A DNA stretch of 64,000 bases from Alteromonas sp. RKMC-009 (GTDB lineage Bacteria > Pseudomonadota > Gammaproteobacteria > Enterobacterales > Alteromonadaceae): positions 1,054,001 through 1,118,000 of the forward strand of contig NZ_CP031010.1 in NCBI RefSeq assembly GCF_003584565.2, in the 5' to 3' direction. The translations under genes were made by a program, and so were the position numbers. The notes under the pieces were generated by a model that was not told the origin of the DNA, did no database searches, and saw nothing but the letters and a program-made list of their open reading frames with translations. Below are positions 1 to 64,000 of the stretch, piece after piece. The number at the start of each line of letters is the position of its first letter. Positions within the stretch are counted from its first letter, which is position 1.

Positions 1-135
1 ACTGGTTATGCGCTTAGGTAAGAATAGTCGCCAGTTTGAAAATTCATAGTCGGCAGCAGGAATTCCTATCCGTTTCCGGATTAATGTCCGGGTTGTCAGT
101 GTCAAAGTTTTAAGCAAATTATTAAAGGAGTTAGC

Positions 136-2127
136 ATGCCAACTCGTCGTGAACTTGCCAACGCTATCCGCGCACTAAGCATGGATGCAGTTCAGCAAGC
201 CAAATCAGGCCACCCGGGCGCCCCTATGGGTATGGCGGATATCGCGCAGGTTTTGTGGTGCGATTATCTTTCTCATAACCCGTCTAATCCTAACTGGGCG
301 AACCGCGACCGTTTTGTGCTTTCAAACGGTCACGGCTCTATGCTGCTTTATTCATTGCTGCATCTTACGGGTTACGATCTGCCGTTAGAAGAGCTGAAAA
401 ATTTCCGTCAGTTACATTCTAAAACCCCTGGTCACCCTGAATATGGCTATGCGCCGGGTGTTGAAACCACCACCGGCCCGCTGGGACAAGGGATCAGCAA
501 CGCCGTAGGTATGGCGCTGGCAGAGAAAGTGCTGGCTGCACAGTTTAATCAGGACGGCCACGATATCGTCGACCATTACACCTACACGTTCCTGGGTGAC
601 GGCTGTCTGATGGAAGGTATTTCTCATGAAGTTTGCTCATTAGCCGGCACTTTAGGTCTTGGCAAGCTGGTGGCGTTCTACGATGACAACGGCATCTCTA
701 TCGACGGCGAAGTGGAAGGATGGTTCACCGACGATACTGTGAAGCGTTTCGAATCATACGGCTGGCATGTCATTGCCGGAGTTGATGGTCACAACCCTGA
801 TCAAATCCGTAAAGCGGTTGATGAAGCCCGCGCGAATACCACACAGCCTACACTTATCTGCTGCAAAACCATTATCGGTTTTGGTTCCCCTAACAAGCAG
901 GGCAAAGAAGATTGTCACGGCGCCCCGCTGGGTGATGACGAAATTGCATTAACCCGCAAAGAACTTGGCTGGACCCACGGTGCCTTCGAAGTACCACAGG
1001 ATATTTACGCTGAGTGGGATGGTAAAGAAAAGGGCAGTGCGGCAGAAGCGAGCTGGAACGAAGCGTTTGCAGCCTATGAAAAAGCGTTCCCTGAACTGGC
1101 AGCAGAATTCAGCCGCCGCGTAAACGGTGATGTTCCGGCTGACTTCGTTGAAAAAGCGGATGCTTACATTGCAAAACTGCAAGCTAATCCTGATGCCCCG
1201 GCAACCCGTAAAGCATCGCAGAATGCACTGAATGCATATGGTCCGTTACTGCCGGAATTGCTGGGCGGTTCTGCTGACCTTGCCGGTTCTAACCTGACAA
1301 TCTGGTCAGGCTCAAAAGGTGTTGATGAGAAAGACGCATCCGGTAACTACATCTATTACGGTGTACGTGAGTTCGGTATGTCGGCAATGATGAACGGCAT
1401 TACCCTGCACGGCGGCTTTAAAGCGTACGGCGCGACCTTCCTGATGTTTATGGAATATGCACGCAACGCAGTGCGAATGGCCGCGCTGATGAAAGCGCCG
1501 TCTATCTTTGTCTATACCCACGATTCTATTGGTCTGGGTGAAGATGGTCCTACGCACCAGCCGGTTGAGCAACTGGTGGCATTACGCTCTACGCCTAACC
1601 TTGACAACTGGCGGCCTTGTGACCAGGTTGAGTCTGCGGTTGCCTGGAAAGAAGCAATTTTACGCACCGAAGGTCCTACCACCTTAATTTTTACCCGTCA
1701 GGGTTTACCGCAGCAAGCACGCTCTGCTGAGCAGGTTGCTGACATCGCTAAAGGTGGTTATATCCTTAAGGATACTGAAGGTACACCGGATGTACTGCTG
1801 ATCGGCACCGGCTCTGAAGTGCAACTGGCTGTCGCTGCCAGCGAGCAACTGGCTGAGAAGGGTGTTAAAGCCCGTGTGGTTTCTATGCCTTGTACTGATG
1901 CGTTTGACCGTCAGGATGCTGAATATCGTGAAGCTGTTCTGCCTTCAAGTGTTACTAAGCGTGTTGCAGTTGAAGCATTAGCGAAAGATTCCTGGTATAA
2001 ATACACAGGTTTCGGCGGCGCAATTGTGGGCATGGACACCTTTGGTGAATCCGGTCCGGCAGGAGAACTGTTCAAACACTTCGGCATTACAACAGATGCC
2101 GTTGTTGAGGCAGCGTTGTCTTTATAA
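136..2127 (+). CDS. tkt: Transketolase
   Basis: Thiamine-diphosphate enzyme of the non-oxidative pentose phosphate pathway that moves two-carbon ketol units between sugar phosphates in the cytoplasm. The 663 residues are the usual bacterial length. Seen: substrate-binding SGHPGAP near residues 24-30, NGHGS near 64-68, the ThDP/Mg motif beginning GDG at 154-156 with Asn185, and the second-half catalytic segment [10 protein letters not shown]. The ATG is preceded by AAAGGAG about six bases away. It heads a same-strand cluster with epd, pgk and fda; only 24 bases separate it from epd, so co-transcription is likely. The first 135 bases of the window are its leader and contain no other recognisable gene. 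Confidence 0.97.
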
Positions 2128-2151
2128 TAGTTCGACAACAGGCGGTTTTTT

Positions 2152-3165
2152 ATGGTCCATGTAGCCATAAATGGGTTTGGCCGCATTGGTCGTAACGTAC
2201 TGCGCGCCCTGTATGAAACAGGGCGCAATCAATTGATTAAAGTAGTTGCGATTAACGACCTGGCAGAACCTCAAGGCATAGCCCATCTGCTCAAATACGA
2301 CACCACGCATGGTCGGTTCGGGTTTGATGTGGCGCTACAAGACGAACAGTTAATGGTGGCGGGTGACAGTATCCGCCTGTTGGCTGAACCAGATATTCAC
2401 AACCTCCCCTGGGACACTCTGGGGGTGGATATTGTGCTCGAATGTACCGGTGTATTTTCTGACCGGCAGGCCGGTCAGGCCCATCTTGATGCCGGTGCCG
2501 GCAAAGTGCTCTTTTCACAGCCCGGCAGCACCGATTTAGACAACACCATCATTTTTGGCACCAACGAAGAATCGTTGTTACCTGAACACAAACTGGTATC
2601 TAACGGCTCGTGCACCACGAACTGTATTGTTCCTGTCATCCAGGCGCTGGATAATGCTTTCGGCGTATTAAGCGGCACAATCACTACCATACATGCGTCA
2701 ATGCATGATCAGCAGGTGATTGATGCTTATAACAAAGATCTCCGTCGTGCCAGAGCTGCGAGTCAGTCTATCATTCCTGTCGACACCCGGTTAGCCGCCG
2801 GCATCGAACGTATTCTGCCAAAGTTTGCAGGTAAGTTTGAAGCCATTGCGGTGCGGGTACCCACAGTCAATGTGACGGCCATGGATTTAAGTGTCACGCT
2901 GGACACAGAAGTGAACATCACTGATGTGAACAACGCACTGAAAAAAGCGCGCGAAGGGCGACTTTCCGGTATATTGGGTTATTCGGAAGCGCCGTTAGTC
3001 TCAGTAGATTTTAATCACGATCCTCATTCATGCATTGTTGACGGAACGCAAACCCGTGTAAGTCACCGTCAGCTGGTGAAAACGCTGGTGTGGTGTGACA
3101 ATGAATGGGGTTTTGCAAATCGAATGATTGATACCACGCTGGCCATGTACCAGTCGGGGTGTTGA
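2152..3165 (+). CDS. epd: D-erythrose-4-phosphate dehydrogenase
   Basis: NAD-dependent enzyme of the GAPDH superfamily that oxidises erythrose 4-phosphate to 4-phosphoerythronate, feeding pyridoxal phosphate synthesis. The Rossmann start NGFGRIGR is at residues 7-14 and the catalytic cysteine is Cys154 in SCTTN. The signature that separates Epd from glycolytic GAPDH is present: [13 protein letters not shown] followed by [12 protein letters not shown]. Length (337) fits. It lies between tkt, which makes its substrate, and pgk, the arrangement known from enteric epd-pgk-fba operons. A weak AGGCGG precedes the ATG. Some activity on glyceraldehyde 3-phosphate cannot be excluded from sequence. Confidence 0.93.
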
Positions 3166-3196
3166 GGAAATTAACTTCAGTTTTTAAGGGAAAACT

Positions 3197-4372
3197 ATGG
3201 CAATTCCAAGCATGCAGGATTTGGCGCTGAACGGTCAGCGCGTGTTGATCCGTCAGGATCTCAACGTACCGGTAAAAGACGGTAAAGTCACGTCAGATGC
3301 GCGTATCAAAGCATCTATCCCTACAATCAAAGCTGCTCTGGAAGCCGGCGCAGCGGTAATGGTGATGTCTCACCTGGGTCGTCCTGAAGAAGGCAAATAC
3401 GAAGAAGAATATTCACTGCAACCAGTCGTGGATTACTTAAATGGTGCACTGGACGTGTCAGTGTCGCTGGTCAAAGACTATCTGAACGGTGTTGACGTGA
3501 AGCCGGGCGAACTGGTTATTCTGGAAAACGTTCGTTTTAATAAAGGCGAAAAGAAAGACGACGAAACCCTGTCAAAACAATACGCTGCGCTGTGCGACAT
3601 CTTTGTCATGGATGCCTTCGGTACAGCTCACCGTGCTCAGGCGTCGACACATGGTGTCGCAAAATTTGCGCCAAAAGCATGTGCTGGCCCGCTGCTTGCA
3701 GCTGAACTGGATGCACTGGGTAAAGCATTAGATAATCCTAAGCGTCCGATGGTTGCTATTGTGGGTGGTTCAAAGGTTTCTACCAAACTTACCGTGCTGA
3801 AAACGCTGGCAGAGAAAGTGGACCAGCTTATTGTTGGTGGTGGTATCGCCAATACGTTCATTGCTGCTCAGGGCCACAATGTGGGCAAATCACTGGTTGA
3901 AATGGACCTGGTTGATGAAGCGAAAGAGCTCATTGCACAGGCGCAGGCAAACGGCGGTGATATTCCGGTACCTACCGATGTGGTCACCGGTACTGAGTTC
4001 TCTGAAACCACGCCGGCCACATTAAAGGCGGTGGATCAAATCGGCGACGACGACATGGTGTTCGATATCGGTCCTGATTCGTCGGCGGCGTTAGAAACAA
4101 TTTTGAAAAATGCGGGCACAATTGTCTGGAACGGTCCTGTAGGCGTATTTGAATTTGATCAATTCGCCGCTGGCACAAAAGCGTTAGCACAGGCTATTGC
4201 AGACAGTGACGCATTCTCTATTGCAGGTGGCGGTGACACGTTAGCTGCAGTAGATAAGTATGATATCGCAGATAAGATATCTTACATCTCTACCGGCGGT
4301 GGTGCTTTCCTTGAGTTCCTGGAAGGTAAAACCCTGCCAGCGGTCGCTGTTTTAGAAGAAAAAAACCAATAA
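3197..4372 (+). CDS. pgk: Phosphoglycerate kinase
   Basis: Cytoplasmic glycolytic/gluconeogenic enzyme interconverting 1,3-bisphosphoglycerate plus ADP with 3-phosphoglycerate plus ATP. Residues 1-391 cover both PGK domains: [11 protein letters not shown] near 21-31 and SHLGRPEEG near 58-66 form the triose-binding side, [10 protein letters not shown] is mid-protein, and the glycine-rich nucleotide segments [10 protein letters not shown] and [11 protein letters not shown] are near the C terminus. AAGGGAAAACT precedes the ATG. It sits 31 bases after epd and about 120 bases before fda; the downstream gap carries a palindrome and a hairpin that may uncouple aldolase expression. Confidence 0.97.
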
Positions 4373-4388
4373 TAAAAACAGCGCTCGT

Positions 4389-4405
4389 GTAACGAAATTC
4401 GTTAC
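4389..4405. promoter_or_regulatory. 17-bp palindrome between pgk and fda
   Basis: The sequence GTAACGAA-A-TTCGTTAC is a perfect 8+1+8 palindrome placed 17 bases after the pgk stop and about 90 bases before the aldolase start. Its size and symmetry suit a dimeric transcription factor. HexR sites in related gammaproteobacteria also begin TGTAA and sit before central-carbon genes, but the inner bases differ here, so the regulator is not assigned. It could also act as an RNA hairpin. Confidence 0.4.
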
Positions 4406-4414
4406 TCAACTTGT

Positions 4415-4438
4415 CCGGCGAACAGTGACGTTTGCCGG
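4415..4438 (+). other. Stem-loop in the pgk-fda gap
   Basis: CCGGCGAAC and GTTTGCCGG can pair as a nine-base stem (one G-U) around a six-base loop. No U-tract follows, so it is not a convincing intrinsic terminator. An RNA-processing or stability element between pgk and fda is possible. Confidence 0.35.
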
Positions 4439-4496
4439 CATTATTATAAACCCTACAGCCGTCTTTACACGCGGCACATAAAAAGGAGTGTTGCTC

Positions 4497-5396
4497 ATGG
4501 CATCACAAGCGCAGCAGGCTATGCTGGATAAAATTAAAGTCCAAAAAGGTTTCATTGCAGCCCTCGATCAAAGCGGAGGCAGTACACCTAAAGCTCTGAA
4601 ACTTTATGGGATCGATCCGTCTGCTTACAGCACAGACGAAGAAATGTTCGACATGGTACATGCCATGCGAACCCGCATTATTACCAGCGATGTGTTCAGT
4701 GGTGAACGCGTTCTGGGTGCCATTCTGTTTGAAAACACCCTCGACAGGGATATCGAAGGCATGCCTTCGGCAAAATTCCTGTGGGAGAAAAAGCGTGTGG
4801 TTCCTTTCCTCAAGGTAGACAAGGGACTTGAGGATGAGGCGAATGGTGTTCAGCTGATGAAGCCTATTCCTACCCTGGATACCCTGCTTGCTAAAGCCGT
4901 GGCGCAGGACGTATTCGGTACCAAGATGCGTTCAGTGGTCAAGCTGGCTAATCATGAAGGTATCAAAGCCATCGTTGCGCAACAGTTTGAGGTGGGTAAG
5001 CAAATCCTGGCTGCAGGTCTGGTGCCTATCATCGAACCGGAAGTAGATATCAACAGCCCGGAGAAGGCGGAAGCCGAAGCATTGCTTAAGCTGGAAATCA
5101 TGACGCAGCTTAATCTGCTGAATGAAGGCCAGGAAGTGATGCTGAAACTCACGTTGCCAACTCAGGATAACTTCTACAAAGAACTGGTTGATCATCCTAA
5201 AGTGATTAAAGTTGTGGCATTGTCAGGGGGTTATACCCGTGATGAAGCGAATGCAAAACTGGCAGAAAACCCGGGTATCATCGCCTCGTTCTCCCGTGCA
5301 TTAACTGAGGGCGTCAGTGCTCAGCAGTCGCAGGAAGAGTTCGACAGTACGCTGGATGCTGCCATTGAGTCTATCTATCAGGCGTCAAAATCTTAA
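4497..5396 (+). CDS. fda: Fructose-bisphosphate aldolase, class I
   Basis: Schiff-base aldolase cleaving or forming fructose 1,6-bisphosphate. The N-terminal segment [16 protein letters not shown] is characteristic of the short bacterial class I family (about 300 residues, as in staphylococcal Fda), followed by [18 protein letters not shown] and a C-terminal half containing [10 protein letters not shown]. This is unlike the zinc class II enzyme (fbaA) that usually follows pgk in enteric bacteria. The start is the ATG at 4497, placed by AAGGAG at 4483-4488; a GTG at 4488 overlaps that ribosome site and is less likely. A strong terminator follows. Confidence 0.93.
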
Positions 5397-5407
5397 TTCA
5401 TATCAAC

Positions 5408-5446
5408 AAACCGGTAAGATCCTGCTTACCGGTTTGCTTTCTTTTT
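5408..5446 (+). terminator. Intrinsic terminator after fda
   Basis: AAACCGGTAAG pairs with CTTACCGGTTT (11 bp, six-base loop), followed by a T-rich tail. It closes the tkt-epd-pgk-fda unit. Confidence 0.9.
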
Positions 5447-5659
5447 CCTCACACACTTTGCTGTCTTTAAGTTCTGCTTTATACTTTATTAGTAGATTCT
5501 AATTTATATCCTGTCTGAGTGTAGTTTATTAAGCATTTCATGCTACGAAATTGACAGATTGAAGCCGGCTGGACTATGGTTTCACATTGGCTAAAACTCC
5601 AACAAAGCGGCGCGAAGGCATGCGCCGGAATACTTCGCCAATAAAAGGGATCCGTTGTA

Positions 5660-6820
5660 GTGAGCAATACAGAACACATCTATTTTTTAATTGGCATTCT
5701 CAGTTTGCTGGTAACGGTAGGTGTTGTGTTTACTTTCGCCCTGCCTGTGCCTAATCACCGCTATAAAGCGCAATCGCCGGTTTTTGGCCGGCTATTCCTC
5801 ATTTCAGTCTGGTTTGCATTTCTGGCTATTTGTCTGGAACCGCTGGGCTATCCTCTGGCCAGCGCGGCCACCCTGAACCTGTGTATTTTACTGGCGATGT
5901 ATATGTTGCTGATGGTGGTAATGCGGCGCTACGGATTACCTCTCAGGCCACTGGAAGCTGCCGGCATAGTGTGTCACCTGGTCTTGTGTGAAGCCGTGTC
6001 TTTGTATTTTTATCTGGTCAATGACCAGGTGCTTATCAGAGAACTCATCGTCTCCGCATGTGTGCTGGTACCGCTGGGAATGGCGCTGAAGCTCATTTAC
6101 CGGCATATTCCGCAAAATAAGGGCGGCGATGAAATGATTTTCGTCGTGGTCGCTATTACTACTGTGGGCGTCGTTTTCGGGGTGCCGGTTTATCTCTCCA
6201 TGCTGGAAGAAGGGGAGTCAGTCAGTACCAATGTGGCGTTTGTCGCGATCTTTTTTCTGACTATTCTGTTCATGCTGGGCTTTCCCACCAGTCTGATGCA
6301 ATCTTTATTTCAGCGGCTCAGCACCCAGGTGTATATTGATGCTTTGACAGGCACGAAAAATCGCCACTTTCTCTACAAAGAAGCACCGAAAATGCTGTCT
6401 CATACACGCCGGCATAACCAGCCCCTGTCCCTGGTGGCCTGCGACATTGATTATTTCAAAGCTGTGAATGACAAGTTCGGCCATCCCATGGGAGATATTG
6501 CCCTGAGGCGATTTACTGAAATTGTGGAAACATCTCTGCGGGATGGCGATACCATGATTCGTATGGGGGGCGAAGAGTTTTTGATCCTGCTTCCAAACAG
6601 CAAGCTGATGGAGGCCAGTACGCTGGCTGAACGGCTTTGTGAACAGGTCCGCAGCAGCGAAATACAACTGGAAAAAGCATCCATTAATCTTACAGCATCA
6701 TTCGGTGTGGCCGAAATTGGTAAAGATGAAACTATATTTGAAGGCATCCGCTACGCTGATGAAGCCCTTTACAGAGCCAAGGCATCAGGCCGCGATCAGG
6801 TAAAACGGGCACAGAGCTGA
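5660..6820 (+). CDS. Membrane diguanylate cyclase (GGDEF)
   Basis: Likely inner-membrane enzyme making cyclic di-GMP from two GTP. Residues 1-215 hold about six or seven hydrophobic segments and no recognised sensor family. Residues about 225-386 form a GGDEF domain: DALTGTKNR at 228-236, CDIDYFKAVND at 261-271, and an active-site GGEEF at 303-307. An RxxD inhibitory-site motif (Arg294-Asp297) lies five residues upstream, so product inhibition is expected. No EAL domain is present. The start is a GTG with a modest AAAAGGGAT upstream. The gene stands alone and converges with ppx. Confidence 0.9.
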   Translation: MSNTEHIYFLIGILSLLVTVGVVFTFALPVPNHRYKAQSPVFGRLFLISVWFAFLAICLEPLGYPLASAATLNLCILLAMYMLLMVVMRRYGLPLRPLEAAGIVCHLVLCEAVSLYFYLVNDQVLIRELIVSACVLVPLGMALKLIYRHIPQNKGGDEMIFVVVAITTVGVVFGVPVYLSMLEEGESVSTNVAFVAIFFLTILFMLGFPTSLMQSLFQRLSTQVYIDALTGTKNRHFLYKEAPKMLSHTRRHNQPLSLVACDIDYFKAVNDKFGHPMGDIALRRFTEIVETSLRDGDTMIRMGGEEFLILLPNSKLMEASTLAERLCEQVRSSEIQLEKASINLTASFGVAEIGKDETIFEGIRYADEALYRAKASGRDQVKRAQS

Positions 6821-6848
6821 ATCTGGCTTATAAACAACTCTGCATTAC

Positions 6849-8384
6849 TCAGTTTTCCTGAATCACTAACTCCAGTTCCAGTGTTTTCCAGTAGAGGATT
6901 TCTTGCTGAAGATCCGCAGACATGATGGGTTTGGTTTCCAGCCATCCGGCGGGAAACGTAAGCGTCAGCGCATGCTTGGATGCATTCACTTTCATTTCCG
7001 GCAGAAACGCTTCCTGACGTTTGATGTTCAGTAATGCGCCCAGACGAATAAGACAAATGGCCCGTTTCACGGCATTACTGTCAAACAGTTGAAACTCAGG
7101 GATCTCAGCCACTTTAATTTTCTTACGGTGAAAACGAACCAGTGTGGCCAGTAAGTCCTGTTGCTCCTGAGTGAAGCCGGGCATATCCACATTCGCTAAA
7201 ATGTAAGCCGAGTGCCGCTGCACACCACGGGAGTTTATTTGTAAACCAACTTCGTGTAACAGGGCTGCCCATCCGAGCATGGCGCGGAAATCTTTGTTTT
7301 TGAATTTCCAGTCACCGGACGCCTGGTCAAAAAGACTCAGGGTAGTGGTAAGCACCATGTTCGCCTGATCGGTGTCCACATCGTACCGCGTGGCCAGGCT
7401 CTTTGCTGTCCGCTCACGGATATCGGTGTGTTTAAGTTCATCTTCCATCTGATACAACACTCCTTCCCGCAGAGCGGCCGGGGAGTATTGCAGGGTGTCG
7501 ATGCCGAGGGATTCAAAAATACCGATAAGAATGGCCAGACCGCCGGCTATCACGCCACGCCGGTCATCACTGATTTCCGGCATAGTGAGTTTGTCGGTGT
7601 GGCCGGCCTCGATGAAAGACTTCATCAGATTGCGCAAACTTTTCAGCGTCACCGGCTCATCGTGACCGTTTGATTTGTCGCGCTGAGCAAGGCTGAACAG
7701 GGTTTTAATTGTGCCGGACGTACCGATACACTGAGACCAGCCTAACTGCTTGTAGCGGTTCTCAATCATTTCAAGTTCTTGCTTCGCCGCCGTAATAGCG
7801 CGGTTGAAATTTTTGGCTTTTAATCCACCGTCAGCAAAGAAGCGGTTGGTATAACTGACGCAGCCCATTTGTAACGAGCGGCAAATCAGCGGGTCAAAAC
7901 CTTCGCCAATAACGAACTCTGTGGAGCCGCCGCCAATGTCAGCCACTAAACGGCGGCCGTCGCTGTGATTGGTATGGGCTACGCCCTGATAAATTAAGCG
8001 GGCTTCTTCCACACCGGAGATAATTTCGATGGGGTAGGGCAATACTTCACGGGCTGCATTGATAAACGCACGGGCATTGACTGCACGGCGAAGGGTATGC
8101 GTGGCAACAATGCGTACCGAATCCGGTTCGAAGCCCCGCAGGCTGTCTGCCACCAGTTGCAGCATTTTAAGGCCACGTTCAATCGCTTCATCAGATAATA
8201 CATTGTCTTCGCTTAAACCCGCCGCCAGACGGACTTTTTCTTTCAGGCGGTGAAGAATCTGAACGGAGCCCGCATTAATACGGGCAACCACCAGGTGGAA
8301 GCTGTTTGAGCCAATATCAAGTGCCGCAACCTTAGTGGTGTCACGGCTTTCAACAGCTTCAAATACGGATTCGGATGGACTCAA
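6849..8384 (-). CDS. ppx: Exopolyphosphatase (Ppx/GppA family)
   Basis: Hydrolyses inorganic polyphosphate from its ends; family members can also act on pppGpp. The 511 residues match Ppx length. The ASKHA phosphate motifs are visible as DIGSNSFHLVVAR near residues 22-34 and DIGGGSTEFVIG near 148-159. The C-terminal 200 residues resemble the HD-like domain of full-length Ppx. It follows ppk by six bases on the same strand, which favours Ppx over GppA and indicates an operon that both makes and degrades polyphosphate. Confidence 0.9.
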   Translation of the reverse strand: MSPSESVFEAVESRDTTKVAALDIGSNSFHLVVARINAGSVQILHRLKEKVRLAAGLSEDNVLSDEAIERGLKMLQLVADSLRGFEPDSVRIVATHTLRRAVNARAFINAAREVLPYPIEIISGVEEARLIYQGVAHTNHSDGRRLVADIGGGSTEFVIGEGFDPLICRSLQMGCVSYTNRFFADGGLKAKNFNRAITAAKQELEMIENRYKQLGWSQCIGTSGTIKTLFSLAQRDKSNGHDEPVTLKSLRNLMKSFIEAGHTDKLTMPEISDDRRGVIAGGLAILIGIFESLGIDTLQYSPAALREGVLYQMEDELKHTDIRERTAKSLATRYDVDTDQANMVLTTTLSLFDQASGDWKFKNKDFRAMLGWAALLHEVGLQINSRGVQRHSAYILANVDMPGFTQEQQDLLATLVRFHRKKIKVAEIPEFQLFDSNAVKRAICLIRLGALLNIKRQEAFLPEMKVNASKHALTLTFPAGWLETKPIMSADLQQEILYWKTLELELVIQEN

Positions 8385-8390
8385 ATGGCG

Positions 8391-10460
8391 TTACTCATCT
8401 TCGAGACGCTTAAGATAGTCATAGATTTCTATCTGTGAGCGTAGTTTTTTACGGTTACCCCTACGAACGTACTTATTCGTCTGTTCCTTGTCAATCACCC
8501 GCGCTTTCAACGTGTCTTTAAATTGCAGCTCAAGGACATCGACAATTTGCTGTTGCAAACGTTTATCATAAACCGGACAACCAACTTCAATGCGGTTGTC
8601 CATGTTACGGGTCATCCAGTCCGCCGATGAGATAAACACTTTTCTGTCACCGCCACCCTCAAATACCATCACCCTTGGGTGTTCCAGGAAACGGTCAACG
8701 ATACTGGTAATAGTGATGTTTTCGCTTATGCCCGGAAGACCCGGGACCAGTGAACACATGCCCCGCACAATACCGCGAATCTTCATGCCGGCCTGGCTGG
8801 CGCGGTACAGGTCGTCAATCAGCTCCTTGTCGACCAGGTTGTTTATTTTGAAGGTGATCTGGGCCTTGTGGCCTTCCTTCAAATACTGAATTTCCTGGCG
8901 GATTAGCGACTGAATTTTATTACGGCTGTTCAGCGGCGAAATTTGCAGATGCTGGAACTTATAGCGGCGGTACGGGTACTGGATAAGATCGAATACACTG
9001 GCGGCTTCTTCTGCCAGTTCCTGATTGCGGGTAAACAAACTGAAGTCGGTATAAATCTTGGCGGTTTTCTCGTTAAAGTTACCGGTACCGAAGTGCGCGT
9101 AATTGACCAGCGATCCCCGTTCCTCACGGGTTACCAGACACAGCTTACTGTGAATTTTTAACGTAGGAACACCTAGTACAACGCGGATACCTGCGTTAGT
9201 CATCCGGCGGGACCATTCAATGTTGGCTTCTTCATCGAAACGGGCACGAAGCTCTACGACTACGGTTACTTTCTTGCCGTTGTCTACCGCATCAATGAGT
9301 GAGTTAATGATCCGCGAGTTGCTTGCTACCCGGTAAATGTTGATTCGAATAGACTTTACGCTCGGGTCGAACGCTGCCTGACGCAAAAACTCGGTGAAAT
9401 GCAGGAAGCGGTGATACGGATAGTACAGCAGAATATCGTGAGCGGTAATGGCATCGAAGACGGTATTGTGGGTTGAGAACATCTTCGTGTCGATGGCCGG
9501 CAGTTTAGGATTTTCCAGATACTCACGACCTACATTCGGAAAGCCGATGAAGTCTTTGAAGTTCCGGTAATGACCTGCAGCATGCATGGTATCGAGCTTA
9601 GTGACTTTCAGGCGTTTACGTAAATCCACTACCATGTCTTCCGGCATGGAGTAGTCGTGGATAACACGTACAGGTTCGGCAATCAGGCGTTGCTTCATAC
9701 TCTCGGACATCTTGTCCATATAGCTCTCATCAATTTCGTCATTGATGGAGTATTCAGAGTCGCGGGTCATTTTAAAGGAATAAGCTTCAAGAGAATCGTA
9801 CTTCACGAAGCCACGGAATATTTCTTCAAGACAAAGCTGAATGACGTCATCCAGCAAAATAATGTGCTTTTTCTTACGGCTTTTTTCCGGCGGGATCAGG
9901 ATAAACCGTGAGGTTTCTGACGTGGGCACCTGAACAACGGCGTAACGGGTATTTTTACCTGTGCGACGTAATGCCACATACAGATAAACAGATGTGCCAT
10001 TAAGGCGGCTTAGCAGATCGGTTTTTTTATCAATCAGGATAGGCGCAATGTGGCGAAGAATCTTATTGACGAAGAGGTTACGCAACCATACACGCTGGTA
10101 ATCGTTCAGCTCATCTTTTCGCAGAATGAAAATGTTGTAACGGGCCAGAGCCTTCAGCACATCTTTGTGAATTTCATCGAACTTGTTGGATAGGTGTACC
10201 ACTTTCTTCTGAATTTCCGCCATTAAAGCCATCAGTTTGTTGGCTTCATCATCACTGCCATTGTCTTCTGCAATCGTTATTTGACGTTTTACGTCGGCGG
10301 CGCGGACACGGTAAAATTCGTCCAGGTTGTTCGAATAAATGCCCAAAAAGCGAATGCGCTCCACTGCCGGGTTATTTTTGTCGGCAGCCTCCTGCAGCAC
10401 CCTTTCATTAAAGGCCAGCCAGCTAAGTTCTTTGGGGTAATACAGTTCGTTGTGTTCCAT
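8391..10460 (-). CDS. ppk1: Polyphosphate kinase 1
   Basis: Reversibly polymerises the ATP gamma-phosphate into polyphosphate. The mature start MEHNELYYPKELSWLAFN matches the family N terminus, so the ATG at 10460 is chosen; an in-frame TTG at 10490 would add ten unrelated residues. Seen: NLDEFYRVR in the N-terminal domain; the autophosphorylated histidine in KIHSKLCLV; the following FGTGNFNEKTAK; and the second catalytic histidine region EHPRVMVFEGGG. About 689 residues is typical. A Pho-box-like direct repeat lies 47 bases upstream, suggesting induction by phosphate starvation. Confidence 0.96.
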   Translation of the reverse strand: MEHNELYYPKELSWLAFNERVLQEAADKNNPAVERIRFLGIYSNNLDEFYRVRAADVKRQITIAEDNGSDDEANKLMALMAEIQKKVVHLSNKFDEIHKDVLKALARYNIFILRKDELNDYQRVWLRNLFVNKILRHIAPILIDKKTDLLSRLNGTSVYLYVALRRTGKNTRYAVVQVPTSETSRFILIPPEKSRKKKHIILLDDVIQLCLEEIFRGFVKYDSLEAYSFKMTRDSEYSINDEIDESYMDKMSESMKQRLIAEPVRVIHDYSMPEDMVVDLRKRLKVTKLDTMHAAGHYRNFKDFIGFPNVGREYLENPKLPAIDTKMFSTHNTVFDAITAHDILLYYPYHRFLHFTEFLRQAAFDPSVKSIRINIYRVASNSRIINSLIDAVDNGKKVTVVVELRARFDEEANIEWSRRMTNAGIRVVLGVPTLKIHSKLCLVTREERGSLVNYAHFGTGNFNEKTAKIYTDFSLFTRNQELAEEAASVFDLIQYPYRRYKFQHLQISPLNSRNKIQSLIRQEIQYLKEGHKAQITFKINNLVDKELIDDLYRASQAGMKIRGIVRGMCSLVPGLPGISENITITSIVDRFLEHPRVMVFEGGGDRKVFISSADWMTRNMDNRIEVGCPVYDKRLQQQIVDVLELQFKDTLKARVIDKEQTNKYVRRGNRKKLRSQIEIYDYLKRLEDE

Positions 10461-10506
10461 ACTTACGGTTTTACAATTCAAAAGTTGCAAAGCCTGCCAC
10501 TTATCC

Positions 10507-10524
10507 GTGACAACCGTGTGACAG
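10507..10524 (-). promoter_or_regulatory. Candidate Pho box upstream of ppk
   Basis: Read on the minus strand this is CTGTCAC-ACGG-TTGTCAC: two seven-base direct repeats with a four-base spacer, the geometry of the PhoB site (consensus CTGTCAT-N4-CTGTCAT). It ends 47 bases before the ppk start. The spacer is less A/T-rich than usual. Confidence 0.65.
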
Positions 10525-10565
10525 GCGGGGTTTCCGGCACGGAACCGGAGGTGATTTTCGTAGCG

Positions 10566-11072
10566 TTATACGCTGGTGTTGATGTCGACAACCAGGTCGT
10601 TTGCGATACCTTCCAGCGCTGTTTGCAGTGCACTGTCGTCGAATGACTCCGGCACGGCGATAACCGCTTTAGCTTTAAACATCAGACTTCCCCAGTTGGG
10701 GGCACTCTCGCAACGGGAATCAAAAGAGACAATATTCAGGTTGAACTGGTTTAGAATATTTGTCAGTTCCTGTACGATGCCGGGCTTATCGTTACCCATG
10801 ATTTCTACTTTCAGGGTGTCGCTGAAGGTCTGAGAATTCTCAGCAACAGTGACAGACTGCACGGTTAAATCGGGCAGGCTGTCTAAGGCCGATACCAAAT
10901 CATCGTGTTTTTCTTTGGGAACATGTACCTCAACGAAACCGGTAAACAGGCCAGCCATATGAGCAAAGCTGCTGCCCAACCAGTTGGCATCGTGACGATA
11001 AACACACTTGGCAAGGGCATCAACCAGACCGGGTTTGTCCTTGCCCATGATAGTAATGATCAGAGGTTGCAT
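10566..11072 (-). CDS. gcvR: GcvR-like double-ACT regulatory protein
   Basis: Two ACT domains: residues 1-70 begin QPLIITIMGKDKPGLVDALA, and about 85-165 begin LKVEIMGNDKPGIVQELTNIL. This is the architecture of GcvR, which in E. coli binds glycine and GcvA to restrain the glycine cleavage operon. The start ATG at 11072 is set by AGGAGTGCCA directly upstream and by MQPLIITIMG; a longer frame to 11102 lacks support. It runs divergently from pstC. No gcv gene is in the window, so the role is by family only. Confidence 0.75.
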   Translation of the reverse strand: MQPLIITIMGKDKPGLVDALAKCVYRHDANWLGSSFAHMAGLFTGFVEVHVPKEKHDDLVSALDSLPDLTVQSVTVAENSQTFSDTLKVEIMGNDKPGIVQELTNILNQFNLNIVSFDSRCESAPNWGSLMFKAKAVIAVPESFDDSALQTALEGIANDLVVDINTSV

Positions 11073-11242
11073 TGGCACTCCTGTTATTTTGAATGACGGC
11101 ACCCGGCAACGGTGCTGACGAGTGGGTTGGCGCAGAGAGACTGCGTAACTTTCACTTGATTAGAAGTATTAAAATAACACATCATTGGCAATCAACCCTA
11201 TCTGATCTTCTGAAAAATCAGGCAAAAGTTGCTTTTACAATA

Positions 11243-13417
11243 ATGAAGTCACCTGCGGACAAACAAATTAAGAAAAGGCAGCGTAAAGACAAGCGCCTGA
11301 CATTCATCGTGACACTGTTTGGTGGCATGGTGCTGTTCACGTTGGTATTGCTCATTACTCACCTTATTTCACAGGCAATGCCACTGGCTATGCGTCCGGA
11401 TGTGGTTAATGTGGCCAGTGCGTCACTCAGCCCGGAACAGATAAAGCAGGGACAGGCGGTTTTGGCCAGCGGCGATCTGATGGAAGGTCAGCCATTGATG
11501 ACGCGGTCAGATGAATGCCGGGTGAAAATGCTGGCGCTGAACGGCACAAAAACAGGCTTTGAGCCTTTTCATGACTATATTCGTCCCTGCGATCATGAAA
11601 CCCGCGTGGTAAGTGAAACCGGACAACATTTCATTGCTGATGTCTCCTCTTCCAGTCAGGTACGGATTGTTGAAGTACAGTCTCTGGCTCTGCCCACTGC
11701 TGAACCGCAATTTAATGCCGGCGAGCCGCGAACAATCGGGGCCGGATTGATCAGCTTTGCACTACCGCAGGATATCTGGGACGGGCGCATCCGCTGGCAA
11801 ATTGAATTAGGGGAGCAGTGGATTGTGGCCGTTGTTCACACGCCGTCTCAAATATTCGTCCGCTGGGTAAACCGCAGAAATCCGGTGAAAATAACGGATC
11901 ATCACTACTCCTCTGATGCCAGTGTACTGCCTTTACCCGGCAGTGGCATCACGCTGGTTTATGAAAATGGCGTGCTCGGACAATATCCCCTGAAAGGCGC
12001 TCCTGAAGAAAAATTCACCAGAGAGCCGGTTTCCTGGTGGCACAGCCTGCCAAAAGATCGCACGGTGCTGATGGCGTCGCCGGAAGGGAAGTTAACCCGC
12101 TGGGTGCTGCAAAATACTGACGGTAAGATGCGTTACTATCCAACGTGGACCACCACTCTGCCTGAGAAGCAGCTCCCCGCTGATGTGACTGCCCATGCAA
12201 CCACCAACGGTCTGGCGCTGCTCACAAAGCAACAACAGGTGTTGCTGATGAACAGAGTCACCGGTGAAGTGGTAAGCCGTTTCAGGAATGCAACGCCACA
12301 AAGTCATATCAGCTGGTACGGACAGCGGCTTTATCTGTGGTCAGACTCTGGTGTGTCGGTTGAGAAAGTAAACTGGCTCACCGGTATCACCACCTGGTCC
12401 TCGTTATTCAGTCCTCAGCAATATGAAGGATACCAAGAAGACGGAACTATCTGGCAAACCACCAGTGGCTCAGATTATCAGGAAACGAAATACAGCCTGG
12501 TGCCGCTATTAATCGGCAGTCTGAAAGCTTCAGTGCTGGCTCTTATCATTGCGATACCTGTAGCCGTGGGGGCTGCGGTGTATTCTGCATATTTCTCCAG
12601 AGCGGCACTCAGGCACTGGCTGAAGCCGGCTCTGGAATTGCTGGAAGCAGTGCCTTCTGTGCTTATCGGCTTTGTGGCCGCTATCTGGCTGGCTCCTATG
12701 GCTGAGCGGGTACTTTTTTCCTTTGCGTTTTTCCTTGTGGTTGTGCCGTTGATTTTATTTGCAGCGGCTTTTGTACAAAACCGCGTAGCGCGAAAATTAC
12801 CCCATGTATTGCGTCAGGGTACAGAACTGGTTGTTTTGCCTTTGATGGTATTCTGTCTGGGCTACGTCAGCATGCAATGGGCACCGGAATGGATATTCAG
12901 CCTGGCCGGCGTAGACGGTTTTGAAACCATGTCGGCATCGTCTGAAACGCCGGTTGGTAAAACTACTATCGTGGTTGCGCTGGCTCTCGGTGTGGCTATT
13001 TCCCCGACAATCTACTCGCTGGCTGAAGATGCAATCAGCGGGGTACCTGATTATCTTAAGCACGCGTCTTTTGCCCTCGGGGCAACACGGTTACAGACAT
13101 TGCAATACGTGGTCTTGCAGATGGCCATGCCCGGTATTCTGGCAGCGATTATGCTCGGCTTTGGCCGCGCCTTTGGTGAAACCATGATCGTACTGATGGT
13201 CACAGGGAATACGCCGGTTTCCGACTGGAGTCTGCTGGAGGGACTGCGGGCACTTACCGCGAACCTGGCCATCGAACTGCCGGAAACCGACGTGCAGGGC
13301 GCGCACTATCAGATCTTATTTTTAACTGCCTGTATCCTGTTCGGCTTCACTTTCATTGTGAATACGCTGGCTGAACTGTTGCGGCAAAAACTCCGGGTCA
13401 ATGCCCGTCATGATTAA
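11243..13417 (+). CDS. pstC: Phosphate ABC transporter permease PstC, long form
   Basis: Inner-membrane subunit of the high-affinity phosphate importer. About 724 residues, more than twice the E. coli length. After a first membrane segment (around residues 25-45) there is a roughly 400-residue soluble, presumably periplasmic, domain; the permease core occupies the last 280 residues with the coupling loop HASFALGATRLQTLQYVVL and RAFGETMIVLMV. The ATG at 11243 is preferred because upstream in-frame sequence looks non-coding, though no clear Shine-Dalgarno is seen. It overlaps pstA by 17 bases. The long soluble domain is typical of marine gammaproteobacterial PstC. Confidence 0.88.
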   Translation: MKSPADKQIKKRQRKDKRLTFIVTLFGGMVLFTLVLLITHLISQAMPLAMRPDVVNVASASLSPEQIKQGQAVLASGDLMEGQPLMTRSDECRVKMLALNGTKTGFEPFHDYIRPCDHETRVVSETGQHFIADVSSSSQVRIVEVQSLALPTAEPQFNAGEPRTIGAGLISFALPQDIWDGRIRWQIELGEQWIVAVVHTPSQIFVRWVNRRNPVKITDHHYSSDASVLPLPGSGITLVYENGVLGQYPLKGAPEEKFTREPVSWWHSLPKDRTVLMASPEGKLTRWVLQNTDGKMRYYPTWTTTLPEKQLPADVTAHATTNGLALLTKQQQVLLMNRVTGEVVSRFRNATPQSHISWYGQRLYLWSDSGVSVEKVNWLTGITTWSSLFSPQQYEGYQEDGTIWQTTSGSDYQETKYSLVPLLIGSLKASVLALIIAIPVAVGAAVYSAYFSRAALRHWLKPALELLEAVPSVLIGFVAAIWLAPMAERVLFSFAFFLVVVPLILFAAAFVQNRVARKLPHVLRQGTELVVLPLMVFCLGYVSMQWAPEWIFSLAGVDGFETMSASSETPVGKTTIVVALALGVAISPTIYSLAEDAISGVPDYLKHASFALGATRLQTLQYVVLQMAMPGILAAIMLGFGRAFGETMIVLMVTGNTPVSDWSLLEGLRALTANLAIELPETDVQGAHYQILFLTACILFGFTFIVNTLAELLRQKLRVNARHD

Positions 13418-14984
13418 ATCCAAAATTGAAGCCATTATGACGCCGGCACAGCGTCAGTCGTTTGTTATCAGCTTCACCGCATTTTTAACCACGCTGTTAT
13501 TGCTGGCGCTTGTCAGTATTCTCGCCCTGATCATTTACCGGGGTGTCGCTTATTTCTGGCCTGCACCGGTATATTCACTCACGTTTATTGATGAGCAGAC
13601 GGAAGAGGCCAGGTCTGTTTACGCCCAGGTTTTCAGTGAGTACAGGGAAAACAATAACACCGTGCGCTGGGTGGTGTATTCGTCGGAGCAAAATCCCCAC
13701 GGTACACAGGCGCTTGTAGACGAAGATCGCACGCTTACGCTGGTGGAATCGGTAAACAGTGCCGACATCACCCTCAATGACGGGCTGTCCGTACTGGGTG
13801 TGCCGGTACAGATCACTGCCGGCGGGCAGCATGTTTTCGATGAGTCAGCCTACGGCACGGTCACTGAAAAAGTCAGCCGTCTGGAAGAAAGCATTGATGA
13901 TTTGCGTACCCGCTGGTTGTCAGGGATCCACCAGAAACTGGCTGAACTGGATACGCGGGGAGTGGCTGCAGATGCGCCGGCGCGGGAAAAACTGAATGAT
14001 GCCTTCCGGCAGTGGCAAAGCAAAATTATTGCACTGGAAACCGAGCGGGACAGTTACACACTGCACGTTGCCATGGCTGACGGTTCAGTCATTACGATTC
14101 CGGTGGCGAGCATACAGGAAATGATTTTTCCGGGTCAGCTTGGCATTGCCGGTAAAATCGGGGTTACGCTGAGTCATATCGGACAGTTCCTGATCCAGGC
14201 ACCCAAGCAGGCCAATACCGCCGGTGGCGTGTTCCCCGCGCTGTTCGGCACAGTGTTGATGGTATTTATTATGACCATCATTGTGACACCATTTGGTGTA
14301 CTGGCCGCGGTGTACCTCAATGAATATGCGCCGGATAATATCCTCACAGCAACCATCCGCATCAGTGTGTCGAACATGGCGGGTGTGCCTTCCATTGTTT
14401 ATGGCGTATTCGGCCTGGGCTTCTTTGTTTATATTGTGGGCGGTAACATCGATTCGTTGTTCTTTTCAGACACATTACCCTCGCCAACTATGGGGACGCC
14501 CGGACTGTTCTGGGCAGCGCTGACCATGGCTATTCTTACTCTCCCTGTGGTGATTGTTGCTACCGAAGAGGGGCTACGCAGGGTACCGCGGGGATTGCGG
14601 GCGGGAAGCTACGCCCTGGGAGCGACGAAGGCGGAAACCATTATGCATACTGTATTGCCCATGGCTTCGCCCGGCATCATGACCGGTGTCATCCTCGCGA
14701 TTGCGCGGGCTGCCGGCGAAGTTGCACCACTGATGCTGGTGGGAGCTGTGAAGTTTGCGCCTAACTTACCTTTTGACGGCGAGTTTCCCTATCTCCATCT
14801 GGAACGGCAATTTATGCATCTGGGTGTACTGATATACGACGGTGCTTTCCACAGCCAGACTGACGCAGAAGGGGCTTCCATGATGTTCGCCACCTGTTTG
14901 CTGTTATTGCTGGTGGTGCTCATTCTTAATATTCTGGCGGTGTTACTCAGAGCACGGTTAAGAAAACGGTACTTAGCGAGCTGA
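13401..14984 (+). CDS. pstA: Phosphate ABC transporter permease PstA, long form
   Basis: Partner permease of PstC. The 527 residues comprise a first membrane helix near residues 20-45, a soluble insert with charged helical stretches up to about residue 260, and a C-terminal permease domain with the coupling loop [19 protein letters not shown] followed by [19 protein letters not shown], characteristic of PstA. Start ATG 13401 overlaps pstC; ATG 13410 is an alternative. Both permeases carry matching large inserts, so they probably form a joint periplasmic structure. Confidence 0.88.
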
Positions 14985-14986
14985 TT

Positions 14987-15793
14987 ATGCTGAAGTTATT
15001 TGAACATGAAACGCTGGATGTCCATCATCTGAATGATGACGATACGGCCATTAAGGTGGAGCATCTTAATCTGCGCTTTGGTCAGAAGCATGTGCTGCAG
15101 GACATCAGCATGAGCATTCCGAAGAACCGTATAACGGCATTTATCGGACAAAGCGGTTGCGGTAAATCTACCCTTATCAGCGCTTTCAACCGGATGAACG
15201 ATCTGGTTGCTGACTGTCGTTACGACGGCAGCATTTACATTGGCGGCCGGGATATTAATGGCCGCAAGGAAAATGTGTCTCAGCTCCGTACCAAAGTCGG
15301 CATGGTGTTTCAGCGACCCAATCCGTTCCCTATGAGCATTTATGACAATGTCTGCTATGGTTTGCGTTTGCAGGGAATACGGGTAAGACGTTTTCTTGAT
15401 GATGCTGTTGAACAGTCGCTTAAAGAGGCTGCGCTATGGGAAGAAGTTAAAGACCGGCTGTTTGAATCAGCACATATTTTGTCCGGTGGTCAGCAGCAGC
15501 GGCTTGTCATTGCAAGGGCGCTGGCATTGAAGCCGGAGATCCTGCTGTTGGATGAGCCTACATCGGCACTGGATCCGCTGACCACATTGTTTATTGAAGA
15601 GCTGATGGCCGGCCTGAAGAAACGATGCACTATTGTGATTGTCACCCATAATATGCAACAGGCTGCGCGGGTGTCTGATTACACGGCATTCCTGCATCAG
15701 GGGAAATTGATTGAATATGCTGACAGCGATTCACTCTTTACCATGCCCGAACATAAACAGACAGAAGATTACATTACAGGCCGTTATGGTTAA
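14987..15793 (+). CDS. pstB: Phosphate ABC transporter ATPase PstB
   Basis: Cytoplasmic ATPase powering PstCA. Walker [10 protein letters not shown] begins at residue 54, the ABC signature LSGGQQQR is near 165 and Walker [13 protein letters not shown] near 185; the H-loop is [16 protein letters not shown] after Walker A is typical of PstB. It begins two bases after pstA ends. Confidence 0.95.
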
Positions 15794-15805
15794 CGGGAGA
15801 TATTC

Positions 15806-16525
15806 ATGCCACGTCAGATTGCGTTAAATACCCATATCTCCGGCAAGTTTAATACTGAGCTGGAGAACCTCAGAAATTCCGTGCTTACCATGGGAGGGGA
15901 AGTCGAGCTGCAACTGGTGGATACCCTGCGGGCGATTAAGCAGAATAATGCCGGTCTGGCTGAAAAAGTCATATTAAATGATCTCAAGATCAATGCCATG
16001 GAAATGCAGATTGATGAAGAGTGCTTACGCATCATAGCCAGAAGACATCCCACCGCTTCCGATTTACGGCTGGTGATGATGGTGTCGAAAGCCATTACCG
16101 ATATTGAGCGCATGGGTGATGAGATAGAACGGATAGCCCGTCTGGTAACGAAAAATAAGCTGCCTGCTTCAGAAACGATTAAAAGCAGCATGATTCTGAT
16201 TGGTGACCGGGTTGTACAAATGATGCGGGGTACCTTCGATGCTCTGGCGCGGCAAAATGAAAATTCTGCGCTGGAAGTGTATGAGCAGGATAACCGCATT
16301 GACGCAGAATATAAGAAGTTGCTGAAATACACCACCGGAGAAATGCAGAAAAGTACTGACGATATGCAGGACTGGCTGGAAGTACTGTGGGCATTACGTT
16401 CTCTGGAACGGATTGGTGACCGGTGTAAAAATATTTGTGAGTATGTTGTTTACTTATCGCGGGGAACTGATGTGCGGCATTCACCGTTAGAGAACATGCA
16501 ACAGAAATTAAAGCACCTGAGTTAG
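15806..16525 (+). CDS. phoU: Phosphate signalling regulator PhoU
   Basis: Two tandem PhoU helical-bundle repeats, with metal-binding-type segments around SKAITDIERMGDEIERIAR (residues 93-111) and RSLERIGDRCKNICEYVV (near 196-213). PhoU couples Pst transport to the PhoR/PhoB system and dampens Pho regulon expression. It starts 12 bases after pstB with GGGAGATATTC before its ATG and completes the pstC-A-B-phoU unit. No pstS or phoBR is in the window. Confidence 0.95.
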   Translation: MPRQIALNTHISGKFNTELENLRNSVLTMGGEVELQLVDTLRAIKQNNAGLAEKVILNDLKINAMEMQIDEECLRIIARRHPTASDLRLVMMVSKAITDIERMGDEIERIARLVTKNKLPASETIKSSMILIGDRVVQMMRGTFDALARQNENSALEVYEQDNRIDAEYKKLLKYTTGEMQKSTDDMQDWLEVLWALRSLERIGDRCKNICEYVVYLSRGTDVRHSPLENMQQKLKHLS

Positions 16526-16532
16526 TGGCGAT

Positions 16533-16564
16533 CTGTCACAAAATTGAAATATTTGGTGTATAAA
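16533..16564 (+). promoter_or_regulatory. Candidate PhoB-type promoter between phoU and pit
   Basis: CTGTCAC-AAAA-TTGAAAT (16533-16550) has one near-perfect Pho-box half, an A/T spacer and a weak second half. TATAAA begins nine bases later at 16559, about where the -10 of a PhoB-activated promoter would sit. The second half matches the consensus at only four of seven positions. Confidence 0.4.
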
Positions 16565-16684
16565 TAAGCGGACGCGCGTAGTTTTATTGCGATTTAACTT
16601 ATTCCGCAAATTTACACTATTGCATTGGATTGAATTTCGTTATCATGCGCCGCAGCCGAATTGGAAACGTTTAAAAAATAATCT

Positions 16685-16789
16685 ATGCCAGATATCACAC
16701 CGTTAGCGCCGGTTGTCATTTTCGACTGCGAAGATAAAACCTCCTTTACTTTGCGCCAAATGGCGTTTTCTAGCTTAGTCAGCGAATAA
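16685..16789 (+). CDS. Possible 34-residue small protein before pit
   Basis: An ATG-to-TAA frame with sequence starting MPDITPLAPVVIFDCED lies in the leader between the candidate Pho promoter and pit. No good ribosome site precedes it and no family is recognised. It ends 16 bases before the pit start, so translation could affect pit expression. It may equally be a chance frame. Confidence 0.25.
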   Translation: MPDITPLAPVVIFDCEDKTSFTLRQMAFSSLVSE

Positions 16790-16805
16790 TCCAGGAGCGA
16801 GACCT

Positions 16806-18077
16806 GTGGAACTTCTGCAAAGTTATGGCATGACGCTTATTATCCTGGCCGCGGTAGTCGGCTTTATAATGGCGTGGGGGATCGGTGCCAATGATGTAGC
16901 CAATGCAATGGGTACATCGGTAGGATCTAAAGCCTTAACCATCAAGCAAGCAATTATCATTGCGATGATTTTCGAATTTGCCGGAGCTTATCTGGCGGGT
17001 GGGGAAGTCACCAGCACTATTCGTAAGGGGATCATTGATCCCATGTTCTTCACCGACAGGCCGGATTATCTGGTTCTGGGGATGATTGCCTCGTTATTTG
17101 CCGCAGGTATCTGGCTGGGACTGGCGTCCTGGTTAGGCTGGCCTGTATCAACTACGCACTCTATCATTGGTGCCATCATCGGATTCACTGCCACCGGCGT
17201 AAGTATGGATGCCGTTGAATGGGGCGAAGTGGGCGGCATTGTTGGAAGCTGGGTGGTGACACCTGCTATTTCCGGCATCATTGCTTATCTTATTTTCATC
17301 AGTGCGCATAAGCTTATTTTTGACACGGCCACGCCGTTTAAAAACGCCAAACGTTTTGTTCCGTTTTACATGGGGCTGGCAGGCTTCGTCATGTCGCTGG
17401 TTACCATCAAGAAAGGCCTCAAGCATGTTGGTCTGACACTGTCTCCGGAAATGGGGTATGTGCTGGCCGTTGTTATTGCCATTATGCTGGCAGGCCTGGG
17501 CCGGTATGCGATTTCCCGCATGACATTTTCTGAAAATCAGAGTGCTGATATTCAAAGTGCCAATATCGAAAAGATATTCGCAATGCTGATGGTAGTAACG
17601 GCCTGTTGTATGGCTTTCGCTCACGGCTCAAATGACGTAGCCAATGCTATTGGTCCACTGGCGGCAGTCGTCAGTGTGGTTACTTCTGGCGGTGAAATTA
17701 ACGCAAACTCAGAACTGGCGCCATGGATCCTGCCTCTGGGTGGTTTAGGTATTGTGGCTGGCCTGGCGTTATTCGGTCATCGTGTTATTAAAACTATCGG
17801 TCAGGGGATCACCCATCTGACACCGAGCCGTGGCTTTGCTGCAGAGCTTGCTGCTGCCTGTACGGTTGTTATTGCTTCGGGCACAGGTTTGCCTATCTCC
17901 ACTACGCAAACCCTGGTGGGGGCGGTGTTAGGTGTGGGTATGGCACGTGGTGTTTCGGCGCTTAATCTGGGTATCGTACGCAATATCGTCGTCTCCTGGG
18001 TTATTACGCTGCCTGCAGGTGCCATTCTGGCGATTATCTGCTTCTTTGGCCTTAAAGCCTGGTTTGGCGTTGAGTAA
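16806..18077 (+). CDS. pit: Pit-family inorganic phosphate transporter
   Basis: Membrane transporter of about 10-11 hydrophobic segments that imports phosphate (often as metal phosphate) with protons or sodium. The two inverted-repeat signatures are present: GANDVANAMGTSVGSKALT near residues 27-45 and HGSNDVANAIGPLAAV near 274-289, plus the paired PVSTTHSI and PISTTQTL motifs. The start is a GTG preceded by AGGAGCGAGACCT. Length (423) fits the shorter Pit subgroup. Its place after pst-phoU groups high- and low-affinity phosphate uptake. Confidence 0.92.
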   Translation: MELLQSYGMTLIILAAVVGFIMAWGIGANDVANAMGTSVGSKALTIKQAIIIAMIFEFAGAYLAGGEVTSTIRKGIIDPMFFTDRPDYLVLGMIASLFAAGIWLGLASWLGWPVSTTHSIIGAIIGFTATGVSMDAVEWGEVGGIVGSWVVTPAISGIIAYLIFISAHKLIFDTATPFKNAKRFVPFYMGLAGFVMSLVTIKKGLKHVGLTLSPEMGYVLAVVIAIMLAGLGRYAISRMTFSENQSADIQSANIEKIFAMLMVVTACCMAFAHGSNDVANAIGPLAAVVSVVTSGGEINANSELAPWILPLGGLGIVAGLALFGHRVIKTIGQGITHLTPSRGFAAELAAACTVVIASGTGLPISTTQTLVGAVLGVGMARGVSALNLGIVRNIVVSWVITLPAGAILAIICFFGLKAWFGVE

Positions 18078-18118
18078 GCAGCAAAGCTGATTGCCAGTCA
18101 GTTGAAACCGGACTAACA

Positions 18119-18151
18119 AAAAAAGCGAAACAGTCACTGTTTCGCTTTTTT
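18119..18151. terminator. Bidirectional terminator between pit and uspE
   Basis: A(6)GCGAAACAG pairs with CTGTTTCGCT(6) around a three-base loop. A-run and T-run on the two sides let it serve both convergent genes. Confidence 0.92.
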
Positions 18152-18202
18152 CGTTTCAGGCCGGCGCTCAAATCCGGCCACAAATCTTCCGCACGTAGTG
18201 GT

Positions 18203-19183
18203 TTAGCCGTCAACATCCACCGGTGTTACAAAGCCGTCAGGCTTTAAGCCCACCACCGCGCAATCAATCTGCTCAATGGTTTCTTCTGCGGTACCGCCCA
18301 TGATGTAGCCGGGGACGCCAAGGCGGGACAATGTTCCCATTACAATAAGGTCGGCGTTACATGCATTTGCTGTAGCGGCAATGTCACGGCGGGGATAGCC
18401 CCGCACAAGATGAACGGCAGGTTCCGCTATGGTTGGAGATTCGTCGTTGTGATCCAGAGCAATCAGTCCCAGCAACCGGTTGACCTCTTCTTCACGCTCC
18501 AGTTTGATTTTGCTTAAATCGTGCTGCACCGCGTCTTCATCAACGCTGATAAAGCCCTGCCGCAGGATATTTTCAGGCACCGCGTCATACACATGCACAA
18601 CATGCAGTGAGGCATTTTCCGCTTCAGCCACACGCCAGGCCGTATTGAGGATATCCAGAGCCAGTTGTTTACGGATAGCCACTTCGTGTTGAGGGTAATG
18701 ATAATTTACATCGACGGCTGCCACTACGTTTTGCAGCGATGTGGTGCGTACTTTGTGCATGATCCAGACAGGGCAGGGGCACTTGCGCAGCAGGTGCCTG
18801 TCATCACTGCCGGTAATTTTACTGACAACGTCGTTTTCATTCAGCTTAATAACCAGATCATGATCCGCCGACACTACCTGCCGGATAATATTGATAAACC
18901 GGTGACCGGTGCTGACAATCCCTTTGGCCGGGTATTGTTTGCTCCACACCGCAATCTGCTCATCCAGCCAGCTTTGTGCAGACTGAGTCAGCGATGAATC
19001 TGACTCCAGGTATTCAAAGGACTGCATGATCATACGGGCATTCGGGGGAAGTGCCTCAAGTGCCAGCATGATAGTCAGTGATGCGTTATGCTTGTTTGCA
19101 ATTTGCATCGCCCGTTCTACCAGCACGTCCTGGCCGTGTGTGTCGTGCAACACGCACAGTATATTACTAAATTGCCCTTTCAT
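18203..19183 (-). CDS. uspE: UspE-like tandem universal stress protein
   Basis: Two Usp domains in 326 residues: the first begins FSNILCVLHDTHGQD at residue 5, the second around residue 160 (LQNVVAAVDVNYHYPQ). The second domain ends with a nucleotide-binding-type stretch, DLIVMGTLSRLGVPGYIMGGTAEETIEQI. UspE proteins are cytoplasmic and linked to stress survival, motility and adhesion in E. coli; the biochemical role is unclear. AAGGAGGGGAATAA precedes the ATG. It is monocistronic. Confidence 0.85.
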   Translation of the reverse strand: MKGQFSNILCVLHDTHGQDVLVERAMQIANKHNASLTIMLALEALPPNARMIMQSFEYLESDSSLTQSAQSWLDEQIAVWSKQYPAKGIVSTGHRFINIIRQVVSADHDLVIKLNENDVVSKITGSDDRHLLRKCPCPVWIMHKVRTTSLQNVVAAVDVNYHYPQHEVAIRKQLALDILNTAWRVAEAENASLHVVHVYDAVPENILRQGFISVDEDAVQHDLSKIKLEREEEVNRLLGLIALDHNDESPTIAEPAVHLVRGYPRRDIAATANACNADLIVMGTLSRLGVPGYIMGGTAEETIEQIDCAVVGLKPDGFVTPVDVDG

Positions 19184-19449
19184 TTATTCCCCTCCTTTTC
19201 CGGCAAAAAATGACACGTCTTGCCGGAAGCACAAAACTGCTGTGATCACATTTATACATTATCTTTTTAATTATAGTTTTTAAATATTCCCGCATCAGCC
19301 CCTGTTGATGAATATTTGGTGACGGATTTTATACATTTTACCAATCTGCACACCAGATGCTTCAAACCAGAGAAAACATGGATAATTGTTGTAGTGCTTT
19401 TAATCTTTATGTTAGATTAAATTATCGTTTTCTAATCTGATTTGTGACT

Positions 19450-20358
19450 ATGAAATGGCCTAACCTGAAACATCTGCATTATCTGGTGACCTTGCATCAG
19501 GAACAGCATTTTCACCGTGCTGCCCAGCGATGTAATGTCAGCCAGTCGACGTTGAGCACAGCGATCCAGAATCTGGAAGAGCACTTTGGCAGTCAGTTAC
19601 TGGAGCGGGAGCACAAGACCTTTGTCTTTACTTCGCTGGGACTGGAGATTGTTGAGCGCAGTAAAGTGTTGCTGCAGGAAGCCGGTGAACTGGTGGAATT
19701 TGCGCAGAATGCCGGTAACTGGGAAAAAGGTAAGCTGAAGCTGGGCGTGATCCCGACCATAGCACCGTTCATGTTTGAAGGCATGATTGGCGCATTCAAA
19801 ACATTTCTGCCGGACATCAGTCTGGAGCTTCAGGAAGACACAACCCACAACTTGCTTCAGCAACTCACTGATGGCCAGTTGGATCTGCTTATCCTTGCGT
19901 TGCCGATGGAAACACCGGGATGCAAGCAGATGGTACTGGGCCATGATCCGTTTCATCTGGTGGCTCATGAAAGTCTTGCCAGCACATTGCCGGAACCCTT
20001 TGATATCACGACTCTGCCTAACAACAGTATTTTCCTGTTACAACAGGAGCACTGTATGACCGGTCATGCCGTAAGCGCCTGTAATCTGCAACATCGTGAG
20101 CAGGTAAGCAGTCTGGCCGCCAGCAGTTTATACACACTGGTGCAACTGGCTAACAGTAAACTGGGCTATACCTTCATGCCTGAGCTGGCACTGAATCAGA
20201 ATATCATTAAAAATACCGAACTGAAGGCATTACCCGCGGAAGACAATGCATACCGGGAGATTGGCCTGGTATGGCGTTCCGGTACCACACGGATGCGTTT
20301 GTTCAGAAGAATTGGTGAAGTACTGTCACCTTTATTACCGGTTCCGGTACTAAAATAG
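19450..20358 (+). CDS. oxyR: OxyR, LysR-type peroxide-sensing regulator
   Basis: N-terminal winged helix (HFHRAAQRCNVSQSTLSTAIQNLE) and LysR effector domain. The redox pair of OxyR is conserved: two cysteines nine residues apart in HCMTGHAVSAC (Cys202 and Cys211), matching E. coli Cys199/Cys208, so it should sense hydrogen peroxide by disulfide formation. I use ATG 19450; a GTG six bases upstream is possible and neither has a clear ribosome site. No catalase or peroxiredoxin gene is adjacent. Confidence 0.9.
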   Translation: MKWPNLKHLHYLVTLHQEQHFHRAAQRCNVSQSTLSTAIQNLEEHFGSQLLEREHKTFVFTSLGLEIVERSKVLLQEAGELVEFAQNAGNWEKGKLKLGVIPTIAPFMFEGMIGAFKTFLPDISLELQEDTTHNLLQQLTDGQLDLLILALPMETPGCKQMVLGHDPFHLVAHESLASTLPEPFDITTLPNNSIFLLQQEHCMTGHAVSACNLQHREQVSSLAASSLYTLVQLANSKLGYTFMPELALNQNIIKNTELKALPAEDNAYREIGLVWRSGTTRMRLFRRIGEVLSPLLPVPVLK

Positions 20359-20374
20359 TTCTACTTTATGAACG

Positions 20375-20402
20375 GCCCGCAACCACGATGATTGCAGGCC
20401 GT
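20375..20402 (+). terminator. Weak stem-loop after oxyR
   Basis: ACGGCC-C-GCAA and TTGC-A-GGCCGT pair with one mismatch around a nine-base loop. No T-tract follows, so termination is uncertain. Confidence 0.35.
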
Positions 20403-20591
20403 CAGCTCCTCCGGTAATTCCTTCCCGGATAAGTCAAAAATCGTCTCCACTCCCTTTTTCGAAAAAATTCAAAAACACTTCAAACTATTTCCTGTGTCAC
20501 TCCGACTTTACTTGTAAGCTTCAGAGAAAAAGTGGCATCGCAGGCATTACCGTCTGCCGGAAAACCAATTAAACAGTAATAAGGAATACAC

Positions 20592-21140
20592 GTGTTTGAA
20601 AAACACGACGACCAGCTTGTGGCCAGCGCGCTGAAAGGGCAGAAGCGGGCGTGGATAACACTGATCAAACGCTATGAAAAAGCTGTGTTCAGTTACGGGG
20701 TTCGTATGACAGGCAGCAGAGATGACGCCGCTGACCTGATGCAGGATATTTTTGTGTCTGTATTTAAAAGCCTCGGAAACTACCGCGGGGAGGGCAGTTT
20801 TAAAGGCTGGTTATTTAAGGTAGCGCACTACCGGTGTATCGAATTCTATCGCAAAAGAAAGCCTGAGCAGGGGCTTGAGGATATACCGGAACCAGACAGT
20901 GGTCAGCCTTGTCCGGAAACCGTCATGCTGGAAACTCTGTCGGGACAGGCACTGCTAAAAGCAATGCAAACCCTGCCTCTGGCTCAGAAGGCAGTAGTCG
21001 AGCTTAAATTTTTCGGGCAATTCACATTTGATGAGATTGCTCAGCAAACAGGTTTATCACCAAATACAGTGAAGTCGCGCTTATACAGCGCGCTGACGAG
21101 ACTGAAAGTGTTGATGGAGGATGAGCATGCAAAAGCATGA
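20592..21140 (+). CDS. ECF-family RNA polymerase sigma factor
   Basis: 182-residue sigma-70 family protein with only regions 2 and 4. Region 2 includes RDDAADLMQDIFVSVFKSL and the -10-recognition stretch FKGWLFKVAHYRCIEFYRKRK; region 4 holds TFDEIAQQTGLSPNTVKSRLYSALTRL. The GTG start has AAGGAATACAC upstream. The next gene overlaps its end by 14 bases, the usual arrangement for a cognate anti-sigma. The ECF subgroup and target promoter are not recognised. Confidence 0.93.
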   Translation: MFEKHDDQLVASALKGQKRAWITLIKRYEKAVFSYGVRMTGSRDDAADLMQDIFVSVFKSLGNYRGEGSFKGWLFKVAHYRCIEFYRKRKPEQGLEDIPEPDSGQPCPETVMLETLSGQALLKAMQTLPLAQKAVVELKFFGQFTFDEIAQQTGLSPNTVKSRLYSALTRLKVLMEDEHAKA

Positions 21141-21792
21141 ACAGGAAAAACTGCTGGCAGGGTGGCTGGAAGGTACGCTGACTAACATTGAGCAGGAACA
21201 GTTTGAGGCACTCTGCGCGCAAAATACTGATTTTGCAGAACGGGTTGCCGCTGCACGGTGTTTAACTGAGCTGGCAACGCTCACCGGCGAAAATATGAAT
21301 GTACCGGAGTGGAACCGTGACAGTACTTTTACCGCTCCTGAAAAGCAGAGATGGTGGCAATGGCAGGGCTTGCCTGCCATGTCTGTGGCGATGTCATTGG
21401 TTGCCCTGGTGATGGTTGTCAGTGGCTTTCAACTGCAGATATCCGAAGGCGATGTGACCATAGGATTCAGTCAGCCGGCTCACAAAGAAAACGAAGTCGC
21501 AGCCATCGTCGATGAGAAATTACAGAAATATCAGAAGCTCAATGAATTGATGTTCAGCAAATATGCCGATGCCATGGCTGCCCAGCAAAGAGAGAGTTCA
21601 GCGCAACTGACTCAATATTTACTGGCGTCCGGCAGACAGGAGCGCCGTGAAGATTTTGCTGAATTCGTAAAGTTTATTAATCAACAGCGGGACGACGACC
21701 AACGCTTTATGGCCCGCCAGTTAAATCATCTTAAACAGGAAATCAACGCGATGGAAAATAGCTACAGCGCGGATTTACCGGTAACCGAATAA
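21127..21792 (+). CDS. Probable membrane anti-sigma factor
   Basis: Unrecognised family of about 221 residues. Residues 1-80 are acidic and helical, starting MQKHEQEKLLAGWLEG, as in the cytoplasmic sigma-binding end of many anti-sigma proteins. One transmembrane helix follows (PAMSVAMSLVALVMVVSGF, about residues 85-105), then a helical periplasmic tail rich in Gln, Asp and Arg. GGAGG at 21116-21120 is spaced for ATG 21127 rather than the ATG at 21121. No zinc-type HxxxCxxC is evident. Overlap with the sigma gene and topology are the basis of the call. Confidence 0.65.
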   Translation: MQKHEQEKLLAGWLEGTLTNIEQEQFEALCAQNTDFAERVAAARCLTELATLTGENMNVPEWNRDSTFTAPEKQRWWQWQGLPAMSVAMSLVALVMVVSGFQLQISEGDVTIGFSQPAHKENEVAAIVDEKLQKYQKLNELMFSKYADAMAAQQRESSAQLTQYLLASGRQERREDFAEFVKFINQQRDDDQRFMARQLNHLKQEINAMENSYSADLPVTE

Positions 21793-21807
21793 TACGAGGA
21801 CTTGGGT

Positions 21808-22755
21808 ATGCGTAAACTGAACAAAACGAAACTGGCTAAAATCATTAACCGTTCAACACTGGCCGTAATGACAGTGGCGCTATGTCATACGGGATATGCA
21901 GTCGCTGAGAATTATTCCGGGCTGGCTAAAGAAATTGAAATTGTGAAAGGTATTGTCGATACCTCTCTGAAGCAGCAACAGCGTTCAGAGGGAATACGTT
22001 ACCGTTCACTGGATGCTATGTATCTGGCAGGGCAAGGTGTTGTATTTACGGTTTCCTCAACCGGAAACGGTAACTGGATGTCGCGTATAACAGATATTGT
22101 TGATCGCATTCCTCCCATCCCCCCGGTTCCTGATGTACCGGCGATCGTCAGTAACGGTGAAATCGATATTGAATTAAGTCGCGAATGGGAAGCCTTTGCT
22201 GACGAGACTGCCTCCCGGTTTGGTGAAGCCTTCGCTGAATCTACAGAACAGATGTATGACTTACGAAGTGAAGAACGGGAAATTGCCTGGGAACGCAGAG
22301 ATATTGAGCGTCGCAAAAGAGATCTTGAATTTGAAGCCGGACAGGCTGATAAAGCGCGGGCAAAAGCTATCAAAGATGAAGTGGACACCCTTGAAAAAGA
22401 ACTGGCGGCGCTGAGCAGCAAAGAAGGCTCTCTGCGTGCCCGCAGAGAAAGTATCGAGCAGCAAAGACAGGAAAGTGCAGACGCCCGAAAGCAGGCACAG
22501 TTGAAAGCAGCAAAAGCCTTTCTGAGTAATTTTGAAGCAGGGATAGGGGAAGCGCTTTGTCGCTTTGGCGGCGGAATGCGGGCGTTACCCGATGATGAGC
22601 ATGTGACTTTTGTGCTGAAAGGTTTTGTTCAGGGCGGTCAGTCAGGACAGAATGATAAAGTGTATGTGTTTAAGAAATCAAAAATTGAAGATTGCGTAAA
22701 AGAAAAATTGAATACTGACGGACTGCTAAACAGTGCCAATGTTTACGATTTTTAA
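21808..22755 (+). CDS. Exported coiled-coil protein of the ECF sigma operon
   Basis: Not a family I recognise. Residues 1-34 look like a signal peptide (KLAKIINRSTLAVMTVALCHTGYAVA). A proline-rich spacer IPPIPPVPDVP follows near residue 95, then about 100 residues of charged heptad-like coiled coil (residues 145-235, rich in Glu/Arg/Lys), and a globular C-terminal portion with two cysteines, one in EALCRF and one in EDCVKEK. GAGGACTTGGGT sets ATG 21808. It closes the sigma/anti-sigma operon and may be its effector or signal partner in the envelope. Confidence 0.6.
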   Translation: MRKLNKTKLAKIINRSTLAVMTVALCHTGYAVAENYSGLAKEIEIVKGIVDTSLKQQQRSEGIRYRSLDAMYLAGQGVVFTVSSTGNGNWMSRITDIVDRIPPIPPVPDVPAIVSNGEIDIELSREWEAFADETASRFGEAFAESTEQMYDLRSEEREIAWERRDIERRKRDLEFEAGQADKARAKAIKDEVDTLEKELAALSSKEGSLRARRESIEQQRQESADARKQAQLKAAKAFLSNFEAGIGEALCRFGGGMRALPDDEHVTFVLKGFVQGGQSGQNDKVYVFKKSKIEDCVKEKLNTDGLLNSANVYDF

Positions 22756-22849
22756 CTGCAAGACAGTTATGGCATGAAATAGTTGTTAAAAAAGTGTGTT
22801 GAGCACTCGTACAACTGGCAACGCAAAGATTACACACGCCTCAAAAAAA

Positions 22850-22877
22850 AACGCCGCAACTTTCAGGCTGCGGCGTT
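22850..22877. terminator. Bidirectional terminator
   Basis: AACGCCGCA pairs with TGCGGCGTT around a ten-base loop. A run of nine A lies on the left and T(5) on the right, serving the coiled-coil gene and the convergent priming transferase. Confidence 0.9.
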
Positions 22878-22911
22878 TTTATTTAATCAGTCTGGTGCTT
22901 ATTTACGGGCG

Positions 22912-24369
22912 TTAATAAGCATTTTTATCACTAAAGCCCCCGGTGACTGTTTGCAGAATGATCTTCAAGTCAAACGGGATAGACCAGCGGTGCATATAAT
23001 CCAGATCATATTCCACACGCTTCGCCATTTTATCCAGTGTGTCCGTTTCGCCGCGCAGACCATTGACCTGAGCCCAGCCGGTAATTCCCGGACGCACTTT
23101 GTGTCGCAACATATAACCCGTGATCAGTTTGCGGTATTCTTCGTTGTGCGCGACCGCATGAGGACGTGGTCCAACGATTGACATCCGTCCTTGTAACACA
23201 TTGATAAACTGAGGTAATTCATCCAGTGAAGTACGGCGTAAAAACGCTCCTAATTTAGTGACCCGGGGATCATTTTTAGTCGCTTGTTTTACCACAGAAC
23301 CATTATCCTGTGTCGACATGGAGCGGAACTTATACACAGTAATTTCTTTACCATCGAGGCCATAACGCTTCTGACGGAAGATAGCAGGACCCGGTGAAGA
23401 CAGCTTCACAGCGGCAGCGATGCACAGCATGGGAATTGCCAGTACAGTAAGAATACCCATACTTACAACCACATCTTCAATACGTTTAAGAATGTTGTTA
23501 GCACCCTGGAAAGGCGTGTCATAAATACTCAGAGCCTGAACATTTCCTACACTTTGCCAGCGAGAGTTAAGCAGTGTGTACATAAAGAAGTTAGGGATCA
23601 GATACACGTTAGCGGTGGTATCACTGCACTTTTCCAGAATCGCTTTAATGCGATCTTCTGCAGCCGTAGGCAAAGCAATATAGATATAATCTACCTTGTG
23701 GGTCTTCGCCAGCTCAATGGCTTCATCAATGCTGCCCTTGATCTGGTTACGAAATTCACCGGTAACACGGTCCTGAGGACGGTCATCATAAACCCCTTCG
23801 AAACGAATACCGAGTTGATCGTTTTCCATCATCTGTACAGCCATATTATAGCCTGCTTCGGTGGCACCAATGATAATTGCTGAGCGGCTGTTAAGCCCGC
23901 TGCGGCGTACCTTAAACAGGAACTGACGCATCACAAAACGCCAGCTTGTCAGAGTGATTAGCGAGCCGCCGAACCACATTCCGGTTACCGCAACAGTGGT
24001 GGACAGTGTGTGGGCAAATGCAAACGCGAAAACCAGTGTTGCAACAAAGCTGATAATACCGGCAACGGCTGCCATTTTCATCATTGCGCTGGTATTGCTG
24101 GAACGCCAGGAGCGGTACAGATCAAGCGCTTCAGCGGATACCTGAAATGCCACAACATTAATGAATAAGAGGATCAAAGCACCAGTAGTCACAGGCACGG
24201 CGTAGTAGAACATCGCGACATAGAAACACAATGTGATAGCGGTCAGGTCGACTAACCGGTAAATAGTAGAAAAGCTACTTTGATAAGAGCCTGAAAGACC
24301 ACTGCGTTCATCGCTCATTCTCGTAACGTTGCCATTCAGCGTCTGGCTCTGCAGCAAATTGAATTTCAT
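22912..24369 (-). CDS. Undecaprenyl-phosphate glucose phosphotransferase (WcaJ type)
   Basis: Inner-membrane priming enzyme that starts the exopolysaccharide repeat by placing a sugar 1-phosphate on undecaprenyl phosphate. Four hydrophobic helices lie at residues 35-130, then a nucleotide-binding-like domain (SAIIIGATEAGYNMAVQM), a fifth helix near 305 and the catalytic sugar-transferase domain with YKFRSM, RRTSLDELPQFINVLQG and GPRPHAVAHNEEY. Start ATG 24369 has CGGAGAGACGAAAA upstream. Glucose as first sugar is inferred from the WcaJ-like family and is not certain. Divergent from the export genes. Confidence 0.9.
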   Translation of the reverse strand: MKFNLLQSQTLNGNVTRMSDERSGLSGSYQSSFSTIYRLVDLTAITLCFYVAMFYYAVPVTTGALILLFINVVAFQVSAEALDLYRSWRSSNTSAMMKMAAVAGIISFVATLVFAFAFAHTLSTTVAVTGMWFGGSLITLTSWRFVMRQFLFKVRRSGLNSRSAIIIGATEAGYNMAVQMMENDQLGIRFEGVYDDRPQDRVTGEFRNQIKGSIDEAIELAKTHKVDYIYIALPTAAEDRIKAILEKCSDTTANVYLIPNFFMYTLLNSRWQSVGNVQALSIYDTPFQGANNILKRIEDVVVSMGILTVLAIPMLCIAAAVKLSSPGPAIFRQKRYGLDGKEITVYKFRSMSTQDNGSVVKQATKNDPRVTKLGAFLRRTSLDELPQFINVLQGRMSIVGPRPHAVAHNEEYRKLITGYMLRHKVRPGITGWAQVNGLRGETDTLDKMAKRVEYDLDYMHRWSIPFDLKIILQTVTGGFSDKNAY

Positions 24370-24646
24370 TTTTCGTCTCTCCGAATCGTGACGTTCTTTG
24401 ATAATCAATGGGTTACAGGATAACTACCGGTATCTCATATCATTTACGTCACAGATAAAACCGTTTCCTGCATGAGTTAATGCAGATCCCGTTCCACATT
24501 TTTTGAAGACAATGGTAAATAATGTAAAAGTACTAATAGACTGATAGCAATGGCACAGTAATCGCATAGCCTCATCCGGACGAACCGGCTCGCCTCCTTA
24601 AAAAAGGAAGGGAGTAGCTATTCAATCTCAAACTCCGGGAGAAACT

Positions 24647-25849
24647 ATGATTAAACGGACTTCAGGCGCAATTCTTGTCACCTTATTTGCCGGCAATGTT
24701 GCCCATGCGCAGGATAAAGGCGCTATTCAGGTGGGGAAGTTTGATATAAAACCCGGCCTGACCACCGATGTTCTTCATATCGATAACGTGACTTACGCCA
24801 GCGAAGAAGCTGATGAAATAGACAGCTGGGTATCAGTCGTTTCACCGAAAATTGATGCTTACACTGAGTTTAACGGGCATATCATTGAAATGGGCTACCG
24901 CCTTGAGCGCGGGGACTATTATTCTACCGATGCCGATGACTACACCGACCATTTCGCTCATCTAAAAGGCGACTTTGAAATTAATGACAGAAACAGATTT
25001 AAGGGCGTTGCCACCTATGAGGCCGGACACGATGAGCGTGGCCGCAGATATTCGAACGGTTTTGGTAACGAACTGACCAGTGTGGATACCTACAAAAATT
25101 CTGAAGTTGGAGCCATTTACTCCTACGGTGCATTGTCTGCTTTTGGCCGTATTGATCTGTCAGTAGGCTACGAAGACATGGACTATGATGGCGACACAGA
25201 ACTGTATCTTATTCGCGACAGAAGCACGACAAAATACGGTGCCGAATTTGTTTATCGCATTGTCGACGGGACGAATTTGTTACTGGACGCTGACCGCAAC
25301 GAAATACGTTATGACTATGATGCAAACCCGGCCAATCCACTGGATAGCATTGAGAATCGTCTGCTGGCAGGCTTCAGCTGGGATGTTAACGCGGTAACGC
25401 AAAGCTATGCCAAGGTTGGCTACAAAGAGAAATCCTTTGATGCCGCAAGCCGTGATGACTTCTCCGGTCTGGCATGGGAAGTCGGAATGAGCTGGCTGCC
25501 ATACTCCTACTCAGAATTTACGGTCAGCACAAAACAGGACACCCGCGAAACAAATACCACCGGTGCGGATTACATTCGTGGCACAGACTATGCTATCAGC
25601 TGGGAGCATAGTTGGGTTCAACGCTTTTCGACTACCGCCACCATGGCATTAATGAACGATGATTACGTTGGCGACGTAGAAGACTTACGTGAAGACGATA
25701 CAAAGAAATTGACATTAGCGGCTGATTACGAGTTTCGTCGCTGGTTGACGTTCGGTCTTTACTACTCAATGAACGATCGTGAAAGTAATCGCAGCGATAT
25801 TGAGTTCGACAGAAACGTTTACGGTTTAACAGCAAAGGTAACCTTGTAA
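24647..25849 (+). CDS. Outer-membrane beta-barrel of the exopolysaccharide locus (EpsL/VpsM type)
   Basis: A signal peptide ends near residue 22 (NVAHAQ). The rest is a run of alternating aromatic/hydrophobic strands with acidic turns and ends in a typical barrel C terminus (YGLTAKVTL). Repeated elements such as YRLERGDYY, GYEDMDY and FGLYYSMND fit about 16-18 strands. Members of this group accompany short Wza-type proteins and probably form the outer-membrane exit. Its stop overlaps the next start (TAATG), indicating tight coupling. Confidence 0.8.
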   Translation: MIKRTSGAILVTLFAGNVAHAQDKGAIQVGKFDIKPGLTTDVLHIDNVTYASEEADEIDSWVSVVSPKIDAYTEFNGHIIEMGYRLERGDYYSTDADDYTDHFAHLKGDFEINDRNRFKGVATYEAGHDERGRRYSNGFGNELTSVDTYKNSEVGAIYSYGALSAFGRIDLSVGYEDMDYDGDTELYLIRDRSTTKYGAEFVYRIVDGTNLLLDADRNEIRYDYDANPANPLDSIENRLLAGFSWDVNAVTQSYAKVGYKEKSFDAASRDDFSGLAWEVGMSWLPYSYSEFTVSTKQDTRETNTTGADYIRGTDYAISWEHSWVQRFSTTATMALMNDDYVGDVEDLREDDTKKLTLAADYEFRRWLTFGLYYSMNDRESNRSDIEFDRNVYGLTAKVTL

Positions 25850-26397
25850 TGATGACAAATGCGAAAAGGATATTTGCCACTTTAATTCTGCTGACCATGG
25901 CATGTGTTGCCAGCGCGCAGGAAGGAAATGCAAGTATGAGTTCCTATCGCCTGGGTGTTGGTGACAAAGTGCTGATCAATGTGTTTGGTCAAAGTGATTT
26001 GTCGATGGAAACCCGTCTGCCTGACGTAGGTAAGATTAACTATCCGTTTCTTGGTGAGTTAAAGCTTGTCGGGCTGACACTTTCTGAAGTAGAAAAACTG
26101 ATTTATACCGGTTTGGAGGGGGATTATCTTGTTAATCCTTCCGTGGCCGTATCTATTGTTGAATACCGCCCGTTTTTCATTGATGGTGAAGTCAAACATC
26201 CCGGCGGTTATCCCTATCAGCCGGGTTTAACTGTGAACAAAGCCGCAGCCTTAGCCGGCGGGTATACGGAACGGGCGTCCCGTTCAGACATTCAGATTGT
26301 CCGTGAACAGGAAAGTGGCCAGGATACCCTTGAGGTAAACGTAAGTCACATGATTCAACCGGGTGACATCATCACCATTCCGCAACGTTTTTTCTGA
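25849..26397 (+). CDS. Short polysaccharide export protein (Wza-like)
   Basis: 182 residues: signal peptide to about residue 23 (ACVASAQ), a polysaccharide-export domain (YRLGVGDKVLINVFGQ) and a single SLBB domain (IDGEVKHPGGYPYQPGLTVNKAAALAGG). E. coli Wza has about 380 residues with extra domains and a C-terminal helix that crosses the outer membrane; these are missing here. The adjacent barrel gene probably supplies the outer-membrane part. A clear lipobox is not seen. Confidence 0.85.
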   Translation: MMTNAKRIFATLILLTMACVASAQEGNASMSSYRLGVGDKVLINVFGQSDLSMETRLPDVGKINYPFLGELKLVGLTLSEVEKLIYTGLEGDYLVNPSVAVSIVEYRPFFIDGEVKHPGGYPYQPGLTVNKAAALAGGYTERASRSDIQIVREQESGQDTLEVNVSHMIQPGDIITIPQRFF

Positions 26398-26458
26398 GCG
26401 TAGTGTATTTTGCAGCCCCGCTGACACCGGGAAGATTAATGGAATTAAAGGATAGAGT

Positions 26459-28675
26459 ATGTCGTTGAAAATGAAGGACTCGCTGCAAGCGAACATCCTG
26501 GATGATGAAACCATCGACTTTGCGCACTACTGGCAGGTATTTAAACGTTATTTTGGTCGCATCATTACGCTGGCGATTGTCTTTACTGCACTGGTGGCAA
26601 TAGTGGTGATGAAAATGACCCCTATTTACTCTGCAACAGCCAGTTTGTTGATTGAATCTCAACCGGCCAACGTGATGTCTATTGAGGAGGTGTATAAGTC
26701 TGACACTACCCGCAAAGACTACATGCGCACCCAGTATCAAATTATCCAGTCCCGGCAGGTTGCAGCCCGTGCTGTGGATGAGCTGGATCTCGCGAATGAT
26801 CCGGTATTTATGCCGCCTTCCGACGGGGAAATCTCACTTATTAAAGAAGCGAAAGCCTGGCTTTTCGCTAATTTGCCTTTCATTGAAAAAGCGCCCAAAA
26901 CTGAGTTAACCGAAAGCGAGCGGGAAGAAAAGCGTCGCCAGGCAGCAATCAATAAACTGATGAAGTCTATTAATGTGTCACTGGTAGAAAATACACAGGT
27001 CATCAATATTACTGCGACCAGTGATTCTCCGCGTCTGGCTGCCGCCATTGCCACTACGATGGGCGATGTGTATGTAGAGAACTATCTGCAGGCCAAAGTG
27101 GAAATGACCACCAAAGCAACCTCTTTTCTGACTGAAAGTATGGAAGGCCTGCGTGATAAGCTTACTTCTGCTGAGAAAGACTTATCTGACTTTTATGAAA
27201 AAAATCAGCTGGTAAATCTTACCAATGGTGTTGTCGGTCTGGCAGCGGAAGAGCTTGAGCAACTCAGTAATCAATTGCTGAAAGCTGAAACTACGTTAAA
27301 GCAGAACAGAACGATTTATGAACAAACTCAGCGTAACGGTGCTGACTACAGTGCGCTGGCCCGTTTACCGGAAGTGCTGAATCATCCGAATATTCAAAGC
27401 GTCCGTCGTCAGGAGGCGGAAGCCATGAGCCGTGTATCAGAGCTCAGTAAAGTATTCGGTCCTAAACACCCGCAAATGGTGGCGGCCAATGCGGAACTGG
27501 ATTCCGTCCGCGATACACTGCAAACTCAGATCCGCGATCTTATTTCCAGTATTACTACACAATACCGTGCTTCACAGGAACGGGTTGTGACTTTGCAGGA
27601 AGAAGTTGCAGAGGCTAAATCTGAATACCGTCAGTTGTCTAACCTGGAAAATACACGGCGTGCATTACAGCGGGAAGTGGATATCAACCAGCAGTTGTAC
27701 AATTCCATGTTTACCCGTCTGAAAGAAACCAGTGAGATGGGCGGCTTCGAGTCAGCGAATGCCCGTGTGCTGGATCCTGCTCCGGTACCGAACAATCCCA
27801 CTGCACCGAATAAAACGCTGTTAATCGTGGCGGCATTCATTGCCAGCTTTGGTTTTGGCGTACTGCTGGCCTTTGTGCTGGAAGCTATGAACAGCGGTGT
27901 GCGCTCTGTGGATGATGTTGAGAAGAAATTGGGTCAGCGCATGTTGGGACTTATCCCTGTTATTTCGGTAAAACGCCGTAAAGACATGGACCTGCGCGCC
28001 TTCTTTGACAGTAAATATCATCAGTTCAGCGAGGCGGTAAGAACCCTGCGTACCAGTTTATCTCTGATAAATCTTGAGAAGCAGAATCAGGCCATACTGG
28101 TGACGTCATCAGTGCCGAAAGAAGGTAAAACAACGGTTTCTATCAACCTGTCCTTCGCTCTGGGTCAACTGGACAAAACCATTCTTATCGACGCCGACTT
28201 ACGTCGTCCGGCCGTTGGCAAGCGGTTCGATGTACCTAATTACCAGCCCGGACTGTCTAACCTGATCATGAAAACCCACTCTCTGGAAGAATGTCTGGTT
28301 CATGACGAGCAATCGGGTATTGATATTATTTGTGCCGGCAGTATTCCTTCGAATCCTCAGGAATTGCTGGCGGGTAACGGCTTTAAAGCACTGATCAATT
28401 ATCTTAAGAAAACCTACAAATACGTGGTTGTTGATACCGCGCCTACTCAGGCGGTTTCTGATGCTATGGTTGTATCAAAAAGCTGTGACTCCGTTATTTA
28501 TGTTGTGCGTGCTGACAGTACCAGTGAAAAAATGATCAAAAATGGTCTGGGCCGGTTCCTGCAAGTGGGGCACCGTGTTGACGGCGTAGTATTGAACCAG
28601 GTAGATCTTAAAAAATCAGATGTGTCTGAGCGCTATGGTGGTTTCTATGACCAGTATGGTTACAATGCTAACTGA
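26459..28675 (+). CDS. Wzc-like polysaccharide co-polymerase and tyrosine autokinase
   Basis: Inner-membrane protein regulating chain length and export. Residues about 25-450 form the Wzz/GumC domain: a first helix near 35-55, a long periplasmic coiled coil and a second helix near 455-475 preceded by a proline-rich segment (DPAPVPNNPTAPNK). The C-terminal BY-kinase domain shows SSVPKEGKTT (Walker A), ILIDADLRRP (A') and YVVVDTAPT (Walker B). The tail RYGGFYDQYGYNAN is the expected tyrosine cluster for autophosphorylation. The cognate phosphatase gene follows. Confidence 0.93.
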   Translation: MSLKMKDSLQANILDDETIDFAHYWQVFKRYFGRIITLAIVFTALVAIVVMKMTPIYSATASLLIESQPANVMSIEEVYKSDTTRKDYMRTQYQIIQSRQVAARAVDELDLANDPVFMPPSDGEISLIKEAKAWLFANLPFIEKAPKTELTESEREEKRRQAAINKLMKSINVSLVENTQVINITATSDSPRLAAAIATTMGDVYVENYLQAKVEMTTKATSFLTESMEGLRDKLTSAEKDLSDFYEKNQLVNLTNGVVGLAAEELEQLSNQLLKAETTLKQNRTIYEQTQRNGADYSALARLPEVLNHPNIQSVRRQEAEAMSRVSELSKVFGPKHPQMVAANAELDSVRDTLQTQIRDLISSITTQYRASQERVVTLQEEVAEAKSEYRQLSNLENTRRALQREVDINQQLYNSMFTRLKETSEMGGFESANARVLDPAPVPNNPTAPNKTLLIVAAFIASFGFGVLLAFVLEAMNSGVRSVDDVEKKLGQRMLGLIPVISVKRRKDMDLRAFFDSKYHQFSEAVRTLRTSLSLINLEKQNQAILVTSSVPKEGKTTVSINLSFALGQLDKTILIDADLRRPAVGKRFDVPNYQPGLSNLIMKTHSLEECLVHDEQSGIDIICAGSIPSNPQELLAGNGFKALINYLKKTYKYVVVDTAPTQAVSDAMVVSKSCDSVIYVVRADSTSEKMIKNGLGRFLQVGHRVDGVVLNQVDLKKSDVSERYGGFYDQYGYNAN

Positions 28676-28694
28676 GTTAGTGTGAGGACAAATT

Positions 28695-29423
28695 GTGATT
28701 GATTTACACAGTCATATAATACCGGGCATCGATGATGGTGCCAGAGACATGGACATGGCTCTGGATATGGCGCGGCAGACTGTTGCAGCCGGAGTCACTC
28801 ACCTGGTGTGCACACCGCATGTTCACTGGGGCACTTTTGACAATACCCCCGAAATTATTGCCACAGGATTCAGTGCTCTGAAAGAGGCTGTCGATAAAGA
28901 AGGAATCCCGTTGTCTTTGTCCCGTGCAGGGGAAGTGCGGATAAACGAAATGGTGCCGGTGTGGTTCAGGGAGGATAAATTACCTTATCTGGGTGAATAC
29001 CGTGGTAAAAAAGTACTACTGCTGGAAATGCCTCACAGCAACATGCCGGCAGGACTCGATCAACTGTTTCGCTGGTTACTGAATGCAGGGGTGCAACCTT
29101 TGATCCCTCATCCTGAGCGCAATCGTGACGTATGGAAACGTCCGGAAAAGATCCAGTGGCTGCGCAATCAGGGTTGTCTGTTACAGGTTACTGCAGGGGC
29201 TTTCACCGGGCGTTTCGGAGAACATGTAGAAAAGATTGCTAAAGACATGTTGCGGGATAATCAGATTGACCTGGTAGCATCGGATACCCATGATACCAAA
29301 CGACGTCCTAATGATATGGGTGAGGCTTTTGCGGTGGTCAGTGAACTGGCTTCTGAGGAGGTGGCGAATACTCTGTTCAAAACCACGCCCGGCGATATCA
29401 TTGCAGCAGGTGCAACTGCGTGA
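28695..29423 (+). CDS. CpsB/CapC-type tyrosine phosphatase (PHP fold)
   Basis: Metal-dependent phosphatase expected to dephosphorylate the upstream kinase. Metal ligands of the PHP fold are visible: DLHSHIIPGIDDG at residues 3-15, CTPHVH near 39-44, the glutamate in SRAGEVRI, IPHPERNRD mid-protein and SDTHD near 198-202. Length 242 fits CpsB. GTG start with GTGAGGACAAATT upstream, 19 bases after the kinase stop. Low-molecular-weight Wzb-type phosphatases are absent, so this is the likely counter-enzyme. Confidence 0.88.
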   Translation: MIDLHSHIIPGIDDGARDMDMALDMARQTVAAGVTHLVCTPHVHWGTFDNTPEIIATGFSALKEAVDKEGIPLSLSRAGEVRINEMVPVWFREDKLPYLGEYRGKKVLLLEMPHSNMPAGLDQLFRWLLNAGVQPLIPHPERNRDVWKRPEKIQWLRNQGCLLQVTAGAFTGRFGEHVEKIAKDMLRDNQIDLVASDTHDTKRRPNDMGEAFAVVSELASEEVANTLFKTTPGDIIAAGATA

Positions 29424-29442
29424 CAGATACAATATTAATAAC

Positions 29443-29465
29443 AAACCCGCCATCCGGCGGGTTTT
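29443..29465. terminator. Terminator after the phosphatase gene
   Basis: AAACCCGCC pairs with GGCGGGTTT around ATCC and is followed by further T. It separates the convergent genes. Confidence 0.9.
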
Positions 29466-29479
29466 GTATTGTTAAGCCT

Positions 29480-29929
29480 CTAATTAAGAATGTTAGCTTT
29501 AAACCAGCTCCATATCCCCAGCGAAAAGTTTTCAAACAAGTTAATTCCCAGTGCTGATTTGATCAGATAAAGGATGAGCAGCCCGCTCAGAACACTGAAT
29601 GTAATGAACAGAGCAAACATCAGAGCCATTGTCGCCCGTCCAACCTGCTGCTCAAGCCGGGACAATTCGCGGCGGTTCTTGCCGGCCAGCACAACGAAGT
29701 AGAAACTCGTCCGCCATATATTGATTGTGCCCCGGACATCCACCTTATGTCTGGCCCAGCTGCGCCCGCCAATCGCTTTGTTCATGGCTATCAGCTGTTC
29801 TTCTGAAAAGGATGCAGCAACATCCGGTGGCATTTTACTGAGTAGTTTTTGGATCAGTTGTGACTCATGGACAGGATGAGGTGTGTTATCCACGGCAAAT
29901 AATCTTCCGGTGATGTGGCTTTCCGTCAT
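29480..29929 (-). CDS. Small membrane protein, function unknown
   Basis: 149 residues, not recognised. Residues 1-95 are soluble and polar, with a conserved-looking stretch NKAIGGRSWARHKVDVRGT; a long hydrophobic segment (ATMALMFALFITFSVLSGLLILYLIKSAL) spans about residues 100-130 and the C terminus is amphipathic. The soluble N terminus is probably cytoplasmic. It lies inside the exopolysaccharide locus but on the opposite strand. The ribosome site (GAGTTAAG) is weak. Confidence 0.6.
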   Translation of the reverse strand: MTESHITGRLFAVDNTPHPVHESQLIQKLLSKMPPDVAASFSEEQLIAMNKAIGGRSWARHKVDVRGTINIWRTSFYFVVLAGKNRRELSRLEQQVGRATMALMFALFITFSVLSGLLILYLIKSALGINLFENFSLGIWSWFKANILN

Positions 29930-30346
29930 CTTAACTCAAAAAGACAGCCGGTATAAATGTGCTCTGCTTCAGGAAGTACTGAGATCCGGGCAGAGGAAAT
30001 TTATGTGACAGGGAATAAATTGCCATCAACAGCGTAAATGTTGCTTCACAGCAACAGTCATTCAGATCTGAAATGCCATTTCTTATACTAAAGTTGTAAT
30101 TTTGGGTTTGGTGCATGGATCTTTAATCCGTCTGCAAGCATAAAATAAATTCACGCCAAACTTTAAAACTGATTTAAAATCAGTTGGTTAATCTTTTCTG
30201 GTGTAGTGGGAGAGAACATCGGATTTAGATATTCTTTCAGCCAGACATAAAGCCCGTACATTATTTTACGATCTGGCATAAAAGCTGAATAGACCCTGTA
30301 TATCGCATTTAAATATGTGTCGGAAGTGACCAGCAGGGAAAAGCAC
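29930..30346. other. Non-coding gap in the exopolysaccharide locus
   Basis: About 417 bases between the minus-strand membrane protein and the plus-strand glycosyltransferase. It is more A+T-rich than its surroundings. It must hold the promoters of both genes, but I see no convincing operator, repeat or terminator. Confidence 0.6.
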
Positions 30347-31516
30347 ATGCAACAGGCAAAACACAACATCGCGTTTATTATCAACTCCCTCGAAGGCGGT
30401 GGAGCTGAGCGGGTGATGTGTAAGTTGTTGACTATCATGGAAGCGGATTTTCAGAGCGCTGGCTATAACGTGCATTTAATACTGCTTGATGATTTGCCGC
30501 AGGAACAGCAGTGTCCTGAGTATGTGAATCAGGTCGTACTCGATACGAAAGGTAGTTTGCACAGTGGCTACAGCGCACTGAAAAAAGCGCTGGAAAAAAT
30601 AGCGCCGCATACCTGCGTAAGTTTTTTAACCCGCGCCAATATGCTTAATGTCTCTCTGGCTAAACGCCTGGGGTATCGCGCTGTGATCAGCGAACGGGTA
30701 AATACATCCAGTCACCTGTCCGGTGGCCTCAAAGATTTTATCTCCCGTTGCCTGGTGAAAGCGACATATCCTTCTGCTGATTGCGTAATTGCTGTGAGCG
30801 AAGGCGTAAAAGCTGACCTTATCGAAAACTTTTCGGTAAAGCGGGAACGGATTAAAACTATCTACAACCCGTACAACATGGCTAACATCAGCGCCATGGC
30901 ACAACAACCGGTGGATGATTTACCGTCAAAGCCCTACATCATTGGCACTGGCAGACTGGTTCGCAATAAGAATTTTGATTTGCTGCTGCAAGCCGTAGCG
31001 GCATCTTCTGTCGGACACGACATCGTTATTCTCGGACAGGGAGAGGAAAAGCAGGCCTTATTGCAACGGGCTGAGTCTTTAGGGTTAAGCGGGCGCCTGC
31101 ATTTATTGGGCTTTAAGTCCAATCCGTATCCATATATCAAAGGCGCAGATTTTTTTGTGTCGACGTCGAACGCTGAAGGTTTCCCCAACGCCATTGCTGA
31201 AGCTATGTGCTTGGGCAAGGCCGTGGTGGCGACCAACTGTGAGTCCGGTCCTGCTGAAATTCTTACCGGTGAGTATCCGTACAACGTATCAGGATTTGAA
31301 GCTCAGTCATACGGCTGTATTTGTGAAGTAAACAGTGTATCAGGCGTTGCCGGTGCTCTGGATTATATGTCGCGGGACGAAAACAAACAGCGTTACGAAC
31401 AGCGAAGTGCTGAACGTGCCGCTACATTCAGTAATGCCGTGTTCCGCGAAAAACTGCTTAAAGCCCTTAAATTACAACAATCACAGCCGGAGACTGAACA
31501 TGTTTCTGGCCGTTAA
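30347..31516 (+). CDS. Glycosyltransferase family 4
   Basis: GT-B fold enzyme adding a sugar to the lipid-linked repeat. The N-terminal donor/acceptor loop reads LEGGGAERVMCKLL near residues 14-27; the C-terminal domain has IGTGRLVRNKNFDLLLQA, ILGQGEEKQAL and the nucleotide-sugar motif STSNAEGFPNAIAEAM with VATNCESGPAEIL. ATG 30347 is placed by CAGGGAAAAGCAC. It overlaps the polymerase gene by 17 bases. Sugar specificity cannot be read from sequence. Confidence 0.88.
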   Translation: MQQAKHNIAFIINSLEGGGAERVMCKLLTIMEADFQSAGYNVHLILLDDLPQEQQCPEYVNQVVLDTKGSLHSGYSALKKALEKIAPHTCVSFLTRANMLNVSLAKRLGYRAVISERVNTSSHLSGGLKDFISRCLVKATYPSADCVIAVSEGVKADLIENFSVKRERIKTIYNPYNMANISAMAQQPVDDLPSKPYIIGTGRLVRNKNFDLLLQAVAASSVGHDIVILGQGEEKQALLQRAESLGLSGRLHLLGFKSNPYPYIKGADFFVSTSNAEGFPNAIAEAMCLGKAVVATNCESGPAEILTGEYPYNVSGFEAQSYGCICEVNSVSGVAGALDYMSRDENKQRYEQRSAERAATFSNAVFREKLLKALKLQQSQPETEHVSGR

Positions 31517-32819
31517 ATTACTGTTCAGCCTTATCAGCGCCTGGCTGGTCTGGCAGACAATTCGTCAGCACTGTAATAAGTATCTTGCCTTTGTAGTTGT
31601 CGCAATTTGGTTACGCTTTTTCCTTTCCGCGTTCCATCAAATCACTTATGACCCGCTTATTGCCGGATTTTCTATTAATGCCCTGGCTTCAATCGGCATT
31701 GCTGCAACCGGTTTACTGATGCTGCCGCCAAAAGTGTACCAGTTGCGTGTTTTGCTGCCCCTTTACGCTTTCTTTGTTGCTGTAGTAGCCAGCGGAGTGA
31801 TTAACGGCGGAGTAAGCGGCCTGATCAACGTAATGGTTAAGTGGATGTTTTTCTTATCAATAGCGTGTGCAATGTTCATGGCGATAAGAAAAACTGACAA
31901 AGATTTTGTATTAAAGAAACTGCTGGTGAGCTTCTTTTTACCTGTTTCTCTCGCTGTGATGTCAGTGCTGCTGGGTGAGGTGAAAGCCACTGAAGCCGAT
32001 GGTTCAGCCAGCTATATCGGGGGTTATAACCACGAAGCGGCGTTTTCGATGATCATCGCCGGGTTCATTTTAGTGGTGGGTTTGTTGTCTCCGGGCGCGA
32101 TACGATTTCGTGGCGCGCTGTTTGCATTAGGTTGTGTAGTACTGGTTTTGGTGAACTACCGCACCTCGGTTCTGGCGATATTACCGCTGGCTGCCATTTT
32201 TGCTTACACCGCAATGTCATCAAAAATCGCACCGCGTTACCAGACTGTGTTTTTCTTTGCCGCGTTCTTCGGCATGGGCATGTTGTTCCTCATGGCCTCG
32301 TACACCATGCAGGACCGTTTTGCTGATGTATTTGTATTCCTGACCAGTATCGACGATCTGATCAAGGCACCGTTCTACTACTCCGAGGCTGAAAAAGACA
32401 TTTTCTCTGCCCGGGTGTACCTCTGGAGTTTGTATATCTATGAGTATGTGAACGGTTCATTTGTACATCAGCTGGTGGGGTGGGGCCCTGAATCATGGTC
32501 CGGCGTATTCCCGAAATACGCACACAACACCTACGTATCGTATTTGTATGAGTATGGCCTGATTGGTCTGCTCACATTCCTCTTCGCTGCTGCCAGCTTT
32601 GTAGTGCAGGCGATGAGGATTAAGAACAAGCAGTTTGCCTGGATGCTTTGTTCATCAATGGTGGGATTTTTGATTATGAACTTCGCCACCATGCCTCTTT
32701 GGAATATCGAGGGGTTGATTTTATTTGCCATCTTAATTGGCAACGCCATCGGACCGGTGAAATTACCTCGCAATGCATGGTTTGACTCACCTGCCTTTGT
32801 GTCTCGTTTGGCGAATTGA
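31500..32819 (+). CDS. O-antigen ligase/polymerase-like membrane protein (Wzy)
   Basis: About 439 residues with 11-12 hydrophobic segments and the periplasmic loop of the Wzy_C/WaaL superfamily, ending in the signature-like stretch GWGPESWSGVFPKYAHNTYVSYLYEYGLIGLL (His in AHNTY). In a Wzx/Wzy locus this is the expected repeat-unit polymerase. Start ATG 31500 has CGGAGACTGAAC upstream and lies inside the previous gene. A second candidate polymerase was not found, which supports the assignment. Confidence 0.82.
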   Translation: MFLAVKLLFSLISAWLVWQTIRQHCNKYLAFVVVAIWLRFFLSAFHQITYDPLIAGFSINALASIGIAATGLLMLPPKVYQLRVLLPLYAFFVAVVASGVINGGVSGLINVMVKWMFFLSIACAMFMAIRKTDKDFVLKKLLVSFFLPVSLAVMSVLLGEVKATEADGSASYIGGYNHEAAFSMIIAGFILVVGLLSPGAIRFRGALFALGCVVLVLVNYRTSVLAILPLAAIFAYTAMSSKIAPRYQTVFFFAAFFGMGMLFLMASYTMQDRFADVFVFLTSIDDLIKAPFYYSEAEKDIFSARVYLWSLYIYEYVNGSFVHQLVGWGPESWSGVFPKYAHNTYVSYLYEYGLIGLLTFLFAAASFVVQAMRIKNKQFAWMLCSSMVGFLIMNFATMPLWNIEGLILFAILIGNAIGPVKLPRNAWFDSPAFVSRLAN

Positions 32820-32857
32820 TTTTAACTCAGGTTTGTCCTGAGATTTTGGAGAAAGTT

Positions 32858-33985
32858 ATGAAACTATGTGCCGTAGGACTAAGAGGAATTCCCGACGTAA
32901 TGGGCGGAATCGAATCTCATTGCCAGCAACTGTATCCGCGGCTGGTCAAATCGGGCATGGATGTCACTGTGATTTGCCGCTCACCGTATGTGGATCAATC
33001 TGTTGAAGAATACAAAGGCGTAAAACTGCGTTCTGTGTGGACTTTGAAGCATAAGTTCATCGAGACATTTTTACACACCTTCCTGGCTATTTTTTACGCC
33101 CGCTTCGTGGTGAAGCCGGATGTATTACATATCCACGGTATCGGGCCGGCTCTGTTTACACCACTGGCGAAGCTGCTGGGTATGCAGGTTATGGTAACTC
33201 ACCATGGCGCTGACTATGACAGACAGAAATGGAATCAGTTTGCCAAAAATATTTTGAAGTTTGGTGAAACCATGGCAGTGAAATTCTCAGACCGCGCCAT
33301 TGTGGTTGGCCGTTCTCTCACCGGCGTGCTGAAGAACCGTTTCTCCGGTAAATCGAACCGTATCCTGTTCGTACCCAACGGTGCTAAAACCGATATGGAT
33401 ACTCAGATGGGTGCTGAAGCATTGCCAAAGGATCTAGGTATTGAACCGGGTAAGTATGTACTTACTGTTGGTCGCCTCGTTCCTGAGAAAGGCTTTCACG
33501 ACTTAGTCGAAGCTTACAAAAAATCTGACACAGATTTGAAACTGGTCATTGTAGGTGGTGCAGACCACGAAGATGAATACTCTATGAAACTGAAAAAACA
33601 GGCCAGCGATAAAATTATTTTTGCCGGCCGCCGTCAGGGGGATGAACTGAACGCGTTGTATAAGTTCGCCCGGGTGTTTGTATTACCGTCTTACCACGAA
33701 GGCTTGCCTATCGTTGCACTGGAAGCCATCAGTGCCGGTACAGAAGTGTTAATCAGTGATATTACACCGAACACTGATATCGGTTTGCCGGAAGATGCTT
33801 ACTTCAAGGTTGGCGATACTGACGCGCTGGCCTACAAAATCACCCACGTGGATGATATGAAGCTGGCTATTAATAAAGAAGCGTTCCTGAACACCTTCAA
33901 CTGGGATGCCATCTCTGATGATACTTACGTGATTGCGAATAACCTTGCTATGGGCATTCCTGTTCAACCACGCACGGCGGCCTGA
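32858..33985 (+). CDS. Glycosyltransferase family 4
   Basis: GT-B enzyme opening MKLCAVGLRGIPDVMGGIESH, where the RGIP...GGIE loop is typical of a GT4 subgroup in exopolysaccharide loci. The C-terminal domain shows LTVGRLVPEKGFHDLVEAY and the EX7E-type motif SYHEGLPIVALEAISAGTEV. ATG 32858 is set by TTTTGGAGAAAGTT. Its stop overlaps the next start (TGATG). Confidence 0.88.
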   Translation: MKLCAVGLRGIPDVMGGIESHCQQLYPRLVKSGMDVTVICRSPYVDQSVEEYKGVKLRSVWTLKHKFIETFLHTFLAIFYARFVVKPDVLHIHGIGPALFTPLAKLLGMQVMVTHHGADYDRQKWNQFAKNILKFGETMAVKFSDRAIVVGRSLTGVLKNRFSGKSNRILFVPNGAKTDMDTQMGAEALPKDLGIEPGKYVLTVGRLVPEKGFHDLVEAYKKSDTDLKLVIVGGADHEDEYSMKLKKQASDKIIFAGRRQGDELNALYKFARVFVLPSYHEGLPIVALEAISAGTEVLISDITPNTDIGLPEDAYFKVGDTDALAYKITHVDDMKLAINKEAFLNTFNWDAISDDTYVIANNLAMGIPVQPRTAA

Positions 33986-34974
33986 TGACTGAAAGACGTA
34001 AGCTGTTTCTGTATCCTTTTGTACATAGCAACGGGTTTGTCGACAGGATAAAAGGGGCGTTCAGCGAGCTGGGATATGATATCCGCCCGTTCAAACACCT
34101 CTTCCGTCCGGCAAACCTGTTCAGCAGAAAGGAAAACTGGCTGGTATTAAACTGGTATGAAGATCAGCCCTTTCGCAAGGGCATGAGCGGGCCCAAACGC
34201 TGGGCCTTCCTCCTCGCATTCTTTCTTACTGTCTGTTCCATTCCCTTGTTCAGTAGCAAAGTAATTTGGGTACGTCACAACTACAAGCCTCACAATGTAA
34301 GTACTCACTCTGCCCTTTACACATTCATATTGAAGCTCTTGACGCTTATTGCGGACCGGGTTGTCACCCTTGAAATGACCGACAGAATAGAATCAAGCGT
34401 GGTGAAGCACCCGCTTTATTTTAACGACAGGGATTTATTTCAATTCTTTGAGGCCATCGGAGATACCCAAAAAGGTATCGACTTTCTGTACTTTGGATCA
34501 ATTAAGCCCTACAAGCGCCTCGATAAACTGTTAGAGGTGTGGCCGCTGAATCAGAAATTGCAGGTGATGGGCTTTTGTTCCGACAAGGAATATGCAGCCA
34601 GGTTGTACAGTATTATTGACCAGAGAGGTTTGCAGGTGGACTGGAATAATGAATTTGTAAAAGAAGAAACGCTGGAAGACGCGGTGTCTGACACGCGCTT
34701 TGTTATCATGGCCCACGATGATAACGCGATGATATCCTCCGGCACCTTTTACATGGCTATGAGTTTAGGCGCTAATGTACTGTGTTTCGATTCCGCCTTC
34801 GCACGAATGAAGGCCAGAGAGTTTCCTTTCGTTAAAATTATTGAACCGGATAATCTGGAAACCCAACTGGCAAATCTGGAGTACGTTGATTCCAGTGTGG
34901 TAGTGAATCAGGCTGTAGACCGCTACGGTGAGGAAGCTATCAGAGAATCCTGGCGGGTAGTACTGACTACCTGA
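33985..34974 (+). CDS. Glycosyltransferase, GT-B type, divergent
   Basis: 329 residues. The N-terminal half is unusual (YPFVHSNGFVDRIKGAF, and a hydrophobic stretch near 75-95 that could dip into the membrane). The C-terminal half resembles the nucleotide-sugar domain of GT-B enzymes: FLYFGSIKPYKRLDKLLEVW, LQVMGFCSDKEYA and a late SSGTFYMAMSLGANVLCFD. Translationally coupled to the preceding GT4 and ended by a terminator. The donor is unknown, and membership in a named GT family is not claimed. Confidence 0.7.
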   Translation: MTERRKLFLYPFVHSNGFVDRIKGAFSELGYDIRPFKHLFRPANLFSRKENWLVLNWYEDQPFRKGMSGPKRWAFLLAFFLTVCSIPLFSSKVIWVRHNYKPHNVSTHSALYTFILKLLTLIADRVVTLEMTDRIESSVVKHPLYFNDRDLFQFFEAIGDTQKGIDFLYFGSIKPYKRLDKLLEVWPLNQKLQVMGFCSDKEYAARLYSIIDQRGLQVDWNNEFVKEETLEDAVSDTRFVIMAHDDNAMISSGTFYMAMSLGANVLCFDSAFARMKAREFPFVKIIEPDNLETQLANLEYVDSSVVVNQAVDRYGEEAIRESWRVVLTT

Positions 34975-34996
34975 TTATCTCTTGCAGTTTCATAAC

Positions 34997-35026
34997 AAAA
35001 AGCCCTGCGTCGTAGCAGGGCTTTTT
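34997..35026. terminator. Bidirectional terminator
   Basis: AAAAAGCCCTGC pairs with GCAGGGCTTTTT around six bases. It serves the glycosyltransferase operon and the convergent sulfotransferase gene. Confidence 0.93.
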
Positions 35027-35041
35027 CGTTGCAGCCAAAAA

Positions 35042-35851
35042 TCAGCTTGCTCTGGCCTGCAAGGTTTGTTTGTCATTCACCATCGCATACACAGCATCAT
35101 AAATGGCCTGGTCAACGCGGTTCAGCTCTGTAATAACGCCCATTAATTTCGGGTTACTGGTAATGGCTGATGAGGCACCACGATTCGGGCTGGTATTTTT
35201 GCTGGCAATATTGATACGGGTGCTGAAGCGCTGATTAAAATCTTCCTGCCATTTATCCATTTGCTCCAGCGTGCCGTACACCGAGAAATGACGCAAATTT
35301 GCAACAGCTTTAGCAATCACATCATCTGCATTCGCCATAATGTCAGCGGCATTGCGGTATCCGGAAAAATAGCGGGCATAGGTGACTGCCGAGTTAAGCG
35401 CCTTTTCTGACTGCAGATATTCTTCGATGTCAGTTTCGTTTTTCTGCCATTCCGATTCTTTAAAGCGGTTGTATACATATTCAGAAATAAAGCGGTCTGC
35501 AGGCTTTCTGAGTATCGTCAAAAAGTGCCAGTCTTTGTAAAAGTTACTGACTACCTCAGGGCGCGCCACACAATGGCCGGTAGTAAATACCTGGTGTTTA
35601 CTGCTGAGTTGAAAAGTTAACTGGGTTTCCCTTGCAGTCATCATGTCCACTCCCAGTAACTTCTCGCACTCCCTGCTGGCTCTGAGATCAATATGGCCGG
35701 TGAAGCGGGTTGCTTTCAGCAGTGATGGATAGACAGACTGATAGATGGCATTAGACAGAGAGACGCCGGCACACTTAGGAACGTGGCAAAAAAAGATTTT
35801 CGGATATCGGGCGAGATACTTCTCTGATTGCTGCTTTAAGATTTCTTGCAT
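35042..35851 (-). CDS. Polysaccharide sulfotransferase (HS2ST-like family)
   Basis: 269 residues of the family that moves sulfate from PAPS to sugar hydroxyls. The 5'-phosphosulfate loop is FFCHVPKCAGVSLSNAIY (residues 20-37) and the 3'-phosphate segment is LTILRKPADRFISEYVY near residues 109-125; both resemble eukaryotic Golgi-type carbohydrate sulfotransferases. No signal peptide or membrane helix, so it would act in the cytoplasm on lipid-linked repeats. It lies divergent to a GT2 gene and near a second, unrelated sulfotransferase. Confidence 0.8.
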   Translation of the reverse strand: MQEILKQQSEKYLARYPKIFFCHVPKCAGVSLSNAIYQSVYPSLLKATRFTGHIDLRASRECEKLLGVDMMTARETQLTFQLSSKHQVFTTGHCVARPEVVSNFYKDWHFLTILRKPADRFISEYVYNRFKESEWQKNETDIEEYLQSEKALNSAVTYARYFSGYRNAADIMANADDVIAKAVANLRHFSVYGTLEQMDKWQEDFNQRFSTRINIASKNTSPNRGASSAITSNPKLMGVITELNRVDQAIYDAVYAMVNDKQTLQARAS

Positions 35852-35928
35852 GATTCTTGCTCCATCATATTCATGTTCGGGAAATCTACGCAGACTTCCT
35901 ATTCGGATTGCAACTCACAGGGATACCA

Positions 35929-36789
35929 ATGAGCGACAAATTCAGCGTTGTTATTACAACATTCAATCGACCTGCAGAACTCAAAGAAGCGCTGGACGGT
36001 GTATATGCACAAGTTGAGCAGCCGCTTGAGGTGATTGTAGTGAATGATGCATCTTCCTTGCCATATGATGACATTCTCACTGAATTTTCAGAAAAGCCGA
36101 ACTTCCACTATCACTTTTTGAAAGAATCATCGGGTGCGAACAAGGCTCGTAACATTGGAGTAGACAGCGCAAAAGGTGATTACATCGCCTTTCTCGATGA
36201 CGACGACATATGGTTGCCGGAATATTTGTGGGAACACAAAAAAGCTTACGACAACGGCGCGGACGCTGTGGTCAGCGGTTATCAGGTTTTAGGTGGTGAG
36301 CAACTGTTCGTGCAGCCTTCAAGACGGGTAGAGCGCGAAGTACTCCGCACTGGGAATCAATATTGCGGTATGAGCGGTTTCAGTGTGAAACGTGATATCG
36401 CTTTAAAGGAACGTTTCGATGAAACCCTGCCCAACGGGCAGGACTGGGATATGTACGTGAGGCTTTCAGAGCTGGGCTATTCATTATGGAATATTCCCAA
36501 GCCCATCTTCTTATACCGCTTCATGAACATGGATGGCATCGGCGCCAAAGTAGCGAAAATGACGCCGGACGAAGCGGTGGTGCGCCTGCGCTCAGCAGAC
36601 AAACACCGCCAGTTTCTCGGAGACGGGAATTACCGGAAACGGGTGGCTGCTCAATTGCTGGTGTATTTGCCACTCAAAAAAGACAAGCTTAAATGGGTGA
36701 TGAAGTCTGTTCACATTGCCGGTTTGTCTGTGACATTGAACCACCTGGCTGCAGTAACGGCAAAAAAAGTGCGACAGCGGGTCAGTTAG
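35929..36789 (+). CDS. Glycosyltransferase family 2
   Basis: GT-A fold enzyme: FSVVITTFNRPAELKEAL at residues 5-22, VIVVNDASS with the first aspartate, ARNIGVDSAKGDYIAFLDDDD with the DxD metal motif, then NGQDWDMYVRLSELGYSLW as the catalytic-base region. ATG 35929 (GGATACCA upstream) gives 286 residues and a canonical start; the longer in-frame start at 35857 would add an unrelated leader. It is followed closely by the Stf0 gene. Confidence 0.88.
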   Translation: MSDKFSVVITTFNRPAELKEALDGVYAQVEQPLEVIVVNDASSLPYDDILTEFSEKPNFHYHFLKESSGANKARNIGVDSAKGDYIAFLDDDDIWLPEYLWEHKKAYDNGADAVVSGYQVLGGEQLFVQPSRRVEREVLRTGNQYCGMSGFSVKRDIALKERFDETLPNGQDWDMYVRLSELGYSLWNIPKPIFLYRFMNMDGIGAKVAKMTPDEAVVRLRSADKHRQFLGDGNYRKRVAAQLLVYLPLKKDKLKWVMKSVHIAGLSVTLNHLAAVTAKKVRQRVS

Positions 36790-36820
36790 GGTTACGGGCC
36801 CTCATTACAGGAGAAGAATC

Positions 36821-37612
36821 ATGGAACTCTATCAGGATCAGTTTTCTTCAGAACACGACTTCCCTCATCAGACGGAAACCCAAAAAACACTGGTGATTGC
36901 ATCAACCGTGCGCTCAGGCAGTCATATGCTTGGACATGTGCTTCATGAAACCGGTGCTTTTGGCTTTCCCCTTGAATACGTGAACAGAAAAAACCTCGAC
37001 GAATGGAAACTGCGTCTCAATCGCAAAACTTTGCCGGAAGTGCTTGATGAGCTCAGGGCGCGGCGGACATCCCCGAATGGTGTGTTCGGTATCAAAGTGC
37101 ACTATTCCCATATCGAAGAGTTCGGCGGATTCAAAGCAATGTGCAAACTGCTGCCGAATCCGCATTTTGTGTTGCTTACCCGCGAAGATGTGATGGCTCA
37201 GGCTGTATCGCTGGCAGTGGCCAGACAAACCGGGTCCTGGATATCACAGCAGGGCAAGCCGGCGGCAGATCCGGAATACAACTTTGAAGATATTGAAGCA
37301 GGCCTGCGCCGCGTCAGCCTGGAAAATGCGTCCTGGCGATACACCCTGGCGGCAACCGGCAGCAAATATATGGAATTGAATTTTGCAGATGTAAAAACCA
37401 ACACTGCTAATTCTGTACTCAGAATTGCTGACTTTATGGATTTGGCGGTGGAGAGTCACCGTATTCCGCCAACGCCGGTGACCAAAAAGCAAAGTAACAT
37501 TTTAAACAAACAGTGGCAGGTACGGTTTCAGCAGGAGTTTAACGGCGACGATGAACTGTTACGTTTTAACCGTGAAAGTTTCTGGCACAAGTTGTCGAAA
37601 AAATTATCCTGA
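36821..37612 (+). CDS. Stf0-type sulfotransferase
   Basis: 263 residues resembling the Stf0 family, whose founding member sulfates trehalose in mycobacteria. PAPS-binding start LVIASTVRSGSHMLGHVLHETGAFG (residues 25-49), acceptor-side GVFGIKVHYSH, and LTREDVMAQAVSLAVARQTGSW mid-protein are family hallmarks. GGAGAAGAATC precedes the ATG. Acceptor sugar unknown. It belongs to a different sulfotransferase family from the gene at 35042, so two sulfation positions are plausible. Confidence 0.82.
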   Translation: MELYQDQFSSEHDFPHQTETQKTLVIASTVRSGSHMLGHVLHETGAFGFPLEYVNRKNLDEWKLRLNRKTLPEVLDELRARRTSPNGVFGIKVHYSHIEEFGGFKAMCKLLPNPHFVLLTREDVMAQAVSLAVARQTGSWISQQGKPAADPEYNFEDIEAGLRRVSLENASWRYTLAATGSKYMELNFADVKTNTANSVLRIADFMDLAVESHRIPPTPVTKKQSNILNKQWQVRFQQEFNGDDELLRFNRESFWHKLSKKLS

Positions 37613-37683
37613 ATCAGACAGGTTCTGAGCCAGATAAAGAGTGGAACGACGGCGTAATCCGCCGTGAGTATTAAAGGAAAACT

Positions 37684-38487
37684 ATGTTAAATCAATGGGC
37701 AGAAAAACAGGCACTGGCAGAAGAGAAAAAGCGGGTGTACTGGTGGCAGTCGAAGAAAGATGACCGGCCAAATATCGGCGATTATGTGGCTTACGATCTG
37801 GTAAAGCGCGTACTCGCTATGAAAGGAAAGCTCATCAAAGACAAACTGGATCCCTCAACCAAGCTGGTCAGTGTGGGCTCTGTTCTGCATTTTGCGCGGG
37901 ACGGAGATACATTGTGGGGCACAGGTTATAACAAAAAAATGGGCGATAAGGTCATTCAGTTTGATAACCTCGACGTCCGAGCTGTGCGTGGCCCCCTTAC
38001 CCGTGAATACCTTATGAACCGTGGCATCAGTGTGCCGGAAGTTTACGGTGACCCGGCGTTACTGCTTCCTCATTTTTATTCAAAGCACCTGATGGAAAAG
38101 GCGCACAAAAAAGACTACATCATTATCAACCACATGAACGATGATATGGCGCAGTACGAAGGCTATGAGAAGGATCTGATTACACCCATGCAGTATCCCG
38201 GCTCGTTCATTGAAGCTATTGTGAACAGTAAACGGGTTATTTCCAGTTCATTACATGGTGTCATCATTGCCGAAGCATACGGCGTGCCTGCTATCTTTTA
38301 CGATTCCGGCAGCGGCGAGTCGATGTTTAAGTATGAAGATTATTATCAGGGCACAGGGCGTACTGAAATTCCTAAAGTGACCAGCCTGGCGGAAGGCATC
38401 TCTATGGATTTACCTGCGCCACCGGATTTCACCGCAATCACAGATAAGCTTTATCAGGCTTTCCCCTTCGATCTCTGGGGCGCATAA
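37684..38487 (+). CDS. Polysaccharide pyruvyltransferase
   Basis: 267 residues of the CsaB/PssM-type family that adds ketal-linked pyruvate from phosphoenolpyruvate. Seen: NIGDYVAYDLVKRVL near residues 28-42, SVGSVLHFARDGDTLWGTG, VRGPLTREYLMNRG, the YGDPALLLP motif, and the C-terminal VISSSLHGVIIAEAYGVPAIFY. TTAAAGGAAAACT precedes the ATG. With the two sulfotransferases it predicts an acidic exopolysaccharide. A terminator follows. Confidence 0.88.
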   Translation: MLNQWAEKQALAEEKKRVYWWQSKKDDRPNIGDYVAYDLVKRVLAMKGKLIKDKLDPSTKLVSVGSVLHFARDGDTLWGTGYNKKMGDKVIQFDNLDVRAVRGPLTREYLMNRGISVPEVYGDPALLLPHFYSKHLMEKAHKKDYIIINHMNDDMAQYEGYEKDLITPMQYPGSFIEAIVNSKRVISSSLHGVIIAEAYGVPAIFYDSGSGESMFKYEDYYQGTGRTEIPKVTSLAEGISMDLPAPPDFTAITDKLYQAFPFDLWGA

Positions 38488-38520
38488 GTCGTTACCAGCA
38501 CGTAATAAACGCTCAGCACG

Positions 38521-38553
38521 CCCCGTTGTTAATTTGAATAGCAACGGGGTTTT
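38521..38553 (+). terminator. Terminator after the pyruvyltransferase gene
   Basis: CCCCGTTG pairs with CAACGGGG around 13 bases and is followed by TTTT. Confidence 0.85.
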
Positions 38554-38594
38554 GGCTATGCTCCTGCAACAGGTAATGTTGTAAGGAATGCATT

Positions 38595-39434
38595 GTGTGC
38601 GAACTCCTTGGCATGAGTGCCAATACGCCAACCGATTTATGTTTCAGTTTTACCGGCCTGACCCGCAGGGGAGGGGAAACCGGTCCTCACAAAGATGGCT
38701 GGGGTGTCGCTTTTTATGAAGGAAAGGGCGTCCGGCTTTTCCACGATCCGGAACCCTGCGCGACTTCTCAAATCGCTGAATTCGTTTCAAAATTACCGAT
38801 AAAGAGTAAAACGGCAATCTGCCATATCCGGCAGGCGAATGTGGGTAACATCAACCTTTCTAATACGCATCCGTTTACCCGTGAATTGTGGGGGCGTTGC
38901 TGGGTGTTTGCCCATAATGGCCAGATCCCCGGGTTTACCCGCAGAGCCGGCATGTACGAAGCTATCGGTGACACAGACAGTGAAGAGCTGTTCTGCGATT
39001 TAATGAATCAAATCCGTCAGACTTTGCCCCGCGATGCTATGCCTGATCAACTGGCCTCTTCGCTGGTGGCCCTGTCAAAAGAATATGCTGAGCAGGGTGT
39101 GTTTAACTGCTTGCTGAGTAACGGTGACTGGCTGTTCACTTTTTGCAGTACCAAGCTGGCCAGCATTACCCGCCGGGCACCATTCGGACCGGCCTGTCTG
39201 AAAGATGTGGAGGTGGAAGTGGATTTTGCCTCTGAAACCACGCCGGCAGACGTGGTCAGTGTTATCGCAACAGAACCGCTTACCCACGATGAAACCTGGG
39301 ATATCTATGAACGGGGAGAATGGCGGTTATGGCAACTGGGTGAAGTGATTGCCAGTGGAAAAGTCGATGTGCCGGTACACAAGTCTGAAGCCGCCATGGT
39401 CAGTCCCTCAAACATGCCGAGAGATTGCGCTTAG
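38595..39434 (+). CDS. Class II glutamine amidotransferase (YafJ type)
   Basis: The N-terminal nucleophile amidotransferase fold: Cys2 in MCELLGMSAN becomes the catalytic residue after Met removal, with the glutamine-site motifs GPHKDGWGVAFY near 31-42, HIRQANVG near 77-84 and FAHNGQI near 107-113. The GTG start (TAAGGAATGCATT upstream) is fixed by Cys2. No synthase domain is attached, so the ammonia acceptor is unknown. It is separated from the upstream gene by a terminator and is probably a chromosomal gene within the exopolysaccharide locus rather than part of polymer synthesis. Confidence 0.85.
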   Translation: MCELLGMSANTPTDLCFSFTGLTRRGGETGPHKDGWGVAFYEGKGVRLFHDPEPCATSQIAEFVSKLPIKSKTAICHIRQANVGNINLSNTHPFTRELWGRCWVFAHNGQIPGFTRRAGMYEAIGDTDSEELFCDLMNQIRQTLPRDAMPDQLASSLVALSKEYAEQGVFNCLLSNGDWLFTFCSTKLASITRRAPFGPACLKDVEVEVDFASETTPADVVSVIATEPLTHDETWDIYERGEWRLWQLGEVIASGKVDVPVHKSEAAMVSPSNMPRDCA

Positions 39435-39480
39435 CAAATCTCTCAGCATGGCTGTCGGTCAATCCGGCAGGATAAACCAG

Positions 39481-40932
39481 CTATACCTTCTTCTTTTTCT
39501 TTCCTGATTTAAATTCTTTCGCAATGGCCAGAGTCTTCTTGCGGAAAAACAGTAGCAGGCTGCCGCAATAAATCAGTGCGCCAAGGCCAACCAGAGCGGG
39601 GAGCTCAAGAAATACATTATCCAGTCCCAGTAAGTGATTGCGCTCGACATACAACACTACGCAGAACATAGCTGTACCGGTAAGGGTGAACATCCAGGTT
39701 TCTCTGAATGCGTCAGTGAGGGTAATGTTCAGTGATTTTTTCACCAGCATGAATTTCAGCACCAGGGTGACAAAGTTGGCAATAACCAGCGCGGTGATCA
39801 CTGCATACAGACCCCAGGGAACAGCAGCTAACGGAAACAGGAAGTTAAACGTCAGGTTTATCAGGTTAAGTTTAAATGCCTGAGCCGGTAAGCCTCTTGC
39901 AATCAGCAAGTTAGGCAGGTAGTACGCCATCACGTTACAGGGCGTTTGCAGCGCCAGAATAGACAATAAGTATGCGCTGTCAGTCCATTTATCACCGAAC
40001 ACCACATCAATAAACGGATGAGCGATTGCACCGACGCCGAAGTACACCGGTGTAACAAAGATGGCGGTCATACTGACCACACGGGCGAAGGTCGCCGGTA
40101 GTTTGTCGTCTTCAACCCTTGCCAGGCCGGCCAGGGCAATTCTGTTCAGTGGCTGGAAAGTGAGGTTATTTAATACTGAAAACCCTTGTCTTGCCACAGA
40201 GGTGTAGGCGAAGGTAGCGGCCCCGAGAAAGGCAGCAATAACGATGTTTGATGTACGCTGGGAGAAGAAATTCATGAAAGACATGGCGATCAGCGGTTTC
40301 GCAAAGTGGATGATTTCAGGCAGATGGGACTTATCTTCTACCTTACCGGGACGGAAATCCGAACCGTGCCAGGTCAGGGCCGTGGAAACAAATGCCTGAA
40401 CAACTTTGCCGAAAATAATCGCCCATGCGCCGAAACCGGTTAATGCCGTAGCGACAGACACTACACCACCAACCAGCACGCCCGCTGTGTCGTAGGCTGC
40501 CAGCCGTTTGTTGGCAAAGTCCCTTTCCATTTTTGCTTTATGGACCAGGCGCAAACCGTTGGCCAGCGGAATAATTGCCAGCGCCGCAATAAGTTGAGCG
40601 GCGAGTTCTGAATAGGTGTACCAGGCAACGGGCACTGCTACGGCGAACATCAAAATTGCGATGACCAGTGACACACCCATCAAAAACCAGAAGGATAAAC
40701 TGGCGAAGTTGTTGTCCCATTCTTTTCGCTGAATGAGGTTTTGCGATACGCCCACGGTGACGAACAGGTTACAGAAATCGGTGACCATCAGACAAATAGC
40801 CACCAGACCGAACTCTTCAACGCCCAGAATACGCGCCATGATGGCGTAGACGACAAAATTTACCAGCTGGCCTGCGCCATTCGCGGATAAATTAAAAAAC
40901 GCGCCCTTAAGGGACTTGGCTTTCAACGACAT
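39481..40932 (-). CDS. Wzx-type polysaccharide flippase
   Basis: 483 residues with about 12-14 hydrophobic helices, of the MOP-superfamily oligosaccharide flippase group (AFFNLSANGAGQLVNFVVYAIMARILGVEEFG at the N terminus). It would translocate undecaprenyl-linked repeats across the inner membrane to the Wzy polymerase. The C terminus is lysine-rich (SGKKKKKV). It sits 47 bases downstream of the beta-helix gene on the same strand, so the two are probably co-transcribed. Confidence 0.88.
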   Translation of the reverse strand: MSLKAKSLKGAFFNLSANGAGQLVNFVVYAIMARILGVEEFGLVAICLMVTDFCNLFVTVGVSQNLIQRKEWDNNFASLSFWFLMGVSLVIAILMFAVAVPVAWYTYSELAAQLIAALAIIPLANGLRLVHKAKMERDFANKRLAAYDTAGVLVGGVVSVATALTGFGAWAIIFGKVVQAFVSTALTWHGSDFRPGKVEDKSHLPEIIHFAKPLIAMSFMNFFSQRTSNIVIAAFLGAATFAYTSVARQGFSVLNNLTFQPLNRIALAGLARVEDDKLPATFARVVSMTAIFVTPVYFGVGAIAHPFIDVVFGDKWTDSAYLLSILALQTPCNVMAYYLPNLLIARGLPAQAFKLNLINLTFNFLFPLAAVPWGLYAVITALVIANFVTLVLKFMLVKKSLNITLTDAFRETWMFTLTGTAMFCVVLYVERNHLLGLDNVFLELPALVGLGALIYCGSLLLFFRKKTLAIAKEFKSGKKKKKV

Positions 40933-40979
40933 AGAGACTGACGTCCTTGTTACTGCACTTGATGTTGCTTATTTAATTG

Positions 40980-43070
40980 TTACTCAATAATTCCGTAGAT
41001 TGCTTGTGTGCCGTCTTCATTGAGTCTGGTGAAGTTGTTTATACGGTATTTGTCAGAATTTGGGAGCAATACGGTTTTGCCTTTTATAAATAAAGCTTCT
41101 GCGATTTGCTGATTCAGTTTAGCCTCATCAAATTCATAGGGCACGGTAATATTCGCCTGAATTTTCGGCTTGCCCGCAGAAAGGTTATAGAAGTAATTGT
41201 TGATATATTCTGATCCCGGATAGCCCTGCGGATCGAAAACGGCAAAGCCTGAACGGTTCGCGTCTTTTTGATTTATTACCACATTATTCTGTACCTGCGT
41301 CCAGAAAGTGTTGTCGTCCTTAAACCGCGAAGCGGTTAATCCGTTACGCTTTGTGGTGATCAGATTATGCAAAATAATGCTTTGTCCCAGCGGGCTGGTG
41401 AGCAGGCCACCCATCTTGATTGATGCCCACTGTTTTCCCCGTAAGTCGCCCAAATCATGGATATAATTATTGAACACAAAGCCCGGGCCAACGCGGACCG
41501 GCGTAATACTTATCCCCGAGTAAGTGTGTGAAATGTCGTTGTTGTAAACCAGTACATTCTGCTGGCCGCCGTCCACTTCAATGGCATCATCGTTGGAATA
41601 TGCCAGTACATTGTTATAAATCGCCGAGTCACGGACAAAACCGCCAAGAGGCTCTGCATTCTTGCGCCCTTCAATCACATCATTTAAACGGTGGTCTGCC
41701 GTACCGGTGAAGTGATTGTTACGAACAATCACCTGGCCTTTAAATTGCGGGTCAGGATGGTTTGCGTGTGCAAGAAACGCGTTGGGTCCTTTCGGGTGAC
41801 CATGAGACCAGTCATTGGCAATGGCGCGGGGATCGTGCACGTGACAGTTTTCCACCGTGATCACGCCGGACTGACGAAAGTAAATGGCTGAGTCATAGTT
41901 AATCGGGCCGGCATCTTCCATTTCATAGGCAATGCCTTTTTTCATGACGTTCGGCGCCCGGCCCCAGCCGGAAATATCACACTGGTTTATCCAGATATCA
42001 TGGCCTTTTTCACCATAAATAGCGTGCACTCTCGCGCCTTCTATAGTGATGTTCTCAAAGTAGATATAGCTGTTGTCGCCGGTAAAGATGGCGTATTTAT
42101 CTGAATCGTCAGGGGTAATAACTGTGCCGGCGTCCCCAACAATTTTGGCGTACCCGTCTTTGCTGCCTTCAATGCCCAGCGCTTCAAGATCCAGCATGCC
42201 GCCTTTATAAATGTCGGAGAGTTTATATACCTTATCCGGGTCAATCACAGGTTTATCCGCGCGGGTGGTAAACCGGCTTTCAATTTCCCTGACAGGCTGC
42301 TGAGGAGCATGCAGAACTACCTTCACATCGTACGCTGTACCGGCCTCAAGATACACAACCGGCCCGGTCAGGATCCCGTTGACCGGCTCGAAACTTAAAT
42401 CCCTTGCCTGCTGCCATTGTTCAGCACCTGAGCGGCGATAAAGTAATTCTGCGCGGGTGTCAGCGGTGACATCAAATACCGATATACTGGCTGACTCAAT
42501 GAGTGGCTGGATAAACAGACCTTTATCATCCGGTGCCGGCATAGTCGGTTCAGTGAGGACCCCCGCATTTTCTGCCCACTTGTTCAGCAGTGTATCCCGT
42601 ATCCCCAGGTGTTGTTGCAGATAATGGTATAAGTCAGCCTGATTAAGGGGAAACAGGATAAATGCCGATTTGACCACATGGCCCATCGCGGTTTCAGAAC
42701 CTGCTCTTTTGGCTAACTGCAGGGTCGCTTTTTCCAGTGACTCGCCGCGACTCATCATCATTAAGATCTCACCGGACTCTTCGTTGTAGTCCTGCTTGAG
42801 CAGATTCAGCATCCGTCCGTAGCGCTTCGAAGCCGCTAAATCTTCCACTAATGCCTCTGCACTTTGTAAATCTGACACGCCCTGCGCAGCGATTTTCTCC
42901 AGCGCCACGCTGCCCGGTTGAGCCGGTGCTACGCTCGCGGCTTGTGCGAAGTGTACAGTCAGGCAGGACAATCCTAACGCAAGTACTTTAACGAAGTGCG
43001 AAGGGCGTGACGTGCGAAGATTTCGCGGAAGAGAAAGAGAGGCATAGACTGATTGCGGCGATAGTCGCAT
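40980..43070 (-). CDS. Secreted right-handed beta-helix protein of the exopolysaccharide locus
   Basis: 696 residues with an atypically long N terminus and a signal segment ending near residue 45 (CLTVHFAQAA). Residues 45-190 are helical, about 195-275 look like a fibronectin-III-type beta domain (residues FDVTADTRAELLYRRSG onward), and 320-620 form parallel beta-helix coils rich in NN, such as VENCHVHDPRA, VIVRNNHFTGTADHR and VLVYNNDISHTYSG. Such folds occur in polysaccharide lyases, epimerases and hydrolases; DHRLNDVIEGRKN suggests an active groove but no catalytic family is assigned. ACGGAGTATCTTA precedes the ATG. Confidence 0.75.
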   Translation of the reverse strand: MRLSPQSVYASLSLPRNLRTSRPSHFVKVLALGLSCLTVHFAQAASVAPAQPGSVALEKIAAQGVSDLQSAEALVEDLAASKRYGRMLNLLKQDYNEESGEILMMMSRGESLEKATLQLAKRAGSETAMGHVVKSAFILFPLNQADLYHYLQQHLGIRDTLLNKWAENAGVLTEPTMPAPDDKGLFIQPLIESASISVFDVTADTRAELLYRRSGAEQWQQARDLSFEPVNGILTGPVVYLEAGTAYDVKVVLHAPQQPVREIESRFTTRADKPVIDPDKVYKLSDIYKGGMLDLEALGIEGSKDGYAKIVGDAGTVITPDDSDKYAIFTGDNSYIYFENITIEGARVHAIYGEKGHDIWINQCDISGWGRAPNVMKKGIAYEMEDAGPINYDSAIYFRQSGVITVENCHVHDPRAIANDWSHGHPKGPNAFLAHANHPDPQFKGQVIVRNNHFTGTADHRLNDVIEGRKNAEPLGGFVRDSAIYNNVLAYSNDDAIEVDGGQQNVLVYNNDISHTYSGISITPVRVGPGFVFNNYIHDLGDLRGKQWASIKMGGLLTSPLGQSIILHNLITTKRNGLTASRFKDDNTFWTQVQNNVVINQKDANRSGFAVFDPQGYPGSEYINNYFYNLSAGKPKIQANITVPYEFDEAKLNQQIAEALFIKGKTVLLPNSDKYRINNFTRLNEDGTQAIYGIIE

Positions 43071-43227
43071 TAAGATACTCCGTGACGGGAAAATGAGAAG
43101 AAACTAATTACTCATTACTGTCAGAAGCAAAACAAAGGCCACAATGGGGATTTAACGGTGAAGCCTTGCGGCTTTGCGGTTTTAACCGGTTCAGGACTGG
43201 TCAGAACCGCAAAGAGGTAAGAGGAAA

Positions 43228-43263
43228 CCTGCGGAGTGTCTTGTTTTGAATACACTTCGCAGG
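43228..43263 (-). terminator. Stem-loop after the phosphatase/TrhA unit
   Basis: CCTGCGGAGTGT pairs with ACACTTCGCAGG (12 positions, one G-U) around 12 bases. It begins 15 bases beyond the phosphatase stop on the minus strand and is followed there by TTTCCTC. Confidence 0.6.
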
Positions 43264-43278
43264 CAACAGGTTATCTTA

Positions 43279-43764
43279 TTAATGCACCGATAACCCAAGG
43301 CTGGCAGCCCACTGTAATTCTGCACGGCTTAAACGGTTTGCTGAGCCTGATGATAAGTCGTGCAACATAGGGTAAGCACTGGATGACGGGATGCGGCGAT
43401 GGTGGAGCAGGGCAAAAATCAACAACATACAACGGTTTCTGGCATCGTTGCAGTGAAAATAAAGCTGTTTGCCCTCAGTGGTAAGCTTACCCAGTTCCTG
43501 AATATACTGCCTCAGTAATTCAAGTCCGGTCTCTGTACTGTCGAGGGTTTCGGTGAACGGAAACCAGCGCCAGTGCATACCCGCATCTTTAACCAGCCGT
43601 TCCACCTGTTCAGCATGCTCTGATGAGGTCTGCAGCGTGATAACGTGGGTGATACCCTGTTGTTTAAGTGTCTGAATGCTTTGCGCATCCGGCACCGCAC
43701 CCAGTGTGATGGATGCCGTTCCGGTGATCAGACGGTGAGAAGCCGGTTTGTCGGTTGTGTTCAT
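43279..43764 (-). CDS. Dual-specificity-type protein phosphatase
   Basis: About 161 residues of a cysteine-phosphatase-like fold. The signature HCNDARNR satisfies HCX5R, giving Cys as nucleophile and Arg as phosphate ligand; ITHVITLQTSSEHAEQVERLVKDAG resembles the region before it in bacterial dual-specificity phosphatases. The loop lacks the usual glycines (HCxxGxxR), which is unusual and may lower or change activity. ATG 43764 gives a sensible N terminus; the longer frame runs back into trhA. Ten bases separate it from the trhA stop on the same strand. Confidence 0.7.
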   Translation of the reverse strand: MNTTDKPASHRLITGTASITLGAVPDAQSIQTLKQQGITHVITLQTSSEHAEQVERLVKDAGMHWRWFPFTETLDSTETGLELLRQYIQELGKLTTEGKQLYFHCNDARNRCMLLIFALLHHRRIPSSSAYPMLHDLSSGSANRLSRAELQWAASLGLSVH

Positions 43765-43774
43765 GCTTGAGCTT

Positions 43775-44425
43775 TTACACCACAAAATAATAAATTGAAA
43801 AGAAATGGCAACTACAGCCACCCAGCACAAACAGATGCCAGATAGCGTGAGTGTAACGCTTTGACTTGGCAACGTAAAATAACACTCCGATACTGAAGCA
43901 TAGTCCTCCGGCAACAATCAGCCACAGTCCGGCTCCCGGCAGCGCCATATAAAGCGGATAAATCAGGCCTAGGGCTATCCAGCCCATCAGCAAATAAGTT
44001 GCCACAGATACTTTCGGGAAACGGTGCCGGGCAATGAGTTTAAAGGCAACACCGCCTGTAGCTAACATCCACACAATTGCGGTCATTGTAATACCCAGCC
44101 ATCCGCCGATACCGACCAGAAGCAGGGGAGTATAAGTCCCGGCAATGAGCAAATATATTGCGCTGTGATCAAAAAGCTTCAGCATCCCCTTTACTTTGGT
44201 GTGGGAGATACTGTGATAAAGGGTAGAACTGAGAAACATCAGGATCAGCGTGGCGCCATAAACGGCGGCTGCGGCGATGGCTACCGGTTGCTCAGCACGA
44301 AGCAGTAAAAACACCAGCCCTACAATGGCCGCAACAAACCCCGCACCATGGCTGATGCTGTTTAACCATTCTTCCAGCACAGAGTAGGCTTTTGCCGCAA
44401 CAGGCCGCTTTTCTGATTGTGTCAT
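43775..44425 (-). CDS. trhA: TrhA / hemolysin III family membrane protein
   Basis: 216 residues, seven hydrophobic helices of the hemolysin III/PAQR-like family. Family motifs are visible: NSISHGAGFVAAIVGLVFLLLRA near residues 18-40, SSTLYHSISH near 66-75, FDHSAIYLLIAGTYTP near 84-99 and AIWHLFVLGGCSCHFFSIYYFV at the C terminus. E. coli TrhA (YqfA) affects membrane energetics under unsaturated fatty-acid control. A FabR-like operator lies 51 bases upstream, supporting that link. It is not a true hemolysin. Confidence 0.9.
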   Translation of the reverse strand: MTQSEKRPVAAKAYSVLEEWLNSISHGAGFVAAIVGLVFLLLRAEQPVAIAAAAVYGATLILMFLSSTLYHSISHTKVKGMLKLFDHSAIYLLIAGTYTPLLLVGIGGWLGITMTAIVWMLATGGVAFKLIARHRFPKVSVATYLLMGWIALGLIYPLYMALPGAGLWLIVAGGLCFSIGVLFYVAKSKRYTHAIWHLFVLGGCSCHFFSIYYFVV

Positions 44426-44475
44426 GTGATGCTCCCACAGATCTTACCAGTCAATAAAAACCAGTGTATAGTTTC

Positions 44476-44493
44476 AGCGTACACTTGTACACT
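44476..44493. promoter_or_regulatory. FabR-like operator upstream of trhA
   Basis: AGCGTACA-CT-TGTACACT is an 18-bp near-perfect palindrome (one mismatched pair). It resembles the FabR (YijC) site found before fabA, fabB and yqfA in E. coli. It starts 51 bases before the trhA start, in the promoter zone. Confidence 0.6.
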
Positions 44494-44915
44494 CAAAATG
44501 CTGCAGAAGTATGACGCTCTCCGGGGATTACGTGTGAGTTTTAGGTCCATTGAACTTATGTTCAAAGTTATGGACTTGATTTAAATTATTGTATCTTATG
44601 GTTTTTTATCCAAGGGGAATGTTTCTTCTGTTTTAGTCCAGCCCTGTCTAAACGCACAAATAAAGCATGATCAGTAGGAAATAATGCAATGGACACCGAA
44701 CCGTTCCCGGCTAGTTAAGTAAATACCATATTTAATTTTGGAGTATGGGCTACACTTACCTTTTGGACGATTCTTTTTCGTCGATATTATATACGTAGAT
44801 TAATGACTTATATTGATTTGAAAAGAGTTGTTTGAATTCCGAATTCAATAGGCTGACTTCGACCATACTGCAAACAACCATTTAACTTTGAAGCATTGAG
44901 AGTTGATTCTGAACA
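44494..44915. other. A+T-rich gap at the left edge of the island
   Basis: About 420 bases without a supported gene. TTGAATT-CCG-AATTCAA is a small palindrome at 44833-44849 and TGAAC-TTAT-GTTCA occurs near 44554. No tRNA, att-type repeat or transposase could be recognised. It may be degraded intergenic DNA between the chromosome and the island. Confidence 0.5.
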
Positions 44916-45383
44916 TTACTTTTTCTTACCACCATAAGTACGAGGATCGAAGTCTGGTTTTGCCCGTTTCAGGAAACTACCAGCAGGACCAGCGTTAACC
45001 TAGCCGTCTTCATTTTGACAGAGTTCCCATGCTTTAAGAAATGCCGGAATAAGCTCTTCAGCACCGTTAGAAGAGCTGACAGGCGAGGGGCCTGCTACTA
45101 CTTTTTCGGGTTTGGCATCCTGACCTGTATCCAGCTTTTCAGTAAAGACGAAATCATCGCAAGCATTCCGAAACGAAACTGGCGTTTTCTTCTCTCCCAC
45201 ACCAAATACGAATTTCTCTGATTCCCTCAATCTGGATGCGAGTTTAGTAAAATCGCTGTCACTACTGACCAGTTCAAAAGCGTCTATCCGGTCAGAATAG
45301 AGTAGATCCATAGCATCAATAATCATTGATGCGTCGGTAGCAGTCTTCCCAGTGGTATAGGCAAATTGTTGAATTGACGGAAC
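44916..45383 (-). pseudogene. NYN-domain (LabA/DUF88-like) protein remnant
   Basis: Minus-strand reading gives VPSIQQFAYTTGKTATD followed by MIIDAMDLLYSDRIDAFELVSSDSDFTKLASRLRES, matching the second half of NYN nuclease-like domains (aspartates in IIDAMD and SSDSDF). A TAG codon at 45000-45002 interrupts the frame after QNEDG; reading through gives VNAGPAGSFLKRAKPDFDPRTYGGKKK and a TAA at 44916, the expected C terminus. The N-terminal half is missing: homology stops near 45383, just before the iac receptor promoter. Two lesions make it a pseudogene and mark the island's left edge. Confidence 0.8.
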
Positions 45384-45416
45384 GTAACTATTAGATAAAT
45401 GGAGTTTGTTGATTTT

Positions 45417-45436
45417 TTACTTGAAAAGTAAAGTAA
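45417..45436. promoter_or_regulatory. Putative IacR operator, copy 1 (receptor gene)
   Basis: TTACTT-GAA-AAGTAA is a perfect inverted repeat followed by AGTAA; the same 20 bases occur at 48346-48365. It contains TTGAAA, a plausible -35 element, so binding would block transcription. It lies about 175 bases before the TonB-receptor start. Confidence 0.75.
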
Positions 45437-45610
45437 GTTGTATAAGGATAGTTCGAAGGTTGAAAATTCAATCAAATTATCAGGTTTTTGTACTCTGGCT
45501 AAGTTGATCAAAAACAAGGCATTTGAGCGAAGCAGTTTTGATACCTGTGAAAAGAAGGGGCAAAAGTCCCTCAGTAGAAAAAACAACAGGATCCAGCGAG
45601 GAACAACAAG

Positions 45611-47728
45611 ATGAGTGAATTTAAGCATTCCAGATTGGCGTGTGCGGTAATTAGTATTTTTTCTGTCAGTTTTGCGAGTTCAGCTTATGCTGAAGATGGT
45701 GATCAGGGAATCGAGAAAATAGAAGTCACAGCGACAAAACGAACAACAGGCCTTCAAGATACAGCAATAGCAATGAGTGCCTTTACAGGTGAAACTTTAA
45801 AAGAGAACGGCGTTAGCGAAGTTACTGACATTGCGACCCTTGCTCCCGGAGTATCAATTACGCAAAATTCTGCGAATGTCATAGTCAGTATTCGGGGTGT
45901 GAACAGTCAGGACACCAACGAAACTGGTAACCCTGCAGTTGCAATAGCACAGGATAGCTTTTATATCGAAAGAGCAAATTCTTTTTCAAATGCTCTATAT
46001 GACATGCAGCGAGTAGAGGTTTTACGAGGCCCTCAAGGCACTCTTTACGGTAAAAATGCGACGGGCGGAGTAATTAATTTTATTACAAATAAGCCTACAT
46101 CAGAACAAGAAGGCAGCGTTTCCGTTGGAATAGGCAACTATAATCTCATAACTGCTGAAGGTATGTTAAACGTACCAGTGACCGATGAAGTCAATATGCG
46201 TGCTGCTTTTTTTAGTAAATCTCATGACGGATACAGAGAAAATGAAGCTCCTGCGACTCCTGGCGATGATGCTGACATGAAAAGCGGACGCGTGCACTTA
46301 AGTTATGCTCCAAGCGATGATCTTAGTATTTTACTCAGCGGTCAGTGGACCGATCTTGGTGGGGTTGGAGCGACCGTACAAGGGGTTGCAATTGACGAAT
46401 GGAATAATGATGAAGTACCTTCTTTTGAGAAAGAAGGTATAGAACATAGCTTGCCGAGTCAGAAATTAGATCACTTCTACGAAACCTACCAGGTTCAGGT
46501 TGATTATTCTCTTGACTTCATGGATATCACACTACTTAGTGGATTGCGAAATTCTGACTACAGTCAAAGACGAGATTTAGACGGGACTGCCCGTGCTGAC
46601 CGGTATATGAACGTAAATGAAGATGTTCAGGATGTTTCACACGAATTAAGATTCTCTTCAAATACAGATAATGCGTTTAGCTGGCAGTTTGGTGGCAACT
46701 ACTTTAACGAGACAAATTCACTGTATTCAGTGTTCGAAAGTTGGGCTGTAGCGAATTCGCCAGATGGAATGATGACTTTTGATTTTGATGTTGAAACAAC
46801 GTCCAAAGCAGCGTTCATTCATACAGGTTACAAGTTAACAGAAACGCTGGAGCTCGAAGCGGGCCTGCGCCGTTCAAAGGATGAAGTATCGCGGAAAGGG
46901 CAGCAAGATGTATTCGGTACTGCGAGTGTTTATGATAACAATGCAGATAGTGCTAAAACTACGCACCACCTTGGCCTTAACTGGAAAATGAATGAAGACA
47001 CCTTACTTTATGTAAAGTCGACAAGTGGATATAAGGCCGGAGGCTTCAATAATTCTACGGATGTTGGAAGTGATGCGTATTCTCCGGAAACGTTGGATGC
47101 TATTGAAGTCGGATTGAAATCGCAGTTTTTTGATAATTCACTTCGGATAAATTCATCTGCCTTTACATACAAATATAAAGATCAACAAGTTAAAGTTACT
47201 GGCGCCAGTGGTCTATCAGCTATTGAAAATGCCGGGGAATCTAAAATCAACGGTTTAGAAGTAGAGTTTGTATGGCAAGTGACTAGTTATGACCGGGTTG
47301 ATGGTTCCGTGGTGCTTCTGGACGGAGAATATGAAGATTTATGTCTCGCTTATAGCTCAGATGGAGTATGTGCGACTGATTATGCTGGTAATGAGACAGC
47401 TATGACGCCAGATTCTCAGTTTAACTTGAGTTACGAACATGAGTTTTTGTTGGACGACGCTTCGCTTGTAGCTAAAGTGCAAACTCATTACGAGTCTGAG
47501 TCCTTCTTAGGTATCGAGAACTTCGGCTTCCAGTCGAGAGATGCTTACACAAAAACAGATCTCATTCTTACTTATTACAAAGATGATTGGAATGTCAGGG
47601 CGTATATTCGCAATATCGAGGATGACGTGGTTATCACCAGCGCAAATAAAAGTAGTTTATTCGGTACCTACAATTATGGTCTGATGGCTCCCAGAACATT
47701 TGGCGCAAGCATTTCTTACATTTTCTAA
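45611..47728 (+). CDS. TonB-dependent outer-membrane receptor
   Basis: 705 residues. The signal peptide ends near residue 27 (FASSAYAED), the TonB-box-like IEKIEVTATKR is at about 34-44, the plug domain runs to about residue 165 (VEVLRGPQGTLYGKNATGGVINFITNKP), and a 22-strand-type barrel ends in aromatic YIF. GAGGAACAACAAG precedes the ATG. It is of the type marine and oligotrophic bacteria use for organic substrates rather than a clear siderophore receptor. The shared operator with the iac operon implies uptake of an auxin or auxin conjugate. Confidence 0.9.
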   Translation: MSEFKHSRLACAVISIFSVSFASSAYAEDGDQGIEKIEVTATKRTTGLQDTAIAMSAFTGETLKENGVSEVTDIATLAPGVSITQNSANVIVSIRGVNSQDTNETGNPAVAIAQDSFYIERANSFSNALYDMQRVEVLRGPQGTLYGKNATGGVINFITNKPTSEQEGSVSVGIGNYNLITAEGMLNVPVTDEVNMRAAFFSKSHDGYRENEAPATPGDDADMKSGRVHLSYAPSDDLSILLSGQWTDLGGVGATVQGVAIDEWNNDEVPSFEKEGIEHSLPSQKLDHFYETYQVQVDYSLDFMDITLLSGLRNSDYSQRRDLDGTARADRYMNVNEDVQDVSHELRFSSNTDNAFSWQFGGNYFNETNSLYSVFESWAVANSPDGMMTFDFDVETTSKAAFIHTGYKLTETLELEAGLRRSKDEVSRKGQQDVFGTASVYDNNADSAKTTHHLGLNWKMNEDTLLYVKSTSGYKAGGFNNSTDVGSDAYSPETLDAIEVGLKSQFFDNSLRINSSAFTYKYKDQQVKVTGASGLSAIENAGESKINGLEVEFVWQVTSYDRVDGSVVLLDGEYEDLCLAYSSDGVCATDYAGNETAMTPDSQFNLSYEHEFLLDDASLVAKVQTHYESESFLGIENFGFQSRDAYTKTDLILTYYKDDWNVRAYIRNIEDDVVITSANKSSLFGTYNYGLMAPRTFGASISYIF

Positions 47729-47737
47729 ATCAAAATG

Positions 47738-47764
47738 GCAAGAAGCTGGATTACAGCTTCTTGC
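47738..47764. terminator. Terminator between receptor and regulator genes
   Basis: GCAAGAAGCTG and CAGCTTCTTGC form a perfect 11-bp stem around five bases. It lies between the convergent stops at 47728 and 47767. T-tracts are modest on both sides. Confidence 0.75.
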
Positions 47765-47766
47765 TT

Positions 47767-48225
47767 CTAGCCTTCGATGTTAGTAAATAGTTTCGCAAGA
47801 GAAGTATTTAATTGTTTTATATCTTCTTCGTTGAAGCCCTCAAAGGCTTCATTGAATATTTTGGTTGTTGACTTTAATACGGATTGAAGTGTTTCATCAC
47901 CCTCAGTGGTGATTTTGACTATAGAAACTCTGGCATCGTCAAGGCTCGGCTTGACCTCCACGAGCCCTTTTTCTTTGAGTTTATAAACAACTTTAGTAAT
48001 AGTCGGTAACCTGGCTACAGCATGAGTGGCTATGTCGCTCATACTAATCGCACCGTTTTCCCGCAAGATCATACACACTCGCCATGATGTGATGTTCATA
48101 CCTACCTTTTTTAAAGCAAACTCCATACGGTGTTCATACCGGTTCCCGACTCTGGAAATCCAGTAAAACGGGAATTGACGGAATTCGAAATCTTTATCAA
48201 AAGGCTTAAAGTGTGAATCTGACAT
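47767..48225 (-). CDS. iacR: MarR-family regulator, probable IacR
   Basis: 152-residue winged-helix repressor: SMSDIATHAVARLPTITKVVYKLKEKGLV is the recognition region (about 56-84) and DDARVSIVKITTEGDE the wing. N- and C-terminal helices form the dimer. MarR proteins of aromatic-acid loci are usually relieved by the substrate; IacR does this for indole-3-acetic acid in known iac clusters. It is divergent from the iac operon, with the 20-bp inverted-repeat sequence in the shared upstream region 121 bases from its own start. CAGGACAAACT precedes the ATG. Confidence 0.8.
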   Translation of the reverse strand: MSDSHFKPFDKDFEFRQFPFYWISRVGNRYEHRMEFALKKVGMNITSWRVCMILRENGAISMSDIATHAVARLPTITKVVYKLKEKGLVEVKPSLDDARVSIVKITTEGDETLQSVLKSTTKIFNEAFEGFNEEDIKQLNTSLAKLFTNIEG

Positions 48226-48345
48226 AGTTTGTCCTGTTTATTTTGTTTGTAAATTTACTAAAAGCCGCCTGCCTTTACTATTTTTATTTAAATTTTCACA
48301 TAACTATTACAGTTAACGGGCATGAACAAAATATAATTTGAAAAA

Positions 48346-48365
48346 TTACTTGAAAAGTAAAGTAA
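48346..48365. promoter_or_regulatory. Putative IacR operator, copy 2 (iac operon)
   Basis: The 20 bases TTACTTGAAAAGTAAAGTAA are identical to 45417-45436. Here they lie between iacR and iacH, 111 bases before the TTG start of iacH. The repeat again contains TTGAAA, usable as a -35 element, with A/T-rich -10-like sequence downstream. Confidence 0.75.
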
Positions 48366-48476
48366 ATGTGTGGAATATATAGTCACGCAACAGGCGCATA
48401 GTTCTACAAACAATAAAAATCTTGTTACATTTAATTTGTTGAATATTCAACTTCTTTTTCAAGTAAGGCGGCTATT

Positions 48477-49607
48477 TTGTTCACTCATAGTTTTATCAGT
48501 GGCACCGGAGATATCAAAGTTGTCATTAAAGATAATTTTGATATCAAAGGGTTAGTAACGACATGTGGAAGCAAGGCATTGTCGGATATGAACGCTGCGA
48601 AGAAAAATTCAGAAGTAGTTGAGAGAATAGTGGCGAGCAATCAATGTAGCCTCGTTGGCAGAGTCACGATGCATGAGTTGGCTTTCGGTATGACCGGAAT
48701 TAATCAGTGGGCAGGAACACCAGTAAATGTTCGATATCCGAATTTGATGCCCGGAGGTTCTTCTAGTGGTTCAGCGGTTGCTGTTGCTTCGGGGATTGCA
48801 GATTTTGCATTGGGCACTGATACAGGAGGATCGATCAGGTTACCCGCTGCCTGTTGCGGTGTTTATGGGTTCAAGCCGACTTTCGGAAGAGTGTCCAGAA
48901 AAGGTGTTCTGCCGGAAAACAGCTCTTTAGACTGCGTTGGCGTGCTTTCATCACAAGTTACATGCCTTACTAAAGGTCTTTCCATCATTGACCCGACGTT
49001 CGACTGGAGCATTCCTGACTTTGAACTTAAGCAACTGAGATTTGCTTTTCCGGTAATTCAACTTCATCCACTTATAAATTCTAAATTCACAGAACTTCTG
49101 AGTCAGTTATTTGATGAATCAAAAGCTGTGGAAATAAAATCTCTGTCAGATGCAAATGAAGCGGCCCGCATACTCATGGGGAGCGAAATGTTTACTGAAT
49201 TCAAACACCTCTTACCCTACAAAAAACTTGGTGCTGATGTTCAGAAACGGCTGGAAGAGGTAAAACCTCTGACTAATAAGAAGCTACATGAAATTGAGAG
49301 TATTAAAAACAATATAAACAATGAATTGAACAAAGTTTTCTTATCTTCTGATCTTTTAATCACCCCAACATTGCCATCTTCCCCATTAACTTTAAGCGAG
49401 GTGAAAGACGGTAAAGATGTATTGAGTCTTAGCGCATTAGTCCGGCCTTTCAATTTATCAGGCAATCCCTCTATAGCTATTCCTGCCGGAACATTGGAAG
49501 GAGCACCTTTCTCTCTACAAATAATTGGACCTCACGGTTCGGACGAACTTGTATGCAGCGCTGCTTATTTAATCAAAAGAAAATTAGTCAAACTCGGAGA
49601 ATTTTGA
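48477..49607 (+). CDS. iacH: Amidase-signature hydrolase, IacH-like
   Basis: 376 residues of the amidase-signature family with the full Ser-cisSer-Lys triad: Lys18 in VVIKDNFD, Ser95 in GGSSSGS and Ser119 in DTGGSIRLP. In the iac pathway IacH is reported to open the lactam ring of the oxidised oxindole intermediate, which fits an amidase here at the head of the operon. The TTG start is accepted because AAGTAAGGCGG lies just upstream and no in-frame ATG precedes the catalytic Lys. Four bases separate it from iacA. Confidence 0.8.
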   Translation: MFTHSFISGTGDIKVVIKDNFDIKGLVTTCGSKALSDMNAAKKNSEVVERIVASNQCSLVGRVTMHELAFGMTGINQWAGTPVNVRYPNLMPGGSSSGSAVAVASGIADFALGTDTGGSIRLPAACCGVYGFKPTFGRVSRKGVLPENSSLDCVGVLSSQVTCLTKGLSIIDPTFDWSIPDFELKQLRFAFPVIQLHPLINSKFTELLSQLFDESKAVEIKSLSDANEAARILMGSEMFTEFKHLLPYKKLGADVQKRLEEVKPLTNKKLHEIESIKNNINNELNKVFLSSDLLITPTLPSSPLTLSEVKDGKDVLSLSALVRPFNLSGNPSIAIPAGTLEGAPFSLQIIGPHGSDELVCSAAYLIKRKLVKLGEF

Positions 49608-49610
49608 AAC

Positions 49611-50753
49611 ATGTGGGAAATCGATAGAAGTCTTTGGGGTTCCGAAGACGAATTGGACCAGATACTGACCGAAATAAGAAGCAGAGCGAACGAGTTTGAA
49701 GAGCAGCGCTTTATCTCTCAGGACATCATAGACGGTTTGAAAAAAATAGGTGTCTATCGGGCATTTGTTCCAAAAAAATTCGGTGGTCTCGAAGTTTCAC
49801 CTATCGACTTTTTACTACTGATTGAAGAAATTGCAAAGTCAGATGGCTCAACTGGCTGGGTAGCCAGCTTTGGAATGAACCCCGCTTATCTGGCGGCGCT
49901 GCCAGAGCACACAGCTCAACAGATATGGAAGGATAGTCCCGATATAGTGTTTGCCGGAGGTATCTTCCCCGCAACTCCGTCAAGTGAAGAAAATGGACTC
50001 TACACAGTTAACGGCAGATGGAAATTTGCCAGTGGCTGTATGAGTGCAGATTATCTGGGCGTCGGAATCAAACCTTCTAATGATGAAAAACTGCCCAGAA
50101 TGGCCGTGTTACGGCCTGGACAGGTCAAAATAGAGAAAACCTGGGATGTGCATGGGATGGCCGGTACAGGGAGTTTTGATCTGGTTGTCGAGAATCAGCA
50201 CGTCGCTCACGACTGGACCTTCGTCCGTGGTGGTATGCCGACTATCAAATCTCCATTTTTTACATATCCGTCCCTCGCACTCGCTGCTCAGGTTTTGTCA
50301 GTAAATCAGTTAGGGCTTGCGCGCGAAGCGTTGAATATCATCCGTAAAGTTGGAAGCCGGAACAAAACTGTCACCGGTGCACCCAGTATCGGCGATCGCG
50401 AGTATGCACAAATTGATATAGCAAAAGCAGAAGCAAAAGTACTTGCAGCACGTGCATTCTTTTACAACGCCACACACGAACTATGGACACACATACTGAA
50501 GACCGGGGAGTCAGATGACAATCTGACAAACGCTGTTCGTTTGGCAACTACAAATGTTGCGAGAGAGTGTGCATCCGCAATTCAGACAGTATATCGAATA
50601 CTGGGAATGGCCGGTATCTACCGGGATCAGACGATGTCGAGAATTTTCAGAGATTCTCAAGTCATCACTCAGCATGCATTCATGGGTGAGTTCACCTATC
50701 AGAATGCTGGCCGAATGTTCTTCGGTTCCAATCCTTTTCCTGGTTACCTTTAA
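49611..50753 (+). CDS. iacA: Flavin-dependent monooxygenase of acyl-CoA dehydrogenase fold, IacA-like
   Basis: 380 residues with acyl-CoA-dehydrogenase architecture but of the group D monooxygenase type (HsaA/IacA): AKSDGSTGWVASFGMN near residues 70-85, WKFASGCMSADYLGVGI, and a C-terminal RIFRDSQVITQHAFMGEFTYQNAGRMFFG. It lacks the features of a fatty-acid dehydrogenase and is in an aromatic operon. In iac systems it hydroxylates indole-3-acetate with reduced flavin from IacG, which is encoded at 55389. GGAG lies upstream within the iacH end. Confidence 0.85.
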   Translation: MWEIDRSLWGSEDELDQILTEIRSRANEFEEQRFISQDIIDGLKKIGVYRAFVPKKFGGLEVSPIDFLLLIEEIAKSDGSTGWVASFGMNPAYLAALPEHTAQQIWKDSPDIVFAGGIFPATPSSEENGLYTVNGRWKFASGCMSADYLGVGIKPSNDEKLPRMAVLRPGQVKIEKTWDVHGMAGTGSFDLVVENQHVAHDWTFVRGGMPTIKSPFFTYPSLALAAQVLSVNQLGLAREALNIIRKVGSRNKTVTGAPSIGDREYAQIDIAKAEAKVLAARAFFYNATHELWTHILKTGESDDNLTNAVRLATTNVARECASAIQTVYRILGMAGIYRDQTMSRIFRDSQVITQHAFMGEFTYQNAGRMFFGSNPFPGYL

Positions 50754-50769
50754 AACGGAGTAGCAAATT

Positions 50770-51126
50770 ATGAAGTCAGATTCACTTAGAGTTTTGTTTT
50801 GTATAGGTATTAACCAAAATTTTATGGATGGTACCGAACAGGAGATGAAAGATGTTTGGGGTGCATTCAGCACTATGATGAGTTCCATAGCATCACTTCC
50901 TGACGTAAATGTTCTCGGTATTCTGGATGATGACCAATCCCAGGTTGGCGCTTCAGCAGATGCGCCCTGGACATGTTACATCATGGCAGATGTCCCTGAT
51001 TATCAAACAGTCGTAGAAGCCTGCAATTTCTTCCGCACTACGCCAGTGGGAGACGGAAAATTCAAATTGTGGAAATACGCAAAAGTTGAAGCCCGAATTG
51101 GCAGAAAACTGGTGGTTCCAGAATGA
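50770..51126 (+). CDS. iacB: IacB-like small protein
   Basis: 118 residues with the conserved-looking opening VLFCIGINQNFMDGTEQEM and a central LGILDDDQSQVG; predicted compact alpha/beta without signal peptide. The call rests on size and on its place directly after iacA, where iacB occurs in described clusters; its biochemical role is unknown there too. ACGGAGTAGCAAATT precedes the ATG, and its stop overlaps the next start. Confidence 0.65.
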   Translation: MKSDSLRVLFCIGINQNFMDGTEQEMKDVWGAFSTMMSSIASLPDVNVLGILDDDQSQVGASADAPWTCYIMADVPDYQTVVEACNFFRTTPVGDGKFKLWKYAKVEARIGRKLVVPE

Positions 51127-51641
51127 TGCAGGTTGAAAAGGAGCTGATATCAAGGCTGACGCTTCTGGAAGAAGAAAAAGCTGTGTCGGAGTGTATGAAG
51201 CGATATATGAAGCTCTGTGACGATCTTAATTCGGAAAAAGTCCTGAATGAGCTACTGAGCCTGTTTGCTGATAATGCAGTCTGGGAAGGAGTTGGCTCTC
51301 GCTATAGTAATTCTTTTGGAAGCATTAATGGACAGGATGCCATCAGGTCGATGTTTTCAAAGTACTGTAAAGCGCCACCTCACTTTTCTATGAATCTCCA
51401 CTTTTTGGGAAACGAAACTATTCATATAAGCGACCTCGATGCCAGGGGCGAGTGGACATTACTGCAACCCTGTTCAATGAGTAGCGGGGAATCCAGGCTC
51501 AGCTGTGCGCAAATTACTGCAGAATTTAGGAAAATTGACCACCAATGGAAAATTACACTTTTCCAGACGAGAAGTATTTTTAACAGGCTTATGAACAGTC
51601 AGTGGGATGACCAGACAAGTCAACCTGTACCACAAAGGTAG
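51123..51641 (+). CDS. iacI: SnoaL-like protein, IacI-like
   Basis: 172 residues with an NTF2/SnoaL-type fold pattern: N-terminal helices (EEEKAVSECMKRYMKLCDDL), LLSLFADNAVWEGVG near residues 42-56, then strands ending HQWKITLFQTRSIF. This fold serves as polyketide cyclase, isomerase or ring-hydroxylase beta subunit. IacI of known clusters has comparable size and no established reaction. Start overlaps iacB by four bases; ATG 51126 is an alternative. IacC starts eight bases downstream. Confidence 0.65.
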   Translation: MMQVEKELISRLTLLEEEKAVSECMKRYMKLCDDLNSEKVLNELLSLFADNAVWEGVGSRYSNSFGSINGQDAIRSMFSKYCKAPPHFSMNLHFLGNETIHISDLDARGEWTLLQPCSMSSGESRLSCAQITAEFRKIDHQWKITLFQTRSIFNRLMNSQWDDQTSQPVPQR

Positions 51642-51648
51642 GTATGCC

Positions 51649-52944
51649 ATGACAGATATAATATTTACAGATAAAAAAATTTCAGAATCAAATTGGAAAG
51701 ATGAACTCGTTCAGGAAGACCGGGTACATAAATCTCTTTATTCAGATGAAACGATATTCAATCGTGAGTTGGAAAAAGTCTTTAACCACACTTGGGTATG
51801 GGTCGCACATGAGAGTGAGATTCCTGACAAAGGATCTTATAAAACCGCAATGATTGGCAAACAGCCCGTGATTGTTGCCAGGGACCGCAAAAACAATATT
51901 CATGTATTAGAGAACCGGTGTCGTCACAGAGGCGCAACAGTTTGTGAGGGTAAAAAGGGTAAAACTAAATCCTTTAGCTGTCCTTATCATGGTTGGGGTT
52001 ACGCTCTGGATGGCGAGCTCAGAGCTCTGCCTATCCCGGAAGAATACGATGGAATTTTAGAGAAAGAAAAATTTGGTCTGGTAAGTCTCCGGCATGAGAC
52101 TTTCATGGGGATGATATTTGCAACACTTGACGTTGATCTTGAACCACTTGAGGACTTTCTTGCAGGTGCAAAAAAGTGGATAAAGTTATTCATGAAACAG
52201 TCTGGTGGCTACCCAATGAAGGTACTCGGAGACCACAGGTTCAGATTTCCGGGAAATTGGAAAATACAACTGGAAAACACAACTGATGCATACCACTTTC
52301 CGATAGTTCATAAATCCTTCATCTCTTCGATAGACGAGCAAACACAAGAAGTATTTGATTTCCTGGGCGGGGATGGATTTGTCGAAGACCTTGGGAACGG
52401 ACATAGTGTGATGGTCATGATTCCCGAGTTAGTCGACCTGGAAAGTAATCTTGAAGAGCCAATACCAGAAAGGTTTGAAGAGCTCGCCCAAGATCTCAGA
52501 AGTGAAGGTATTGAAGAACCTGAAATCAGGAGATTAGTTCGCGCGGTGGGCGGAACCGGCTTCAACTTGAATTTATTTCCGAATATATCCTGTTCCATGG
52601 CTTTTTTCCGAAACCTTGTACCCATTTCAGCCCGGGAAACAGAAATCCATCATATTGCCATTGGTGGAGACGGCGCACCAACTCCTTTTAATCAAAAGCG
52701 TATTCGATTGCATGAGCATTTTCAGGGACCAATGGGCTTCGGTACTCCGGATGATGGTGAAGCCTGGGAGCGGGTCCAGAAAGGTTCGTTATCAGGGGTT
52801 GACGGCTGGATCATGGTCAACCGGGGTCAAAACAACCTGAGAACTTCAGAAGATGGAAATGTACAGGGAGCAGTTTGTTCTGAAACGGGAATGAGAGCTG
52901 CCTATCAACAATATAAAAAACTAATGACCATTAAAAAAGGTTGA
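51649..52944 (+). CDS. iacC: Rieske aromatic-ring oxygenase alpha subunit, IacC-like
   Basis: 431 residues. Rieske 2Fe-2S ligands Cys91/His93 and Cys111/His114 (CRH and CPYH) are intact; the mononuclear iron site is DAYHFPIVH with Asp213, His216 and His221. In the iac pathway IacCD converts the ring-opened intermediate to catechol using electrons from IacF. ATG 51649 has AAAGGTAGGTATGCC upstream; an in-frame start inside iacI is rejected. The beta subunit follows by ten bases. Confidence 0.88.
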   Translation: MTDIIFTDKKISESNWKDELVQEDRVHKSLYSDETIFNRELEKVFNHTWVWVAHESEIPDKGSYKTAMIGKQPVIVARDRKNNIHVLENRCRHRGATVCEGKKGKTKSFSCPYHGWGYALDGELRALPIPEEYDGILEKEKFGLVSLRHETFMGMIFATLDVDLEPLEDFLAGAKKWIKLFMKQSGGYPMKVLGDHRFRFPGNWKIQLENTTDAYHFPIVHKSFISSIDEQTQEVFDFLGGDGFVEDLGNGHSVMVMIPELVDLESNLEEPIPERFEELAQDLRSEGIEEPEIRRLVRAVGGTGFNLNLFPNISCSMAFFRNLVPISARETEIHHIAIGGDGAPTPFNQKRIRLHEHFQGPMGFGTPDDGEAWERVQKGSLSGVDGWIMVNRGQNNLRTSEDGNVQGAVCSETGMRAAYQQYKKLMTIKKG

Positions 52945-52954
52945 GGAGCCCCTG

Positions 52955-53437
52955 ATGCAAGATTTGGAACTACTTGATGAAAAAGCCAGACAATTTTTAG
53001 AGTGTGAAGCAGATTATTTAGACAATAAAGAGTACGAAGCATGGCTTTCTTTATGGGATGAAGCTGGCCTGTATATCGTGCCAGTAGATCATTCAGCAAC
53101 AGATTTTGAAAACTCTGTAAATGTTGCTTACGACAACAGTGAAATGCGTTCTGAGCGAGTCAGAAGGCTGACGGGCGGGGAAGCTGTTTCTACATCTAAC
53201 TCACTTCCGACTGTCAGAACTTTATCCAGGTTTCGTCTTTTAGAAAATACCGGGACTGAACTTACCGTTCGCTGTGCTTATTGTCTGTTTGAGAACAATA
53301 AGAATGGTATCAGGCAATTTCCCGCGAACGTAGAGTTTGTGCTTAAAGTTACGTCAGATGGTTACAAAATTCTGAGAAAGGTTGTCCGGGTTATGAAATC
53401 TGATGAGTATCTGACAACTGTAAGTTTTTTATTTTAG
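52955..53437 (+). CDS. iacD: Aromatic-ring oxygenase beta subunit, IacD-like
   Basis: 160 residues of the ring-hydroxylating dioxygenase beta family: acid-rich N terminus ARQFLECEADYLDNKEYEAWLSLW and FRLLENTGTELTVRCAYCLFENN near residues 90-112. It is a structural partner giving the alpha3beta3 form. GAGGAGCCCCTG precedes the ATG. Confidence 0.85.
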   Translation: MQDLELLDEKARQFLECEADYLDNKEYEAWLSLWDEAGLYIVPVDHSATDFENSVNVAYDNSEMRSERVRRLTGGEAVSTSNSLPTVRTLSRFRLLENTGTELTVRCAYCLFENNKNGIRQFPANVEFVLKVTSDGYKILRKVVRVMKSDEYLTTVSFLF

Positions 53438-53453
53438 AAAGGCGTTGAAAACT

Positions 53454-54197
53454 ATGAATAAAGTAGCGCTGGTAACAGGTGCGTCAAAAGGGTTGGGCGT
53501 TGAAATCGTCAAAGCGTTAATTGGCGACGGATACAAGGTCGTCATGACTTCGAGTTCACGCAAGGGGGTTGATCTAGTCGCAGGTGAACTTGGGCTTGAA
53601 TATGATAAATATCGTACTTTGGCACTCGATGTCAGAGATAAGTCTGACTTTGAAAATGCGCTTTCGTTTTGTATTGAAGAGTTTGGAAGTTGCGAACTTC
53701 TGGTCAATAACGCTGCTATAACACCAACTACAGATGTAATGGAAATTACCCCCGAGGAATTTTCCGAGGTTGTTGATACCAATCTCAGAGGTACTTTTTT
53801 AGGCTGCCAGGTTTTTGGTAAATACCTGGCAGGAAAAAATTACGGAAGAATAGTTAATATCAGCTCGCTGGCAGGACAGATGGGGGGGACTGCATCCGGC
53901 GCTCACTATGCCGCTTCAAAAGCAGGAATAATAACCCTGACCAAAATTTTCGCTCGGAAACTAGCGCCATTGGGGGTCACTGTTAATTCTATCGCTCCGG
54001 GTCCAATTGATGTCCCTTCTATGTCTGAAAAGTTGTCAGCACAACAACTCGAAGACATTGTTAACAATGCCATTCCAGTAAAAGCACTTTCATCGGCAAA
54101 GTACATCGCGGATATGGTTGTGATGCTGGCTAGAAAGGATGCCGAAACTGTTACAGGCGCCACATGGGATATCAACGGCGGCATCTACATGCGTTAA
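53454..54197 (+). CDS. iacE: Short-chain dehydrogenase/reductase, IacE-like
   Basis: 247 residues, classical SDR: TGASKGLG nucleotide motif near residues 8-15, NNAA near 85-88, catalytic Ser in VNISSLAG and YAASK (Tyr/Lys) near 151-155, and an N-terminal Rossmann beta strand VALVT. In described pathways IacE works with IacA in forming the oxidised oxindole-acetate intermediate. ATG 54-frame start at 53454 with AAAGGCG upstream is preferred to the TTG at 53445. Confidence 0.85.
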   Translation: MNKVALVTGASKGLGVEIVKALIGDGYKVVMTSSSRKGVDLVAGELGLEYDKYRTLALDVRDKSDFENALSFCIEEFGSCELLVNNAAITPTTDVMEITPEEFSEVVDTNLRGTFLGCQVFGKYLAGKNYGRIVNISSLAGQMGGTASGAHYAASKAGIITLTKIFARKLAPLGVTVNSIAPGPIDVPSMSEKLSAQQLEDIVNNAIPVKALSSAKYIADMVVMLARKDAETVTGATWDINGGIYMR

Positions 54198-54216
54198 CAG
54201 GTCTTCGGAGAGCAAA

Positions 54217-55170
54217 GTGAAAAGTCAATTTATCAAGGCACGTATTATATCCCGGGAGACACATGGTGGCTCGGTAGCTGTTATTTCATTAACCGGAGAC
54301 GGCTGCAAACTACCTGCATTTTCTGCCGGAGCACACATAGATATATTCGTAAGTGATGACATAACTCGTCAGTACTCTTTATGCGGAAGCCCGGAGATCG
54401 CTAATCTCTATAAAGTCGGCATTTTGAATGATCCGGAGTCCCGGGGCGGATCAAGTTTTATTTATGAGCATTTCGACAAAGGACGTACTGTTTTCATCAG
54501 CACTCCCAGAAATCATTTCCCTCTGGAAAATAACGTCAGTAAAGCAATCCTGATTGGCGGTGGGATTGGCATTACCCCTTTGTTGTCAATGGCATACAAA
54601 TTAAAGTCTGAAGGAAAACCATTTGAAATTCACTATTGTGTGAAGACGTCAAAGACGGCGGGGTTCATTGATGAGCTGGCTCAAAATTTTGCTGATTCTA
54701 CTCATATTTATGAGTCACAGTCAGCGACACCGAACAAGTTAGACGCGATGGCATTGTTTAGCCGGTTGGAAGGCAATGAAGAGATTTATATCTGCGGACC
54801 AGATAAATTTATGGAGTCAATCCGGTCCAGTGCTTCCTCAGCAGGTTTTACGGAAAAACAAATCCATACAGAGTATTTCTCTGGCGACATTGACACATCA
54901 GGTCAAGCTTTCGAAGTCGTATGTGAGCAAAGTGGAAAAACCCTTAGTGTAGCAGCTGATGAGACGATTGCAGATGCCCTGAAAGCTGCAGGCATTAAGG
55001 TTCAAATGTCATGTGCTGAAGGTGTTTGCGGGACCTGTATCACTGATGTTCTTGAAGGTGAGCCGGAGCATCGTGATCTGTTCCTTAGCGACGAAGAAAA
55101 AGCTGACAATGATCAAATTGCAGTGTGCTGTTCGAGAGCAAAGTCAAAACGATTAGTGCTTGATATATAA
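54217..55170 (+). CDS. iacF: Oxygenase reductase with C-terminal 2Fe-2S domain, IacF-like
   Basis: 317 residues of the phthalate-dioxygenase-reductase type: flavin-binding RQYSLCGSP near residue 57, NAD-binding IGGGIGITPLLSMAY near 113-127, then a plant-type ferredoxin domain with Cys266, Cys271 and Cys274 in CAEGVCGTC and a last cysteine in AVCCS near 304. It passes NADH electrons to IacCD. GTG 54217 is chosen because CGGAGAGCAAA lies directly upstream; a longer frame overlaps iacE. Confidence 0.88.
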   Translation: MKSQFIKARIISRETHGGSVAVISLTGDGCKLPAFSAGAHIDIFVSDDITRQYSLCGSPEIANLYKVGILNDPESRGGSSFIYEHFDKGRTVFISTPRNHFPLENNVSKAILIGGGIGITPLLSMAYKLKSEGKPFEIHYCVKTSKTAGFIDELAQNFADSTHIYESQSATPNKLDAMALFSRLEGNEEIYICGPDKFMESIRSSASSAGFTEKQIHTEYFSGDIDTSGQAFEVVCEQSGKTLSVAADETIADALKAAGIKVQMSCAEGVCGTCITDVLEGEPEHRDLFLSDEEKADNDQIAVCCSRAKSKRLVLDI

Positions 55171-55190
55171 ATGATATTTAAGGTCCGACA

Positions 55191-55382
55191 ATGCCAATTG
55201 TAAAAGTTGAAATGATTCAGGGGAGAACACCTGAGCAAATTGAAAAACTTATCGAATCAGTAGCGAAAGCGGTTAATGAATCAATAGGTGCTCCTGAAGA
55301 AAGCATCAGGGTGATGGTAAAAGAATACCCGAACACACATTGGGGTATCGGTACAAAGCAAGCTTATAAGCTCGGAAGGTAA
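55191..55382 (+). CDS. 4-oxalocrotonate-tautomerase-family protein
   Basis: 63 residues, MPIVKVEMIQGRTPEQIEKL onward: Pro2 would be the N-terminal catalytic base after Met removal, and Arg12 and Arg40 occupy positions like the substrate arginines of the family. Length fits the 4-OT hexamers. The gene is inside the iac operon, between iacF and iacG, where described clusters have no such gene as far as I recall. It may act on an enol form of a pathway intermediate; a role in catechol meta-cleavage is possible but no partner genes are present. Confidence 0.85.
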   Translation: MPIVKVEMIQGRTPEQIEKLIESVAKAVNESIGAPEESIRVMVKEYPNTHWGIGTKQAYKLGR

Positions 55383-55388
55383 ATGACT

Positions 55389-55880
55389 ATGAGTATTAAA
55401 CAAAATTTGCGTCGTGCATTAGGTCAGTTTCCGACCGGTGTGACAGTGATGACGGCCAGAAAAGGCAACGAATTGGTTGGTGTGACTGCCAGCAGCTTCA
55501 ATACTGTGTCACTTGAGCCTCCACTTATTCTGTGGAGCATAGATAAAGCCGCGTTCAGCGCCGATATTTTTATAAACAGTGATTATTTCACGGTGAATGT
55601 ACTCAACGAATCACAAACAGATATTTCAAACAAATTTGCGAGTAAAGGCGCTGATAAGTTTTCTGATGTGGATTTTGAGAATGGTTTGGGGAATGTACCT
55701 TTACTGAATCATTGTATAGCTAATTTTCAATGTGAAGTCTGGAACGTTCATGATGGCGGCGACCACTACATCATAATTGGTGAAGTTAAAAAGTATGATT
55801 ACAGTGAAAATCTAAAGCCACTTGTTTTTTCGCAGGGTCAATATAGCAGTCTTGTTCCCATGGCTACACTGCAAAATTAG
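55389..55880 (+). CDS. iacG: Flavin reductase, IacG-like
   Basis: 163 residues of the FMN-binding split-barrel flavin reductase family (HpaC/HsaB type): RRALGQFPTGVTVMTARKG near residues 8-26, GVTASSFNTVSLEPPLILW near 30-48, and FQCEVWNVHDGGDHYIIIGEV near 117-137. It supplies reduced flavin to the IacA monooxygenase. GGAAGG at 55374-55379 is spaced for ATG 55389; ATG 55383 lies too close. The stop is followed by an M20 gene after 12 bases. Confidence 0.87.
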   Translation: MSIKQNLRRALGQFPTGVTVMTARKGNELVGVTASSFNTVSLEPPLILWSIDKAAFSADIFINSDYFTVNVLNESQTDISNKFASKGADKFSDVDFENGLGNVPLLNHCIANFQCEVWNVHDGGDHYIIIGEVKKYDYSENLKPLVFSQGQYSSLVPMATLQN

Positions 55881-55892
55881 GAGTCCGGACTT

Positions 55893-57356
55893 TTGAAAAT
55901 TACAGTTTTGCTTTGTTTTCTTTTTTTTATCGGGTCTTCAATTCAGTGGGCTGTCTCTGAGGAGTTAGATGATAAGCGTTTTGTAGAAACAAATACAAAA
56001 GCGATTGCGGGTGAAATCACCCGGCTTTCCGATGCCGTTTGGCGCTATGCTGAAGTGGGATTTGTGGAGCGAAAGAGTTCGTCTGAATTGGCGGCTTATC
56101 TTGAAAAAAACGATTTTAAGATCGACATGGACGTGGCAGGCATGCCAACAGCATTTGTCGCCTCATATGGTTCCGGAGGACCGGTAATCGCCTTGCTCGG
56201 TGAGTTCGATGCATTACCTCAATTATCACAAACAACTGACACTTTCAGACAATCAGCTAACGGTGTAGCAGGCCATGGGTGTGGGCATAACTTACTTGGA
56301 GCTGCTTCTGCTGGTGCCGCGGTTCTTGTAAAGAAATGGCTGGAAGAGAATGAAGTAGATGCCACGGTAAAATATTTTGGGGCACCTGCTGAAGAAGGTG
56401 GTTCAGGGAAAGTATATCTTGCCCGGGATGGCTATTTTGATGACGTCGATATTGTCCTGCACTGGCATCCAAGTGACTCTAACAATACCAACTCATTATT
56501 GAAGACGCTTGCCGTTATTTCAGCCAAGTTCAGGTTTTACGGAACATCAGCCCATGCCGCGGGGACACCTGAAGAAGGACGGTCCGCACTTGATGCAGTG
56601 GAATCAATGAACTACATGGTCAACATGATGCGTGAGCATGTACCTGACTCGACAAGAATTCACTATGTTATTACCGATGGTGGCGGTGCGCCCAATGTAG
56701 TGCCAAATTTTTCCGAAGTTTATTACTACGTGCGGAGTCCGGATGTAAACGTGCTTAAGGAAGTATTTAATCGGGTAGTCAAGGCAGCTGATGGTGCAGC
56801 TCTCGGAACCGAAACGCGTATGGATTATGAAAAGGTAGGGGGTACATATAGTCTGCTTGCTAACTTAACACTTAATTCAATATTGGATACAAACCTCAGA
56901 AAATTTGGTGGCGTCGAATACAGCGAAACAGAAATCGCATATGCCAACGAAATCCGAAAGACCGTTTCGCGCTCTAAATTGCCAGAGTTAGACTCTGCAA
57001 ACTACATCCCCCCGCTGACAAATGAAATCGTACTGGCTTCGGGCTCTACCGATGTAGGTGACGTGTCATGGATTGTACCTACTGCAGGAATAAATATCGC
57101 TACATGGGTACCTGGTACGTCCTTTCACAGTTGGCAAGCTGTTGCAGCCAGCGGTATGTCCATTGGTCATAAAGGAGAGCTACTAGCAGCGAAAACGCTT
57201 GCCTTGTCGGCAATTGATTTGATCAAGGACCCTGAAAAAGTGAAGCAGGTCCGGGAAGAATGGTTGAGTCGCAGAGGTAATGAATTTCAATACGAATCAC
57301 TTTTAGGTGACAGAGCTCCGGCATTGAATTACAGGGTGAAATATGACCAGCAATAA
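55893..57356 (+). CDS. Exported M20-family amidohydrolase
   Basis: 487 residues. A signal peptide (KITVLLCFLFFIGSSIQWAVS) is followed by an M20/AbgB-like metallopeptidase: GEFDALPQLSQ near residue 100, GHGCGHNLLGAASAG near 128-142, GAPAEEGGSGKV near 168-179 and LHWHPSD near 190-196 carry the dimetal ligands; SAHAAGTPEEGRSALDA is the dimerisation-domain motif. Relatives cleave p-aminobenzoyl-glutamate, and plant ILR1-type relatives cleave auxin-amino-acid conjugates. In an auxin locus the latter is the natural inference. The start is TTG with GGAG upstream; its end overlaps the next gene by 14 bases. Confidence 0.85.
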   Translation: MKITVLLCFLFFIGSSIQWAVSEELDDKRFVETNTKAIAGEITRLSDAVWRYAEVGFVERKSSSELAAYLEKNDFKIDMDVAGMPTAFVASYGSGGPVIALLGEFDALPQLSQTTDTFRQSANGVAGHGCGHNLLGAASAGAAVLVKKWLEENEVDATVKYFGAPAEEGGSGKVYLARDGYFDDVDIVLHWHPSDSNNTNSLLKTLAVISAKFRFYGTSAHAAGTPEEGRSALDAVESMNYMVNMMREHVPDSTRIHYVITDGGGAPNVVPNFSEVYYYVRSPDVNVLKEVFNRVVKAADGAALGTETRMDYEKVGGTYSLLANLTLNSILDTNLRKFGGVEYSETEIAYANEIRKTVSRSKLPELDSANYIPPLTNEIVLASGSTDVGDVSWIVPTAGINIATWVPGTSFHSWQAVAASGMSIGHKGELLAAKTLALSAIDLIKDPEKVKQVREEWLSRRGNEFQYESLLGDRAPALNYRVKYDQQ

Positions 57357-57903
57357 CTCTAATCTCCCTCCTATCAGCCGTCGCTCATTACTCAAAGCAA
57401 TAAGCGTTAGTCTGGCAGGTGTGTCCGGTCAGGTACTCGCTGACTATTCAATTGCTTTCAGTCGAATAAACCCATCGGTCACGGATTGGACGGAAGAAAC
57501 CAAAACAATGGTAGCGTCTTTGTGCGAATGTATTATTCCAAAAACAGACACGCCGGGGGCAATTGAATCAGGTGTCCCCCAGTTTGTTGAATCTGTTTAC
57601 GCAGACTTGTTATCCACCGAAGCGCAAAGTGAGTTTTTTGCTGCGTTGGCTGAGTTGAACAAAGCTGCGCAAGAAGAGTTTGGATTCACTTTTTCAGAAT
57701 GCCCGGTGAGTGAGCAAAACAAGATTGTATCGACCTTTTCCTGCCACTCATATGAGCTATACAAGTCTCTGCAGCGCATTATCACAGTCGGCTATTTTAC
57801 CTCAATGAACGGGGTTACTAAGGCACTTTCTTACAACCCTATGCCACTTAAATACGATGGAAGTGTTGAGGTTAGTGGTTTTCCAAAGCAGTGGGCGTAT
57901 TAA
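57343..57903 (+). CDS. Tat-exported small subunit of a GMC sugar dehydrogenase
   Basis: 186 residues of the gluconate-2-dehydrogenase subunit 3 family. The twin-arginine motif SRRSLLK is at residues 12-18, followed by a hydrophobic stretch to about residue 35; CECIIPKTDTPGAIESGVPQFVE near 52-75 is the family hallmark. The folded large subunit usually rides through Tat with this partner. One base separates its stop from the GMC gene. It overlaps the M20 gene, tying this module to the conjugate hydrolase. Confidence 0.85.
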   Translation: MTSNNSNLPPISRRSLLKAISVSLAGVSGQVLADYSIAFSRINPSVTDWTEETKTMVASLCECIIPKTDTPGAIESGVPQFVESVYADLLSTEAQSEFFAALAELNKAAQEEFGFTFSECPVSEQNKIVSTFSCHSYELYKSLQRIITVGYFTSMNGVTKALSYNPMPLKYDGSVEVSGFPKQWAY

Positions 57904-57904
57904 A

Positions 57905-59581
57905 ATGGACAAACATTATGATGCTATCGTTGTTGGATCGGGCATATCTGGTGGTTGGGCCGCGAAAGAATTGACAGAAAAAGGCCTGAACGTTCTTGTT
58001 CTCGAAAGGGGGAAGATGGTTAAACATGTCCGGGACTATAAAGGGGAGCATATGCCCCCCTGGAAAATACCCTACGGTGGGATGCCAATTGACAAACTTT
58101 ATGATGAAGAATATGCAGTTCAAAGAAATTGCTATGCGTTTAATGAAACGACGAGACACTTCTGGAATAACGACAAACTTAACCCCTACGATGCAGGAGA
58201 TAGCAATTTTGAATGGATTCGGGGTGACGTTGTTGGTGGTCGCTCCCTTATGTGGGGGAGGCATTCATATAGATTAAGTGACCTGGATTTCAATGCAAAC
58301 AATGTTGATGGTTATGGTGTTGACTGGCCAATAAGGTATCAGGATATTGCTCCGTGGTATGACTATGTTGAAAGCTTTATCGGAGTAAGTGGTCAACCTG
58401 AAGGGTTAGAGCACTTTCCTGATGGTAACTATTTGCCGCCAATGGAATTAAACATTGCTGAGAAGCATTTTCGTAAAGTACTTACCGGCAACTATGCAGA
58501 AAGAACACTTACCATAGGCAGAATTGCCGTACTAACAAAACCACACAATGGCAGGGGACAATGTCATTATTGCGGTCCCTGTGAGAGAGGATGTTCGGTT
58601 GGAGCTTACTTTTCCAGTCAAAGCTCTACCCTACCTGCTGCTGAAAAAACCGGCCGCCTTACTTTACTCTCCGACATGGTTGTTGAAAAGCTTGAATATG
58701 ACGAACAAAAAAAACGTGTTTCAGCGGTTCATGTTATCAACGCCACCACCGGTGAAAAGAAATCATTTCGCTCAAAAATAGTCTTTTTGTGTGCGTCGAC
58801 TATTGCCACAGCGCAGATACTACTCAATTCCAAAAGTGACAGGTTCCCAAATGGACTCGGAAACGATTCGGGTCAGGTCGGCCGCAATTTGATGGATCAC
58901 ACTATGGGGGTATTTGCTACGGGATATTTCGACACGTTTCAGGATTACACTGAGTTTGGTCAAAGGCCTACAGGTATATATATTCCCAGGTTCAGAAATA
59001 TCTCGAATGAAGAGAACCTGCCATTCGTGAGGGGATATGGATTTCAGGGACGTGCAAAAAGGGACGATTGGAGAGCTCAACTCGCAGAGTCTGGTGATTT
59101 TGGTGTCGATTTTAAAAAGCATCTGGAAACTCCCGGAAAGTGGAAGATGACGTTAGTCGGGCTTGGTGAGTGTCTTCCCAATGAAGACAACCGGGTTACC
59201 CTCGCAGAAAAAACAGACCGTTTCGGAATTCCTCAGGCCAAAATCAGTTTTGCTTATCAGAAAAATGAACACGAAATGATGAAAGATATTGGTCAGGAAG
59301 CTGAAGCTATGCTTCTCACCGCAGGTTGCAAGGATGTCGCTGTCGACATCCGCCCCCCTGTTCCGGGAAGAACTATACATGAGATGGGGACAGCCAGGAT
59401 GGGGAATGACGCCGGGACATCTGTACTCAACGGCTGGAATCAGATGCATTCAGTTCCCAATGTCTTTATTACCGACGGTTCATGTATGTCCTCATCATCT
59501 TGTGTAAATCCGTCACTAACCTACATGGCTCTCACCGCCAGAGCCGCAGATTTTGCTGCCAAAAACATTAAAACAATATAA
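57905..59581 (+). CDS. GMC oxidoreductase, glucoside-3-dehydrogenase type
   Basis: 558 residues. FAD-binding GSGISG at 11-16, ERG at the second beta strand, conserved His492 in HEMGTARMG and Asn in CVNPSLTYMALTARAAD near the end are the GMC catalytic features. A cysteine cluster CHYCGPCERGC (Cys220, 223, 226, 230) resembles the iron-sulfur-type motif of bacterial FAD sugar dehydrogenases. Relatives oxidise gluconate, sorbose or the C3 hydroxyl of glucosides. No own signal peptide: Tat hitch-hiking with the small subunit is expected. No cytochrome subunit follows, so the electron acceptor is unknown. ATG 57905 preferred over an upstream in-frame start. Confidence 0.87.
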   Translation: MDKHYDAIVVGSGISGGWAAKELTEKGLNVLVLERGKMVKHVRDYKGEHMPPWKIPYGGMPIDKLYDEEYAVQRNCYAFNETTRHFWNNDKLNPYDAGDSNFEWIRGDVVGGRSLMWGRHSYRLSDLDFNANNVDGYGVDWPIRYQDIAPWYDYVESFIGVSGQPEGLEHFPDGNYLPPMELNIAEKHFRKVLTGNYAERTLTIGRIAVLTKPHNGRGQCHYCGPCERGCSVGAYFSSQSSTLPAAEKTGRLTLLSDMVVEKLEYDEQKKRVSAVHVINATTGEKKSFRSKIVFLCASTIATAQILLNSKSDRFPNGLGNDSGQVGRNLMDHTMGVFATGYFDTFQDYTEFGQRPTGIYIPRFRNISNEENLPFVRGYGFQGRAKRDDWRAQLAESGDFGVDFKKHLETPGKWKMTLVGLGECLPNEDNRVTLAEKTDRFGIPQAKISFAYQKNEHEMMKDIGQEAEAMLLTAGCKDVAVDIRPPVPGRTIHEMGTARMGNDAGTSVLNGWNQMHSVPNVFITDGSCMSSSSCVNPSLTYMALTARAADFAAKNIKTI

Positions 59582-59598
59582 TTACCGGAGTGGCTCAC

Positions 59599-60531
59599 AT
59601 GCACAGAAGACAATTTATAAAATATTCAACTGTATTATTCGCTTCAGTGGGAGCCGGAGCATGCTCTGTTCAGGTGCAATCAAAGTCTCTGAATACAAGT
59701 CTTGGCGTTCAGCTATTTATGCTTAGAGAATCGATGCAGAAATCGCCGGAGAAAACTCTGGAGGAAATTGCTGGTATTGGTTTTAAAGAGGTGGAGCTTT
59801 TCGGATTTGGTAAAAGTCTGTTCAACAGTGATCCGTTCTTTGGTCTTGGGCCCCGTAGATTTTCTGAAGTGTTGAAAAACAATGGTCTTACTGCCCCGAT
59901 AGCTCACCTCGCCGGTAGCGTAGATGATGAAGAGAAACTTGCTGAACTTGCCGATATCGTTGCAATAAAAAGGTTTGTCATAGCAATGCCGCCGGAGTTT
60001 GTTGACAGGACGAGCGGACGGGCCAGGATTGTTGGTGTTCAGTCTCTTGAACAACTTGACCGGATGAGCGAAAGGCTTAATAACGAGGCCAGTAAACTAA
60101 GCAAACACGGTATTGGCTTCGGCTATCACAACCACAATATGGAATTTAAGAACGTCGGCGGGGTTGTAGCTTTTGATTATCTTATGCAACAACTCGACAG
60201 AAACTTAGTTGCAATTGAACTGGATTTAGGTTGGGTCGCAGCGGCAGGGCTCAGTCCTGTTCAATGGATTAACAAATATGGAAGCCGCATTCAATCAGTA
60301 CATTTGAAAGATTATTCATCTTCAATACCTGCAGGCCTGGATTCTACAAAATATCCAATTCCTGAAATGTCTCAATTGGTGCTTCCGGGACATGGCGATC
60401 TTAAATTTAAAGATATTTTTAATGCGTTAGACAGCATGGGCATAAAGCATAGATTTTTAGAAGTAGATTTACCTCAAAATCCAATGGAAGAAGCTCAGAT
60501 TGGTTTTTCATATTTAAGTCGATATTTGTAA
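59599..60531 (+). CDS. Exported sugar phosphate isomerase/epimerase-type TIM barrel
   Basis: 310 residues of the AP-endonuclease-2-like xylose-isomerase fold. N terminus HRRQFIKYS is a Tat-like motif and AGAC before Ser is a lipobox-like site, so a Tat lipoprotein is likely. Metal-site strands: LGVQLFML, VELFGFG, GYHNHNMEF, ELDLGWVAAAG, VHLKDYS, LPGHGDLKFKDIF and RFLEVD. Such proteins act on 3-keto sugars after GMC oxidation in some glycoside pathways. GGAG at 59587-59590 fits ATG 59599 rather than GTG 59590. Substrate is inferred from neighbours only. Confidence 0.82.
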   Translation: MHRRQFIKYSTVLFASVGAGACSVQVQSKSLNTSLGVQLFMLRESMQKSPEKTLEEIAGIGFKEVELFGFGKSLFNSDPFFGLGPRRFSEVLKNNGLTAPIAHLAGSVDDEEKLAELADIVAIKRFVIAMPPEFVDRTSGRARIVGVQSLEQLDRMSERLNNEASKLSKHGIGFGYHNHNMEFKNVGGVVAFDYLMQQLDRNLVAIELDLGWVAAAGLSPVQWINKYGSRIQSVHLKDYSSSIPAGLDSTKYPIPEMSQLVLPGHGDLKFKDIFNALDSMGIKHRFLEVDLPQNPMEEAQIGFSYLSRYL

Positions 60532-60548
60532 CATTCCGGGAGGAAAAC

Positions 60549-61853
60549 ATGAGCATGTCATCTTCCGTAATTCCGGAAAATAGATTTGTGTCCTACAGAC
60601 AGTACGTCCTGATAATCATTTGCTTTTTTCTCAATATCGTGGACGGGTTCGACATTACTATGATTGCTGTCACTATTGCCGATATTGGGAAATCCCTCGA
60701 AATTCGTGAAGCATCGCAAGGAATTGTTTTTAGTTTTGCACTAGCAGGGATGATGATCGGTGCAATGGTCGTTGCTCCTGTTTCCGATTTAATTGGTCGC
60801 CGGGTTTTATTGCTTTTGTCTTTGGCCACAATTGTGATCAGTGTTAGTTGCACTCCCTTATCTGTAAATTTATCAACACTTGCATTTTTTCGCTTTCTCA
60901 GCGGGCTCGGGGGCGGGGCGCTTCTCGCAGCTCAGGCTACACTTGTCAGTGAGTTTTCACCTGAAAGATATAAAACATTATGCGTTACATTTGTAACTGC
61001 GGGGTATCCTATCGGCGCTATGACTACCGGCTTTGTGGCAACTTTGGTAATACCCGAATATGGCTGGCATGTTATGTTCTATATTGGCGGAGCGTTGACA
61101 CTCTTTCTTCTCGTTCTTTCCTCAACACTGCTACCGGAATCTGTCGAGTTTTTATTAATTAAGCAGCCTAAGAATGCAGACGTAAAGTTAAAGAAGATCT
61201 TAAGTGATTTTAATATTAGCAATGGCCCGGTTCATTTCGAATCAATAACCCGAAAGAATGGTCTTATAAGTAATATTCAGGCGTTGTTTCTACCATCTAA
61301 CCGCAAAGCCACATTGCTGCTCTGGTTGGTTTTTTGCTCCTGTTCATCAACACTTTATTTTTTAATGAGCTGGATTCCGAAGCTCGCTACCCAAATTGGC
61401 TTTGAGCAGTCAGTGTCTTATTCTGCATTTTCCTATTTTAGTTTCGGTGGTGTATGCGGAATTCTTTTACTCGGTTTTTTATCCTCAAGGTTCGAAGTTG
61501 TAAAATTAGTCGGCGTGTTTTTATTTTTCTCTACCTTGTTCATGTTGCTAATGGCTTATGGTGCGGAAAACGAACTTATGTTCTTATTCAGTATCTATTT
61601 TGTGGGGCTTACGCTTCAGAGTGCTTATAATGCGCTTTATGCTGTAGCTACGAGACTTTATCCTGCTGCTGTACGAAGTACCGGAGTGGGTTGGGCAATA
61701 GGCATTGGCAGATTAGGCGCTGTTATTGCTCCTGCTGTTGCTGGTGTGCTACTGGCAAACGGAACGGGCGCATCTTCGAGCATTGGCCTATTTTCTTTAC
61801 CAATTCTAATATCTTCATTTGCAGCATTCTTAATAATGAAAGAAACAAAATAA
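60549..61853 (+). CDS. MFS transporter, aromatic acid:H+ symporter type
   Basis: 434 residues, 12 hydrophobic helices. NIVDGFDITMIAVTIADIG near residues 28-46 carries the DGFD motif of the AAHS family (PcaK, BenK), and SDLIGRRVLLLLS is the MFS loop 2-3 motif. Central cytoplasmic loop around residues 205-235. It probably carries free indole-3-acetate or a related aromatic acid into the cytoplasm. GGGAGGAAAAC precedes the ATG. It is the last gene of the island's plus-strand run, followed by a hairpin. Confidence 0.87.
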   Translation: MSMSSSVIPENRFVSYRQYVLIIICFFLNIVDGFDITMIAVTIADIGKSLEIREASQGIVFSFALAGMMIGAMVVAPVSDLIGRRVLLLLSLATIVISVSCTPLSVNLSTLAFFRFLSGLGGGALLAAQATLVSEFSPERYKTLCVTFVTAGYPIGAMTTGFVATLVIPEYGWHVMFYIGGALTLFLLVLSSTLLPESVEFLLIKQPKNADVKLKKILSDFNISNGPVHFESITRKNGLISNIQALFLPSNRKATLLLWLVFCSCSSTLYFLMSWIPKLATQIGFEQSVSYSAFSYFSFGGVCGILLLGFLSSRFEVVKLVGVFLFFSTLFMLLMAYGAENELMFLFSIYFVGLTLQSAYNALYAVATRLYPAAVRSTGVGWAIGIGRLGAVIAPAVAGVLLANGTGASSSIGLFSLPILISSFAAFLIMKETK

Positions 61854-61869
61854 TGCTTTGCAAATACAA

Positions 61870-61892
61870 GCGACCAGGAGAAGCCTGGTCGC
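61870..61892 (+). terminator. Stem-loop at the end of the island operon
   Basis: GCGACCAGG pairs perfectly with CCTGGTCGC around AGAAG, 17 bases after the MFS stop. No T-tract follows, so it may be a terminator of the weak type or a processing site. Confidence 0.6.
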
Positions 61893-61905
61893 ATCCATGG
61901 TTTAC

Positions 61906-62043
61906 CTAATCAAGGAGGTTCTTTGCGGTTACAGCTAATTGCGCCGCCCGCGAGCCTACATCAAGTGCATCAGCCGAACTCGCGTTACCTTGAATCGCTC
62001 TGGCATAAACACCCTGGAGTATCGAAGCAAAATTACTTGACCA
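61906..62043 (-). pseudogene. TetR-family regulator, C-terminal remnant
   Basis: The minus strand reads WSSNFASILQGVYARAIQ then GNASSADALDVGSRAAQL and AVTAKNLLD before a TAG at 61906-61908. This is the usual end of TetR_C ligand domains (SILQGVYARAI...). No DNA-binding domain or start is present upstream; the frame breaks at the join to the HPP fragment. It marks the right edge of the island. Confidence 0.65.
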
Positions 62044-62070
62044 TTACAAATCATCCTGTCCGATCTAACG

Positions 62071-62610
62071 ATGACCGCTTTGGCAGTTGTAATTGGTGGA
62101 TCTGCGATAACGGATTTAAGTTATTGGTACGTGCTCACTTCAACTTTTATCACCTGCATGATTCTGTTTGCTGTTGCGATAATGTTCAACAATCTTTTTC
62201 ACTGGAGGCGTTACCCGCAAAGTCTTATGCGATATAAGGGGATAGGCTATAACCCTGACACGAGACGCATAAAAATGCGACATATCCATGAGGCAATCAA
62301 CCGGTCAGAATTGGTTATTGATGCCAGTGACGAGCAAATTAAACATATCATTGACTTAGCTGATACGATTTTACACGAAGAATTAATAGCCGGTTTTGAG
62401 CTCGAAATGGGCGCATTCTACACAAATAACCAACCCGGGCGTTTATGGTCTGTTCGTCAGGTTGTAGACGAAAGAAAACATAATTGTGAGTATAATCAAT
62501 TTCTTATATATAGGGTGGTTGAAGGTGATGGGAAGGGATTCTCCGATTGCTGTACGTATCAAGAATTTGCCGAATGGGCAAAAATGAGAATGACGCCATC
62601 GCAAGTTTAG
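62071..62610 (+). pseudogene. HPP-family membrane protein, 5'-truncated
   Basis: MTALAVVIGGSAITDLSYWYVLT and a second helix with FNNLFHWRRYP match the last two membrane segments of HPP-family proteins, whose upstream HPPGG motif and earlier helices are missing. Residues 60-179 are a soluble domain (MRHIHEAINRSELVIDASDEQ, later GRLWSVRQVVDERKHN and FSDCCTYQEFAEWAKMR) that I do not recognise. The open frame is intact, so a short protein could be made, but it appears to be a gene fragment. It adjoins the TetR tail. Confidence 0.6.
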
Positions 62611-62794
62611 CATGCTGGTTAATAGTCAAACTGATACTTAGCTTACATAGTATCGCTTCAAGATTGAAGTCTATCGCAGAGGCAATAAGTGATCGAAAAG
62701 AAGTCCTGGTACCTACATAATGATATATCCCATGGCTTTCTATGCAATAAGGTATGACTGCTAATTGCTATCGCAAAACGATATAGGTGATTAG

Positions 62795-62945
62795 GTGCAA
62801 AATAGTGACAGGCAACAGAATCTAGGGCAAGAAAACGATGGATGTATTCAGGTACGCGGCGCTCGTGTACACAACTTAAAAAACATCAATATTGATATAT
62901 ACCTCGAAATGAAGTGGTGGTATTTACGGGTGTGTCTGGTTCCGG
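62795..62945 (+). pseudogene. UvrA-like ATPase, frameshifted N-terminal fragment
   Basis: From GTG 62795 the frame reads to IQVRGARVHNLKNINIDI, the typical UvrA start. The continuation PRNEVVVFTGVSGSG (Walker A beginning) is in another frame because of about two extra bases near 62902. It stops dead after GSG, before the invariant Lys-Ser, at the inverted-repeat scar. It resembles UvrA-like paralogues rather than necessarily the housekeeping repair protein. Confidence 0.8.
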
Positions 62946-62975
62946 TGTAGTGGTCAAGTCATTTTGGCCACTACA
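62946..62975. mobile_element. 30-bp inverted-repeat scar
   Basis: TGTAGTGGTCAA and TTGGCCACTACA are inverted repeats of 12 bases with one mismatch, separated by GTCATT. The element starts TG and ends CA, like abutted ends of an insertion sequence. It lies exactly between the UvrA-like and CydB-like fragments. No transposase is present. Confidence 0.5.
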
Positions 62976-63179
62976 CTGCTATGTTTTGCCGCGTTTGGGA
63001 TAAGTTACTATCCCTACATTGTACCGGGTCAGCTCACCATCATGGATGCGCTGGCAGACGCGAATTCTCTTCGCTTTTTGTTGGTAGGTACCGTTATTGT
63101 TGTCCCTTGTATTCTCGCTTACACTGTCATGGTATACCGAATATTTGCCGGTAAATCGGAAAAATTTTCTTATTATTAA
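62976..63179 (+). pseudogene. Cytochrome bd oxidase subunit II (CydB/CioB-like), C-terminal remnant
   Basis: 68 residues: LLCFAAFGISYYPYIVPGQL, IMDALADANSLRFLLVGTVI and a last helix ending YRIFAGKSEKFSYY. SYYPYIVP and LTIMDALA are the signature of the final two helices of CydB/CioB. The remaining 80 percent of the gene is absent, cut at the inverted-repeat scar. A terminator hairpin follows as in an intact operon end. Confidence 0.82.
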
Positions 63180-63188
63180 GAAAAGTAA

Positions 63189-63211
63189 ACAGCCTGAAAT
63201 TCTCAGGCTGT
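63189..63211 (+). terminator. Stem-loop after the CydB-like remnant
   Basis: ACAGCCTGA pairs with TCAGGCTGT around AATTC. Only a short T-stretch (ATTTG) follows. The remaining gap to 63382 shows no other feature. Confidence 0.7.
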
Positions 63212-63382
63212 AGATTTGCCTCATCTGTATTTAATAGTAATTAAAGTGATGTTTATAAAAGTCAGCTGCAGTCCCGTCACCGTGACTAGATGATGATGAG
63301 ATTCTGATATTTATTTGTTTCTTGCATTCAGACTAGATTTGACATGAATTTCGAGGCGATCTGAATTCACTTTATGCGTTTT

Positions 63383-64000
63383 TTAAACTACACCTTGCTC
63401 AATCATTGCGTCTGCAACCCGACGAAAGGCAGCAATATTAGCTCCTAATACAAGGTTACCGGGCGCACCGAATTCTCTTGCAGTCTCACTGGCTCGTAGA
63501 TAAATATCCTTCGTTATTTGTAGTAATTGACAATCGACTTGTTCGAAAGTCCATTTTTGCATACTGGCGTTTTGCGCCATTTCTAACTGACTTGTCGCTA
63601 CTCCCCCGGCGTTAGCGGCCTTACCCGGACCATAAGAAATACCGGCTTTAAGAAAGTACTCTACCGCACCTTGTGAAGAAGCCATATTTGCACCTTCACT
63701 AACCAATTTGCATCCGTTAGAAACCAGTGCTTCGGCATCACGAGTTGTTAACTCATTTTGTGTGGCACATGGAAACGCTAAGTCTGCCTTGTATCGCCAA
63801 ATAGTATGTCCTCCTGAAGGATATTCACTGATCGGAATGAACTGTGCCCTGGGGTGAGAATTTAAGTAACGTAAAAGCGAAGTACGTTCTTTTTCTTTGA
63901 TTTCCTTAATAAGAGACAGATCCAGCCCTTGTGCATGATATAGCGTACCGGTTGAGTCACTACAGGCAATAGGAGTAGCACCAAGTTGATAAAGCTTCTC
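63383..64000 (-). CDS. gdhA: NADP-type glutamate dehydrogenase, C-terminal part
   Basis: Partial: the frame runs off the window's right edge, giving the last 205 residues of about 450. Visible: SDSTGTLYHAQGLDL, WRYKADLAFPCATQNELT, LVSEGANMASSQGAVEYFLKAG and YGPGKAANAGGVATSQLEM, the conserved C-terminal signature of hexameric glutamate dehydrogenases that make glutamate from 2-oxoglutarate and ammonia. The end ADAMIEQGVV is typical. The frame is uninterrupted through the edge. It converges with the cydB remnant and seems to be intact chromosome beyond the rearranged zone. Confidence 0.95.
   Translation of the reverse strand, partial: EKLYQLGATPIACSDSTGTLYHAQGLDLSLIKEIKEKERTSLLRYLNSHPRAQFIPISEYPSGGHTIWRYKADLAFPCATQNELTTRDAEALVSNGCKLVSEGANMASSQGAVEYFLKAGISYGPGKAANAGGVATSQLEMAQNASMQKWTFEQVDCQLLQITKDIYLRASETAREFGAPGNLVLGANIAAFRRVADAMIEQGVV

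Follow-up and report, generated by a model that had tools for sequence, protein, structure and literature searches.

An iac-type auxin locus in Alteromonas sp. RKMC-009 with a putative cassette for opening auxin conjugates

Introduction

Bacteria that remove auxin alter the growth of plants and algae, and in the published accounts drawn on here, as excerpted, iac loci are described as acting on free indole-3-acetate (IAA). A locus that also opened stored conjugates would reach a hidden hormone pool and turn storage forms into a bacterial carbon source. The question of whether such a locus exists is raised by positions 45417..61853 of a 64,000-nt stretch of contig NZ_CP031010.1 of Alteromonas sp. 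RKMC-009 (hereafter the window), which an initial annotation had read as a complete route, running from the outer membrane to catechol, for conjugates of auxin. We put the chances at about even that the region is an IacR-controlled iac-type IAA locus extended on its 3′ side by a periplasmic conjugate-opening cassette.

Results

Table 1. Features of the region, with positions in the window.
Feature	Position	Strand	Basis and remarks
Putative IacR operator, copy 1	45417..45436		TTACTTGAAAAGTAAAGTAA; 5′ of TonB receptor gene; identical to copy 2
TonB-dependent outer-membrane receptor	45611..47728	+	PF00593, PF07715
iacR, MarR-family regulator	47767..48225	-	Best solved relative 7kua (P. putida 1290 IacR)
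Putative IacR operator, copy 2	48346..48365		iacR-iacH intergenic; exact copy of copy 1
iacH, amidase family	48477..49607	+	PF01425; TTG start as called; 40% to G002 IacH
iacA, group D flavin monooxygenase	49611..50753	+	Acyl-CoA_dh domains; HsaA/HPAH-type models under cut-off; 56% to G002 IacA
iacB	50770..51126	+	75% to G002; matched in 55/58 other iac loci
iacI, SnoaL-like	51123..51641	+	PF13577
iacC, Rieske oxygenase alpha subunit	51649..52944	+	PF00355, PF00848; 81% to G002; listed ORF opens 51607
iacD, Rieske oxygenase beta subunit	52955..53437	+	PF00866
iacE, short-chain dehydrogenase	53445..54197	+	PF00106
iacF, oxygenase reductase	54139..55170	+	PF00111 Fer2 and NAD-binding; start uncertain, overlaps iacE as listed
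4-Oxalocrotonate-tautomerase-family protein, 63 aa	55191..55382	+	PF01361 52.9 bits; TIGR00013 above cut-off
iacG, flavin reductase	55383..55880	+	PF01613; without C-terminal MarR-like domain
M20 metallo-amidohydrolase	55893..57356	+	TIGR01891 above cut-off; N-terminal export signal (by eye)
Tat-signal small subunit, gluconate_2-dh3 family	57343..57903	+	PF13618 77.8 bits; twin-arginine motif (by eye)
GMC dehydrogenase, glucoside-3-dehydrogenase type	57905..59581	+	PF00732, PF05199; listed ORF opens 57857
TIM barrel, 3-keto-glucoside lyase type	59590..60531	+	PF01261; twin-arginine, lipobox-like (by eye)
MFS transporter, aromatic acid/H+ symport type	60549..61853	+	TIGR00895 337.5 bits, best model, under its 418.55 cut-off

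Gene content and order point to an iac-type locus

The window holds iacR and iacHABICDEFG (Table 1), with adjacent iacC and iacD homologues accompanied by iacA, B, E, F, G, H and I, and the proteins are 40-81% identical to the set of one same-genus genome (G002). IacB, which has no Pfam or NCBIfam match, was recognised via homology. On PDB bit scores, the regulator is an IacR-type rather than an IadR-type MarR protein: it scored 137 bits against 7kua, 106 against 7l19 and 89 against 7l1i, but 39.5 bits against 7kfo, the Variovorax MarR_73 (the 7KUA and 7KFO regulators are named in PMC9613470). Gene content, gene order and the IacR match together make the assignment as an iac-type IAA catabolic locus well supported, in agreement with the annotation's comparison to the gene sets of P. 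putida 1290 and Caballeronia, and the encoded enzymes would convert IAA to catechol. The named genes lay where they had been placed and their domains were confirmed by domain search, although two genes, for the small subunit and the tautomerase, had been missed, and the coordinate given as the region's start turned out to be where an operator-like site begins, 5′ of the first gene.

The IacG protein is 165 aa long, whereas 33 of 34 orthologues have about 302-319 aa; the C-terminal domain found in those 33 is missing exactly at the junction with the added genes. The annotation had the route end at catechol; genes for opening catechol are present in the genome, but outside the island, as a catB-catA pair about 160 kb away (catA above the TIGR02439 cut-off).

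A search of 15 other genomes of the genus found the HlyIII flank in every one. From seven of these, a 20-kb stretch with the HlyIII gene and its island side was examined; none had a match at 1e-15 to the genes of the right flank (GDH, GreA-type, Hmp, NorR and HPP), and therefore no empty site could be defined. The island genes have a GC content of 0.40-0.46 compared with 0.486 for the first 44 kb of the window; since two of seven other genome stretches also lay at 0.44-0.45 (the remaining five at 0.49-0.51), composition was not taken as proof of transfer. None of the 28 records in a DNA-level plasmid search covered 80% of the iac part.

An identical operator-like site precedes iacH and the TonB receptor gene

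Both iacH and the TonB receptor gene are preceded by the same 20-bp near-palindrome, and two matches to its 18-base core were obtained in none of 100 shuffles of the window. No third site with two or fewer mismatches was present in the 5.0-Mb genome; one with three mismatches was set aside, as a reversed control yielded one too. The iacR-iacH gap of G002 carries a version with one mismatch, and a copy at up to four mismatches was found somewhere in 20 of the 58 other iac loci, with none at that level in the other 38. Since the identical site precedes both genes and lacks a third occurrence at this stringency, the receptor gene probably belongs to the regulon of IacR, the site being a putative operator. 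A scan for promoters and terminators gave sites no more frequent than in shuffles. The receptor had been singled out as an unusual neighbour of the regulator; it is present as described, but iac genes also have a TonB gene nearby on a Novosphingobium plasmid and in one genome of the same genus.

A tautomerase gene occupies the iacF-iacG gap

The tautomerase gene lies in the 212 bp that separate iacF from iacG and is matched in 21 of the 58 other iac loci. These loci are non-independent, coming mostly from two families, and the set left out two additional IacC matches from one genome (G1457), which lie on other contigs. The protein carries Pro1, Arg11 and Arg39, residues with known roles in the 4-oxalocrotonate tautomerase family, whose members have about 62 residues. 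Meta-cleavage was rejected as the reason for its presence: all four genome matches to the catechol 2,3-dioxygenase model failed to exceed its cut-off, whereas the ortho-cleavage catA scored above its own.

Genes 3′ of iacG resemble enzymes of amide hydrolysis and redox deglycosylation

Downstream of iacG follow, almost without gaps, the M20 hydrolase, the Tat small subunit, the GMC dehydrogenase, the TIM barrel and the MFS transporter. As the annotation had it, the run is unbroken, with genes from iacG to the MFS overlapping or at most 17 bp apart. The M20, small subunit, GMC and TIM proteins had no match in any of the 58 other iac loci, an absence that carries little weight for the ten whose iac stretches are shorter than 17 kb.

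By sequence and fold, the closest PDB relatives of the M20 protein are HmrA and PM20D2, and JGI gives several relatives the name aminobenzoyl-glutamate utilization protein B. Identity with the ILR1-type IAA-amino-acid hydrolases was ruled out on both grounds. The signal peptides of the M20, small subunit and TIM proteins were judged by eye. The dehydrogenase had been annotated as Tat-exported; the GMC gene is confirmed, but by eye the twin-arginine signal belongs to the separate small subunit and not to the GMC protein. This pairing of a GMC protein with a small Tat subunit is that of FAD-GO/glucoside 3-dehydrogenases. Two relatives at 58% carry the source name glucoside 3-dehydrogenase (cytochrome c) catalytic subunit, the best relatives beyond the window's own reach 61-62%, and a His-containing HEMGTAR motif is present, as compared by eye with the His493 mutagenesis primers given for GIN611 in the available part of PMC4650693.

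Among named structures, the TIM barrel best matches the fold of 3-keto-beta-glucopyranoside 1,2-lyases (8tct, 8tcd, 8tcr). In a phmmer alignment to 8bvk, counted by hand, the AtOGE residues H132, H134, D163, H189 and E233 correspond to H180, H182, D212, H238 and E291, and all five of these metal-ligand or catalytic residues are invariant in 33 aligned sequences, the query included. It is thus plausible that the GMC and TIM proteins act in periplasmic oxidative deglycosylation, as a glucoside 3-dehydrogenase and a 3-keto-glucoside 1,2-lyase. Metagenome relatives at 69% for M20 (next ≤59%) and 62% for TIM (next ≤43%) may mark a second carrier of the cassette.

Discussion

Gene identities, fold and active-site matches, the common operator-like site, the tight gene run and the presence of catA-catB are read from the sequence itself. 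On these we base a proposed route, in which we infer every substrate, the export and transport steps, derepression by IAA and the service of the cassette to auxin. An auxin conjugate would cross the outer membrane by way of the TonB receptor. In the periplasm, amide-linked amino-acid conjugates such as IAA-aspartate would be cleaved by the M20 protein, while for sugar conjugates, IAA-glucose for example, the exported GMC/small-subunit pair would oxidise the 3-OH and the TIM barrel would expel IAA through beta-elimination. The MFS transporter would carry IAA inward, IacA, G, E, C, D, F, H and I with the tautomerase would take it to catechol, and catA would open the ring. The conjugate route first proposed remains plausible, with concrete candidate enzymology for its sugar part, but its amide part must do without a hydrolase nearest the plant ILR1 type.

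Assignment of the locus to the iad (isatin/anthranilate) type, or to a different aromatic pathway altogether, is extremely improbable and already contradicted. The NCBIfam models nearest IacC are those of anthranilate and benzoate dioxygenases, all far under cut-off; against this stand the full iac set in iac order, homologues of which co-occur in most of the 58 other loci, and the regulator scores given above. IacR is far closer to the solved regulator of P. putida 1290 than to MarR proteins of other pathways.

The cassette leaves more room for disagreement. A genuine iac part might simply be co-transcribed with a cassette that scavenges glycosides and peptides in general and ended up 3′ of iacG, a reading we consider quite possible, if on balance doubtful. 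Relatives of the GMC protein are common, occurring in 61 of 147 family genomes with this one included, and six further GMC loci lie in this genome, five with a G2DH3-type match and two with a TIM match; a 50% M20 relative sits on a Novosphingobium plasmid near TonB matches but without an iac match, and the cassette's absence from the other iac loci fits as well. On the other hand, the MFS is nearest the aromatic-acid rather than the sugar type, the operator-like site is also found at the TonB receptor, and algae are reported to contain two classes of conjugate that match the two types of enzyme. Alternatively, the conjugates opened by the cassette could be those of a different indole or aryl acid that a broad IacA/IacE also oxidises: many indole derivatives, among them indole-3-lactic and indole-3-propionic acid, are oxidised by Caballeronia glathei IacA according to the available part of PMC7225977, and the AbgB-type name of several M20 relatives suggests aryl-acyl amino acids generally. 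The closeness of the regulator to solved regulators of IAA catabolism argues against this, and we regard it as improbable.

A bolder version of the auxin-conjugate route, which we think unlikely to hold in full, is that a single regulon covers the whole path of algal auxin conjugates, beginning at the outer membrane and ending at catechol, with redox deglycosylation instead of a glycosidase to free the auxin, and that a sizeable subset of iac loci includes an overlooked, dedicated tautomerase acting between IacA and IacE (2-hydroxy-IAA/Ox-IAA). Purified IacE alone reportedly leaves Ox-IAA unconverted, while E. coli extract with IacE is said to convert it. A tautomerase at this position would, if real, account for that difference, and its recurrence would offer a direct handle on an unsettled step of the iac pathway.

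Comparison with known systems

The iacH-A-B-I-C-D-E-F-G order with divergent iacR is shared with an Acinetobacter baumannii record (L161), at 34-70% identity per protein. The clusters of P. putida 1290, Enterobacter soli and Caballeronia glathei have iacABCDEFGHI and iacR in common with this one, the direct comparison being that of IacR through its PDB entry. Relative to the iac clusters of these four species, the Alteromonas locus adds the TonB receptor gene and its copy of the operator-like site, the tautomerase and the M20, small subunit, GMC, TIM and MFS genes, and its IacG lacks the C-terminal domain. The Marinomonas clusters, in the portion of PMC11373566 consulted, share the iac set and come from marine, alga-associated bacteria; their table has amino-acid ABC genes without M20, GMC or TIM, and iacR and iacH stand at opposite cluster ends. 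The iac locus (L103) of another tautomerase-carrying genome (G422) also has aldolase and reductase genes that by eye resemble ones in that portion.

For the cassette, the nearest parallels are, in the excerpts available, the Agrobacterium tumefaciens GlycDH-AtOGE-AtHYD operon (PMC10628242), which likewise pairs a flavin 3-dehydrogenase with a metal-dependent TIM-barrel eliminase, and Rhizobium sp. GIN611 FAD-GO (PMC4650693), which has a putative Tat small protein. Compared with these, the island has no Gfo reductase or second TIM barrel, is joined to an auxin pathway and is predicted by eye to act in the periplasm. The BT1/AL1 lyases (8tct, 8tcd, 8tcr) resemble the TIM barrel in fold at 22-24% identity. 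HmrA, PM20D2 and AbgB-type hydrolases, which provide the best sequence and fold matches of the M20 protein or the source names of its relatives, differ from it in that the Alteromonas protein appears by eye to be exported and is encoded in an auxin locus.

Gene content of the island

The window holds a real iac locus (indole-3-acetic acid, IAA, degradation) that carries a new accessory set. The chief additions to its reading are a common operator-like site, an overlooked tautomerase, a short IacG at the junction with the downstream cassette, and a GMC/TIM-barrel pair read as oxidative deglycosylation. ORF lists, translations and Pfam/NCBIfam scans bore out the gene run that the initial annotation described, which opens with the TonB receptor (45611) and closes with the MFS gene (ending at 61853); iacHABICDEFG read rightward and iacR leftward. 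Its gene list was incomplete, however, since a tautomerase gene and a Gluconate_2-dh3 subunit gene had been overlooked. The GMC dehydrogenase had also been described as Tat-exported; judged by eye, as for all signal peptides here, no signal is visible on this protein and the twin-arginine signal instead belongs to the neighbouring Gluconate_2-dh3 subunit, suggesting that the GMC protein is probably exported together with it.

Features of the window and its surroundings (G000, the genome carrying the window; C1, its contig; L060, a stretch around one locus)
Feature	Position	Description
Operator-like site TTACTTGAAAAGTAAAGTAA	45417-45436	before TonB gene
Operator-like site TTACTTGAAAAGTAAAGTAA	48346-48365	between iacR and iacH
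Tautomerase gene	55191-55382	63 aa; between iacF and iacG
Gluconate_2-dh3 subunit gene	57343-57903	between M20 and GMC genes; Pfam scan; twin-arginine signal by eye
NYN fragment	45000-45326	matches last half of domain only; low-GC stretch left of TonB gene
Truncated second HPP-family gene copy	62074-62901	828 bp; 97% identical to G000:C1:1122972-1123799
Transposase-like ORF (by eye)	G000:C1:1123980-1125020 (L060:8981-10021)	directly past intact HPP copy
Inverted repeat	18115-18155	41 bp; 93% self-complementary

The NYN fragment looks like gene debris. An intact HPP-family copy lies about 7 kb beyond the truncated one, a sign that the island's right edge is rearranged.

A tautomerase gene beside iacG

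The tautomerase scores above the TIGR00013 cut-off, and homologues (E 1e-4) were found in 21 of the 58 other iac loci. The order iacF, tautomerase, iacG is kept in 19 of these, with 25-71 bp between the tautomerase and iacG matches, and 12 of them have iacF over 3 kb away from the tautomerase; of the remaining two loci, one reaches the contig end first and the other has the tautomerase after iacG. The proline after the start and two arginines, which we take to be residues with roles in 4-OT, are present in all 22 sequences, the window's included. In one proposed scheme, 2-hydroxy-IAA, the product of IacA, tautomerises to Ox-IAA, which was not converted by purified IacE yet was converted by an extract containing IacE (PMC7225977, partial text). 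We infer that the tautomerase may act at this step from 2-hydroxy-IAA to Ox-IAA. It cannot be essential in every iac locus, unless supplied from elsewhere, since no such gene was found in 37 of the 58 loci within the stretches covered. A literature search that left most subscription papers outside its reach found no tautomerase linked to iacA and indole-3-acetic acid, '4-oxalocrotonate tautomerase' is absent from a set of ten papers, and the main text of PMC11630574 does not mention 'tautomerase'.

A common operator-like site

The 18-base core of the near-palindromic site gave two matches in the window at up to 3 mismatches, where 100 shuffles averaged 0.11. Genome-wide there were three at this tolerance (the two exact window copies and one with 3 mismatches), against one for the reversed control. 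G002, a same-genus genome with iac, has a copy with 1 mismatch before iacH and another with 2 mismatches between divergent TonB and MFS genes. Among the 58 other iac loci, copies were found in 10 at up to 2 mismatches and in 20 at up to 4; the highest counts among 200 letter shuffles were 0 and 5, respectively, and the reversed control gave these same values. The ten loci represent three lineages, namely eight in one genus, G002 and the genome G1568; in L103, the one locus inspected from the eight, the site lies directly 5' of TRAP transporter-like genes, outside the iacR-iacH gap. Since no copy was found within 4 mismatches in 38 of the 58 loci, many with iacR nearby, the site is a good candidate operator for this locus and its close relatives but not for iac loci in general. 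Even so, the copy before the TonB gene is the best evidence that IacR probably controls the receptor as well. Between the window and G002, the TonB proteins are just 27% identical.

The cassette and its junction with iacG

Of the IacG orthologues in 34 other loci (at least 48% identity, lengths counted from the match start), 33 are about 302-319 aa long and one is 164 aa. The absent half is MarR-like, giving a single weak tblastn hit on iacR (E 1.6e-5). Because IacG has 165 aa in the window and the M20 gene starts 12 bp past its stop, the 3' part of iacG may have been replaced by the cassette.

The M20, Gluconate_2-dh3, GMC and TIM-barrel genes had no match (E 1e-4) in the 58 other iac loci, which come from 57 genomes, and TonB and MFS matches among these were confined to G002. 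Within the stretches covered, the cassette was likewise not found in the named plasmid-collection loci L161, L162, L164 and L165, although in L165 a TonB gene lies close to iac; L163 is a partial cluster. GMC matches occur in 61 of 147 genomes of the family, and G000 has seven, the island copy counted, the other six showing no iacA, iacC or M20 match nearby. Around 54 GMC loci (genome_contigs), these three genes were not found within the stretches covered; 31 have a Gluconate_2-dh3 match and 14 a TIM match. In L095 and L096, two loci of the same family, other such sets stand beside LacI-type-regulator-like and sugar-MFS-like genes (named by eye), which suggests glycoside use as the usual role of the module.

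IAA-Asp and IAA-glucosyl ester are reported as two major products that green algae made from labelled IAA, with endogenous IAA-Asp close to the detection limit (PMC5218379, partial text). The M20 and GMC/TIM enzyme types could fit these two conjugates, although this is suggestive only. Catechol-opening genes are present in G000, but some 160 kb separates them from the island. These are a catechol 1,2-dioxygenase and a muconate cycloisomerase, both above their NCBIfam cut-offs, adjoined by a benzoate dioxygenase-like gene slightly below its own.

Comparison with known iac loci

The assignment to the iac type is well supported by matches in G002, an A. baumannii record and solved IacR proteins. 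G002 has a TonB gene, an MFS gene, iacR and iacHABICDEFG, with identities to the window of 81% for IacC, 75% for IacB, 62% for IacD, 57% for IacE, 56% for IacA and IacG, 51% for IacF, 48% for IacR, 47% for IacI and 40% for IacH. Among 60 genomes searched, IacC was found at 1e-60 in G000 and G002 only, with no match in 34 other same-genus genomes, and thus iac is rare among near relatives of G000. In wider samples, with G000 counted, 2 of 369 genomes at class level (1e-120), 4 of 394 at order level (1e-150) and 11 of 398 at phylum level (1e-140) have IacC. Three genomes, G1483 (L240, L241), G1162 (L125) and G1457 (L243), have two or three IacC matches each, and in L125 and L240 the iac set is partly split or partly without match.

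The window IacR scored 106 bits against 7l19 and 89 against 7l1i, which we take to be the IacR proteins of E. soli and A. baumannii. Its score was 137 bits against 7kua but only 39.5 against Variovorax MarR_73 (7kfo); 7KUA is P. putida IacR and 7KFO is MarR_73 in PMC9613470 (partial text), where 7L19 and 7L1I are also given. The A. baumannii record and the window have a common gene order, and their proteins are 34-70% identical.
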